Source: Rhizophagus irregularis
Lineage: Eukaryota > Glomeromycota > Glomeromycetes > Glomerales > Glomeraceae
Assembly (NCBI RefSeq): GCF_026210795.1
Contig: NC_089459.1
Coordinates: 1,364,001 to 1,428,000, forward strand
Direction of reading: 5' to 3'
DNA length: 64,000 nt
Shown: positions 1 to 64,000 of the stretch, piece after piece
How positions within the stretch are numbered: position 1 is the stretch's first letter
How the letters are laid out: each line of letters opens with the position of its first letter
The notes under the pieces: generated by a model
What the model was told of the DNA's origin: nothing
Databases searched by the model: none
What the model saw: the letters and a program-made list of their open reading frames with translations, nothing else
Position numbers and translations under genes: made by a program

Positions 1-587
1 AATTACAGCTTGTATTTACTGATAAGTCTGCTTATGATCGAAGAACACTTTCTCATCGCTATAGATGGAGTTTTAAAGGAAGTCGTGTATGTAAACCTAT
101 ATTTTTTGTTTGTGGAAGAAGATATACAATAGAGGGAGCATTATGTCTTAATGGTCTTTTGGCTTATGCAATTCAAGAAGGTCCTATAAATAGTAATAAT
201 TATAATGATTTTGTTGAAAATATTTTGGTAATTAATTATTATTATACTATGCTTTTACTTTTAATATAATAAATATGGGTTTTTTTTCATTTAAGCTTCC
301 TAAGATGAATGCGTATCCAGATCCTTATAGTGTTTTGGTTTTAGATAATGCATTTATACATAAAGGGCAACATTTACTGGATATTTGTAATACAAAAGAA
401 GTACGAATTGAATATTTGCCTTCATATTCACCTGACCTAAATCTGGTATGTATCGTAGTATTATTGTAAATTTACAGCAAATTCTTTTTTATATTTAAAA
501 TGTTTTATTAAATAGATAGAGCAAGCATTTTTTTACATAAAAAACCATTTGCGCCAAAATCGATATTGGATCGAATCTATGCTTTGA
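1..587 (+). CDS. Tc1/IS630-type DDE transposase, 3' part (partial at left edge), exons <3-227, 296-445, 516-587
   Basis: The reading frame enters from the left edge and is completed across two short introns (228-295 and 446-515), both GT...AG with frame kept. The visible protein carries FTDKSAYDRRT (first Asp), VLVLDNAFIH (second Asp) and YSPDLNLIEQAF (Glu). There are 34 residues between the second Asp and the Glu, the classic DD34E spacing of Tc1/mariner-IS630 elements. The usual Asp-Glu-Ser after the first Asp reads Asp-Lys-Ser here. The protein ends 22 residues after the catalytic Glu at TGA 585-587. This enzyme class cuts and pastes its own element at TA sites. The N-terminal DNA-binding half is outside the window, and I could not find the right terminal repeat, so activity cannot be judged. 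Confidence 0.8.
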
Positions 588-1466
588 ATATAGTGGATAT
601 ATGTAATAATAAAATTCTTTATTAATGAATAATAAAACTTGAATTTTCAACAAAGTTATAATTTTATCTAGTTATCATCAAAGAGATCATTAAAATCAAT
701 AATTGTTGTTTCTATATCAATCCATAAATGAATATATGGGTCAAAAAAAACTTCTTCAATCATTTGTTCTGATAGAAAAGCTTTTTCATCTATATTAAGT
801 GAAGATTTAATGACAAACCTTTTTCCTTCTGGAGGGCCCATTGGGAAATATATATTTAATGAGGTCTTGACAGGTCATTCTCTTAGTTATTTGAATATTT
901 GACCTATATAATGATTTTTTTTTAAGGTATACAGTAGCTAAATTAGGTTTTGTTCTTTCTAATAAAACGGGAATTGCTGAATCTTTAAAAAATACATAAA
1001 GTTACATGAATTTAATATTGTAAAACAAATAAATACTATGAATATCAATTACCATCAATAGAAAAATTATTGTTGTGATCCTCCAAAGGTCTTTTAGAAT
1101 TTGGATAACGGTAATTAACTCTATCAAAGAGTTTAGTTAATGGTGAATGAATTGCATCTATTCTGTTAATTTTAGCAATCTAATAATATAACAAATATGT
1201 TAATTAAGTAAAGTTTAAATATAAATATATTGATTATTTACATACTATTGCTCTTGCCCAAATTATAACCATTTCATTATTTAATTTGAAATGACGTCCA
1301 TCTTCTGCGATCAAACAACCTTGGATATGATATTCACATTTAGGAAGATTTTTATATATTTCTGATTTTGTAGTATTCAATAATGAACCAGAATCAGATT
1401 CTGATGTCTAAATTTAAATTAAAAATGTTTTTATTAAATATTAATAGATAGATGTATAAATGGCAT

Positions 1467-1710
1467 TAAAGTTGCTTGCCAAAACCTAGGGGTTTAGGCA
1501 AGATGGCGTTTCGCCAAAAAGTGAAATTCTGCCAAAACTATATTAAAGTTATATTAAAAAACTGGCGAAACTTTGGAGAAAGGCGAAACTGCCGAAACTT
1601 ATTATAAATGCCGAAACTGCCGAAACTCTGCCGAAATTATAATAAATCTATAGTAAAATTTTGATGAAACTAATCGTAGGATTTTGAAGTGGTTTAGACA
1701 AACAACTTTA
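1467..1710. mobile_element. MITE copy A (244 bp, hAT-like target duplication)
   Basis: Terminal inverted repeats TAAAGTTGCTTG / CAAACAACTTTA are flanked by a perfect 8-bp direct repeat AATGGCAT (1459-1466 and 1711-1718). An 8-bp duplication points to the hAT group, but the ends do not start with the usual CAG, and the shared flank could be read as up to 10 bp. The body is rich in a GCCGAAACT motif and has no coding capacity. Near-identical copies lie at 34947-35199 and 50190-50431. It sits inside an intron of the 668-6280 gene. Confidence 0.8.
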
Positions 1711-3360
1711 AATGGCATATACTGTATAATGTATATATCACTAAATAAATAAATAAATAATAATACTCTAAGTTTTTTTGATACAGATTCCTCTACATTA
1801 TCTTTAACCACAGAACTTCCATAAACTATTTCTTTTCTTTTATTTTGTTTTGCAGAATATACGCACAATTGTATCTTCTTATTTTTTTTACACTCTGCAA
1901 CAAATGCCATAATAGTATCACTTGGCTTTAAATTAAAGTGATCTGCTTTAGAGGTAGAACTTTTTTGGTAGCAAATAAGGCCAAGTTCTATTTTCCTTCA
2001 CTCTTTTGGAAGGCTACAAGATAAAATCTTCTCTTCAATTTGACTAAAAGTAGTCAAATCATCCAAATTATAAGGTATATCAATTGCACCATCAAATTTT
2101 TTTCGTGGTTGCTTAATGTTGTTAAAACAAACTAATGGGATATATCCTAAATTGAAAAATCTGAGTTATATATACAGTCAGATCTCCATATAGTCACCTA
2201 ATTGGTTCCCACAAAATCGGTGATTATATAGGAGTGTAATTGTATGAAGGAACCTTCATACAATCGCTGCCATATTAAAAATCATGTGTGGTGACTATAT
2301 AGAGGTCTATTAATAAAACCTGTTAAAATGGCATATATATATATAAAATGTAATAAATACTATATACTAGGAAACGGAAACCATTGTAAGTCCAGAGCGA
2401 AAGATTTGTACAAAAATCCAAATATCTTTAAAAATTTAATTTGTACAAAAAATCTGGCATCCCTAAAAAAATAAAAATGAAAAATGAAACATTAAAAACG
2501 TTTCTTTAAGGTTAAACAAGTAAGAAAAGCCCTCACAATTTACCTTTAAAAGTCTGGCATGTACAAAAAACTTGTGTTCCTAGATAAAAGAAAATAAAAA
2601 TGAAATGCCAAAAACGTTTCTTTAAAGCAAAACAAATAAAAAACAACTCACCAGTCCGGTATGTACAAGAAATTCAGAAACCCTAGGAAAAAAATAAGAA
2701 AGTCGTTTAAAGAAAAATATACTTACTAGCCGAAATCTAAAAAAAAAAGGTAATCATAAACTTTTTTACTTGTTTATTTTTGATGTAGCATGAAATTTCA
2801 ATACACATTCTGTGCAGACCAATCAGAAATGACGCGTGCGGACAACCGGAAATCGCCACGTGACACTAATTGTCATCGATTTTCGTAAAATTATATAGTC
2901 CTTCACTACACTCCGGACAATAAATATTAATTAAATAACTTTATTTTAATGTTATTATATTTTATGTCATTTATTATTTATTATTTATTAAATGTTATTA
3001 TTATTAAATATTATTATTACTAAATATTATTATATTATGATTAAACGTTATATTATTAAATGCCACTAGTGTATACCAAAAAGACTAAAAAAATCTGTAA
3101 TTAGAACTTGCTTTCGAGATTAATGTTCAAGCCGCTTGACTATCTTAAAGTATTTTTCAAAGATTTTCATATCCTCTATGGAGAATTCATCTATCTTCTG
3201 CTGCTCAAAAAATGTAATCCAAGTCTGTAAGGATTTGAGAGCATCATTTGGAGGCACTAGAATTTGTTCTTCTTCTTCGGAATCACTATCATTTTCATCA
3301 TTTTCATTACACAGATCAAAATGCTAAAAATCAGCAAAAAAAATGGCACGAAAAGCAGTA

Positions 3361-3405
3361 GCTATTCTTGGCTATTCTTGGCTATTCTTGGCTGGTTTTG
3401 GCTAT
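3361..3405 (+). repeat. Short direct repeat, TTGGCTATTC units
   Basis: Three to four tandem copies of a 10-bp unit (GCTATTCTTG), with degenerate continuation into a TTTTGGCTATTTG stretch, lie inside the pogo-type element just downstream of the transposase coding region. No function is evident. Confidence 0.7.
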
Positions 3406-3489
3406 TTGCGAATTAACCTATACTATTTGTAAATAGTTTATATATAGTTTATGCAATTCTAGCCATTTTTTTTGCCTGTTTTTGGTCAT

Positions 3490-5266
3490 TTAACGTGTGT
3501 TATTTTGATCTTGAATTAGTCTAACTATATCATCATCACTCAAAATTTCTTCAGTGGGAATTTCTTTTAAATTACGGAAGAAGTCATATAATTCATCTGC
3601 CAACAAAGCAGCAGCAGGATCATCTATATCAAGTTCATTAATCATTTGACCAATATCTGCTGCATCATCATCCATTATTTCTTGTTGGATTTGTATCACA
3701 TCATCTATTTCTTCATTGGTTAAAGAAGGTAGAATTCTAACAGTTCCGGATTGTTTCTTCTGTCACATGATCCCATGCTTCTGCAACATAGTTTATTGCT
3801 TCTTTAATATTAATTTTCTTTTTGTTGATATCCTTCCTATCTTCGAAGAGACCCAGCATATGGTGACAATATTTTCTCTTAAAATAATTCTTGAAACTTA
3901 CGATAATTCCAGCATCAAGTGGTTGGAGGTGACTTATAGTATTTGGAGGTAAGAAAGCCAGTTCAATATGAGTTAATGGCTGATATCCACTTGATCTACC
4001 ACTTGATCTACCACTTGATCTACCACTTGATCTACTACCACAACCTCTTGATCCACCACCGTGACCTCTTGATCTACCATCGTGACCTCTTGATCTACTA
4101 CAACCTCTTGATTCACCACGACCTCTTGATCCACCTCTTGATTCACCACCACGACCTTCCGAAGCTAAAAAAATCACGTAATAAATCTGAATTTATTAAA
4201 TTTAATTGACAAAGATCTTACCAGTAGTTTCAATTTCTTCATCATTAGTATCATCTTCATCTTGCTCATCTTGCTCATCTTGCTCAGCTGATGAATAATT
4301 TGGATTGAAATGTGATGGAGCATTGTCAACTAAAAGCAAGATTTTTTTGTTTTTCGCTCTAAAGTAGCTATCCATTTCATAAAGAACTTCTTTAAAAACC
4401 ACAGAATTCATCCATGCTTTTTTGTTTTCACGATAAAAGACTGGAAGACGTTCTAAATTAACCTTTGAAAGAGATCTTGGACGTTTTGCATTTCCAATTA
4501 CCCATGGTTTGAGTTTATCAGTTCCTGTTGCATTAGCACCAAGTAGAACTGTAATTCGTGTCTTATCTTTCTTTCTACCTGGAACTGGTTTGGTTGAAAG
4601 TGTTTGACTTGGTGACATTTGATAAAAAAGGCCTTATAAGATACAAAATAAAAAAGGAGATAAGGAAAAGATAAAGGAATATAAATAATAAATGGTAAGA
4701 CTTACTGTTTCATCAATATTATAAATTTGGTCAAGAGTATATCAGCTTAGAAGTTGCTGTAGTTTTGTTTGTTCTTCTGGGAGAGAAGCTAATGGTGCGC
4801 TTTCTGACTCTCCATGTATATGATACCTACGGATATTATTGCGTTGTTTGAATTTATATAGCCAACCATTAGAAAATACCAACTCATTTTCCTGTATATT
4901 AAATGCTTGAGCAAATATCTTTGCTTTTTCTTTAATTAACAAATCAGTTAAAATAACACCTCCAGCTGTAACATTCTCCACCCATAAATTCATGGCTTGA
5001 TCGAGTATCAGAAATTTGACCGCCTTATGTCTAAACGTCTTACTAGAATCTTCTGTATTTATAATAGCTGTCCACTTATCACTTTGTAACAAAATTTTCG
5101 ATATAGTGCTCCTGTCAATTGTTAAATTGGGATATACTTCATTAAAGTGGTTTGCAATATCTACATGACGTTTATTCTTATTGGCCTTTTCCCATTCGCA
5201 AATTTGACGTTTTACTTCATCACTTATTGCCGAATAACGTTGTTTTTGTTGTCTAAAAGGTGGCAT
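3490..5266 (-). pseudogene. pogo/Tigger-type transposase (CENP-B HTH plus DDE), broken
   Basis: The start MPPFRQQKQRYS (5266) leads into an N-terminal helix-turn-helix with DRSTISKIL and a second CENP-B-type HTH (SNGWLYKFKQRNNI). After an in-frame TGA (4744-4742) the frame continues through IYNIDET (first catalytic Asp). A GTAAGT-type intron follows, whose junction is one base out of phase. Next come MSPSQTLSTKPVPGRKK and LLLVDNAPSH (second Asp) in the 4618-4202 block. A clean intron (GTAAGA...TTTTTAG, about 4212-4150) then joins a Ser/Arg/Gly repeat block and LAFLPPNTISHLQPLDAGII (third Asp). The acidic tail (3699-3490, EIMDDDAAD) is in another frame after a stop near 3735. The domain order fits the Tigger family, but the stop, the phase slip and the frameshift argue that it is inactive. 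Confidence 0.82.
3982..4044 (-). repeat. 12-bp tandem repeat coding for Ser-Ser-Gly-Arg
   Basis: Five close copies of the 12-mer ACTTGATCTACC (plus strand) stand in tandem, followed by longer degenerate units up to about 4150. Read on the minus strand they encode the Ser-Arg-Gly-rich insert of the transposase. Replication slippage is the likely origin. Confidence 0.85.
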
Positions 5267-5609
5267 AATAAAAGAATAAAGCAAAAAACTTTTTTGTGTT
5301 TCATGATCATTTATTGCTACGGATTTATATGTTTTAATGTATTACAAATTGATCATATGTCAACTCGCGTACGTTTATGGATTGATGATCATATGTGTTA
5401 TATGCCAATCAAAAAAACCATGTGATTAAGAGAAGTCTAATTACTAATAGAAATGATATGCACATTTGGAATTATGCGGTGATAGTGATTATAGCCAAAT
5501 TGTGCTTATAGAGGGGTAATTTAATATTATTTAAAACCGTTTCTCAAAATCAGTTTCTTATAAAGAGGTGTGACTATATGGGGTGTGACTGTATGGGGGT
5601 CTGACTGTA

Positions 5610-5647
5610 TTATATTTATAAAAATATTAACTGATTACATTATTACA
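5610..5647. other. Intron sequence beside the pogo insertion
   Basis: AT-rich sequence between the TA duplication of the pogo element and the coding block ending at 5648. Together with 2150-2172 it appears to be the original intron that received the element. Confidence 0.4.
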
Positions 5648-6280
5648 TTACTTATGTAAAACAGCCTTTATTTTCATAGGTTGTACATTATTTGGTGGAC
5701 TTGGTATTAATACTGATATACTGGGCAGCATAGTACTTTCCAAGCCAGTTGAATCAATACAATTTTCTTTCACAATAATACAATCTTCTCTTACAATGAT
5801 ACAATCATCTTTTACAGCAATACAGTTTTCTTTTACAGAAATCAAATCACTTGACGTAAAATGCTTGTTTATTGTGTTTTAGATATATTTTGAATAAGAC
5901 AAAACTACAGTATATACTTATTGCCATAAATACATATAAAAAATATATAAAAATATACCATTCTTTTTGCCATGATATCTCTTCATACATTTTTGACAAA
6001 TATTAACATTATTTGGAATTGATAAAAGTTCAATTTGCGAAGAGATATTAGCAAAAACCCAGTCAGCAAATCCTAAATCTAATACAACTTTTTGGTTTGT
6101 GGCGTCTTGTTGTGAGAGAGGTTTATGGCAAAAGTCTATTACATAATCGTGTTCAACTTTTTTCCTTTTCCATACTATTTCTTTTGCTTGACAAATACAT
6201 TCTTGACCATATATATTTTGACAATCTAAGCAAATAAGACAAATTGGACAGGCGTTCAAATGAAATTTCAAAAAAGTCAT

Positions 6281-6480
6281 TATTCAAATAAAACAGTAAG
6301 GTAAAGGTAAAGGTAAAGGTAATGAAGGTATTATATTTATAATTACACATTTACACGTGTTATATGTGTAACATGTCACGTGTTTGTTTATTTTTTCAAT
6401 TTGCCAGCAACCTGGCAAGCCGACAACCTGGCAGATTCTCAGCAACAAAATTTTCAAGTGTTTTCTTTATTTTGGATATT
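6281..6480. other. Short repeats and palindromes upstream of the minus-strand gene
   Basis: GGTAAA repeats (6299-6323) are followed by a cluster of CACGTGT/ACACGTG motifs (about 6350-6382). Next is a perfect 7-bp stem, TTGCCAG...CTGGCAA, with a repeated CAACCTGGCA decamer (about 6400-6440). This could include the promoter of the minus-strand gene; no direct evidence. Confidence 0.4.
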
Positions 6481-6485
6481 GCTGT

Positions 6486-7137
6486 AAAGTACTTTTAATT
6501 AAAAAATGTTTGTGCAATATTTTTTAATTAATTTAATAAAAAAATATTATGAAAACATTTTTTCAACATTTTTTAATTAATTTAACAAAAAAATAAGACC
6601 TCAAATAATACTAATATAACTTACAAGTAAATTTTAAGTACTGAAGTAAAAATATATTTTATGATATGACTCTGTTAATATTGAAGCTAGAAATGCGATT
6701 TTACTATCATTAGAATCCTCTCATTTAAACGAATCTAATGATATAAATTTCATTAAAATCAAATCACTAGTTGTGTTAAAAATAGAGGTATATAGGATAA
6801 TAAAATTTTGAAAATATTTCTGTAATATGCAACTTTTGAAAAATTTTAATATAACTCTATGTAAATTCAAATGCGAGTTGTATCAGTATTATTTAAGATC
6901 CTGAAAAAACATTGCAAAAATGGTTTTTCAAAGTACTTTTAATTAAAAAATATTTGCATAATATTTTTTTAATTAATTTAACAAAAAAATAGTACTAAAA
7001 ACATTTTTTCAAAGTACTTTAATTAAAAAAATATTTGTGCAATATTTTTTAATTTATAATTTAACAAAAATGTTGCGAAAATGTTTTTTTAAGGTACTTT
7101 TAATTAAAAAAATGTTTATGCACTATTTTTCAAAGTA
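6486..7137. repeat. AT-rich tandem repeats with AAAGTACTTTTAATTAAAAA core
   Basis: At least four imperfect units begin AAAGTACTTTTAATTAAAAA and continue with a TTTGTGCAATATTTTT-like block and an AACATTTTTTC-like end (about 6486, 6933, 7010, 7092). A fifth half-unit resumes at 33104 after the nested elements, and related units continue at 33435-33638. A diverged relative of the ~150-bp repeat at 7295 lies between units, at about 6665-6790. The TA of one AAAGTACTTTT core is the target of the DNA transposon at 7138. Confidence 0.7.
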
Positions 7138-7958
7138 CAGTCAACTCTCTTTATAGTCACACATTTGGGACAGTCCATATTTGGTGATTATGAAGAGATG
7201 TGACTATATAAAAAATTTCTTATATTTGTATATCATAATTCCGGCCAAAAATTAACATAATTTTAGCCAGAATTATACTTAAAACTTTATTGTATCGTAA
7301 CTTCGCCAATATTAATCGTAGAGAGATGATCTTACCGCCATTCGATTCGTCTTGATGAGACGGTTCTAATGGTATAAAATACGTCGAAATCCAATCACTA
7401 GATTAATTTCCGAAATTAAAAAATATTAATGGTTTTTGTGTAATAACTCTGCCAAAATTGATCCTAGAAAGACGATCTTACTACCATTCGATTCGTCTTG
7501 ATGAGACGAATCTAATGGTATAAAATACATCGAAATCCAATCACTAGATCAATTTCCGAAATTAAAAAATATTAAATGGTTTTTAAGTAATAACTCCGTC
7601 AATATTGATCACAGAGAGATGAGCTTACCACCATTCGATTCGTCTCGATGAGGCGATTCCAACGAGCTATAAATCGTCTTTTTACAATCACTAGGTACCG
7701 AGAAATCTAGCAAAATGTTAAATGGCACAGTGAACGTAAATCAAGAAATATTATAATGCCGATGTTTAACATTTTGTTGAATAACTCGTCAGCCAGTGAT
7801 CGGAAAAGGATAAAACTAAAAAAAAAAACTAAAAACAACTCTCTCCCGTTCTGCTCACTTGACAATATTTACGAAAAAATAAAAAATTTTTTCGGAGTTT
7901 TTTATTACTTTTTCTTTATAATTTCTTTATTTTAGATAACTACTACGACACTTTACAA

Positions 7959-9983
7959 ATGGGTAAAGATAACAAAAAGAAAAATAACCAGTCTAACAAA
8001 GATACTACTTCTAAACGTCCTGCCTCTAGCTCTCCAACTGGCAACGTTTCTGGTCAAGGTTCCTCTATGTCTGGTCCTTCGAACACTCCACCTTCGACCA
8101 CCTCTACTAATAAACGTACCAGAGTCAGTGCCGAGGACTCTGTCATGGATGTTGATAAACCTCTCACGCCTCCTGGCCCCGTTGAGACAACTTCCGATGA
8201 GACACCTTCTCAACCTGATACCTCCTCTCTTGACGCTTCTCAACACGCACCTGCTAATAACAACGATAAAGGCAAAAGCCCAGAAATTACTCCCGCAGTC
8301 TCCTTCCCTGAACGTGCTGCCTCCCCCGACGCGTCCCAAGCTGCAGTACAATCTCAACCTACGCTTTTCTACGCCTCAGCCGCTCCTAATGATGTCGATG
8401 GCTTTTGGAATCACTTCGCTTCGAACCGCGACGCGTGCGACGCGGTTGATCGACAACTTTCCTTGTTCTCCTCTTATGGTAGTCGTGCCACGTGTAGTGG
8501 ATCCAACGATTTGAAGAGGATCATCGTCCACTTCCGAAAAAAGAAGATCTTGACAACGCCACAGCTTCCCCTATGGATTCTTTGTTCGGCTTGCATTTCC
8601 ATGCGTATGACCCCCAGGCTATTAAGGCAGAAGAACACGCACGTACCCTGGTGGTTACCGATATCCCCCTTTTTCTTACTGACGCGCTTTTGCGTGGTAC
8701 CTTTTCTCGTTACGGCAACATTACTCGTTGCCATACCCGTTTGTCTAAACTTTATCGTACTGCATATATTACCTTTGAATCTACTGGTGCTTTACGAAAC
8801 CTCGACTCTACCTGGGGCGTCCTTTGTGGAGGACATTGTTTGCGAATTTGCCCCGCTACTTTTTCTCCTGACCAACGTACTGAAAGACGCGCTTATGTCG
8901 CTTTACTTGCCGGTCTTCCGCGTGGTACTATAGCGGCCGATCTTGCTGAAATTGCCGATGAAATTTCCGCTAAATCTATCAATGTTCCCTTCTCTATGAA
9001 TTCCTACAATCCCAAACCTTACGCCTATTGCCATTTTGCCTCTGAAACGGCTATGGATAATGCTAAATCTATTTCATGTGCCCTTAAGAAAATTGGCCTT
9101 ACCTGGCATTCTCCGGATGAAGTCACTTCTCTTTGTCATCGATGTGGTCGTCCTAATTGTAACCCCTGATCGATGTGGTTCTTCATCTAGACCCAATCGC
9201 CCTTCTCGCCCTTGGCAATCTAACGATAAATTGCGTGCTTTATATAATAAGCATTTACTCCCTTCCTCTCAGCTAAACGACACAACCGTTTTGCCCGCCC
9301 TGATAATAATAATGATGGACAAAGCCGTACCAATGCTTCTCGCCATCGTTCTAAATCCAGACCTAATAACCGACAACAATCTCGTTCTCGTTCTCAACAT
9401 CGACCATGGAATCGTGACAATCTTAACAACAACCATAATAATCAACGTCGTCGTATTCCTGATGCAAATGAACTTGATCACTATGCTCTCGACGGTGGCG
9501 GATGTTACATATCCTGCTCCTCCTACTGTGCTTACTGATTGGAAATCTATTGGTGCTGCTCTTGAAAAAGTAGTTGAAGAATTAGCCCTTCTTACCACAC
9601 AATTTGCTACCACGAACAGCCGCATCACTAATTTGGAATCTGCTATGGCTGCTCGTGCTCCTATTCCAGGACCTTTTGTCGCAAAACCACCTTCCTACAT
9701 CCCTTCCTCTATGCAAGGATGGGATGATACAGCGAATCAAAATAATAATAATATCCTCGTTGATGTTACTTCCCTCCCCTTGCAATCAACAAGTGGATTT
9801 TCCCCGATTCCTCACTTTGCTCCTATTCCTCCTTCCAACGTCGCTCCTTCCTCTCCTATTGATATGGAACAGCGTCTCTCCTCTCTTTCTGATACTGTTG
9901 CCTCTTTGGCTGGCTCGATTAAAGAAGGAATCCAACAAAACAACCTCATCTTAGCTCGGCAACAAGGCCAAGCTAATCAATAA
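7959..9983 (+). pseudogene. LINE copy 1 ORF1 protein (RRM-like, zinc motif, coiled coil), frameshifted
   Basis: It starts ATGGGTAAAGATAAC after a pyrimidine-rich leader. In order it shows a Lys/Ser/Pro-rich N-terminal part and an RRM-like fold (ARTLVVTDIPLF, RTAYITFES). A second RRM-like segment follows (YVALLAGLPRGT, YAYCHFASETAM), then CHRCGRPNC with a further Cys, a basic Arg/Ser/Asn-rich stretch, and a C-terminal helix-rich part (IGAALEKVVEELALL). RRM plus Cys/His knuckles is the layout of LINE ORF1 RNA-binding proteins, which package the element RNA. Compared with the other copies one G is missing near 8546, and an extra base makes a TGA at the zinc motif (about 9167). Confidence 0.8.
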
Positions 9984-10035
9984 TTGTTCTCTTTTTCCCC
10001 CTTCTTTATTACCGTTTTATCAGTGTGTAATAACG

Positions 10036-13000
10036 ATGGACAATAATAAACATAATTTTTCCCCTCACCCCTCTCCCCTTATTAAATTTGGTCAATTAAA
10101 TGTTAATGGTTTATGTTCCCCAGTTCGACAACAACATTTGCTTAATTTTTTTCTTCACTCCTCTTTTGGTGCCTTATCTATTAATGATACATGTCTTTCC
10201 CCTTCGAATGCTAAATTTATTTTTAAAAATGAACACTCCCAACATCACTTTAAGTCCTATTGGGCTTGCTCATCTTCTTCTCGCCCTCACGATGGCGTTG
10301 GAATTTTATTACGAAATCCCCTTCATAAGCACGTTCAAACAATTGATCTCTTGAACGGTCGACTTCTTAAATTAGACTTGTTCTTTCATCAAACTAAAAT
10401 TTCTATTATTTCTATATATTATCCCCCTTCTGGTTCTGTTCATCAATCTATTTGCAATGATCTTATTGCCAAACTTCTTTCTTGGCTCGATTATGCCCGA
10501 GCTAATAATTATTTTGTAGTTATTCTTGGCGACTTCAATGCTGATGTAATCGCTCATTCTAATTATTCACCTAATCATTTTAAGCTTCTTCGCTTGCTTT
10601 CTTCTCGGTTTTTTACCGATCATCAAGCTCTCTCTACAAATGGTCCTGATCCCACTTTCTTTCATGATAATGGATCTTCTAGACTGGATTATATTTGGTC
10701 TTCACCTGGTTTTCCTGCTCCTGGTCTTTTTTCGCAAGTGGTTACTTGCCCGGGTCTTCTTGATCGTCCTTTTACCGATCACAAAGTCCTTACAACTGTT
10801 TTTGACTTTAGCTCTTGTTTGGCTATTTTGGCTAAATCCCGTCTCAAACAAAAAAAAGAAATGCGATATTTTCTTTTCTTACGCTTCCACTTCAGTAACA
10901 ACGGAATAATTTTACCAATCCAAGTGATGATTCTCTTGAGTTTATTTAGATAGACAATATCACCCTAATTTTGATTTCTCTTCCCTTTCTCTTGATCGTA
11001 TGTGGCATGCATTGAAAGCAGCCATCATTGGTGCTGCAATAGAAACTTTACCTTTTCAAAAAGTCTCCAATACACACCGACATTCGTACTCTCCTGAATT
11101 AACCAAACTTATTGCTATTAACAAGTTCTTAGATCGATTTTTATACCGCCTTACTACTCGTCGTTCTAATCGGCCTACTCAGATTGCACAAATGACTGCT
11201 GCTTTGCCCTCCCATCTTGATAATCTTGCATCCTTATTTCCTGATTACTCAGTTCCTACCTATTCTACAACCCCTACATCTGTCTTTATATCGTTTTTAC
11301 GATCACAGAAGAATTTAGTCTCTGCCTTTTTGTCTACTAAATTCGCCCAACACCTTACGGACTCAGTGGAATATTATACTGCACTACGTGACGAACACTT
11401 TTCGAACTCGCTCGGCACCTTTATCGATTCTGCCTTATCAGTAGAAAAACGTTCAATTGTTCTTGACCGTGTCCTGGTTGTCCTGGACTCAACTCCTACC
11501 TTATTAACGGATCCTTCGGATATTAAACAAGCTGCTATTTCTCATTTTCAATCAATTGTTTCTCCTCCGTCCCGTTGGTCCGCTACTCTTCCATCAATTC
11601 ATTTCCCGCCCGATGGCAACAAGCTTACACTCCTCTTGCTAATGTGTCTGCTTCTTTGTACGATCCTGTTTTGGCACCTATTTCTCTACAAGAATGGTCT
11701 GCTGTGATTTCCTCCATGCCAAATAATAAAGCTTCCGGCCCTTCAAAAATTTCTTACGAGATGATTAAACATCTGTCCGGTGAAGCCTTAGATTTCTCTC
11801 TTTTATTGGCCAATACCTGCCTTTCTCGCGGTGATATTCCTGCCGACTGGCGTGAATGGGTGTATCCTATTCCTAAACCTCATGACTTTGATGCTCAACT
11901 CAAGAACACTCGACCTATTACCCTTCTGGAAACAATTCGTAAATGTGTAGTTAAGGTCGTCACAAATCGTCTCTCCAATATCCTTGCTGATGGTAAAATT
12001 CTCCAAGGAGGTAACTTTGCGGGTTTACCTGGTGGTTCTACTGATGTCCCTATCAAAATGCTTGATGCGATTATTCATCAACAAAAACATGACTCTACTG
12101 ATGATCAGGAACTATGGATCGTTTCTCAAGATATCTCTAAAGCTTTTGATTCTATGGATTTAAATATGCTTAAACTAGCTTTAGATAGATTACATATTCC
12201 TGCACTTTTAGTGCGTTTTATTTTGAATCTTTTTACACGACGTAATAATAAGATTATTACTTGTCATGGCGATACAGCTGCTTACAGAGTACGTGTTGGT
12301 ATCGATCAAGGAGAAATCATTTCCCCTCTTCTTTGGGTTATTTATTTGGATCCCTTACTTACTGTTTTGAATCAAGAAGCACGAGATCCTTTTATTTTAA
12401 AATCTTCGGCTCTTTTACATTATTCTCCACTTGAATTTGAACAACACTCTTTACCAATTTCACATTTAACGTTTATGGATGATTCCACACTTATTTCTTC
12501 TTCAAAATCTGGAATAGAAGATCGTCTCTCTATCACTGCTGAATTTTATACTTTAAATAATGTTCAAGCCAATTCAGCAAAATATGTTCTTCTTTCATCC
12601 TCTTCGCCTTCTTCGAAGATTACTTTTGAACTTTCACCTTCCCTTTTAATTTCCGACATATCTCTTTCCCTTTCTTCCTTATCTCTTAAAACTTCATTTC
12701 GTTTTTTAGGAGTTTGGTTTTCTTTGTCCGCCTCTTCTGATTTTGTTCTGAAACAAGCGCGCTCCATGGTTAAAGATATGGCTGCTCTTTTGAGCCCGAA
12801 GAAATTATTAGCACAACATGTAGCCTATCTTTATAATGCTGTCCTTCTTCCGCGACTGGAATTTCGTCTTCAGTACTACCCTTTTCTCTGAAAGTACTAT
12901 TCAATCGATAGTGCTCCTACGTTTTCAGTACTTCAAGAAAGGGTCTGGTCTTGCTGCGACTACCCCGCTGGCCTTATTATTTCTCAAACTTCCATTTTCG

Positions 13001-15413
13001 CTTCAGAATGCTTTTTATCGATTCCTTTCTTCCCATATCGCATCTTGGCAAAAAATTTTCACTCATCCTGATTTCAAGGATTTTGCCCTTTATGCTATCT
13101 CCTATCTTCAAGGATATCTGGGTGCTGAAAGTTGCCCGACTACTATTAACCTAGAACCATGGTCGCAAATTGTTTCTTTACGAACGCATACCTTGTTTAA
13201 TTCGCTATTGTTTTCTTCGCGTTTGAACATCACGTGGTCTTTCTCCTTCCGGCCTCCGAGGCGTGATCTACAACCTGCTTTACCACTCCGATCTCTTCTA
13301 CCACATTCCATTTTTCGGACAAGTTGGAAACTTTGGAAAAACTTGAATATATTTGTGCTTGCTCAGTTGGTTTCTCCTTGTGGACGTTATCTTATGAATT
13401 GGCCCGACCTTCGTTATCTTGGTATCGTTGGTCGTAAAGGACGGATCCCCAATTGGTTTACTTTTATTAATATTAATTTTCTTTCTTCTTCTTCTTCTAC
13501 CTTACTTTTATCTTCATATTTTATTAATTCTTTTTTTACTTTAGCTTCTCCTTGTTTATTAGATCATACTGTTAAAGATTATTCTTTTTATCCTCAATGG
13601 GCTGTTAATGTTGATTCTGCTACTCGAACTTTATCTGTTGGTCGTGTGTGTATCACCTACAAAAAACAAAACTCGGCTATTATGTCTCATTGGCTTCCTG
13701 TATCCTCTTCGGCTGATGAACGATCCTATAATCCTTGTCCTGGTTGTGCTGTTAACATTCCTGCCTTATCCAAGAAATCTGCCATTAAACAGCGCTGTAA
13801 CAGCGAAAAGTGTTTTTTCAATGTTACCCTATCAGAAACTGTGGGCTACCCTACCAGAAATGCCAAAGTTTTCGCGGCTTATCTTCCCATTACTCTATCT
13901 ACTTCCTGGAGTTATGCGACTTCCTTGGCTCTTGTTCATTTTTCAAACGCTTCTCCCGCTCTTTCCCCTCTCTTTAAGGATAGTATCGATAGAATTGAAG
14001 ACACTATTTTACCACTTTCAGTGCAATCTTTGTACACAGATGGTTCGTTCCATCCTGCCAATGATTCTTTGCCTTCTTCTATGACTTCTGCTTGGATTGC
14101 TTCTTGATGATGATGGACTTGTTCTGGAATCTTCTTCCATGCATCTCCCTTCTTACTTTCCTTCCGCTTTGCGTTCCGAAATTTCTGCTGTACTTTTAGG
14201 ACTGAACGCCCTTTCCCGCGATTCATCAATCTCTATTCATACTGATTGTAGTCAGTTAATTTCACTATGGACACGGTTTGTTGATGCTCCTTTCTCACCG
14301 AAGTTGCTCCGAGAACCTAATCATCTTCTCTGGCTTTCTATTCGACAACTTATCATGGATCGTAATCTTAATGTCGAATTGATTAAAGTCCCTGCTCATA
14401 GTGATGATATCTACAATATACAAGCGGATTCCTTGGCAAAAGATGCTCATTCGTCTTTACAACCCACTATTTTACTTTCAACATTTTGTTATGCTCCATG
14501 CTTGTTGACTTTTAATTCCTTGCCTATTGACGTGAATATTCGACATTTTCTCCGCTCTATTGCAGATGCTCGTGCTCTTTTATCTTTCTGTTCACTAGCG
14601 CGTTTTACTGCTCTTGGTGCTCCTTCACTTTTTGATTGGGCTGGTATATATTTTTGCCTTTCACAAATTAAAGGTTTTGCTTCACATAGGAATGGTCGTC
14701 CTGAATTTTGGATCTTCCGCATTAAACTTCTTTTGGATATGTTGCCTACCTTAACTACCCTTCAACAACGAAAACCTTACTTATATTCTCCTGACTGGCT
14801 CTGTCCGCAGTGTAATTCTGCTCCTGAAGATTTGAATCATCTTTGGACTTGTCCTTATATTTTACCGGAATTAAATCCGTGTTTAACGCACCGGTCTGAA
14901 GTCATTAAATTTAGAGATTCTTGTTTATCTTCTTTCCTATCCTTGAAGTCTTTGGATAATTCCTTTCATACCGGTTTCTTTGTTTTGGATTGCTGGAACT
15001 ATGAAGCTCCTTCTCCATCTTGTCTTTGGCTTACTCGAGGATTGTTGCCTGCGCATTTAACGGCATTTTTGAACCAATACTTTCCTCTCTCTGTTATATA
15101 CAAGATTATTTCTCCCCTTCTTAATGACTTCCAAGTCGAATTATATGGTGAAATTTGGCTGTGTCGGAATGTTCTTTTCCATGCTTGGGAGGAGTCGCAG
15201 GGTATCTCGGCTGCTTCCAAATTACGTGGCCCATCTACAAATTCTTTCCCTAATACTACTCCACAACAACACAACTCTTCTTTGGCGACAGTTTCTCAGG
15301 ATTCCTGGATTTCTTGGATATCCTCTTCTATAATTCGGGGTGGATCATGGATCTCGCACTTGGATTTTCTGCGCCGCTTAACAGTTCAACCTCTTAGGAT
15401 TTCTTTCTGGTAA
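10036..15413 (+). pseudogene. LINE copy 1 ORF2: APE endonuclease, reverse transcriptase, RNase H, broken
   Basis: It begins MDNNKHNFS about 50 nt after ORF1. Endonuclease motifs are FGQLNVNGL, VILGDFN, SRLDYIW and FTDHK. Reverse transcriptase motifs are NNKASGPSKISYEMIK, RPITLLE, SQDISKAFDSM, GIDQGEIISPLLW and the catalytic FMDDS. RNase H motifs are SLYTDGSF, ALRSEISAVLLGL, IHTDCSQ and QADSLAKDA. A C-terminal zinc motif is WLCPQC...HLWTC. Against the sister copies there are frameshifts near 10850-10950, 11575, 11857, 12872 and 14100. The protein would nick the target and reverse-transcribe the element RNA there; this copy is dead. Confidence 0.9.
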
Positions 15414-15816
15414 CGGACTAGATTTTTGGATGTTGGATAGTTGACTCACACTGGCCTTCGGGTAAAGTTGGGGTATGCGATTCTGTAATAGTTTAGTTTT
15501 TCTTTGCTTTAATTTATTTTAGTTTAGATTTCTTTACTTGTATGAGTCGTGAAGCTACTCTTTTTATTTTTTATTAGTTTATTTTCTTATTTTTGTAATA
15601 TTGTTCGATTATATCTTCGAAATTTAAAAATATAAATAAAAGATAAAGTCACAAGACTGTTTGTACAGGAAAAGGATAAAACTAAATCAAAACTACTCTC
15701 TCCCGTTCTGCTCACTTGACAATATTTACGAAAAAAATAAAAAATTTTTTCGGAGTTTTTTATTACTTTTTCTTTATAATTTCTTTATTTTAGATAACTA
15801 CTACGACACTTTACAA

Positions 15817-17824
15817 ATGGGTAAAGATAACAAAAGAAAAATAACCAGTCTAACAAAGATACTACATCTAAACGTCCTGCCTCTAGCTCTCCAACTGGCA
15901 ACGTTTCTGGTCAAGCTTCTACGTCTAGCCCTTCGAACACTCCACCTTCGACCACCTCTACTAATAAACGTACCAGAGTCAGTGCTGATGACTGCTGCAT
16001 GTTGATAAACCTCTCACGCCTTCTGGCCCCTGTTGAGACAACTTCCGCCGAGATACCTTCTCAACCTCGCTACCTCCTCTCGACGCTTCTCAGCACGCAC
16101 CTGCTAATAATAACGATAAAGGCAAAAGCCCTGAAATTACTCCCCGCAGTCTCTTTCCCCGAACGTGCTGCCTCTCCAGACGCGTCCCAAGCTGCAGTAC
16201 AATCTCAACCTACACTTTTCTACGCCGGCCGCTCCTGAACGACGATGCCGACTTTGACTCACTTCGCTTCGAACCGCGACGCGTGCGACGCGGTTGATCG
16301 ACAACTTTCCTTGTTCTCCTCTTATGGTAGTCGTGCCACTGTAGTGGATCCAACGATTTGAAGAGGATCATCGTCCACTTCCGAAAAAAGGATGATTCGA
16401 CACAGCCACAGCTTCCCCTATGGATTCTTTTGCTTCAGCACATTTCCATGCATATGACCCCCAGGCTATTAAAGCTGATGAACACGCGCGTACCCTGGTG
16501 GTTACCGACATCCCCCTTTTTATAACTGACGCTCTTTTGCGTGGTACCTTTTCCCGTTACGGCAATATTGTTCGCTGCCATACCCGTTTATCTAAACTTT
16601 ATCGTACTGCATACATTACCTTTCAATCTACTGGCGCTTTACAGAACCTCGACTACCTGGGGCGTCCTTTGTGGAGGACATTGTTTGCGAATTTGCCCCG
16701 CTTCTTTCTCTCCCCGACCAACGTGCCGAAAGACGCGCTTATGTTGCTTTACTTACGGTCTTCCACGTGGTACTATAGCGGCCGATCTTGCTGAAATTGC
16801 CGATGAAATTTCCGCTAAATCTATCAATGTTCCCTTCTCTATGAATTCCTACAATCCCAAACCTTACGCCTATTGCCATTTTGCCTCCGAAACGGCTATG
16901 GAAAATGCTAAATCTATTTCATGCGCCCTCAAGAAAGTTCGGCCTTACCTGGCATTCTCGGATGAAGTCGCTTTCTCTTGTCATCGATGTGGTCGCCCTA
17001 ATTGTAACCCCTGATCGATGTGGTTCTTCGTCTAGACCTAATCGCCCTTCTCGCCCTTGGCAATCTAACGATAAATTACGTGCTTTATATAACAAGCATC
17101 TACCTCCTTCTCATCCTGCTAAACGACATAACCGTTTTGCCCGCCCTGATAACAATAATGATGGACAAAGCCGTACCAATGCTTCTCGCCATCGTTCTAA
17201 ATCCAGACCTAATAACCGACAACAATCTCGTTCTTGTTCTCAACGCCGACCATGGAATCGCGATAATCTCAATAATAATAATAATGATCAACGTCGTCGC
17301 ATTCCTGACGAAAAAACTTCGATCACTACGCTCACGGCATGGATGTTACATACCCTGCTCCTCCTACTGCGCTTACTGATTGGAAATCTATTGGTGCTGC
17401 TCTTGAAAAAGTAGTTGAAGAATTAGCCCTTCTTACCACACAATTTGCTACCATGAACAGCCGCATCACTAATTTGGAATCTGCTATGGCTGCTCGTGCT
17501 CCTATTCCTGGCCCTTTTGTTACTAAACCTCCTTCCTACATCCCTTCCTCTATGCAAGGATGGGATGATACAGTGAATCGAAATGATAATAATATCCTCG
17601 TTGATGTTAATTCTCCTCCTTTGCAATCAACAAGTGGTTTTTCACCGATTCCTCATTTTGCTCCCATTCCACCTTCCAACGTCGCTCCTTCCTCCCCTAT
17701 TGATATGGAACAGCGTCTCTCCTCTCTTTCTGAAACTGTTGCCTCTTTGGCTGGCTCGATAAAAGAAGGAATCCAACAAAACAACCTCATCTTAGCTCGG
17801 CAACAAGGCCAAGCTAATCAATAA
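15817..17824 (+). pseudogene. LINE copy 2 ORF1, multiply frameshifted
   Basis: Homologous to ORF1 of copies 1 and 3 from ATGGGTAAAGATAAC to the shared end LARQQGQANQ. It is the most damaged of the three: small indels near 15835, 15990, 16075, 16230, 16340, 16400 and 16650 repeatedly shift frame in the N-terminal and RRM-like parts. The extra base before the zinc motif (about 17010) is shared with copy 1. The C-terminal part from 17339 is intact. Sharing that one defect suggests copies 1 and 2 descend from closely related sources. Confidence 0.78.
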
Positions 17825-17873
17825 TTGTTCTCTTTTTCCCCCTTCTTTATTACCGATTTATCAGTGTGTAATA

Positions 17874-20800
17874 ATGATGGACAACAATAAACATAATTTT
17901 TCCCCTCACCCCTCTCCCCTTATTAAATTTGGTCAATTAAATGTTAATGGTTTATGTTCCCCAGTTCGACAACAACATTTGCTTAATTTTTTTCTCCACT
18001 CCTCTTTTGGTGCTTTATCTATTAATGACACGCGTCTTTCCCCTTCAAATGCTAAATTTATTTTCAAAAACGAACACTCCCAACATCACTTTAAGTCCTA
18101 TTGGGCTTGTTCATCTTCTTCTTCGCCCTCATGATGGTGTTGGCATTTTGTTACGTAATCCCCTTCATAAACATGTCCAAACGATTGATCCTTGGAACGG
18201 TCGACTTCTTAAATTAGACTTGTTCTTTCATCAAACTAAAATTTCTATTATTTCCATGTATTATCCCCCTTCTGGTTCTGTTCATCAATCTATTTGCAAT
18301 GATCTTATTGCCAAACTTCTTTCTTGGCTCGATTATGCCCGAGCTAATAATTATTTTGTAGTTATTCTTGGCGACTTCAATGTTGATGCAATCGCTCATT
18401 CTAATTATTCACCTAATCATTTTAAGCTTCTTCGCTTGCTTTCTTCTCGGTTTTTTACCGATCATCAAGCTCACTCCTCTACAAATGGTCCTGATCCCAC
18501 TTTCTTTCATGATAATGGATCTTCTAGACTGGATTATATTTGGTCTTCACCTGGTTTTCCTGCTCCTGGTCTTTTTTCGCAAGTGGTTACTTGCCCGGAT
18601 CTCCTTGATCGTCCTTTTACAGATCACAAAGTTCTTTCAACTGTTTTTGACTTCAGTTCTTGCCTGGCTATTTTGGCTAAATCTCGTCTTAAACAAAAAC
18701 AAGAATTGCGTACTATTTTCTCTTACGCTTCCACTTCAGTTGAACAATGGAATAATTTTACCACTGAAGTAGATGATTCTCTTGGAGTTTATTTAGATAG
18801 ACAATATCACCCTAATTTTGATTTCTCCTCTCTTTCTCTTGATCGTATGTGGCATGCATTGAAAGCTGCCATAATTAGTGCTGCAATTGAAACTTTACCC
18901 TTTCAAAAAGTCTCCAACACACACCGACATTCGTACTCTCCTGAATTAACTAAACTTATTGCTATTAACAAGTTTTTAGATCGATTTTTATATTGCCTTA
19001 CTACTCGTCGTTCTAATCGGCTTACTCACATTGCGCAAATGACTGCCGCTTTGCCCTCCCATCTTGAAAATCTTGCATCCTTACTCCCCTGATTACTCAG
19101 TTCCTACCTATTCTACAACTCCTGTATCTGTATTTAAATCGTTTTTACGATCACAGAAAAATTTAGTTTCTGCCTTTTTATCTACTAAATTCGCCCAACA
19201 CCTTACGGACTCAGTGGAATATTATACTGCACTACGTGATGAACACTTTTCGAACTCGCTCGGCACCTTTATCGATTCTGCCTTATCAGTAGAAAAACGT
19301 TCAATTGTTCTTGACCGTGTTCTGGTCGTTTTGGACTCAACTCCTACTTTATTAACGGATCCTTCGGATATTAAACATGCGGCTGTTTCTCATTTTCAAT
19401 CAATTGTTTCTCCTCCGTTGGTCCACTATTCTTCCATCACTTCATTTCCCGCCCGATGGCAACAAGCTTACACTCCTTTTACAAATGTGTCTGCTTCATT
19501 ATATGATCCTGTTTTGGCGCCTATTTCTCTACAAGAATGGTCTGCTGTGATTTCCTCCATGCCAAATAACAAAGCTTCCGGCCCTTCAAAAATTTCTTAT
19601 GAGATGATTAAACATCTGTCCGGTGAAGCCTTGGATTTCTCTCTTTTATTGGCCAATACCTGCCTCTCTCGCGGTGATATTCCTGCTGACTGGCGTGAAG
19701 CTGTGGTTTATCCTATTCCTAAACCTCACGAATTTGATGCTCAACTTAAGAACACTCGACCTATTACTCTTCTGGAAACAGTTCGAAAATGTGTAGTTAA
19801 GGTCGTCACGAATCGTCTTTCCAACATCCTTGCTGATAATAAAATTCTTCAAGGTGGTAATTTTGCTGGTTTACCTGGTAATTGGCTCTACTGATGTCCC
19901 TATCAAAATGCTGGATGCGATTATTCATCAACATAAACATGACTCTACTGATGATCAGGAACTATGGATCGTTTCTCAAGATATCTCTAAAGCTTTTGAT
20001 TCTATGGATCTAAATATGCTTAAATTAGCTTTAGATAGGTTACATATCCCTGCACTTTTAGTGCGATTTATTTTAAATCTTTTTACACGACGAAATAATA
20101 AGATAATCACTTGTCATGGCGATACAGCTGCTTATAGAGTACGTGTTGGTATCGATCAAGGAGAAATCATTTCCCCTCTTCTTTGGGTTATTTATTTGGA
20201 TCCCTTACTCACTGTTTTGAATCAAGAAGCACGAGATCCTTTTATTTTAAAATCTTCAGCTCTTTTAAATTACTCCCCACTTGAATTTGAACAACATTCT
20301 TTACCAATTTCACATTTAACGTTTATGGATGATTCTACACTTATTGCTTCCTCAAAATCTGGAATAGAAGACCGTCTTTCTATTACTGCTGAATTTTATA
20401 CTTTGAATAATGTTCAAGCCAATTCAGCAAAATATGTTCTTCTTTCATCCTCTTCGCCTTCTTCGGAGATTACTTTTGAACTTTCACCTTCCCTTTTAAT
20501 TTCCGATATATCTCTTTCCCTTTCTTCTTTACCTCTTAAAACTTCATTTCGTTTTTTAGGAGTTTGGTTTTCTTTGTCCGCCTCTTCTGATTTTGTTCTG
20601 AAACAAGCGCGCTCCATGGTTAAAGATATGGCTGCTCTCTTGGGACCGAAGAAATTATTAGCACAACATGTGGCCTATCTCTATAATGCTGTCCTTCTTC
20701 CACGATTGGAATTTCGTCTTCAAACTACCCTTTTCTCTGAAAGTACTATTCAATCAATAGTCAAGCCTATGTTTTCAGTACTTCGAAGAAAAGCTGGTCT

Positions 20801-23264
20801 TGCTGCGACTACCCCGTTGGCCTTATTATTTCTCAAACTTCCATTTTCGCTTCAGAATGCTTTTTATCGATTCCTTTCTTCCCATATCGCATCTTGGCAA
20901 AAAATTTTCACTCATCCTGATTTTACAGATTTTGCCCTTTATGCTATTTCCTATCTTCAAGGATACTTGGGTGCCGAAAGTTGCCCGACTACTATTAACC
21001 TAGAACCATGGTCGCATATTGTTTCTTTACGAACGCATACCTTGTTTAATTCGCTTTTGTTTTCTTCGCGTTTGAACATCACGTGGTCTTTCTCCTTCCG
21101 GCCTCCGAGGCGTGATCTACAACCTGCTTTACCACTCCGATCTATTCTACCACATTCCATTTTTCAAACAAGTTGGAAACTTTGGAAAAACTTGAATATA
21201 TTTGTGCTTGCTCAATTGGTTTCTCCTTGTGGACGTTATCTTATGAATTGGCCTGACCTTCGTTATCTTGGCATCGTTGGTCGTAAAGGACGGATCCCTA
21301 ATTGGTTTACTTTTATTAATAATAATTTTCTTTCTTCTTCCTCTTCTACTTTACTTTTATCTTCATATTTTATTAATTCTTCTTTTACTTTAGCTTCTCC
21401 TTGTTTATTAGATCATACTGTTAAAGATTATTCTTTTTATCCTCAATGGGCTATTAATCTTGACTCTGCTACTCAAACTTTATCTGTTGGTCGTGTGTGT
21501 ATCACTTATAAGAAACAAAACTCGGCTATTATGTCTCATTGGCTTCCTGTTTCTACTGTGGCTGATGAACGATCCTATAACCCTTGTCCTGGTTGTGCGG
21601 TTAACATTCCTGCCTTATCCAAGAAATCTGCCATTAAACAGCGCTGTAACAGCGAAAAGTGTTTTTTCAATGTTACCCTATCAGAAACTGTGGGTTACCC
21701 TACCAGAAATGCCAAAGTTTTCGCGGCTTATCTTCCCATTACTCTATCTACTTCATGGAGTTATGCGACTTCCTTGGCTCTTGTTCATTTTTCAAACGCT
21801 TCTCCCGCTCTTTCTCCTCTCTTTAAGGATAGAATGGATAGAATTGAAGATACTATTTTACCACTTTCGGTGCAATCTTTGTATACAGATGGTTCGTTCC
21901 ATCCTGCCAATGATTCTTCGCCTTCTTCCATGACTTCTGCTTGGATTGCTCTTGATGATGATGGACTTGTTCTGGAATCTTCTTCCATGCATCTCCCTTC
22001 TTACTTTCCTTCCGCTTTGCGCTCTGAAATTTCTGCTGTTCTATTAGGATTGAATGCTCTTTTCCGTGATTCGTCAATCTCTATTTATACTGATTGTAGT
22101 CAGTTAATTTCACTATGGACACGGTTTGTTGATGCTCCTTTCTCACCGAAGTTGCTCCGAGAACCTAATCATCTTCTTTGGCTTTCTATTCGACAACTTA
22201 TCATGGATCGTAATCTTAATGTCAAATTGATTAAAGTCCCTGCTCATGGCGATGATATCTACAATATACAAGCGGATTCTTTGGCAAAAGATGCTCATTC
22301 GTCTTTAAAACCCACTACTTTACTTTCAACATTTTGTTATGCTCCATGCGTGTTGACTTTTAACTCCTTGCCTATTGACGTGAATATTCGACATTTTCTC
22401 CGCTCTATTGCAGATGCTCGTGCTCTTTTATCTTTCTGTTCACTTGCGCGTTTTACTGCTCTTGGTGCTCCTTCACTTTTTGATTGGGCTGGTATATATT
22501 TTTGCCTTTCACAAATTAAAGGTTTTGCTTCACATAGGAATGGTCGTCCTGAATTTTGGATCTTCCGCATTAAACTTCTTTTGGATATGTTGCCTACCTT
22601 AACTACTCTTCAACAACGTAAACCTTACTTATATTCTCCTGACTGGCTCTGTCCGCAGTGTAATTCTGCTCCTGAAGATTTGAATCATCTTTGGACTTGT
22701 CCTTATATTTTACCGGAATTAAATCCTTGTTTAACACACCGGTCTGAAGTCATTAAATTTAGAGATTCTTGTTTATCTTCTTTCCTATCCTTGAAATCTT
22801 TGGATAAATCCTTCCGTACCGATTTCTTTGCTTTGGATTGCTGGAACTATGAAGCTCCCTCTTCATCTTGTCTTTGGCTCACTCGAGGATTGTTGCCTGC
22901 GCATTTAACGGCATTTTTGAACCTATACTTTCCTCTCTCTGTTATATACAAGACTATTTCTCCCCTTCTTAATGACTTCCAAGTCGCATTATATGGTGAA
23001 ATTTGGCTGTGTCGGAATGTTCTTTTCCATGCTTGGGAGGAGTCGCAGGGTATCTCGGCTGCTTCCAAATTACGTGGCCCATCTACAAATTCTTTCCCTA
23101 ATACTACTTCTCCACAACAACACAACTCTTCTTTGGCGTCAGTTTCTCAGGATTCCTGGATTTCTTGGATATCCTCTTCTATAATTCGGGGTGGATCTTG
23201 GATCTCGCACTTGGATTTTCTGCGCCGCTTAACAGTTCAACCTCTTAGGATCTCTTTCTGGTAA
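17874..23264 (+). pseudogene. LINE copy 2 ORF2 (APE-RT-RNase H), three frameshifts
   Basis: ATGATGGACAAC opens the frame. One extra base in a TCTTCTTCTTC run (about 18120) shifts it inside the endonuclease. A second slip at about 19086 and a third at about 19880 (between KILQGGNFAGLPG and STDVPIK) follow. From 19890 to 23264 the frame is fully open and covers most of the reverse transcriptase (SQDISKAFDSM, GIDQGEIISP, FMDDS). It also covers RNase H (YTDGS, RSEIS, YTDCSQ, QADSLAKDA), the WLCPQC zinc motif and the common C-terminus. Of the three copies it has the longest intact stretch. Confidence 0.9.
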
Positions 23265-23662
23265 CGGACTGGATTTTTGGATGTTCGGATAGTTGACTCA
23301 CACTGGCCTTCGGGTAAAGTTGGGGTATGCGATTCTGTAATAGTTCAGTTTTTCTTTGCTTTAATTTTATTTTAGTTTAGATTTCTTTACTTGTATGAGT
23401 CGTGAAGCTACTCTTTTTTATTTTTTATTAGTTTATTTTCTTATTTTTGTAATATTGTTCGATTATTTTTCGAAGTTCAAAATATAAATAAAAGATAAAG
23501 TCACAAGACTGTTTGCACAGGAAAAGGATAAAACTAAAACTAACTCTCTCCCGTTCTGCTCACTTGACAATATTTACGAAAAAAATAAAAAATTTTTTCG
23601 AAGTTTTTTATTACTTTTTCTTTATATTTTCTTTATTTTAGATAACTGCGACACTTTACAAA

Positions 23663-25683
23663 ATGGCTAAAGATAACAAAAAGAAAGATAACAAGTCTGA
23701 CAAAGATACTACTTCTAAACGTCCTGCCTCTAGCTCTCCAACTGGCAACGTTCCTGGTCAAGGTTCCTCTATGTCTGGTCCTTCGAACACTCCACCTTCG
23801 ACCACCTCTACTAATAAACGTACCAGAGTCAGTGCTGACGACTCTGTCATGGATGTTGATAAACCTCTCACGCCTCCTGGCCCTGTTGAGACAACTTCCG
23901 CTGAGATACCTTCTCAACCTGATACCTCCTCTCTTGACGCTTCTCAACACGCACCTGCTAATAATAATGATAAAGGCAAAAGCCCTGATATTACTCCCGC
24001 AGTTTCCTTCCCAGAACGTGCTGCCTCCCCAGACGCGTCCCAAGCTGCAGTACAATCTCAACCTACACTTTTTTACGCCTCGGCTGCTCCTAATGACGTC
24101 GAGGATTTTTGGACTCACTTCGCTTCGAACCGTGACGTGTGCGATGCGGTTGATTGACAACTTTCCTTGTTCCCCTCTTATGGTAGTCATGCCACGTGTA
24201 GTGGATCTAACGATTTGAAGAGGATCATCGTTCACTTCCGAAAAAAGGAAGATCTTGTCAAAGCCGTAGCTTCCCCTATGGATTCTTTGTTTGGCTTGCA
24301 TTTCCATGCATATGACCCCCAGGCTATTAAAGCAGATGAACACGTGCGTACCCTGGTGGTTACCGACATCCCCCTTTTTATAACTGACGCTCTTTTGCGT
24401 GGTACCTTTTCCCGTTACGGCAATATTGTTCGCTGCCATACCCGTTTATCTAAACTTTATCGTACTGCATACATTACCTTTGAATCTACTGGTGCTTTAC
24501 AGAACCTCGACTCTACCTGGGGCGTCCTTTGTGGAGGACATTGTTTGCGTATCTGCTCCGCTACTTTCTCACCTGAATAACGCGCTGAAAGACGCGCTTA
24601 TGTTGCTTTACTTGCCGGTCTCCCGCGTGGTACTATAGCGGTCGATCTTGCTGAAATTGCCGATGAAGTTTCCGCTAAATCTATCAATGTTCCCTTCTCT
24701 ATGAATTCTTACAATCCCAAACCTTACGCCTATTGCCATTTTGCCTCTAAAACGGCTATGGAAAATGCTAAATCTATTTCATGTGCCCTCAAGAAAGTTG
24801 GCCTTACCTGGCATTCTCCGGATGAGTCACTTCTCTTTGTCATCGATACGATCGCCCTAATTGTAACCCCGATCGATGTGGTTCTTCATCTAGACCTAAT
24901 CGCCCTTCTCGCCCTTGGCAATCTAATGATAAATTACGTGCTTTATATAACAAGCATCTACCTCCTTCTCATCCTGCTAAACGACATAACCGTTTTGCCC
25001 GCCCTGATAACAATAATGATGGACAAAGCCGTACCAATGCTTCTCGCCATCGTTCTAAATCCAGACCTAATAACTGACAACAATCTCGTTCTCGTTCTCA
25101 ACATCGACCATGGAATCGCGACAATCTTAATAACAACAATAATAATCTACGTCGTCGTATTCCTGATGCAAATGAACTTGATTACTATATTGATGGCATG
25201 GATGTTACATACCCTGCTCCTCCTACTGTGCTTACTGATTGGAAATCTATTGGTGCTGCTCTTGAAAAAGTAGTTGAAGAATTAGCCCTTCTTACCACAC
25301 AATTTGCTACCATGAACAGCCGCATCACTAATTTGGAATCTGCTATGGCTGCTCGTGCTCCTATTCCTGGCCCTTTTGTCACTAAACCTCCTTCCTACAT
25401 CCCTTCCTCTATGCAAGGATGGGATGATACAGTGAATCGAAATGATAATAATATCCTCGTTGATGTTAATTCTCCTCCTTTGCAATCAACAAGTGGTTTT
25501 TCCCCAATTCCTCATTTTGCTCCCATTCCACCTTCCAACGTCACCCCTTCCTCTCCTATTGATATGGAACAGCGACTCTCCTCTCTTTCTGACACTGTTG
25601 CCTCTTTGGCTGGCTCGATTAAAGAAGGAATCCAACAAAACAACCTCATCCTAGCTCGGCAACAAGGCCAGGCTAATCAATAA
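23663..25683 (+). pseudogene. LINE copy 3 ORF1, stop codons and one frameshift
   Basis: It starts ATGGCTAAAGATAAC. The reading frame is better kept than in copies 1 and 2. TGA replaces CGA after DAVD (24155-24157), TAA replaces CAA after SPE (24578-24580), one base is lost near 24825, and TGA replaces CGA in the Asn/Arg/Gln-rich region (about 25075). At the zinc motif this copy has CCCCGATCGATG without the extra base seen in copies 1 and 2. That shows the motif originally ran on into an Asp-Arg-Cys-Gly segment. Confidence 0.8.
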
Positions 25684-25731
25684 TTGTTCTCCTTTTCCCC
25701 TTCTTTATTACCGATTTATCAGTGTGTAATA

Positions 25732-28700
25732 ATGATGGACAACAAAAAACATTATTTTTCTCCTCACCCCTCTCCCCTTATTAAATTTGGTCAATTAAAT
25801 GTTAATGGTTTATGTTCTCCAGTTCGACAACAACATTTACTTAATTTTTTTCTTCACTCTTCCTTTGGTGCTTTATCTGTTAATGATACGCGTCTTTCCC
25901 CTTCAAATGCTAAATTTATTTTCAAAAACGAACACTCCCAACATCACTTTAAGTCCTATTGGGCTTGTTCATCTTCTTCTCGCCCTCATGATGGTGTTGG
26001 TATTTTGCTACGTAATTCTCTTCATAAGCATGTCCAAACAATTGATCCTTGGAAAGGTCGACTTCTTAAATTAGATTTGTTTTTTCATCAAACCAAAATC
26101 TCTATTATTTCTATATATTACCCTCCTTCTGGTTCTATTCATCAATCTATTTGTAATGATCTTATTACTAAACTCCTCTCCTGGCTTGATTATACCAGAA
26201 ATAACAATTATTTTGTAATTATTCTTGGCGACTTTAATATTGATGAAGTCGCTCATTCCCATTATTCAGCTAATCATTTTAAGCTTCTTCGCTTGCTTTC
26301 TTCTCGGTTTTTTACCGATCATCAAGCTCACTCTTCTACAAATGGTCCTGATCCCACCTTCTTTCATGATAATGGATCTTCTAGACTGGATTATATTTGG
26401 TCTTCACCTGGTTTTCCTGCCCCTGGTCTTTTTTCGCAAGTGGTTACTTGCCCGGATCTCCTTGATCGTCCTTTTACAGATTACAAAGTTCTTACAACTA
26501 TCTTTGACTTCAGTTCTTGCCTGGCTGTTTTGGCTAAATCTCGTCTCAAACAAAAAAAAGAAATGCGTACTATTTTCTCTTACGCTTCCACTTCAGTTGA
26601 ACAATGGAATAATTTTACCATTGAAGTAGATGATTCTCTTGGAGTTTATTTAGATAGACAATATCACCCTAATTTTGATTTCTCCTCTCTTTCTCTTGAT
26701 CGTATGTGGCATGCATTGAAAGCTGCCATACTTAGTGCTGCAATTGAAACATTACCCTTTCAAAAAGTCTCCAATACACACCGACATTCGTACTCTCCTG
26801 AATTAACTAAACTTATTGCTATTAACAAGTTTTTAGATCGATTTTTATATCGCCTTACTACTCGTCGTTCCAATCGGCCTACTCAAATTGCGCAAATGAC
26901 TGCTGCTTTGCCCTCCCATCTTGAGAATCTTACATCCTTGCTTCCTGATTATTTAGTTCCTACCTATTCTACATCCCCTGTATCTGTATTTAAATCGTTT
27001 TTACGATCACAGAAGAATTTAGTTTCTGCCTTTTTATCTACTAAATTTGCCCAACACCTTACGGACTCAGTGGAATATTATACTGCACTACGTGACGAAC
27101 ACTTTTCGACCTCGCTTGGCACCTTTATAGATTCTGCCCTATCAGTAGAAAAACGCTCGATTGTTCTTGATCGTGTCCTGGTTGTACCGGACTCAACTCC
27201 TACTTTATTAACGGATCCTTCGAATATTAAACAAGCTGCTATTTCTCATTTTCAATCGATTGTTTGTCCTCCGTTGGTCGCTATTCTTGTCCATCCCCAC
27301 TTGGTTTCCCATGACGAACTGCTTATCTCTTACAAATGTGTACGCTATTATATGATCCTGTTTTGGCGCCTATTTCCCTACAAGAATGGTCTGCTGTGAT
27401 TTCCTCCATGCCAAATAACAAAGCTTCCGGCCCTTCAAAAATTTCTTATGAGATGATTAAACACTTGTCCGTGAAGCCTTGGATTTTTCTCTTTTACTTG
27501 CCAATACTTGCCTTTCTTTGCGTGATATTCCTGCTGACTGGCGTGAAGCCGTGGTTTATCCTATTCCTAAACCTCATGACTTTGATGCTCAACTTAAGAA
27601 CACCCGACCTATTACCCTTCTGGAAACTGTTCGAAAATGTGTAGTTAAGGTCGTCACGAATCGTCTTTCCAACATCCTTGCTGATAATAAAATTCTCCAA
27701 GGTGGTAATTTTGCTGGTTTACCTGGTAGTTCTACGGATGTCCCTATTAAGATGCTTGATGCGATTATTCATCAACATAAACATGACTCTACTGATGATC
27801 AGGAACTATGGATCGTTTCTCAAGATATCTCTAAAGCTTTTGATTCTATGGATTTAAATATGCTTAAATTAGCTTTAGATAGATTACATATCCCTGCACT
27901 TTTAGTGCGATTTATTTTGAATCTTTTTACACGACGAAATAATAAGATTATTACTTGTCATGGCGATACAGCTGCTTATAGAGTACGTGTTGGTATCGAT
28001 CAAGGAGAAATCATTTCCCCTCTTCTTTGGGTTATTTATTTGGATCCCTTACTTACTATTTTGAATCAAGAAGCACGAGATCCTTTTATTTTAAATTCTT
28101 CAGCTCTTCTAAATTATTCTCCACTTGAATTTAAACAACATTCCTTACCAATTTCACATTTAACGTTTATGGATGATTCTACACTTATTGCCTCTTCAAA
28201 GTCCGGAATAGAAGATCGTCTTTCTATTACTGCTGAATTTTATACTTTAAATAATGTTCAAGCCAATTCTGCAAAATATGTTCTTCTTTCATCCTCTTCG
28301 CCTTTTTCAAAGATTATTTTTGAACTTTTACCTTCTTCTTTAGTTTCCGATACTTCTCTTTCCCTTTCCTCTTTATCTCTTAATACTTCATTTCGTTTCT
28401 TAGGAGTTTGGTTTTCCTTGTCCGCCTCTTCCGCTTTTGTTTTGAAACAAGCGTGCTCCATGGTCAAAGATATGGCTGCTCTTCTGGGCCCGAAGAAATT
28501 ATTAGCTCAACATGTGGCCTATCTCTATAATGCTGTCCTTCTTCCGCGATTGGAATTTCGTCTTCAAACTACCCTTTTCTCTGAAAGTACTATTCAATCA
28601 ATAGTTAAACCTATGTTTTCAGTACTTCGAAGAAAAGCTGGACTTGCTGCGACTACTCCGTTGGCTTTGTTATTTCTTAAACTTCCTTTTTCGATTCAGA

Positions 28701-31111
28701 ATGCTTTTTATCGATTCCTTTCTTCCCATATCGCATCTTGGCAAAAAATTTTCATTCACCCTGACTTCAAAGATTTTGCCCTTTATACTATCTCCTATCT
28801 TCAAGGATATTTGGGTGCTGAAAGTTGCCCGACTACTATTGACTTAGAACCATGGTCACAAGTCATTTCTTTACTGATGCATACTTTGTTTAATTCATTA
28901 TTGTTTTCTTCGCGATTGAATATCACGTGGTCCCTCTCTTTCTGACCTCTGAGGCAGGACTTGCAACCAGCTTCGCCACTCTGATCCATCTTACCGCATT
29001 CGATTTTTCAGACTGCTTGGAAACTTTGGAAAAATTTGAATCTTTTTGTCCTTGCTCAATTGGTTTCCCCTTGTGGACGATATCTTATGAATTGGCTTGA
29101 CCTTCGATACCTTGGTATCGTTGGTCGTAAAGGACGGATTCCTACTTGGTTCAATTTTATTAAAAATAATTTTCTTTCTTCTCCTTTTTCTTCTTTATTG
29201 TTGCCTTTATATTTTATTAATTCTTCTTTTACTTTAGCTTTCCCTTGTTTATTAGATCATACTGTTAAAGATTATTTTTTTTATCCTCAATGGGCTATTA
29301 ATTTTAATTCCGCTACCCAAACTTTATCTGTGGGCCGTGTTTGTATCACCTACAAGAAACAAGATTCTGCTATCATGTCTCATTGGCTTCCTGTATCCTC
29401 CTCCGCTGATGAACGATCTTACAATCCTTGTCCTGGATGTTCCTTTAATATCCCCGCCTTATCCAAGAAATCCGCAATTAAGCAACGCTGTAATAGCGAG
29501 AAGTGTTTTTTTAATGTAATCTTATCAGAAACCGTAGGCTATCCTACCAGAAATGCCAAAGTCTTTGCGGCTTACCTTCCGATTACTTTATCTACTTCAT
29601 GGAGTTATGCTACTTCTCTGGCTCTTGTTCATTTGTCAAAACCGTCTTTATCTACTTTTTCCACTCTCTCTTCTCCCTTGAAGGATAAGACTAACGATAT
29701 TGTTTTACCACTTTCCGTGCAATCTCTGTATACTGATGGTTCTTTTCATGTTGCTACGGACTCTTCACCTGCTTCCATAACCTCTGCTTGGCTTGCCCTT
29801 GATAATGATGGACTTATTCTTGAATCTTCATCTTTGCAACTTTTTTCATGTCTTCCTTCAGCCTTACGTTCTGAAATCTATGCTGTTGTATTAGGACTAA
29901 ACGCTCTTTCCCGTGGCTCTTCAATCTCCATTCATACTGATTGTAGTCAGCTTATCTCATTATGGAAACGCTTTGTTGATGCTCCCTTCTCACCGAAGTT
30001 GCTTCGTGAACATAATCATCTCCTTTGGCTTTCTATTCGATATCTTATTATGGATCGCGACCTTAAGGTTGATTTGATTAAAGTCCCTGCTCATGGCGAT
30101 GACATCTATAATATGCAAGCGGATTCATTGGCAAAAGATGCTCATTCGTCTTCCCCACCTAATATTTCACCTTTGGCATTTTGTTATGCTCCGTGCTTGT
30201 TATTATTTAATTCTTTGCCTATTGACATGAATATTCGTCATTTCCTCCGCTCTATAGCTGATGCTCGTGCTCTTTTATCTTTCTGTTCACTGGCACGGTT
30301 TACTGCTTTTGGTTCCCCTTCACTTTTTGATTGGGCTGGTATATATTTTTGCCTTTCACAAATTAAAGGTTTTGCTTCGCATAAGAATGGTCGTCCTGAA
30401 TTCTGGATCTTCCGTATCAAACTCCTTTTGGATATGTTGCCTACTTTAACTACTCTTCAACAACGCAAACCTTATTTATATTCTCCCGATTGGCTTTGTC
30501 CACAATGCAACTCAGCTCCTGAAGATTTGAATCATCTTTGGACTTGTCCTTATATTCTTCCAGATTTAAATCTGTGTTTGACACATCGTTCTGAAATTGT
30601 CAAATTCAGAGATTCTTGTTTATCTTCGTTTTTATCTTTGAAGCCTTTGGATATTATTTTCCAAACTGAATTCTCTGCTTTAGAATGTTGGAACTATGAA
30701 ACTCCTTCTTTGTCCTGTCTTTGGCTTACTAGAGGATTGTTGCCTGCGCATTTAACAGCATTTTTAAACCAACACTTTCCTCTCTCTGTCATATACAAGA
30801 TTATTTCTCCTCTCCTTAATGACTTTCAAGTCGAATTGTATGGTGAAATTTGGCTGTGTCGGAATGTTCTTTTCCATGCTTGGGAAGAGTCGCAGGGTAT
30901 CTCGGCTGCTTCCAAATTACGTGGCTCATCTATAAATTCTTCTCCTATTGTTTCTTCTCCACATACAAATAACTCTTCTTTGGCGACAGTTTCTCAGGAT
31001 TCCTGGATTTCTTGGATATCCTCTTCTATAATTCGGGGTGGATCATGGATCTCGCACTTGGATTTTCTGCGCCGCTTAACAGTTCAACCTCTTAGGATTT
31101 CTTTCTGGTAA
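25732..31111 (+). pseudogene. LINE copy 3 ORF2 (APE-RT-RNase H), about 1,790 codons, broken
   Basis: Open from MMDNKKHYFS through the complete endonuclease (GDFN, SRLDYIW, FTD-Y-K where the other copies have FTDHK) to about 27265. A scrambled stretch at 27270-27345 and a one-base loss near 27470 break the thumb-side linker. The reverse transcriptase (27479-28942) is then open with SQDISKAFDSM and FMDDS. Two in-frame TGA codons follow (28943-28945, 28982-28984). From 29036 to 31111 the RNase H and zinc-motif part is open. The change of His to Tyr in the FTDHK motif would by itself be expected to cripple the endonuclease, since this His is the catalytic base in APE-type enzymes. Confidence 0.9.
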
Positions 31112-31380
31112 CGGACTGGATTTTTGGATGTTGGATAGTTGACTCACACTGGCCTTCGGGTAAAGTTGGAGTATGCGATTCTGTAATAGTCTAGTTTTTC
31201 TTTGCTTTAAATTTATTTTAGTTTAGATTTCTTTACTTGTATGAGTCGTGAAGCTACTCTTTTATTTTTATTAGTTTATTTTCTTATTTTTGTAATATTG
31301 TTCGTTTGAATTTTCGATGTTAAAATATAAATAAAAATAAAGTCATAAGACTGTTTGCACAGGGAAAAGGATAAAACTAA

Positions 31381-31473
31381 GGGTTGGTCGGCCTATATCT
31401 CGGTAGTTATACTTGGGGCAGGCTGCATTAACATAGTATGGTGAGGTCGCAGGTTCGATTCCCATGACCACGG
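31381..31473 (+). other. tRNA-like module 1 (A box and B box)
   Basis: A box TATCTCGGTAG matches 9 of 11 consensus positions; B box GGTTCGATTCC is perfect; spacing is 56 bp, typical of tRNA genes. The acceptor and T stems pair poorly, so this is a tRNA-derived pol III promoter rather than a working tRNA gene. Confidence 0.6.
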
Positions 31474-31645
31474 AAATAAAAAGAATTTTACTGCGGACGC
31501 TACAACCAATAGCGTGAAGGTACAGGGATTAGTGTAGTTGGACTGCATCATGGCGAATTAGTGTGTACGGTTAGGCCGCACATTTCAACTAAAGGTCATG
31601 GTATCCTTCTAACGTTTCCTATGAGGCTATTGGTATGTGCGCAGT

Positions 31646-31975
31646 CCTGTCCTTGAGGTCACTACTATACCTTGGGAGGGACTTCCTGTTCAGGCGGTCA
31701 CTCCACGATACCACTGGGGCGCAGTAATGGCTAGATGGTCGTCCTAGATGGTAAAGCTGAGGGTGCAATGTCTTAGTGGTAGTTTGACCTTCTGTTAGGT
31801 CTTAGACCAACCAAGGTGTTCGTACACAGAACAGGTAGCATGGTTATGGGGTTCGATTCCCCACTTCTTGGGTCCTGGTATGATCCCCGGTGTTCCGATA
31901 CCCACTATAAGCGATCCTGGACAGAAGCCTGCTACTTCCTGTCCGAGTGGTCACTACAAAGTATACCACTTGGGG
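31646..31975 (+). repeat. Three internal repeats, CCTGT..C...GGTCACT....ATACC..TGGG
   Basis: Related segments at 31646-31678, 31685-31720 and about 31938-31975 share a CCTGT(C/T)C start, a GGTCACT core, an ATACC block and a TGGG end. They lie between and just after the tRNA-like modules and may be relics of an internal duplication of the SINE body. Confidence 0.55.
31762..31870 (+). other. tRNA-like module 2 (A box, B box, perfect T arm)
   Basis: A box TGTCTTAGTGG matches 10 of 11 consensus positions. B box GGTTCGATTCC lies 81 bp downstream within a perfect 5-bp T stem. The long spacing would need an intron or insert in the anticodon region, and the acceptor stem does not close, so it is better read as tRNA-derived than as a functional tRNA. 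Confidence 0.55.
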
Positions 31976-32373
31976 TAAACAACTGTACTATCGGTGCTAG
32001 GTAATCGCGGGCTGTAGTGGCCTTTGAATGAGACTTAGTACCTAAAATGGTGGTATGTAAGGGTACTAGATGGTTAATGTTACCTGTCGAAAGTCCTCCA
32101 TGAAAGTAGATGCTCTCTAAAGGTCGTTAAATAAATTGAGTATCAGTATCATGCAATGGGTATAGGATGAGTAGACGGCGTGTACCTAGCTTCAGATCAG
32201 CCTATAATGGCCCGATGGGGGATGTCTTCTATAGTGGTGCTGTTACCTGAGGAATTAAGTACTCGGTATAATGGTTGCCCATTGAAGATGATAGGACACA
32301 GACCCGAGATTAGTCTTATAAGAGGCAATGGGTGGTCTGGCCGTAAACATTAGCAAAGGAAAAGGATAAAACT

Positions 32374-32579
32374 CAATGGGTATAGGATGAGTAGGCGGCG
32401 TGTACCTAGCTTTAGATCAGGCCTAAAATGGCCCGAATGGGGGATGCTTCTTATAGTGGTGCTGTTCTTGCGGGAATTAAGTGCTCGGTATAATGGTTGC
32501 CCATTGAAAATGATAGGACACAGACCCGAGATTAGTCTCATAAGAGGCAATGGGTGGTCTGGCCGTATACACTTGCAAA
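32374..32579 (+). mobile_element. SINE-like unit, 5'-truncated copy 2 (206 bp)
   Basis: Begins CAATGGGTATAGGATGAG directly after a 16-bp target copy, matching the long copy from about 32155 to its end. It finishes CACTTGCAAA before the next target copy. The truncated 5' end with a full 3' end is what target-primed reverse transcription produces. Confidence 0.75.
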
Positions 32580-32595
32580 GGAAAAGGATAAAACT

Positions 32596-32807
32596 TCAGT
32601 ATAATGGGTATAGGATGAGTAGGCGGCGTGTACTGGTCTTGGATCGGACTAAAAAATAAAAAATGCGATGAATGTCTTCTATAGTGGTGCTGTTACCTGA
32701 GGAATTAAGTACTCGGTATAATGGTTGCCCATTGAAGATGATAGGACACAGACCCGAGATTAGTCTCATAAGAGGCAATGGGTGGTCTGGCTGTAAACAC
32801 TTGCAAA
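32596..32807 (+). mobile_element. SINE-like unit, 5'-truncated copy 3 (212 bp)
   Basis: Begins TCAGTATAATGGGTATAGG, several bases further upstream in the SINE than copy 2, so its truncation point is different. It has an A-rich replacement near 32650-32665 (AAAAAATAAAAAATG) and ends CACTTGCAAA next to the last 16-bp target copy. Confidence 0.75.
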
Positions 32808-33130
32808 GGAAAAGGATAAAACTAGCAATGATTCGATTCGTGCTCGAGACGATTCTAACAAGCTATGATACATCTTTGTACGATTATTAGATGCCAAGTT
32901 ATTTAATATATTCTTTATATACCTGTGATTATAAATGGTTCTTTTTAATATAAGATGTTTGAGGATAGGTGTGATAGTGACTATAGATAGATTGTGACTA
33001 TATAGGATAGATTTTAATAATAAAGTATTTTGAACATTCAACTGGTGTGACTATATAGTAGAATGTGACTATAACGGGAGTAACTATAGAGGGAGTTGAC
33101 TGTACTTTTAATTAAAAAAAATGTTTACAC

Positions 33131-33426
33131 AGGACCCCGGATATCTAATATAAAGGTCATAATGGACTTTTGGCCAAAAACACCCCTTTTTGCTGAAACT
33201 CAAAAAATCGTTTTTTGTAAATATCTCAGCATCCAGTAATTCAATTTTAATGAACTTTTTTTTATTTTGTAGCCCTCATTTAGCTCTACAATTTAAAAAA
33301 ATGTTCATCAAAATTGGACCACTGGATGCCGAGATATTTACAAAAAACGATTTTTGTTTCCCCGAAAAATGGGCCAATCTGCCGAAAGTGTGACTTATGA
33401 CCTGTTTTGGAGATATCCAGGGTCCT
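33131..33426. mobile_element. Foldback MITE (296 bp) with 8-bp duplication GTTTACAC
   Basis: The ends AGGACCCCGGATATCT / AGATATCCAGGGTCCT are inverted repeats. The flanks GTTTACAC (33123-33130 and 33427-33434) are identical. Almost the entire element is one hairpin: the left arm with TTTGTAAATATCTCAGCATC pairs with the right arm GATGCCGAGATATTTACAAA around a centre near 33270. An 8-bp duplication suits hAT or P superfamilies. No coding capacity; the short ORFs here come from the palindrome. Confidence 0.82.
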
Positions 33427-33434
33427 GTTTACAC

Positions 33435-33638
33435 AACATTTTTACTTTTCAAAATATTTTTTAATTAAAAAATATTTGTACAATATTTTTTATAAAATGT
33501 TTTAATAAAAACATTTTTGCAACATTTTTTTATAAAATACTTAATAAAAACATTTTTGCAACATTTTTTATTAAAATGATTACAAAACATTGTAAAAACA
33601 TTTTTTTAAATCAAATTACTTATTAAAAATATTTTTTC
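33435..33638. repeat. AT-rich tandem repeats with AACATTTTTGC core
   Basis: Repeated units of about 50-60 bp containing AAAACATTTTTGCAACATTTTT (read as two abutting half-units) at about 33455-33620 continue the array seen at 6486-7137. The array was split by the DNA transposon at 7138 and by the foldback element at 33131. Confidence 0.6.
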
Positions 33639-34523
33639 TTGGAATTCTTAAGGGTAATACCAAATTGACAGATTTCATAGAACACGAATTGAACTCATTT
33701 AAAGTCAAAATTCAGACAGAAGAATTACCAAGTACCAACACTTGATAACTTGATTAAAAGAAAACCATATATTTATAATTCTAAATGGAAATATCCTATA
33801 TACTTTAAAGATAAAGAAACATATTCACACTTATGGAAATGTGAACATTTAGAACAAGTATATTTAAATATGATAGACAAATTTCAACAATACTTACAAA
33901 AATTGATATTAGTTAATAGTCAAATGGAAAATGTAAATCCTGATGATATTTTTAAAGAAATTTCATGTTGTAAGATTTGGGATTTCAATAAGGCATATAA
34001 TTTGTTTATGTTAGCAAAAGGTTTTATACATATAGATTTAGTTAACTTATTTACAAGTTATAGAATATTAGATAAAAACAGAATAAGGTTATTAGATGGT
34101 TTGGTTAACAAATTGATTTTTGACTTCAAAATTTTTATATGGGAATATAGGAATGTTAAATTAGCTGATTTAGAACATCAGAAAGAGATTAATGCAAAGA
34201 TGAAAAAGTCGACCAACAAATCTAAATTGGTGGCCAATAAATTAGACAAAATAGTAAGTTTACATTGGGAGCTATGAAATAGCTTAGTATTTGATAAAGG
34301 AGGGCATTGGTCAAATTTTTAAGTTTTTCATGACAAGTCACCTTTGATCTCAAGGTGACAGGTCAGTCTTTTCCTTTAAAAGGGGCAGTATGTTAATAAT
34401 GTTTAAATTTATTTAGAATACTTTATTTTATTTTACTTTTGTAAATATATTGTATTACTTTAATATTATTATCAATAAACATGATCATGCCTTTACAAAG
34501 AAAAAAAAAAAAAAAAAAAAAAA
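33639..34523 (+). mobile_element. 5'-truncated LINE (second family) with poly(A) and 14-bp TSD
   Basis: The insert is bounded by AAAAATATTTTTTC at 33625-33638, repeated right after the poly(A) run (to 34532). The run of 23 A follows a 3' UTR with GACAAGTCACCTTTGATC. Only the C-terminal part of ORF2 is present. Unlike the array LINE it has a poly(A) tail and a non-specific AT target, so it belongs to a different family. Confidence 0.85.
33700..34322 (+). pseudogene. LINE ORF2 C-terminal fragment (truncated, one stop, one frameshift)
   Basis: The main open part starts at 33750 in the frame IKRKPYIYNSKWKYPIYF. It aligns with the LQQRKPYLYSPDWLCPQC region of the array LINE and continues to SHLWKCEH, the His-Cys half of the zinc motif. 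The CPxC half reads YPIY, so the first two cysteines are gone. Just upstream the frame slips near 33730. TGA at 34275-34277 replaces an expected Trp, and the protein would then end GGHWSNF at 34322. The related minus-strand fragment at 49036-49497 ends GGHWANF. Confidence 0.75.
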
Positions 34524-34532
34524 TATTTTTTC

Positions 34533-34946
34533 AATATTTTTTGGATTGCTTTAATAAAAAACGTAAAATTGTAAATAATCTGCAATTCTGCAATTATTTT
34601 GCAATTGAATTGCAATACTTTACAAAATTATGAAATATTTGCGAAATAGCAGATAATTGCAAATTGTGAAATTACGAATATTTAGATTTAAAATTCCACA
34701 ATGTTCTGCAATACCACAAATCACAATTATTCCACAATTGCCTATTTATGGTATCATCCTTAATTGCTAAGTATATTAGATGAATTTATAAGAAAAAACT
34801 CAAATAGAGTAATCTTAAAATATATTATAAATGTTATATTAAAGTATTAAGTAAAAAAAAAAATAAAATTTGTTTTTTTAACAAAACAAATAAAATATTA
34901 TAACATTTAAAATGCATGTATTTATTTATAAAAATAATATCAAAAT
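34533..34946. other. AT-rich intergenic sequence, no gene seen
   Basis: Contains a cluster of TGCAATT/GCAAAT-like words (about 34570-34690) and poly(A) tracts. No ORF or paired structure that I can support. Confidence 0.5.
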
Positions 34947-35199
34947 TAAGGTTGCTTGCCAAAACCTAGGGGTTTAGGCAAGATGGCGTTTCGCCAAAAA
35001 GTGAAATTTTGCCGAAACTATATTAAAGTTATATTAAAAAACTGGCAAAACTTTGGAGAAAGACGAAACTGCCGAAACTTATTATAAATGCTGAAACTGC
35101 TGAAACTGCTAAAACTCTGCCGAAACTATAATAAATCTATAGTAAAATTTTGACGAAACTAATCGTAGGATTTTGAAGAGGTTTAGACAAGCAACCTTA
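34947..35199. mobile_element. MITE copy B (same family as 1467-1710)
   Basis: TAAGGTTGCTTGCC at the left and GACAAGCAACCTTA at the right match copy A almost base for base across the body. An extra GCTGAAACTGCTAAAACT stretch lengthens the internal GCCGAAACT repeats. The flanks share TCAAAA but not as a clean adjacent duplication. Confidence 0.8.
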
Positions 35200-36778
35200 A
35201 TAATCAAAATACAAAATGATTATATAAATTTTTTAATATTTCAGTATAAATATTAAAATTTTTTTTTTATTGGTATATTAATTAGCTTTCTTTTTTAATT
35301 TTACAAAGTAATAATAGTTATGATACTTCAACTACTTTTTTAAAAAAAGTTATTATATGAATTTTTTATAAACTACTTAATAATTTTATTATTAGATTAT
35401 TATCAAATAAAAATATTAAAAAATTTTATATATTGTTAATTTGATTAATAGTTTCTTATAAATAATTTACTATTGGGTTAACAATTCTGAAGTAAAGGAA
35501 TTATTTGAATTTTTAAACCTTTTTTTAAACTTTCTAATCATTATATACTTAATGGTAAAATTTTACAAGATATTATTTTTAAGAAAATAAAGTATTAAAA
35601 AAGAATATATTGGTGTAATTCTTATATTTGATAGTAATATTTTTTATTATTATTATTATTACAAATAATATATAAATTAGTAATTCTAGATGAAATTAAA
35701 ATATTTAGTTGTTTAATTAAATTGAAAATAGTTTAAACATTTAAAATTAAAATACTAAATTTAATATTTCATGAATTTTTAAAATTATAATAATTACTTA
35801 TAATTTATAAATTATTATACAATTGACCCTTTTTATAGGTATACCTTTTAAAACCAAAAAAGTATAATGTGATTATAAAAATACTATATAGGATGACTAA
35901 AAAAGAGATTTTTTAATAAGTTTATTAGTAACTTGGATGTATCTATAAAGAGATTAATTATATATAATTTATATTAAAATATAATACCATATTTTTCTAA
36001 TATTAAACACTCCCTTTTTGCAGGGATTTTATGTGAAAAGTTTGAAAGGATGCTTAATATTAATAGTTTTAGAAAAATATCTTTTAAATATCTTTAAATT
36101 TAAATCAATTTAAAAAATTTTGCAAAAAAGTTTTGGTAATTAAATTCTTTTATTTATAAATATATTTTTTTAATAATAATGTAATTTTATTTTTTTGGTA
36201 ATATAATAAAATTAATAAGTAATCAAAAAACTGCTTATTTTAGTTTATACTTGATATTGTGCAAAGTAAAGAGAATACTTAATTTCAAAAGATATTTAAT
36301 ATTGGAAAAATAAGGTATTTTTTAAAGGAATTTATAAAACTATTATATATATAATATAAATTTTGAAATTTTTGGCAAAAAAAATTTAACCAGGTATTAC
36401 TAATACAAATTATTCTGCTGTATGATCATATGACTTTTACATTTCTCAAAAAATTTTTTCCTTTGATTACTTTAAAAATTCCACATCAAGAAATAACCAA
36501 CTGTCCAACCGAATTAAATAGCTCTTTACAAGATTTTTATTAATTTGAGAATAAATTGGCAATTATATATATATTCATTAATGTGATGATTGTATAAAAT
36601 CTTCAAATTGGTCCCTGTTATTGGTAATTATAATAAGCATAATACTAATTATAATCATTAATAGTTATTATTACTATATAGTAATATGCCAAAATAAGAT
36701 AATTCATTAAATCATTATTAATAATATTGGAAAATTGTAAGTTTTTCTTTTACTTGAATTAATTTTCAACAATTTCCT
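35200..36778. other. AT-rich desert, no gene seen
   Basis: About 1.6 kb of A/T runs with short ATT/TTA microsatellites (for example near 35640-35670). No ORF above background, no terminal repeats recognised. Confidence 0.55.
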
Positions 36779-37150
36779 TCAGTTTGAACAGTAATATATT
36801 AATATGGTATTTAGTACTTCAGTAATCTTATCATATAATATAATATTATGCCATTCAGTTTGAAATGTTTTATAATTAAAATCTGATGTTATCCTTAAAA
36901 CTTCTTTGGCATCTTTATCTTGGGTCATATAATGTTCAAAGACTTTTCCATAGGTCCATCCAACAGCATTATTTGTCAAAACTTTCGTTTTGAGGAAAGT
37001 TTAGCTTGAACAATCAAATTTCCAGTTGAATCTTTAATTGTATTATATATGATATCATGCATAATCTTGTGAATGTGTATATCTTCAATGATCAATCAAT
37101 CCTCTTTTATCTTATTTTGATATTGATCACAATCCCACATTTCTTTTCTG
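36779..37150 (-). pseudogene. Possible decayed coding remnant
   Basis: On the minus strand an open stretch (36979-36779, NNAVGWTYGKVFEHYM...) is preceded by sequence that reads as protein-like across one stop and one frameshift (WDCDQYQNKIKED, IHKIMHDIIYNTIKDSTGN). The composition is more protein-like than the surrounding desert. I do not recognise the family; a degraded transposon protein is the likeliest source. Confidence 0.25.
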
Positions 37151-37379
37151 TAAATTGATTTTGTGATTAATGATATAAAAAATAACTTTACTGGACAAGC
37201 CAATTTTTTTAAAATATCAAAAAAATATTCTTAAAGCACATTTTAGCTCATCAAGATGCTTTAAAATTATCGTTAAGATTGTAATATTTTAAAATATTGG
37301 AAAAAGTTAATTAATAGATATATATGTGTATACATGAGTATATATATACATCAAAAAAAAAGACAAAAAAAAATTTTTT

Positions 37380-37670
37380 TCGGGGGGGAAGCCTCCTATA
37401 TATATTAATTTACGTATCACGTGACCACGTGATATCAAAATCACTAAATTACCGCAGCTTCAGCTGCGCCTGCTGCGGTATAGCAAAAAAAAAATTGACG
37501 CCTTTACTTCTGGTCGGGTCAAGTCAATTTACCCGACCGGACCTGACCCATTCGGAGCTCTAAGTAGATCTTGGCTGCGGAATTATGTCTAATAGTCACC
37601 ACAATGCGTCACACCCTTCTATGTTCCGACCCGCGCATTTTACGCGAGTGCGTAAAATAAATGTTATTTA
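37380..37670. other. GC-rich island with several palindromes
   Basis: Stands out from AT-rich flanks. It holds ATCACGTGACCACGTGAT (37416-37433, two E-box CACGTG cores), a GCAGCTTCAGCTGC repeat, GGTCGGGT...ACCCGACC, and a perfect hairpin ATTTTACGC-GAGT-GCGTAAAAT (37637-37658). No ORF is convincing. It may be a fragment of a GC-richer repeat or a regulatory block. Confidence 0.45.
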
Positions 37671-38198
37671 TATCAATAGCAATAATATTATAGTATAGAA
37701 ATGGGATCAAAGCATATATCACTTATAGGACTCCAATTCAACTAACTCTCTTAATAGTAAACTAGCATATTGGAATTTTCCCCTAACTTAACCGTTAAAA
37801 ATTCAAATTAAAAGGATAAACATCTTTTACTTAGTTTGGATAGCTTGAGAATATTTTCATTTTTTTTAAGTTCTCTTTTATTCTGAAAAAAAAAATTACC
37901 CACATTCCATTGATCTTATTACATATCATATCGGCTGATTGGAAAAATCAAGCCAATTGCCTCAGTTGATGGGTTACATTATATAACTGATGGGTTACTT
38001 ATTGTCATTAGCATATAAAATTATGGGAGGCTTTTCAGCGATATGTGATATGGGTTCAAAATTTGTAATAAAAACATCATAAGTTCGTAACTTTTTCGTT
38101 ATTTCATATGATTAATTATAATTTTATTGTGATATATAAAACGACATTTTAAGCATTCAACTTTTTCATCTTCTTTTTAACGCATATTTTTTCCAAAA
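37671..38198. other. Intergenic, likely promoter side of the zinc-module gene
   Basis: AT-rich, with runs of T and a GATGGGTTAC direct repeat (about 37969-37997, CTGATGGGTTA twice). No gene recognised. Confidence 0.35.
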
Positions 38199-38708
38199 AT
38201 GTGTCAAGGTATAGTGGAACGTGTCAATGAAAAGGACAACTTGAAATAATTTTTTTTTTTAATATACATGGTAATAATAAATTTTTATTAAAAAGCTGAA
38301 AGCGGACAAACAATCTGTAAATCTCCTGAGTGCGATCGCCCAATTTACGTTGAAAGTAATGGGTAAATAGTACTTAATGATAGTATTTTCAAATATTCAT
38401 TTTAATAAATCAATTCTTTTATTAGAATGCGGCATCCATTTTGCGGACGTACCTGCGCAAGCAAGTATGGTGATTATGTATATCCAAGATATTGCAAACG
38501 CGTTGGATGTAACAAGACTACATTTGTTGAACAAAATGGGTACGTTCACCCTTATTGTGGAAGGAGTTGTGCTGACATCGCGCTTTCTCAGATGAATCAA
38601 ATTGGCTCTGTTATTGATTTGGAAACTACGATTGAACAACTTAATCCGCTTTCTTCTCCGTTATCTACTACTTCGAATTCAACCATTTTATCTGATTTTT
38701 GTGAATAA
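38199..38708 (+). CDS. Small Cys-rich protein with two zinc-like modules, exons 38199-38208, 38296-38362, 38426-38708
   Basis: Joining a 10-nt first exon (ATGTGTCAAG, donor GTATAG) to the next two exons gives an uninterrupted 119-residue protein. It has two copies of a module of the form C-x4-C...P/F-x-C-G-R-T/S-C-A: ICKSPEC...HPFCGRTCA and YCKRVGC...HPYCGRSCA. This is the same module found three times in the neighbouring 39404 gene, but no catalytic domain follows; the tail is Ser/Thr/Leu-rich. The Cys spacing suggests zinc binding. The module resembles the repeated N-terminal part of fungal proteins with a PARP-like domain. The second and third exons are well supported; the tiny first exon is inferred from frame and splice consensus. 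It may be a truncated paralogue. Confidence 0.6.
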
Positions 38709-39403
38709 TTTGAATAGTTATTTTATTATCTGATATATGTAGTGATTCAATAGTTCATGTAAAGTTGTGAATACGAAATAAATAATAAAAAGTATACGAT
38801 TTAAGATTTATTCGTACTATAACAGAAAAAAAAAATACTGCGCCAAAAGACCTGTTTAACAATAATTTGATAATAAAACTTTTATTATTACGCTTATGCT
38901 TTTCCTGTCATTCATGGCGTAGAAAGGTCAAAAATGCTGTTACGCTTTGTTCCATAATATTCTGAAAGAGAATATGACTATTGTTAATTGATTATGCAAT
39001 ATAATCTTCATAATTGCATTAAACTTAATTCGTGTTAATTAAGTCAATTAATCGGAACAAAATTGAATCATTATTTCGAAAGAAATAAATCATTTAGTTA
39101 TTACGTAAAAAAAAAAATTATTTTATATGAATTAGTTTATTCAGGCTTGTGATTTTTTAATTAGGCTGAATTTCATTCGACTGATCAAATATATCTTTTT
39201 TTTTGAGATAAAAAGGAGGAAAAAAGAAAAAGGAAAAGAAAAAAAAAAGAATTTTTTTTTTTAAGGGAACGATTGCGTGTTCTTTCAGTAAGTTTATTAT
39301 TTATTGTAATGAAAGAATATCTTATTTACAATTTTCATAATTTTGGATCTCACAAAAACGTTCACACTTTTATAACTCGATCATATTTTTAGTGCAGTTA
39401 AAA
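38709..39403. other. Intergenic spacer between zinc-module paralogues
   Basis: AT-rich with poly(A)/poly(T) tracts; a purine-rich AAAAGGAGGAAAAAAG-type stretch lies at 39211-39250 upstream of the next start. No gene seen. Confidence 0.4.
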
Positions 39404-40346
39404 ATGTCGTCTTCACGACAAATTTGTTCACGTAATGGATGTAGAAAGGTAGCTTACGTTGAGTCAAATGGTTTCATTCATCCCTATTGCGGTAGAACAT
39501 GCGCATTTGAAGTTCTCAACAATCCACCACCGACTCCAAGATGTAAGAATCCGGTTTGTTCGCGACAGAGATATATTGATCCAAGTGGAATCCAATATGA
39601 TTATTGTGGAAAAAATTGTGCTAGACAACATTTAAATCCAAAAGCACTTAATTGTTCTCGGCCTAACTGTCAAAAACGCGTCTATACAGATCCTCAAGAC
39701 AAAAAGAAATTTTATTCTTATTGTTCCTCGGCTTGTTATTGGTCAGAATGTTCAACATTAACCGCAACTCAATTAAGTTTATTAAACAAAAATGATTTAG
39801 ATTATATTTGGGCTCATCAAAGATTTATTTCAATGTTACCTAACGCTAAAATTAAAGGAATCTTTCGTCTTCAAATGCCAAAAAAATTGGTTGACGCTCA
39901 TCAAAAGCTTAAGAAACGAATGGCTAACCAAAATCGTTTATCATTGAATGCCATCACTCAAAAAATGTATCATGGTACTAGAGCGCTTTGTGATCCTTTG
40001 CAGTATATTAAACAACCTTCACCAACATGTACGGTCGGTTGCGGGTTGTGTGGAATTGTTTCTGGAGGCAATGATACTGCTTGCTCAAGACATAGTAATC
40101 AAATGTGGTTTGCAAACAACCCTTCAGTTTCTTATGGGTATTGTGATCATCCAAACAAGGTTATTTTTATGGTGGATGTCTTGTCGGTAAATAGTCTACC
40201 TATATTGATTGTGGACAAAAATGCGGTGAGTTACAATAAATCTTTTTTCTAGTTTGATAAAAATTGATTTTTTAAAAATGACTTATTTTAATTTTCTTTT
40301 TTTTTTCAAGCTTACTCTACCACGTTTTCTCATTATTTTTCAATGA
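39404..40346 (+). CDS. Zinc-module protein with PARP-like (ADP-ribosyltransferase-fold) domain, exons 39404-40225, 40311-40346
   Basis: The start is the ATG of MSSSRQICSRNGC. Residues about 1-115 hold Cys modules: ICSRNGC...HPYCGRTCA, RCKNPVC...YDYCGKNCA, and NCSRPNC...YSYCSSAC. After a linker comes MYHGTRALCDP, then CTVGCGLCGIVSGGN, MWFANNPSVSYGYC and VIFMVDVLSVNSL. This order (His-Gly-Thr, then a Tyr-containing block) resembles the catalytic core of PARP-type ADP-ribosyltransferases, as seen in lineage-expanded fungal proteins. A GTGAGT intron (40226-40310) joins a short exon ending LPRFLIIFQ, which fits the last strand of the fold. Predicted length 285 residues. The catalytic Glu is not obvious, so activity is uncertain. 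Confidence 0.68.
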
Positions 40347-41045
40347 AAGATTGGGGAGTATTTTTTTTTTTGTTATTAAATAAGTTTTTCATACGTAGTT
40401 TAAATATTTTGGCAATGTTTTAAATATTACTTACTGCGAATTATGTAAATGATAACAAGGGGAAATTGATCAGTATTTACAAGTAAACATAAATAAATTC
40501 ATTCATTGCTTGCTGCGGAAGTGATAAATTACAATTATCAATTTTTGTTTTCTAAGCTAAAAATATGCACACTTTATTCCGTAAATCGTTTCTGGTGTTA
40601 AAATGAAAATTTTTTTGAAAAAAAAAAACAGACTTGGGACTTGATAATTTAATGATATGAGTATTCGAATTTCAGAAAATAAATAATTTGGGATCATACC
40701 CGTGAACAGCTTTTATTTTTTGAAAATATCTGAAAATAATTTACATCTAAACCAAAAAAAAAAAAATTATATTATTTGTTTCATGTTTCAGATTTATATT
40801 GATTAATTTTGTTTCCTTTTCTTATTAATACTAATGATTAATCATCACATATAGTGGGTTTATATTTTATATTATAATAAGAAATGTCTTTTTTCCGTGT
40901 TGTCACATAAAACATTTTTTTTGTGGGGTTTTTTTTTAAAAAAAATTTATTAGTAAAAATGATAGGTATAATAAATGAATGAGAATTATGTACATACATA
41001 ATAGATATTAAATAAACTTAAAACGAACAATATAACCATCACTGA
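40347..41045. other. Convergent intergenic spacer (3' ends of 39404 and RTC5-like genes)
   Basis: AT-rich with long A and T runs; both neighbouring genes end into it, so it should hold their 3' UTRs. No further gene seen. Confidence 0.5.
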
Positions 41046-43037
41046 TTAAGATTCCCAAATTTGGATTTCTTTTCGGGAGTCTTCATCAATAATACCGGCC
41101 AACTAAATTATATTATAACGTTAGTAAGTCATAGGGAAACAAACAAGCTGATTATTTATTTTTTTTTATGACTAACCTTGAGGATTTCTTTGTCTTCTTC
41201 TTTGTTACCACTTCTCTTAAAACCACTTCTTTTGGCTGCTTCGGCTTCTTCCCATTCCCATTCTTTTTCTTGTTTTTCTTTTGCTAAATCACCACCTAAT
41301 CCAAATACTTCAATCTCTATAACTTCAAATGGTATATCAAAGTACTGTCTAGTAGCCGATAAACGATATGTCGGTTTTACTTCATGATGAGCAGCATCAT
41401 TTCGATAACGACCAAATTGAAGTGTATTATCAACTTGAAGTGAAAAAGAATTTCGTTCCGAAGTTGTTATCACGTTGGAAGTTATGCTTGACGTAGCTAT
41501 ACCACCAAAACCAATACCAAACGAAGGATTATAATAAACATAATTTGAATTAAATTTTGTAGCAGGAAATTTCTCAAACACTGGCAAAACTTCAAAAAGT
41601 GCGCATTCTTCTGATCCAAAACAGGTTTTTGGATTAGAGGTTGATTTCCATGGATCAGCAACATAAGCTCCTAACAATAAAGTATTTACGTGTTTTTTAT
41701 TTTTTGAAGTTGCCATGACTTCATTTTTACCAGCACCTGAAGAAATTGATGAAACAGATTTACGTCTTTGTGAGGATATATCAATATCGGCATGTATTAA
41801 CATAAGAGTCGGACCTGGATATTTAAATACATTTCTATGAAAGCGATTCATACTAAAACCATGTTTACTACTACTGTATAAACAATTCCAATAACGTCTT
41901 TTTATAACACTTTCAGGTAACATCCAAGATAATAATCCCATATTCATCTGATTTAATATATCTGAATGTAAATCTAATTTTGGCCAATATTGAACTTTTG
42001 GTCCTTGAAATAAGGTATCACTCCTTTGTTGAGATAACGTAAGCCCTATTAAAAATTGTCCGTAAATGAAAGGTAAAAATCCTCTAAATATATTTGGAGC
42101 ATTTCTTTCAATGAAATTACTGAATGTTAACCAAGTAATTACTTGATCTGATTTTATATTTGTGCTATTATCATATCGTACCATATGTTCAACGACATGT
42201 ACAGCATCTTCATGAATTTGATTAATAAATTTTGGGGAAATGATTTTTTTTAAATTTTGTTTTAATTCTTCCGAACTTGCATTAATTGAAGACATTTCAC
42301 TTGACATAAGCCATATTAGACCTGTTAATATTTTAACCATATCTTGTTTTCGTACTTTTGAAATTTTAGAATGGTCGGTTTCATAAAATCCAATAGCTTT
42401 TAAGAATTCGGTATCTTCCGGAGTTACTAATTGAGGGATTTGAGAAATTGAAGATTCAGAAGAAATTGAAGGATCTTTTTGTTCATTATGTATGTCATTA
42501 TCAGAGATGGAAAATGAGTCAAAAAGAAGTTTTACTCGATCTTCATTAATTATATCTTCAGTCAAATTACAATAGACAGCTACCGCTTTTATTAACCCAT
42601 CATAAGTAAGAAGAGCATTAGTGTGACCAACAGAAGGATAATTTGCTAGATAAGTGAAAGAACGATATATAAGAGGGCCAGCACCAATATCGTCAGGAAA
42701 TCCTAGATAACCCTAACAAATATTATAAAGTAAAATAAAATAAAATAAATAAAATCGTTAAAATGAGTAAAAAAAAAATCATTTATAAAAATATTATTAC
42801 GATGAAGGCCCCTTTGGAAATGTGAGCTATACCCCTCTCATTTATGGTACTAAGGTTATCAAATGAGGCTCTTAGAGAATAACTTTCAATTTGAGAAAAT
42901 TTTCTCTTCAAAAGTTCATTTGATATTCTTGAAATCCTACCATTAGGTGAAAGAAGAGATATATTCGATGTATCATGTTTTGGTTTCGAAGTTTTTGACG
43001 GCTTCTTTTTAGTATTACTACTATTATTATTTCCCAT
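41046..43037 (-). CDS. RTC5: RTC5-like TLDc-domain protein, exons 43037-42801, 42712-41177, 41102-41046
   Basis: Three exons with clean GT-AG introns give 609 residues, near the 567 of yeast Rtc5. The N-terminus MGNNNSS is a good N-myristoylation signal. The middle (residues about 80-300) is helical. The TLDc domain follows: YPGPTLMLIHADID, LLLGAYVADPWKST, CFGSEECALFEVLPVFEKFPA, YNPSFGIGFGG, LQFGRYRNDAAHHEVKPTYR and FEVIEIEVFGLGG. The C-terminus is charged, ending QIWES. In yeast Rtc5 is a myristoylated vacuolar TLDc protein that promotes V-ATPase disassembly; the same role is inferred here. The Ser-rich insert between TLDc strands (SSQRRKSVSSISSG) is unstructured and may be phosphorylated. 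It is divergent from the hydrolase gene at 44515. Confidence 0.88.
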
Positions 43038-44514
43038 ATTATTTTGTTTTAGAAATTGTGGGTAATAAAAGGAATTTTCGAGGTACTTATATAAAAAAAA
43101 GCTAATGGCGCATTTACATATACTTTATCCTATAATAGAGTATTAATATATAGTGTGTTTCTGGAATGATATTTAATTTGGGAAAGTTGGCAAAGCTGTA
43201 ACTGCAAATATTTGTATGATTAACACAAATCATCATTTAATTCAATTGCAGTTATATTCGTAGAAAAATCTTTTGAGAAAGATTTAAGCAATGGATTGGT
43301 TACACGAAAATTTTCGAAAAAAAAAGGATGTTTATAGAGAATAAAAGATTTTGTGTAAGTTTAATTTATTAAAAAATCGATTATCAAGGTTTTCATTAAC
43401 GTGGAAAATTTACCTGGGAAAAAATTTTGGCTTCCCAAATATGAATAAATTACGCCATATCACCGGATAAGGGTGTAACAGCTATCTATATAAGCTATAT
43501 AGTAAGTATACCATCAAAACAAATAACTCAAAGAAAGCAGTGTCGCGTGATATCGGATGATTTCTAAAATACGTTTGAATATTTAATATTTGAACTCACA
43601 TGCTTTGAAAAGGGAATAAATAGACGATGATTGAGTAAGAAGCATTCTAAATTTTTTTTTTTTTTTTAACAATCGATTTTTTATATAGTACAATTTTATT
43701 TTATATATTTGGTTTTTTTTACAAATAAAAAAAAAGAAACTTCTTATTTGATTTTTATGATTAGTGCGTTTTAGCTTCATTTTTTTGGGGCGATTAGAAT
43801 TCTGAATAGAAATTTCAATACTTTTTTAAATACTGTATGTTGGGCAATTAGTTTTTAAAATCAAAAGGAGTAATTGTGCAATTTCCGATTTGTTCTAATC
43901 TGTTCTAGAAATTTTAAATCATATAAATCATATGATTATTGATTTATTACAAGGAAAAAAAAAGAAGGAAAAAAATCTCAACTGATTTCCTAAAACTAGT
44001 GAATCGGATAAATTTCTGCGTAATGTCTTTTTTGTCTATTATGTAACACGAGCACAATATCTCATTTACCTATAAATTTACCTATAAATCTGTATTAAAA
44101 AATTAACATTATTCACATTATTCACATTGTCTCCTTTTAGAAATCGTTAGTATTCGGAATTTTCCATATTTCGATCTCGTTAATTGGTCACGTCATGCGC
44201 GTAGAAGTGCAGATATTTAAATGTGATTAAATGTGATTACCGTAAGATCACGGGATTGGTTTTTTTTTCGCTGCTTACTTTATCTGTACAACAAAAAAAA
44301 ATCACGGCTAAAGAATTATCCAAATGTTATATCAACATTCTCCTATTCATATGATAGGAAATTATATTTTTTTGACTTCTCCCTAAAAAAAAAAAAAATT
44401 TATGGATCCGAGTTATAAAAAGATATATATTTAATTATTCGTAAAATTTTGACAGTTTGAATTTTTTTATATACATAAAAAAAATCATACATTTCTTCCC
44501 AAAGGATTTATAAT
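43038..44514. promoter_or_regulatory. Divergent intergenic region between RTC5-like and YheT-like genes
   Basis: 1.48 kb of AT-rich sequence with several poly(A)/poly(T) runs, no ORF of interest, and two genes pointing away from it. It must hold both promoters. A CACGTCATGCGCG block (about 44188-44201) is the only GC-rich patch. Confidence 0.5.
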
Positions 44515-46177
44515 ATGCTTTCGATATTTGGATGCCCAGTAAAAATTTTTTGTAACAAAGAAACGGTTACAATAAATGTAAGAAATAAAGAAACTAATGA
44601 AAAAATTAAATTGTACGATTACGTTAAAAAAAAATGTCCGTCATTAATTGGAGATAAAGCGTATTATTATCCTACTCCTTGGATTGGAAATGGTCATGTT
44701 CAAACTGCTTATGCCGCTTTCCAGAAATTCGAAGATATTCATTTAATTGATTATGAGAGGTACGAAAGTCAAACCATAAAATTAGTATGTAATTAGAATA
44801 TATAATTTAATTCTTTAGTATAAATTAGAAAAATTGTCTCGACACCTGATGGAGGACAAATTGCTGTTGATTGGACTCCTCCGCTTAGTAAAAAACCATT
44901 TGATGATACTCCAACAATCGTCGTCTTACATGGACTAACCGGAGGTATTATTCAAAAAAAAAAAAGTTTTAGTAATAATAAATTAATTTTTTTTCCAAAA
45001 AAAAATTCTTTTTTAGGAAGTCATGAATCCTATATTAGGTGTATATTAGATATTTTGGTTAATCCACCACATAATTATAGAGCAGTTGTAATTAATTTTC
45101 GCGGATGTGCTGAATCAGATATTACGTCACCAAGACTTTATTCAGCTGCTGCAACTGATGACATTAGATCAGCTATACGTTATATTAGAGAATGCATTCC
45201 CGATGCTCCGTTATTAGGTATCGGATTTAGTATGGGTGCAAATATTTTAGTTAAGGTATTTTATTATTTCAATTAAATATTTTTTTTTTAGTTTTAAGTT
45301 TTTTTTATTTCTTTTATATAGTATCTTGGGGAAGAAGGAGAAAATACTCCTTTGTCTGCCGCAGCTTCGATTGCGAATCCCTTTGATCTTGTCAAGTTTG
45401 TATCATCTATTTCAATAAATTCATTCGTGTTTTTTAAACTTTTAAAGCATGTTTTTTATGAATAAAGTATCAAATTTTTAGTGGAAGTAGAGCATTGGAA
45501 GGAACTTATGCTGGAAAATACATTTATTCACCTGCTATGGCAAGTAATCTTAAAGAAGCACTTGCAAGACATGAACATATGATGAAAAAAGATAAAAGAT
45601 TAGATTTGGAATATGTAAAATCAGTAAGTTACAAAAATTTCTTTTGAGATCAAAATTAATAATTAAGCAATCACTAATAATTTAAATAATTATTAGGCAA
45701 ATACATTAAGAGAATTTGATTCAAGATTAACAACAGTAAGTTTCGGTTATGAAACAGTAGATCATTATTATAAAGATGCAAGTTCATCACAATTTATACC
45801 AAAAATTAAAATACCATTATTATGTTTAAATGCTGAAGATGATCCAATTGCTTCACAACAATGTATTCCTTATAATGAATGCATTTATAATTCAAATATT
45901 ATCTTAGCTACTACTTATTATGGTGGTCATCTTGGCTGGTTTACTGGTTTGTGGAAACCAACTAGATGGTGTATTAAACCATTATCTGAATGGTGTATTG
46001 CTTTTTTAGAAGTAAGTTAAAAAAACATAAATTTATATTTACATTACGATTATTTTTTACTTACAATTTTTTTTTTAGATTTATGGAAATTCTAATAATA
46101 ACAATTCTTTAAAACAATCAGATGATGAAGAAAGTAATTCTTCAAGTGAAGTAGAAACTGTTGTTGATGATAATTAA
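44515..46177 (+). CDS. YheT/ABHD1-3 family alpha/beta hydrolase, seven exons
   Basis: Exons: 44515-44759, 44829-44944, 45017-45255, 45322-45395, 45482-45623, 45697-46011, 46079-46177, giving 409 residues with all phases consistent. The catalytic triad is visible: nucleophile in GFSMGAN (G-x-S-x-G), Asp in LNAEDDPIA, and His in YYGGHLGW. The VVLHGLTGG strand-loop forms the oxyanion region, and VINFRGCAES is typical of the family. The entry motif YPTPWIGNGHVQT is the family signature. Yeast members (Eht1, Eeb1) make and hydrolyse medium-chain fatty acid ethyl esters; mammalian ABHD3 is a phospholipase. The substrate here is unknown. The Asn/Ser/acidic C-terminal tail is low complexity. For intron 1, the donor at 44760 was preferred over one at 44785 because only it keeps the frame. 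Confidence 0.88.
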
Positions 46178-48786
46178 AAACTTAAAAAAGATATTTTTTT
46201 AAAAAAAATTTTAATTTATAATTTTTAGTTTATAATTTTATAAAAAATAATAATGATTTTTATAAATTATAATAAATATTAAGTAATCATTAATATTAAA
46301 GTAAAAATTAAAATCCTAATTAATTAATTTATTTATTTTCAATAGTTATTATTTATAAGATATTTATAATTATAATCTATAGTATATTATAATTATTATA
46401 TTAAAACATTAAATATAAATTATTATTTATTTTCAGATAATTTAAAAGTTTTTTGGCTATTTATTTACATTTAATAAAAGTAATTTATTTGATATAAAGT
46501 AGTTAAACTGAAAAATATTTAACTTAGTATAATTCAATTTACTGAATTAAATTATTAATCTAAATTATAATTTAATTTATTTAAAAAATAAATTAACCAG
46601 TTCAGTTAAATTTAAATATGATTATCCTTATATATATTAAAATTTTATTATAATTAATATATTTAAATTTTAAAAAATTTAGTTTTTTTTATAGTTTATC
46701 TTTAAAAGAAGTAGCTTTATTAAAATTCAATTTTATATAAAATATAAAATATTTTATATTGAATCTTTCCATTTATTTTCTATAAATATAAAAATTAAAA
46801 TTTTTTTATATATTAAAATTAAAATATTACTTAAGTTTATTACTAATAGTAATTATTACTATTAATAATTAATTTTAGTTATTAAAATAATTTGAATAGC
46901 ATGTATAGTATTACCTATATTACCTGTTAGCTTAACTATATCATATGTAACAAAATTAGCTAACCAACATATCTGTTATAAAATAGTTAATTATTAATAA
47001 TTAGTAAAATAAAAATTTTTTAAATTAGTAATAATCTTATTAAAAAAGATTACATATTAAATGAAGATAACAAATTGAAACATAATAATTCAGATAAAGA
47101 TAATGAATCAAATGGAAACAACAAATTAGAAAATAATTCTAAATTTTTTGAAAATTATTCATAACCTTTTTTTGAATTATTTTAAGAACCAGATATTTTG
47201 ATAAATTTGGAAACTCAATATACTGTATATATATATTAACTGAATATTTTATAATAGCAAAAGTTTCATTTTGTCAAAATCTACTTCTTATTTATTATAT
47301 AATTTATAGTATTTCATATACATTATAAACTATAAAATCAATTTTTTAAATTGAAAATATTTTTAAGTAGTAGAAAAATTTTCAATAATATAACTTACTT
47401 CTTTTAGTTTTATAAATTTTAAAAGAAATTTAATTGTTATCTTATAATAAAATCTATAAAAACTTATTAATTTGTGCAATATTTACTTTTATTTTCAATC
47501 ATATTTTTTTTCAGTAATAAATCTTATTTAATATTATTACTAATTAAAATATACCTTAATATACACTTTTAAGATAATAGATTAACTTGCTAGTTTTTGT
47601 TAATATTTTGTTATTTAAAGTATTTAATTGAATTTATCATTAATATCTTTAGTATTTTAAATAGTTATTCATTATTCTAAATTTCAGAATCTTTAATTAT
47701 TTGTTAATTACTTTTAAAATATTTGATAAAACTTCTTTTATTAATTCATATTAATTCTTTATTTAAGAATAAATTAGTATTTCTTTACATTTATTATAAT
47801 AATAAAGTATTTTATATGATTTTTTGACTGAATAATTGATTAAATAGTAACTTAAAGCAAGCAAATAGTTGTAACATTTTTATCAAATACATTAGATATT
47901 AATCTTTTTTATTTTATATTGCTAATATTTTTGATTAATTTTTGAAGTTTATTTTATAATTATTGTATTTATAAACTATTAACTTAAATAAATTATTATC
48001 AATTTAAAATGATTTATCAAATTTTCCATTAACTTTAATTGATTTATTGAATTTTTCATCAACTTTAAGTATTTAAATAATTTGTCAAATACTAAAAATT
48101 TTGATTAATTTTTGAAGTTTAATTTAATAGGTATTTTATAATTATTATAATAAAGTTTTGAAGAGATATATTTATAAATTATTAACTTGAATAAATTATT
48201 ACCAACTTTAATTAATTTATTAAATATCCATTAACTTTAATGATTTATTAAATATTTAAATTTCTCATCAATTTAAATAATTTATTAAATGTTTAAATTT
48301 TCATCAATTTTAATGATTATTAATTTTAATAAAATAATTTATTAAAATTTCATATTAAATTTATATAATTTATTGAAATTTATTATTAATGTAAATAATT
48401 TATTGATATTCCTTATTAATTTAAAATAATTTAAAACAATTTATATTAACTTAAAATAATGTTTCATATAAATCAAATTTTTTCTTTGAAATTTGATTTG
48501 ATTTAGATTTGATTCAGACTTGATTCAAATTTCAAAAAATATTATCTCAAGTATCTAGTAATCTGATAGCTTTTATTACTCTAATTAAAATAAAAAAAAT
48601 TGTTGAAATTAGACTACTAGATTAAAAATTATTTGCAAAAAATATTTTATTTTTTAAAATTAATCAAAGTCATATTATATTATAAATTAATTTATATGAA
48701 ACATTAATTTAAAATTAATGAACTTCAGAAAATACTTATAAAATATTATATGATCAAATTTTAAATTATAAAATAAACTATTTTTA
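46178..48786. other. AT-rich desert, no gene seen
   Basis: About 2.6 kb of very AT-rich DNA. A stretch at 47045-47165 reads as Asn/Lys/Asp-rich low-complexity coding sequence and could be an old exon remnant. Repeated short phrases such as AATTTATTAAAT and CATCAACTTTAA (about 48000-48320) suggest decayed local duplications. Confidence 0.5.
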
Positions 48787-48802
48787 TTTAAAGTTTAATT
48801 TT

Positions 48803-49571
48803 TTTTTTTTTTTTTTTAATACTTTATTATAGATGCGATCATGCCCTATTATAATCACGCTTACTTACATATATAAACTTACAAAATATAAGATAAACAA
48901 ATACATATAAGAATTAAGCATTATGAAACAAGACTACTTTTCATAAAGAACAAGTCGACCTGTCACCTAAACGATCACATCATTGTTAAAAACCATGATG
49001 CGACCTCAAATTCAAAGGTGACTATCATGATCTACCTAAAAATTTGCCCAATGACCGCCTCGATGGAATGCCAAATCATTCCATTTATTCCAATTACTTT
49101 CTAACATCTTACAGCCAACATCTTTAACACCCACTTCAATGCGTTTACTATGTGACTTAGCTTTTTTATTTTTACCACTAATACCATACCGCTTTTCTTC
49201 CTTTATTTGTAACTCATTCCTTGGTTCCCAAATAAGCACTTTGAATTCTAATAAAACTCTCCCAGTTATTTGTTTCAGTACCTTATACAACAATTTTTCT
49301 TCAGTTATTTTATAGCACCTTAATAATTCTATTAACTGACAACTGACTTGATTTTTCATTAAAAATGTAAAATCATATAAACATCCAATATCCCACATAC
49401 CTAGCTCATTAATTTTACCTTTTAATTCTTGTATATCTATATCATTGCTTAAATACTCCTGTATAATTTTAGCTAAAAAATTTTTAATCCTACACATTAT
49501 AAATAACGTGCATGTATGATTCTTTCTTCATTAAAAAAGCTGTATGTACATACTATCGAATACAGAATGAT
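48803..49571 (-). mobile_element. 5'-truncated LINE, minus strand, with poly(A) and 16-bp TSD
   Basis: The flanks TTTAAAGTTTAATTTT at 48787-48802 and 49572-49587 match exactly. The poly(T) run next to the left flank (to about 48817) is the poly(A) tail read on the other strand. The insert holds the last part of LINE ORF2 and a 3' UTR with GGTGACAGGTCGAC, related to the 33639-34523 copy (GGTGACAGGTCAGT). Truncation, tail and duplication together are diagnostic of target-primed retrotransposition. Confidence 0.88.
49036..49497 (-). pseudogene. LINE ORF2 C-terminal fragment
   Basis: An open frame of 153 codons, with KVLIWEPRNELQ matching the FIWEYRNVKL and EIWLCRNVLF segments of the other LINEs in the window. 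It ends HRGGHWANF. No reverse transcriptase or RNase H remains because of 5' truncation. The apparent Met start is internal to the original protein. Confidence 0.75.
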
Positions 49572-49587
49572 TTTAAAGTTTAATTTT

Positions 49588-50189
49588 ATTTCATATTTCT
49601 TGTATTTATAAATTTTCTTAAATTTTATATATTAAAGAATACAAAAAATATTAAAAAAATTAAAGATGAAAAGGATTCTTTTTAATTTAGTAATATTTCC
49701 TAATAATTTAAATAAAAATAATCTATCAAATACTTTATTTAAAACAGATCAGTTAATATTAATAGAAATATTTAATTTTAGAAAATTATGATTTATCGCA
49801 TATGCGATTTATCGCTATACCCCATTTGTCATGTAATGTAAAATAAACTATAATCACATGAATTATACTTTAATAAACTTTTGTAGATCAGTATTTTCCA
49901 CAGCTTTTCTCTCTCTCTCAAAATGTTTTCATTTTAGCTATTTCTTTCATTAATATTTGAACATATAACCATTTTTTCGCTAATATTGAATATAAACATG
50001 CCTTTTTTCATTAATATCGAATGTAAACTACTTTATTTACTACTTTATGGAAAATATGAAAGAAGAGTCAAGCAAAGACACTCAAAACTCAGAATTTACA
50101 TATAGTACATATAGGTTAAGTGTTGCAGTTAAAGTTGCTGATTATATTTCGATTAAAAAAGATTAGGTGCTGGTGTTGCTAGGTTTAGC
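49588..50189. other. Intergenic, no gene seen
   Basis: AT-rich; contains a TTATCGCATATGCGATTTATCGC palindromic area (about 49794-49817, two overlapping short motifs) and a CTCTCTCTC run near 49910. No supported gene. Confidence 0.4.
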
Positions 50190-50431
50190 AAGGTTACTTG
50201 CCGAAACCTAGGGGTTTAGGCAAGATGGCGTTTCACCAAAAAGTGAAATTCTGCCAAAACTATATTAAAGTTATATTAAAAAACGGGCGAAACTTTGGAG
50301 AAAGGCGAAACTGCCGAAACTTATTATAAATGCCGAAACTGCCAAAACTCTGCCGAAACTATAATAAATCTATAGTAAAATTTTGACGAAACTAATCGTA
50401 GGATTTTGAAGAGGTTTAGACAAGCAACCTT
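50190..50431. mobile_element. MITE copy C (same family as 1467-1710)
   Basis: AAGGTTACTTGCC at the left and GACAAGCAACCTT at the right, with the body matching copies A and B throughout. Target duplication not clean. It lies just upstream of a decayed coding remnant. Confidence 0.8.
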
Positions 50432-50496
50432 AGATTAGTTAGTTAGTATTAGAAATGTGAATTTATAATTTACTAATCATTTATATTTATTTTTTA

Positions 50497-50772
50497 GATG
50501 ATTGCAGTAATATAAGTAATGAAACCATCTTGTCTTATGAGAATAACCATATATTGTTGTATTCAGGAAGGAAGAATGAAATAAGTGATAAAGAAAATGT
50601 TGATTCTTTGATGCTGATATTGTGAAATCTGAAGAAAAAATGTGGTAAAGGATGACCACTGAGTACTAAAAGGTTCAAGTCATCCACTGAGGCTACTAAA
50701 CTTAGTCAAGAAATCATTGACTTTACAGAAAATATGGGAAGGTTGGCTACTATCAAAAAAAATTGCAAGGTA
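50497..50772 (+). pseudogene. Decayed 3' end of a protein gene, possibly MULE/FAR1-like
   Basis: Across several stops and shifts the plus strand reads LSTKRFKSSTEATKLSQEI, then a stretch resembling GKVGYYQKNC. This recalls the basic linker plus zinc knuckle found at the C-terminus of MULE-type transposases and derived proteins. The evidence is a short, broken match judged by eye. Confidence 0.35.
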
Positions 50773-51142
50773 CATAACTAGAAATAAAAAATTTAACATC
50801 CGTATATAATAGTTGGTCAGGAATAATTAATTAGAATGTATGAATAGAAAGAATATATCAATAGAAAAAATGTATTAATAAAAAGAATATATCAATAAAA
50901 AATATGTTAATAGAATACATTATGTTAATAATTAATTTGTATAGTTATTGCTTAACTTTAATAATAATAACGATAAACTAATCACATGATAATAGTCTAA
51001 ACATGTGACATTTGAGGACTAGCGATATATCGCCGTTGCGATAAAAAAAAATCCTTAATTTTAAATTTTTTAAATAAAAATTTTAGAATAAATTAAATTA
51101 GATTATTATTTTAATAAAAAATATTAAAAAAGTTAATTTATA
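50773..51142. other. Intergenic, no gene seen
   Basis: Contains AGAATATATCAATAGAAAAAA-type short tandem repeats (about 50846-50930) and AT-rich sequence. Confidence 0.45.
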
Positions 51143-51945
51143 CACTCCCCTACAATAAATTAACGGATTTGACAAAATTTACATAGCAATTTTCACGTTG
51201 CATATAAATTTACGAATTTTTAATAAAATCCAGCCAGAATTTTTTTATTTGAAAGTTGATTGTAAATAGTTTTAATGTATCAAAATAAATAAATATGATT
51301 AATTATAAATATAAAAAAGTTTTCTCATTGCAAAATAATATAAAAAATTATGAAATTTTCACTTTTTTTCAGCAATGGGTTAACTCTTTAAAATTTTAGA
51401 AAATTTTCTTTATTTTTTAATACATGAAAGCTACAATTGATTGGCTTTTAAATAAAAAAAATTTGACTGAATTTTATTGAGAATTCATAAAGTTTCATAT
51501 AGCCTGAAAATCAACAATTTTACTAGTAAATCTTATAAAAATTTGTAATTACATAGTAAAATTAACAATAATTGACAAATTTTAGTCTATATGAAACTTA
51601 ATGAATTCTCTACAAAATTTAGTTAAAATTTTTTTATTTGAAAGCCAATCAATTGTAGCTTTAAAATTTTAGAAAATTTTCTTTATTTTTTAATACATGA
51701 AAGAGTTGACCCATTGCTGAAAAAAAGTGAGAATTTCATAATTTTTTATATTATTTTGCAATGAGAAAACTTTTTTATATTTATAATTAATCATATTTAT
51801 TTATTTTGATACATCAAAACTATCTATGATCAGCTTTTAAATAAAAAAATTCTGGCTGAATTTTATTAAAAATTCGTAAACTTATATGCAACGTGAAAAT
51901 TACTATGCAAATTTTGTCAAATCCGGTAATTTATTGTAGGCAGTG
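51143..51945. mobile_element. Long foldback element (803 bp), TA-flanked, Tc1/mariner-like
   Basis: The left end CACTCCCCTACAATAAATTA and the right end, in reverse CACTGCCTACAATAAATTAC, are flanked by TA (51141-51142, 51946-51947). The similarity runs inward for nearly 400 bp on each arm, so the entire element folds into one giant hairpin. The centre is near 51545. No coding capacity. The two arms have diverged by scattered substitutions. Confidence 0.85.
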
Positions 51946-51985
51946 TATATAAAGGTTTAAAATTTGAATGCACTTGTATTTAAAC

Positions 51986-52091
51986 GCATTCCCCTTTTTT
52001 GGAAATTTTTAAATAGTAAATTTGTTGATCATTTATAATCACATTATGATCAGCAAATTTACTATTTAATAATTTCCAAAAAGGAATATGT
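51986..52091. repeat. Perfect-class hairpin, arms about 45 bp
   Basis: CATTCC...AAATAGTAAATTTGTTGATCAT is answered by ATGATCAGCAAATTTACTATTT...GGAATATG, separated by about 13 bp. Probably a tiny foldback element next to the 51143-51945 element. Confidence 0.75.
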
Positions 52092-52157
52092 TTATGTTAC
52101 ACTATGTATAAAATATTATTATTATATATATAATTAAAAATTGAGTGAATTTATTTA

Positions 52158-52293
52158 CCGCACCCTGCATTACAACGCATCCTTCCTTTTTGTAAATTGT
52201 TTATGTTGATCTTTAGTTTATACACCGCACTCCCCCTTAAAATGGCAAATGATAAACATACAAATATATATAAATTTGTAACGCAGGGTGCGG
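52158..52293. mobile_element. Mini inverted-repeat element (about 136 bp)
   Basis: CCGCACCCTGCATTACAA at the left and TTGTAACGCAGGGTGCGG at the right are inverted repeats flanked by TA/TA within TTTA...TAAA. No coding capacity. Confidence 0.6.
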
Positions 52294-54102
52294 TAAATAC
52301 ATTATTTCTTAAAAATTTATATAATTAAAAATATTTTATTAAATACAATTTTAAAATATGATTTATAATGAACAATATATTATAAAATTAAATTAAATAT
52401 AATTATAAATAAATTAAATAATATTCAATTAATAAAGGAAATTAGCAAATTAAAAAAAATATGATTTTTTTCATTACAAGTATTTAAAAATTAAATATAT
52501 AAATATTTTTAACTCTGCTAAACAATTTTCTATTAATAAAATTCATTATTAAAGTACTAAAATTTAGAGTTCTAAAGGTTTTGAAAAATTCAAATCAGAT
52601 TACTGAAATGATAATCTAATTTAATTTGTTCTAAAATTTTTATTTAAAAAATTTAAAATTAAATATTTCTATTAATATTAACTGTTCTGTTTAAAATAAA
52701 GTAAATAATAGGGCAACTTGTAGATCATTTTTATTTAAATTATTAGGAAGTATTAGATTAAAAAGAATCCTTTTCATTTATTTTAAACTAAAAAAAAAGT
52801 ATAAAATTTGGTGATTTTTCTTTTAGTTAGGTTTAATAATTTAAATCATAATTAAATTTAATAAAGGATGTTTATATTTTAACAAAAGTAAATTATTAAA
52901 TATAAAGAAAATTGGTGAAATAATACAGAGATGTTTACTTATATAATATAGCCTGTAATTCACTTAGAAAATTTAAATCTTAATTTTTTTTACTAAAGTT
53001 TACAAATTACAATGACTACCTTCTCTAGTTTTTACTCTTTGTTTTAATTAAAATAATAAATAGTTATTTAATACTAAATGATTTTTCTAAAAAAAATACA
53101 AAGATGAGTTATAAATAATTCGTGCTATAATGAATTTAAAACTAATGTATTCTTCTGCTATATTAATCTATATTTCCTATATTTATACTTACGTAAAGAT
53201 AAGTGATATTTACAAAAGTATTTAACTTATAAAAATAATTATGCCCTATGTTATCATCAGTAAAGATAAATTTTATTTACATTAATGCCATATACATGTA
53301 GAATTTGTCCCCGAAAGTTCTGATTTACAATATTATTAAACTTGGTGAAGGCACTTGCTAATTATTTTGAACTAAATTATTTCATCATTATTAGTGTTTC
53401 TTAAAGTCATAAGCTGCGAGAATAGAATTATCGTAATATCGTAATTAATATTCATAGCAAATAATGCAAATTTGATTAATAAATATTTTCCAAAATGATT
53501 CCCATTAAATAAAGAGTCTACTATTCCGTATAGTTATGAACGGAGGGGTGTTTAATATATTGTACAATTCTTTCCAGACCAATATGACTATAGTTGTTTG
53601 CTTAAAGATAAAAGAAGAAAAAACATTTATTTAGAAAACTAATAAAATATTAAACGGAATAATGGTACAATGATATATGGTCAATAAACAAATAAGAAAT
53701 CAATGATATGCTGTGATATAAATTGGGAAAATTAAAATGTGCATAATATATATAAGTAAAGTCGGTAAAAGTAACTCACAACAACAAAGATCGATATCCA
53801 TTGATACCATCACGTTCTTTAGATGTCAAAGTCCTTAGTTGTCTGCTATCATATAATGAATGATACTAATCGTAATTTAAATAATCGACTAATAATTGAC
53901 TAACCATCGAGTTGGTTCTCACTATCAACGAAATTGAGTAATTTCCATTTCATAATATTAATAAAAGCCCATGATATCCAAACCCTTGTTACCCTATTCA
54001 TATTCCAGAAATCATTGGGTTACAAGTTGGCATTTAGTTATCAAATCTTCCTATGAGGAAAAAAATAAAGTTCATATCAGCAACGAACCTTATGATATCT
54101 CG
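52294..54102. other. Intergenic, no gene seen
   Basis: AT-rich to about 53500; from there the composition approaches that of the gene-rich right end. The last part should hold the 3' UTR of the F-box gene. Confidence 0.5.
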
Positions 54103-55677
54103 TTAATCATCGCGTAGACAACGCCTTTGATAAAACTTTAAATGACTCTCCTCGGGAGCATTAACTTCTGGTATAACTTTTCTAACTTTTTCAAAAGATT
54201 CCATCCTAGTATATACCGCACGATATACACCAAGATGTCGTAAAGTTTTCCCCAAATACTGTACTATGAGCTCCAAATATTCGTCGGTGATGCATTCACA
54301 TCCAGAAAGAGTCAGCCAGGTCAATGGTGCCTTACAATGTTCCAAAAATGATTCAAAAGCGGTCGTTGTAAACTGCCATTCAGATGAAATACTAAGTCTC
54401 CGAAGACTACTGGGTATTGATTGTCCTATCGCAGGTAAGAATTTTTCAGCATCCAGACTTGCACCATATATAGACAGACTTTCAAGCTGCTGTGAATTGC
54501 TTAAAAGCGAGCAGATAGCAGATATCTCTATGGTACCATGAATTTGATTTGATTCAAATTTGGTGATATTCGGACAATGACTTACAAGAGCTTCAATAAC
54601 TTGTACTAAATATTCGGAACTTTGTGTGGAACATAAAATAACTTCTCGCAAACTTATGTTAGCATTACTAGCCAATGCCGATACAATATCAACGGGAAGA
54701 TCAGAATTTGATATATTAAGATGTGATAATCGAGATAATGATGAAGTGATCAATGGAGCGCACATCTCACTTGTTAATCCATCACAACCATCAAATTCTA
54801 ATATTTCCAAATTCTTACAGGCTCCGATTCCATAGAATGGTGGGTGACCTTCAAAACGAACATAACTTAATTTTAAGCGCACTAATGACTTTGCTTGACT
54901 TTCCAAAGCTTGAATGATTCTGCCACCAGTATCATGACCATAATAATCACCATGGAGTTCCAAATCTTGTAAATTATTTTGGGCTTGAATAAAATCAACC
55001 AGGCCTTCTGCTTCAGCTTCAAACTTTTCGATATCCCTACATTGCTTTTCAGTATCCCATTCATATATAGGTAGATACGTCTTTAATTGACACACTCCAT
55101 GACAGATAGAAAATTTTTCAAAATATTTACGTAATCTTTTCCCAGTAAGAGTTAACCGTCGAATATGTGGTAAGCAAGATTCAGCTCCCGGGTAAGAGGT
55201 AATATCATATTTCTCTAGTAAACAAGTAGCATCGCAAGAAAACCGATATATAGCAGGACAGCGACTTATAAAAAGCTTCAGAAGCAACTCTGTTAGTATC
55301 CAGCGTCCTTCTGCTCCAATGCATTCGTCTCTACGAAGGTTACACCACCACCACAGGTGGTGATATAATCCTCCAATGTGGAGAACACGCCGGTATTTAG
55401 AATAATCGAATGTTGGAGGTATCTCAGTTGAAGGTGGAAGATTTAGACCATTATCATTAAGTATTTGTTTTTCTTCGTCACTTAAGCAAGCTATATATAC
55501 TTCAACTAACTGTTTAGACATGTATGCATTGGGACTTCTCCACAAGATTGGCACAACTTCCTGGCACCAATGTCGGTTAACCAAAAGACACGAGTGTAAA
55601 GAAGGTTTATCTTCCTCATTCTCCTCGATACATTCAAATATTTTTCGAAGGCAAAGATTCGGTAAGGAAGAAGCCAT
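54103..55677 (-). CDS. F-box/LRR-type protein, single exon
   Basis: A 524-residue protein from ATG 55677 (MASSLPNLCLRKIFECIEEN). Residues about 4-50 match an F-box: LPNLCLRKIFECI, LHSCLLVNRHWCQEVVPILWRSP. The rest is a series of leucine-rich units (NLQDLELHG, NLEILEFDGC, RLSHLNISNSDL, QLESLSIYGASL, SLRRLSISS, LTWLTLSGC, TLRHLGVYR). F-box proteins link substrates to SCF ubiquitin ligases through Skp1; the LRR part would choose the substrate. Such genes are strongly expanded in Glomeromycotina. No break is seen. Confidence 0.88.
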   Translation of the reverse strand: MASSLPNLCLRKIFECIEENEEDKPSLHSCLLVNRHWCQEVVPILWRSPNAYMSKQLVEVYIACLSDEEKQILNDNGLNLPPSTEIPPTFDYSKYRRVLHIGGLYHHLWWWCNLRRDECIGAEGRWILTELLLKLFISRCPAIYRFSCDATCLLEKYDITSYPGAESCLPHIRRLTLTGKRLRKYFEKFSICHGVCQLKTYLPIYEWDTEKQCRDIEKFEAEAEGLVDFIQAQNNLQDLELHGDYYGHDTGGRIIQALESQAKSLVRLKLSYVRFEGHPPFYGIGACKNLEILEFDGCDGLTSEMCAPLITSSLSRLSHLNISNSDLPVDIVSALASNANISLREVILCSTQSSEYLVQVIEALVSHCPNITKFESNQIHGTIEISAICSLLSNSQQLESLSIYGASLDAEKFLPAIGQSIPSSLRRLSISSEWQFTTTAFESFLEHCKAPLTWLTLSGCECITDEYLELIVQYLGKTLRHLGVYRAVYTRMESFEKVRKVIPEVNAPEESHLKFYQRRCLRDD

Positions 55678-55943
55678 TTCTATCACTCGTTAATTCAATC
55701 AAGAGAATGAAACCGGTAATCCTGCGAAAAAAATGTGGTCTGTCTCTATTTTAACGGCGCGTCATTTGATTGGGTTATTGCCAAATTCAGTATTTTGTGA
55801 TTATATCATATGACTCTTAACGTTTTATCCATCCAAATTTGGTATGATTTGCTGGATATTAAAGATCGAGATTTCAAAGCTCGACTTCGTTCACCTTTGA
55901 CGCCCTTTTTTTAATTAGCTATTTCGGGATCTTTTATATACCA
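55678..55943. promoter_or_regulatory. Divergent promoter between F-box gene and MED11
   Basis: 266 bp separates the two start codons. It contains ATTGGGTTATTGCC (an inverted CCAAT-type box near 55771) and a GGCGCGTCA patch at about 55755. Both genes probably share this region. Confidence 0.5.
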
Positions 55944-56736
55944 ATGAACCAAAATGGTAATTTGATGAATTAATAAAGCTTTTAATAGATCATTTTGATT
56001 TTTATAATCTTTATTAAAATAGAGAATACGAGAAATGTTGGGCATTTGAGTGCAGAGCGCATTCGAAATCTTGAAGTCATTGAAAAGGTATCCAACTTAC
56101 CTCTATTTTACAAAAATTTTTTTCCAATCCGGATATATTTGGAATCATTATTTTTTTATTTTATTATATTACACATTTACACTCCTAAATTATATATATT
56201 CTTATACTTTAACAGATGATCGTTGAACTAATGGATACGGCAGCTGAAGCGATTATGGGTTTGGCATTGGACGGACATATCAGCAACAACGATGAAGAGA
56301 CATCAAAAACAGAGCTCACGGTAAAAAAGCGAAGCCCCGAAGAACAGATCGAGATTTTTCAAAATTTGACAAAAAAATTTAATGATTTAATAGATGTAGG
56401 CAAATATATTGTAGTTCTATTTGTTCCGGGTTAAAATTCTAAATTTAATGTTTTCTTTATTTTATCTGTGTTTCTCATAACATATCTTAATATTAAAAGA
56501 ATATACAAGTTGGATTACGTCTTCAATTTCGCCAAATGCGAAATATGGGAATAACATCGGGAGATATTCCAATCAGGACAGTTACTTATGGTGAAGCCAA
56601 AGAATATGAAACTTGGATGAACGCGGCAAAAATTTTAAGGAAGGAACTTGAGAAGATTATGGACATCGGAACCGCTGCTGGAGGGTTACAAGATATGAAA
56701 AATGATAATATGGAAAATATGGAAATTGACGAATAG
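55944..56736 (+). CDS. MED11: Mediator complex subunit 11, exons 55944-55956, 56023-56087, 56216-56395, 56500-56736
   Basis: Four exons give 164 residues with continuous frame. The first exon is only 13 nt (ATGAACCAAAATG). The motif ERIRNLEVIEK followed by VELMDTAAEAIM matches the N-terminal helix of MED11 (human ERLRALEDIEREI), and the C-terminal helices cover QVGLRLQFRQM and YETWMNAAKILRKELEKIM. MED11 pairs with MED22 in the Mediator head module, which links transcription factors to RNA polymerase II and TFIIH. The acidic tail MENMEIDE is extra. The last exon was started at 56500 because this alone keeps frame after GAT 56393-56395. Confidence 0.82.
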
Positions 56737-58388
56737 GAAGATTGTATACTTAGGAAAAATGTTTATAATATCTAATTATCACGTGATTTCAGTTAATAGG
56801 TTCTTTAATAAAGTCTTGGTCTAGTAATGCATAATCATAGTGACATATGCAATTTTTGTGTCAGCGAAATTCCCATGGTTTTGGCGCACAAGAAAAATAA
56901 TCTTCGTTAAACAGGCAAAGAACAAAAAAAAAAGAATTCCGTTTATTTATTTTTGGAAAATTGTAATACAAATTTAATAAAGAAATTATGATAGAAAATC
57001 GAAAAGAGTTTTATTTAAAAAACAGCGTCTACTCAAACAAGGAATGACTCAAAGGATGAGTCAACAACAATAAAGATTTATTTAATAAATGAACCGGTTT
57101 CTTTGAGAAAGTGTAAAGACTAAATGAAAGGAAGATAAAGTCGGAAGGCTAAATAATAAGCGAGTATTACAGTATAATATAAATAAAAAGTGGCAGATTG
57201 TTTAAAATAAGGGCAAGAATTCCGGATTCCTTCCTGATTTGGGGAGATAAAATGTCGTAATTTGGATATTTGTTTTTTTGTATGTACAAAAATAAAATTT
57301 CGTGTGATTAAAAGGTGCAAAAGAAGAAAGAGTGTGAGGTGTTAAACATTATACGGCTGTGTACCTTCGGGTATTTTTTTTAGAAATGCGTGGCATAGTT
57401 ATGCTTATTTTGGATTGATAGTCTGATTATTAACCTTTGGAAGTGTTATCTTCTTCTCGCAGAACCAATTACGATTTTTTTTTACTTTACAAAGATTCCT
57501 TTAACGAAATTCTTTATAACCCCAAAGTGAAATAATTTTTAAATAAAATTCCCCCCCCCCCCCCCCCCTATTTTTTTTTTAGAATACATTTTAAATATTT
57601 CTTTGGAATTTGTTTTATTGTCATAATTATATCATTTATTATTGTACATCAACTTGGCTCCAAAAGCTCAATAACTTCCGAATTTTTTCTGCTCTGGTAA
57701 AGAAAGGAAAAAAGAGATTTATTATAATTATTTGTCAGAATAGTGCAGTTTGTACTCGGTTGTAAATATTATTATATTATTTAGAATATAATTTATATTG
57801 GTTTTCAAAAATTAAGCAACTAGTGACCCCGACTGAGATCTGACTCAATTTAGAAAGTAATTGCATGTTGTGACGTTGCACATCACTTCTCAACCAATCA
57901 AATTACAAGTAGTAAAGGTTTGGAGACAGCATGAAATCATTTTCTCTTTTGAAAGAGGCAGGCTTTTGTCCTTGGAAAAGAGCACACACACAAGCCTTCC
58001 GAAACGTCCGTCCAGTATGTTCCAAACCAAACCCCCCACAACATACATAATAAATACTACCATACAAATGAATTACGTCTGCGTTGCAAAAAAAATTATC
58101 TATCGAATTCATTTGGGACTTAACCCCATAAAAAAAAAATTTTCTTCCCACAGATAAAAAACAAAACTAACATCTCTTAAGCCCTTACACACCCGAAAGA
58201 TTGTTGGGCGCACTATCTGCTATATACACACTGCACCAACCATAAATACATATAACTATAAAATACTATTGATACTATTATAAACCAAATCAACCTTGTT
58301 TGTTATAAAATAAGGTCTGCCTTTACATCTGGCCCCCCCAAAAAAACTCTTACCTGTTGACCTTTTGCAATAATATATTGTTATTAAC
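56737..58388. other. Intergenic, promoter side of the FYR-domain gene
   Basis: Holds a run of 18 C (57551-57568) and a run of T just after it. A CAACCAATCA CCAAT-type box lies at about 57890, and pyrimidine/ACA-rich sequence at 57975-58050 and 58140-58350. No gene recognised; the small ORFs here look like chance. Confidence 0.5.
57551..57568. repeat. Poly(C) tract of 18
   Basis: An uninterrupted run of 18 cytosines in an AT-rich context, followed two bases later by a T-rich run. The complementary G run could form intramolecular quadruplex structure; length polymorphism is likely. Confidence 0.95.
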
Positions 58389-60260
58389 ATGGCTCAATCA
58401 CATTCACATACGCACACACATTCCGGTCGAGGAAGGCATGCTACTACTACACATGAAAATGGAGCCGTCACTCAGGAGCGCTATCAAAAACTTAAACGCA
58501 AGGTTCGCGACATGCAAAATGTAAGTAACTTCTTATTTTAATTTAGAATTGAGCAACATTCGTATAGGATCGCAGAGAAAGTATTTTCATGAGAGAAATT
58601 ATTTTAGATATACACTGTTTATCAAAACATGTTTCTCTTGGATTCAGTTATAGTCTATGAGTTATGCTTTGATTTTACTACAACCTTTTTAAGATTTGCA
58701 CTCGTTTATCGGAACATATTTTATACATATATTTATCATGAAAATTAAACGACGAGAAATATAAATACTAGAGTTGACCTATTTATTATAACGAAATATT
58801 TTAACCACTATATATTATAAACAATACTATTTATTAATTTGTATGTATCTTTTTCTATAATTTATGATATTAGGAATATGACAAACTAACTAAAGAACTT
58901 GAAAGATCTCGCAAAAGAATCAAATCCTTGAAGAAAGAAAAAGAGTACGTTTTTAAATGAATAATATTCGACTATATAGTCAAAATTATAAATGGTTAAC
59001 CCTTTTTGTTGTTATTTATAAAGATTGCTTCTAGATCGCATTAGTCAATATGAAGATTCTGATAGTTCTGATTCTGAAAAATCTGTAGAACTTTCTTCTG
59101 AAGCTACGTCAGATTCTGACGGTAAGCTGAATCTCGAAAATTACTTCACTTCACATATCCTAAAAAATGGTCTCTAATCCTTATATATATACAATATATA
59201 CATATATGCTTTTTTTTATTGTAGGTTCGTCTGCGCAACATTCTCAAGCTTCTTCCGTTCGCCCAATCAAAAAAGCACGCGGTCGCCTATCTACAAAAAA
59301 GCTTTCTCCTCCAACACCCGCTAATAACATCGTTAATTCGGTCCCCATTACTCATCCATCTGGCAAGGTTCCCAAGAAGCGTGCAAGCAAGCGCCCATTG
59401 AATGCAAAGACAATGAAAGTTCAACACGTTGAGCAAGATGAAAACGGCAATTATAAACTTCCTGTACAAATAGGCATATTAACTGTGTTGAATCTCGGAA
59501 CAGTAGTTTATGACCGTGATACTTTCCATAATGAAAGGTATATTTGGCCTGTCGGATATGCCGTCAAAAGGTGAAGAATTATTTATTATCTCTATTTTAC
59601 CTTAGATTTACTTATATTAATATTATTCGTTGCTTAAAAACTTAGAGCTTATAATAGCATGATCAACTCCAAGGCACAGACGATGTACGTTTGCAAAATT
59701 GAAGATGGTTTGGAAAACCCAAAGGTAATAATTCCTTATGCGTTTTTTAGATAAATTTGGTGTTATTATTAATCTTTATTGACTTTACCTTTCCATTAAA
59801 TTAATAATAGTTTGTTATCGAGGCAGAGGATCAGCCTAACAAGCCAATTATAGCTAACACGGCGACTGGTGCCTGGACTACTGTCGTTCGTGAAGCCAAT
59901 GCAATTCGTCAACGTGATCACTCAAATTCAGCTTCTGGGCCTGATTATTTCGGCTTTTCGCAAGCCACTATCAGAAAAATGATACAAGACTTACCAAATG
60001 CTCATAAATGCAAAAATTACGTGATGCAAAACTTTGAAGTCATGAAAAACAGAGTCGCTGGCGGACGACGCCGTGGAGCGGGAGCTCGAGCAAATGGAAA
60101 TGCCAAAAATGGCACTGTTGAATCCCCCGCCTCTGTCAACGTACAGTCGCGTGAGGAGAATGGAGTTGAAACTGGCAGCAGTGTCGGTGATGGAGACGTG
60201 GTAATGTCTAATTCAGGAGAGGGAGAGGGAGAGGGAGAGGTGGAGTTGGAAAGTGAATAA
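58389..60260 (+). CDS. FYRN/FYRC-domain nuclear protein, TBRG1-like, six exons
   Basis: Exons: 58389-58520, 58874-58944, 59024-59121, 59225-59570, 59646-59724, 59811-60260, giving 391 residues. It begins with a His/Thr-rich stretch, then a coiled coil (YQKLKRKVRDMQNEYDKLTKELERSRKRIKSLKKEKE), shown here only to mark residues about 33-69, then a Ser/Asp-rich acidic patch and a basic Lys/Arg-Pro linker. The FY-rich N-terminal part is VQIGILTVLNLG and YIWPVGYAVKRAYNS. The C-terminal part is YVCKIEDG, FVIEAED, GPDYFGFSQATIRKMIQDLP. FYRN and FYRC form one fold in chromatin proteins such as TBRG1 and MLL-type regulators. A nuclear chromatin role is inferred. The C-terminus is Gly/Arg then Gly-Glu rich. 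Confidence 0.85.
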
Positions 60261-60814
60261 GTTTTTTCCTTTTCTTTTGCTTAAAAAAAAAAATTTTTTT
60301 TAAATTCTATTTTTTTATGCCACATAAAAAGTTCGCGCATTTCGGCTTGCCGAATGTGTTGAAACATTTTTTTGCTACAGTATATGTAAAGTTTATTTTA
60401 AAATACCATAAAAATTACGTTTATAATTTTTCTTTTTATCGCACATATTAGATTTTGTAGAATTTATACATGGTTAATTTGTTTTATACATTTTATACAT
60501 ATGGTGGCCTGGGTCAAAGTTAATGGGTTGACAAGTAATAATTGAAAAAAAACCATTTATTTTATTTGCTGGTGGAGGTTGATCATCAAACATTTCATTT
60601 TCAATAAATATTGATTATTGTATTTTTTATATTTCACCTAATATTTCAATTTAATAAGAGTATTAATTATCAAATGTCGGGGTGTCAATTGTATTTCTCG
60701 TATATTCTGAAAAATGTATATAACAACTTGATAAAATTATTAATAAAGAATTTAGCTATAAAGCAAAGGTAAAAAAATATCTATATAAGCAGAATTAAGA
60801 AGCAGAAATGAAAA
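60261..60814. other. Convergent intergenic spacer (3' ends of FYR-domain and NCA2 genes)
   Basis: AT-rich, with A/T runs after the first stop; no gene seen. Confidence 0.55.
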
Positions 60815-63511
60815 TTACTCGTCACGACTATTTAAGAATCCCCAACAACGCCACATTCGTTCGCAAGTCATGACTTTTTGTCTAACTCCCATTCGAGGAT
60901 AATCTAATGCTCTAAGATCATCTAAAACACGTCCACGTAAATTGTTCTTGGATGGTAGATACATTGCATAAGTTCGAAGACGATGTACGTGACAAATCAC
61001 AAGACCATGAGTTGCAAAAGGTGTAGGATGAGAAGCTAATAAATGGTCTCTTTCTTCAAGTAATCGTTCAACAAGTAAACGTTCTACAATTCTATCAAAA
61101 AAAGTAATAAATTTTTTAATTAAATACAAATCACATCCAATGTCGCTATACCTACCGTAAGGATTCTCTCATTTTAACGTTTGCGCCTTTGACTTTACCC
61201 GGCCAAGTGCCTTTATTCCACCAAATATTCTTGATCCAAGTAGAAAATAAATAGACGACAAACAAACTTGGTCCCAGGGCCAAGAATGCAAAATTTAATT
61301 CATTTGATTTTAATAGCTTATCTAACGCGGCCATTGCGAGTTCCATATCTACTTTTGTCTTTTGTACTTGAATCAACAACGTTCTAATAAGATTACCTAT
61401 ATAAAGATAATAAAAGGTTATGTTATTGAAATATTCATAATGTTTAATACATTCAAATTACCTGTAACAGTCGATTTAAAAGGGCTCTAGATTAAAAAAA
61501 AAATAAAAGTTAATATTTGATTTAAATAAGTTAAGTGATAAACCGCCTTAAAATTATCTACCTTCAATTCCTGCTCATATACTCTCAATACCATTGAGAG
61601 ATCTCCATCGCGAATTCGATAAGTTAAATTAACTATCTCTTCATCATTAAGTTGACGTTGATCACGAACAAAGTCTAATACCATTCTTTCAAGAGACTTG
61701 AGTAATAGATAGTTTCCATTAGTCTTTAGATTCAATAATATTGAGTGCAATGACAAATAAAATTTGACGTACCTCTAAATCAGAATTTAAACTATCTTTC
61801 CCCATGAGCACCAACCTTCTTTCTTTGTGACGAATTGTATCCATCATCCTTATAAGGGGTTCCCAAACCCAATCACTCCAAAAATTGACAACGGTTGATT
61901 TAGCTTCTTCAAACCATTTTATAAAATCTTCCTGGGTAGTAATAATCATCCATTGAGATAACTCCGGTCTCATAACAATCATGTAAAATGTAATGGATCG
62001 CACAAGCATCATATTCAGAAACCTTGAAAATTCCCGTAACCAATCATTATTTATATATTCAAGTTTTTAGTTTTTTTTGACTGTGTAATTATTCGAAAAT
62101 TATTCAGGTTTCCAAAAATGGCGCATTTAAACCTCATAATATGAGACTTATATCACAAACCTCATAGATATGATTTCTTGTTTTGTAAGCAACAACGGTC
62201 GAGATGGTGATAGGTATCCACCATCGAGTCAATGTTGACGGAGTACCATAAATAGAAATGATCCGATTAAATTGCTCATCATAACGAGGAAGGTGAGTGA
62301 TGATAACGGAGCGCAAATGCGTATAAAAAGCCAATAAGGAAGGTGGTGAATCTGAAAACTTCACATTATCTACATGCTGTTGATTTAGTAAACTCCTTGG
62401 TCTTAAATAACAACTATTTCGAATTAATTCTTACCGAAAATTTTATTAATGTTAGGCATCTCTCCCTTTTCAACATCAAATCCTGTGGCTTGATTTAAAA
62501 TTCTCTCCATCAGTACTATGCAATTAATTAATTTTTTTGCAATGATATCACAAAAATTAACATTCAATCGGTCTTCTTTGGTCATTCCATTTATCTCCTC
62601 TGCAATTTTTTTAAAGTCAAACCCTTTGTCTTCACATATTAATAATCCGAGACATGCTGCTTGATACTCCATAAGAGAAGTAAGCATCGATTTCTTATAA
62701 TGGATTTCGTATCGGATCAAAGATACAAGTGGAGCATTCAAAAAACGCGTATGCATATATCTGGGGAAAAGGTTGATCATATAACCTAGAGAAAACGGTT
62801 GTCTTACATACAATGACGAAACATCTCGAAATTGTTGGCGAATCGTGCTAAATATAGCTCCTAATAAAGAGTATATTCGTAAAGGAGAAGCTAAAAGAGA
62901 GAAAATTTACAAATAATTAATAAAGAACGTTCGATTGAATAAGTTTTTTAAATTAAATAACCATAAACCACTAAATCACTTTGAAAAAGATGAATCAAAC
63001 TCCAAAATTTGTTTCCTTCTAACTCTCCCCAATAATGAATATCGTCTGATAACGGAAGAGTCGATATCAATAAATTTTCTAATATTTTGCCATATATAGA
63101 TATGGTCATTTTTGCAAGAAACAGCCATTCTAAATGAATAATCCCTCTTTCCAATTCCTCGTCTTCCCGAAATGACGCATCATTTGTAGCTGTCTTCCAA
63201 TTTCCGTGGAGGCCTTGTTCAACCATATTCAATTGATTTAATATAACATCCATTTTTGGAATATCGCCTTTGTCAAGCTGGACAGAGTCAATTGCCTTTC
63301 TTAGAACTTCTGCGCGTTCGGTACCAATATCATTATCTAAACTAACGTCAGAAATGGAAGAAGTCTGAGAACTTGCCAAATCAATTTGGAAAACGGTCGA
63401 ACGCCGAAGGAGTCGGAAAACATTTTCTTTAACAGAGTCAGAACTTAAGGATTGAAAAAGACTATCTAAATCTTCTTGTAACTCTTTAACTCGTTCTTGA
63501 ACAAAATTCAT
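60815..63511 (-). CDS. NCA2: NCA2 family mitochondrial protein, eight exons
   Basis: Exons: 63511-62962, 62890-62435, 62369-62161, 61931-61773, 61696-61562, 61486-61462, 61396-61156, 61091-60815, giving 683 residues. Family blocks are visible: WFEEAKSTVVNFWSDWVWEP, MMDTIRHKERR, LNSDLESLERMVLDFVRD, GNLIRTLLIQVQKTKVD, ALDKLLKSNELNFAFLALGP followed by a hydrophobic membrane segment (SLFVVYLFSTWI), and a C-terminal GLVICHVHRLRTYA. Yeast Nca2 (616 residues) is needed for proper expression of mitochondrial ATP synthase subunits 6 and 8. Exon 6 is only 25 nt (SPFKSTVTG). Exon 4 could start further upstream: an open stretch (NDWLREFSRFLNM) precedes it, but no acceptor fits that reading. ATG 63511 is the first start giving the conserved N-terminus. 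Confidence 0.85.
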
Positions 63512-63845
63512 AGTTGGGAAATTCTTAGATGCGGAGATCTCAAAAAAAAAAAAATACATATTTGGTAACACAAGCACGCTAACTGTAATACGTCAAAGAA
63601 GTTAGTATCACAAAACTTTCAACTCAAGTTCATTACTAGATAGCTATTAACAAAAAAAAAATTATCATTAATTGGTGAAATTTTCACCTATTGCTCAAAA
63701 ACTCAAAGCAAGAGTTGCTGAGCATCTTGCCTTCACGTTTATTAAGGAATTCTACGATTAGTTAGGGTCTACTATTTATTATAGAATCTAAGGTCATATA
63801 GTTTTAAGACCCAATACGAAAAACCAAAGCATTCCAAGGGTTAGA
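63512..63845. promoter_or_regulatory. Divergent promoter between NCA2 and the right-edge gene
   Basis: 334 bp between two start codons facing away. It contains A-rich runs on both sides and no ORF that looks real. Confidence 0.45.
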
Positions 63846-64000
63846 ATGTGGAATTCGACGGCAGCTTCGATTCAAGCGGGTTCTACTTCGTCCACTAACG
63901 ATCCAAGTAGAGAACAAAATTTCCAACATCAAGAAGAAGACGAAGAAGAGGAAGAGGAAGAACTTTTGCAAGAAAGCAGTGGACGATATCAAGGGGAATA
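63846..64000 (+). CDS. 5' end of an unidentified gene (runs off the right edge)
   Basis: ATG 63846 opens a frame of 51 codons to the edge: a Ser/Thr-rich start (MWNSTAASIQAGSTSS), then a run of Glu/Asp, then LLQESSGRYQGE. The Ser-Gly-Arg-Tyr segment after an acidic tract resembles the start of NRBP-type pseudokinases, but this rests on a handful of residues. No stop or intron is seen in the window. Confidence 0.4.
   Translation, partial: MWNSTAASIQAGSTSSTNDPSREQNFQHQEEDEEEEEEELLQESSGRYQGE

Follow-up and report, generated by a model that had tools for sequence, protein, structure and literature searches.

In the genome of Rhizophagus irregularis, a tandem array of LINE and SINE-like retroelements is very probably understood as the work of a site-specific LINE that would insert by target-primed reverse transcription into a pogo-like DNA transposon, the duplicated target being hit again by LINEs, SINEs and LINE-ended composites so that arrays arise; a sister LINE family would proceed likewise. 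The array lies in the window, by which we mean the whole stretch of 64,000 nucleotides analysed here (C31:1364001-1428000), and the genome searched was the 146,748,485-bp assembly of 32 contigs. The 16-mer that separates the elements is a target site within a pogo-like TIR DNA transposon of ∼959 bp, and it belongs to neither the LINE nor the SINE.

As the first-pass annotation had it, the 16-mer occurs exactly seven times in the window, identical each time, and each neighbouring pair encloses one retroelement, three LINEs and then three SINE-like units, in uniform orientation (Table 1); all seven copies are on the plus strand. At up to three mismatches the window contains 14 matches to the 16-mer, compared with a maximum of 6 in 100 shuffles, and the whole genome holds 467 exact copies (218 plus, 249 minus) against none of the reversed letters used as control. 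Reading of the junctions confirmed that the three LINEs differ at their 5′ ends. The different starts claimed for the two short SINE units are also real, with an offset of only about ten bases that makes them a weak point when taken alone. The window's host transposon spans 7138-33102, that is, 959 bp when the array and the extra site copies are subtracted; a TA (7136-7137) stands just outside its left part, which includes a 146-bp tandem repeat (7298-7659). Rfam at the gathering threshold returned no match in the whole window, so that no part of it passes the cut-off for any RNA family described to date. Three other features of the window are recorded for completeness: an inverted repeat just outside the host transposon (33203-33355; 70-nt arms, 89% complementary, 13 nt apart), a DDE_1 pogo-type transposase fragment left of the array (4292-4564, minus strand; C31:1368292-1368564; E 1.4e-18), and a 27-28-bp minisatellite unit, AAACTGCCGAAACTTAGGAGAAATGCCG, found twice, 49 kb apart (1559-1637 and 50281-50349).

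Table 1. Features of the array and of its host transposon, in window coordinates
Feature	Position	Strand	Basis or remark
Host transposon, left part; TIR CAGTCAACTCTCTTTATAGTCAC	7138-7801	+	Aligned with 10 empty copies elsewhere
Site 3, empty in the window; target of the sister LINE family, TAATCACCAAATAT on minus strand	7177-7190	-	Occupied 130 times elsewhere; duplicated, flanking the LINE in L128
Site 2, empty in the window; GTAAAAAGACGATTTA on minus strand	7670-7685	-	SINE and LINE insertions at this sequence elsewhere
Site 1, target-site duplication copy 1	7802-7817	+	Exact 16-mer; alignment with empty copies
LINE copy 1, 7850 bp, reading frames broken	7818-15667	+	
Target-site duplication copy 2	15668-15683	+	Exact 16-mer
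LINE copy 2, 7836 bp; longest open frame 1155 aa (19797-23264)	15684-23519	+	
Target-site duplication copy 3	23520-23535	+	Exact 16-mer
LINE copy 3, 7827 bp, reading frames broken	23536-31362	+	
Target-site duplication copy 4	31363-31378	+	Exact 16-mer
SINE-like element, full length, 979 bp	31379-32357	+	Family defined from L003
Target-site duplication copy 5	32358-32373	+	Exact 16-mer
SINE-like element, 5′-truncated, 206 bp	32374-32579	+	
Target-site duplication copy 6	32580-32595	+	Exact 16-mer
SINE-like element, 5′-truncated, 212 bp	32596-32807	+	
Target-site duplication copy 7	32808-32823	+	Exact 16-mer
Host transposon, right part, ending GTAACTATAGAGGGAGTTGACTG; TA at 33103-33104	32824-33102	+	Aligned with empty copies

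Ten empty copies from elsewhere and the two flanks of the window array, when joined, align as one element that starts with CAGTCAACTCTCTTTATAGTCAC and ends with GTGACTATAGAGGGAGTTGACTG, with TA outside. Beyond these ends the flanks differ between copies, except for another repeat, some way to the right, that is common to L112 and L120. Both TIRs with the TA are present in nine of the ten empty copies (L119 is without the left end), and the joined window flanks agree. TIR ends at up to three mismatches number 1,114 genome-wide; the left and right TIRs show 2 base differences and both are counted, which brings the copy number of the host nearer half of that figure. Fourteen DDE_1 transposase loci were fetched, and 5 of them bear a TIR related to that of the host (at most 6 mismatches of 25), which suggests a non-autonomous host transposon of pogo-like type. 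Four of the five matches start with TACAGTCAACTCTC and one locus (L161) matches at both ends, and given that the 14 loci are short, the absence of the TIR from the others shows little.

The flanks were read at the first 100 listed of the 467 exact 16-mers (contigs C1-C8), and all 100 have only the host transposon, a LINE or a SINE on each side. The 16-mer is thus part of the host repeat, because the flanks of every copy read could be assigned on both sides. From left to right, and with the LINE-ended composite counted as LINE, the 100 sites comprise 23 empty in the host, 12 host to LINE, 11 host to SINE, 20 SINE to host and 7 LINE to host, together with the element-to-element junctions LINE to SINE (11), SINE to SINE (11), SINE to LINE (4) and LINE to LINE (1). 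Sites picked by the 16-mer cannot reveal insertions elsewhere, and the search was for that reason also begun from the element ends, of which the genome has 342 for the LINE and 295 for the SINE (3′ ends at up to three mismatches; controls 2 and 0, respectively). On C1-C8, 35 LINE ends are listed, 11 adjoining a listed exact 16-mer, and 20 of the remaining 24 were read; the corresponding figures for the SINE are 48 listed, 22 adjoining, and 20 of 26 read. Copies at unrelated duplications, named beforehand as counter-evidence, were not encountered among these 40 ends (0 of 20 LINE and 20 SINE ends), all of which stand at one of three sites in the host. Site 1, the 16-mer there being either variant or unlisted, accounts for 15 LINE and 16 SINE ends; a second site, GTAAAAAGACGATTTA, in opposite orientation, for one LINE and four SINEs; and a third, TAATCACCAAATAT, near the left TIR, for four LINE ends that terminate in TTTGCTCA. 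What follows the 3′ end is the host transposon in 21 cases and another of these elements in 19.

Sites 1 and 2 have AGTGATYGKAAAARGA in common, across the first nick, and target duplications also flank insertions at site 2 (L093/L004) and at site 3 (L128). Site 2 is little used (41 matches at up to two mismatches, 10 of them exact; control 12), and the control for the occupied copies of site 3 gave 0. Individual host copies display various states of occupancy: one has a SINE at site 2 and site 1 still empty (G000:C1:213346-214477), one has both sites filled, site 2 by SINEs and site 1 by a LINE (C5:3060524-3061667), and one, L114 (G000:C1:3983052-3984472), has a short insertion of about 74 alignment columns at site 3, with ATATTTGGTGATTAT duplicated and site 1 empty; the 3′ end of that insertion resembles the SINE end.

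At site 1 the LINE and SINE 3′ ends are followed by the 16-mer or by one of its variants, as would equally be expected if the 16-mer were a terminal part of both elements (at the 3′ or both ends) and no target duplication, a condition that the first-pass annotation had itself set against its reading. However, 23 of the 100 listed exact copies are without an adjoining retroelement, near-exact empty sites (at most 3 mismatches of the 35-base empty site) number 236 against a control of 0, the variants track the locus and not the element, and the same LINE and SINE end is found beside GTAAAAAGACGATT at site 2. Already refuted by the empty sites, the 16-mer as an element terminus deserves practically no credence.

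Target duplication, by comparison, agrees with the distribution of site variants. Eleven loci with a variant site were examined and six of them are readable (L131, L133, L136, L137 and L140, with left ends not at the guessed place, were omitted). The duplication comes from the host copy, because the site mutation is common to both sides of the insertions at five of the six readable loci, these being L130/L072, L132/L077, L134/L097/L087, L135/L107, and L138 with L090, L098, L099 and L100. In the third of these sets the common base is the second, the first differing in L087; L099 has one further change of its own, and in L135 the left site copy stands between LINE and SINE. The exception is L139/L102, with a variant not common to both sides. 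The GC, GT and GAAT variants are present at empty sites as well.

At the other boundary of the elements, the 3′ junction abuts the 16-mer exactly in 48 of 54 element ends (BLAST classification), and 6-29 variable nucleotides precede the start of the LINE or composite at 10 junctions. Variable 5′ sequence combined with a fixed 3′ end is the signature of target-primed reverse transcription, as established for R2. Among 16 such 5′ junctions (the 10 LINE or composite starts, the three window LINEs, L130, L132 and L138), four, namely those of the composite L036 and of L047, L054 and L138, contain an additional, incomplete target copy. The RNA probably had its start upstream, within the target copy belonging to the donor, since the extra copies in L138 (GGAT; local site GATT) and L047 (GAAT; local site GGAT) differ from the local variant.

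From this anatomy we infer a sequence of enzymatic steps. The LINE would nick one sequence inside copies of the pogo-like TIR transposon and insert by target-primed reverse transcription. The first, primer-strand nick would be precise, falling at site 1 between GATC and GGAAAA, and it is predicted to lie before TAATCACC at site 3; the second, as read from the SINE junctions, would be placed some 14-21 bp downstream, most often 16. The site would thereby be duplicated, presenting a fresh target at each end of the insertion, and later LINEs, SINEs and the LINE-ended composite would enter either copy in one orientation to build head-to-tail arrays. In favour of this reading, of the 44 sites that neighbour one another at 9 kb or less, 43 lie on one strand. 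The sister LINE family would use another site of the same transposon in like manner.

The proteins are those of a LINE. ORF1 (673 aa, L122) has an RRM, and ORF2 (1795 aa without internal stop, L124) combines an AP-type endonuclease, a reverse transcriptase (RT) and an RNase H, with Exo_endo_phos and RVT_1 over the Pfam cut-off and L1 ORF2p as best PDB match (3e-20). Judged from these domains, the element is classed as an AP-endonuclease non-LTR retrotransposon, and it has the target-site duplications, the 5′ truncation and the fixed 3′ end of a LINE, with truncated copies ranging from about 20 bp (L015) up to full length. The endonuclease by itself gave a single weak PDB match (E 0.22), for which reason we assign neither a structural relative nor a clade. 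Recent activity is likely because several places have RT copies in open frames longer than 1,800 codons, the matched part being free of stops (e.g., C29:313014, C19:1827367); in the window, frameshifts interrupt all three LINEs.

Head-to-tail order and a common duplication would also be predicted if, following a single insertion, unequal crossing-over or local duplication had been the main source of the arrays, with the intervening 16-mers as junctions copied along. The ancestry of the tandem neighbours is non-local, however. In comparison with five copies on other contigs, the window LINEs, mutually 90.4-94.6% identical (1-2, 94.6%; 1-3, 90.4%; 2-3, 91.2%), are about as near to the distant copies as to each other, LINE 2 being closest to a C5 copy (96.6%) and LINE 3 to a C6 copy (91.7%); re-insertion into a regenerated site, the explanation already preferred in the first-pass annotation, is favoured for this reason. 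SINE pairs on one strand and within 5 kb share 76.2% identity on average (11 pairs) vs 77.8% for the rest (584), with gaps counted as differences and truncated copies included. Some local duplication may have occurred, in that LINE 1 is closest to LINE 2, by 0.08 points (94.62 vs 94.54% for the C5 copy), and a SINE pair on C8 reaches 96.8% identity; these are also the similarities that crossing-over would explain. Yet tandem neighbours are on the whole not mutual closest relatives, the arrays mix LINEs, differently truncated SINEs and composites, the 5′ junctions differ from copy to copy, and the window's three LINEs followed by three SINE units contain no repeated block, all of which makes crossing-over as the main source very improbable. 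Arrays of 8-kb repeats are hard to assemble, and an assembly artefact might be considered. The full-length copies differ, however, by 3-10%, which exceeds long-read consensus error, the junctions bear 5′ sequences of their own, and the same architecture recurs in 18 occupied chains that are complete, many being short and composed of SINEs; we regard an artefactual origin as exceedingly improbable.

Re-insertion was also considered quantitatively. A Polya urn in which all 16-mers, old and regenerated, are equally hit predicts an empty fraction of 0.480, compared to 0.479 observed and 0.338 under Poisson, the fit being to exact 16-mers in one sample of 100 of 467 sites. Its input was 23 empty sites, 23 left and 27 right boundaries (mean taken) and 27 inner junctions. 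Among the 41 chains complete in exact sites, 23 hold no element, 13 one, 1 two, 3 three and 1 four; two-element chains are thus rarer than the urn predicts (1 of 41 vs about 5 expected), and long chains are under-seen. Taken together, sequence-specific insertion and re-insertion into the regenerated duplication are borne out by the genome-wide evidence. The first-pass annotation was right to propose site-specific tandem arrays outside rDNA and telomeres; beyond it are the pogo-like transposon as the target, the use of two further sites, and the participation of a sister LINE family and a composite element.

The sister family is represented in full by L128, with 62-63% DNA identity to eight full LINEs of the window family. 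Both families have AP-type endonucleases, and their ORF2 proteins (L127 for the sister, L124 for the window family) share 80% (RT) and 74% (endonuclease) identity. Among the 133 RT copies scored, out of 989 candidates, 59 have 82-85% RT identity to the query and were assigned to the sister family, and 74 have 87-100%. A listed exact site-3 junction (100 of the 130 are listed) lies 2.5-6 kb downstream of 41 of the 59 sister copies; the remaining 18 were fetched and gave 12 readable 3′ ends, all at site 3 or a variant, and 6 unreadable. The sister family also forms tandem arrays, of ∼8.0 kb period, because 10 of 24 same-strand neighbours within 12 kb, among the 100 listed junctions of 130, are 7.9-8.1 kb apart. 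On C12, L143-L145 are three consecutive site-3 junctions, and the sister copies L171 and L177 have a common site variant, TAATCAACAAATAT.

The SINE, of 977-979 bp, is inserted at sites 1 and 2, and in L088, L164, L165, L167 and L174 the sister LINE at site 3 has SINE sequence after it. Near its 5′ end is GGTTCGATTC, which we take to be B-box-like. The LINE would mobilise the SINE, and the case for this partnership is made from the shared sites, because the two are alike in only about 7 terminal bases (TTGCAMA) and ARAGORN and Rfam called no tRNA in the SINE loci; BLAST of the SINE 3′ tail against the LINE gave no match. The composite L129, of 3,166 bp, matches the LINE at its two ends, over 96 bp (82%) and 437 bp (88%), and its middle shows no LINE match; within L129:1-3401 it contains two ORFs, neither with a Pfam match over the cut-off, and it inserts at site 1. 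A similar 3.2-kb unit is found at G000:C2:3825033-3828292.

Regarding known systems, Tx1L of Xenopus laevis is an AP-type endonuclease LINE that targets a sequence inside a DNA transposon, Tx1D. The LINE described here is alike in both respects and is unlike Tx1L in its fungal host, the three sites per transposon, the two LINE families, the SINE and composite partners and the tandem arrays; presumably it differs also by its RNase H domain. In 28S genes, R1 and R2 likewise partition one multicopy host sequence between two LINE families. R2 has a restriction-like endonuclease, unlike the pair described here, in which both families are AP-type and related. MoTeR of Magnaporthe oryzae, with a telomere target and a restriction-like endonuclease, is a precedent for target-specific non-LTR elements in a fungus. 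Such elements are the subject of a title in the reference list of PMC8869645, and a passage of the same article names 'other TEs' among LINE targets, the references cited there taking in the paper on the Tx1L endonuclease. For Drosophila R1, tandem copies separated by a 14-bp duplication are attributed, in a passage of PMC2718515, to insertion into an earlier copy's duplication, with a precise first nick and a variable second one. The stacks described here are similarly built, with ∼16 bp instead of 14 bp, in a pogo-like TIR transposon and not in 28S rDNA, and unlike R1 they are joined by SINEs. Elements of the R1 clade have AP-type endonucleases, and most reported target-specific AP-type LINEs belong to the Tx1 and R1 clades, with transposons among the known targets (as stated in part of PMC4640811). 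The 3.2-kb composite L129 resembles the SIDEs, non-autonomous elements made of LINE ends (according to a section of PMC3414825). SINE and LINE families are named in a curated TE paper on R. irregularis, and in its main text 'target site', 'tandem' and 'nested' occur 0 times (PMC11075540, main text only). According to the same paper, chromosome-level assemblies of other strains are available. Each ingredient thus has precedent, Tx1L in a DNA transposon and R1 in tandem arrays, given that R1 arrays form by insertion into the duplication and that transposons or 'other TEs' are listed as LINE targets. Among open-licence papers, we found neither a prior report for this host nor the combination of a fungal host with a transposon shared by two LINE families, SINEs and a composite.

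Lastly, the system has importance as a self-renewing safe haven for retroelements that is other than rDNA, telomere or microsatellite, and it explains some of the genome's LINE and SINE content. Many empty, singly filled and multiply filled sites in one genome provide a countable test of target choice by site-specific elements. The related endonucleases, with different targets in the same transposon, constitute a natural pair for studying how an AP-type endonuclease reads DNA, a question relevant to programmable insertion tools. More speculatively, and with our own judgement leaning somewhat against it, the whole may represent an ecosystem on one DNA transposon that spreads landing pads, where two related LINE families would divide the pads, SINEs and LINE-ended composites would share them, and each insertion would regenerate the pad, with arrays growing as an urn process without limit. 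Should the LINE belong to neither the Tx1 nor the R1 clade, which its RNase H domain permits, site specificity would have arisen independently in an AP-type LINE, in fungi.
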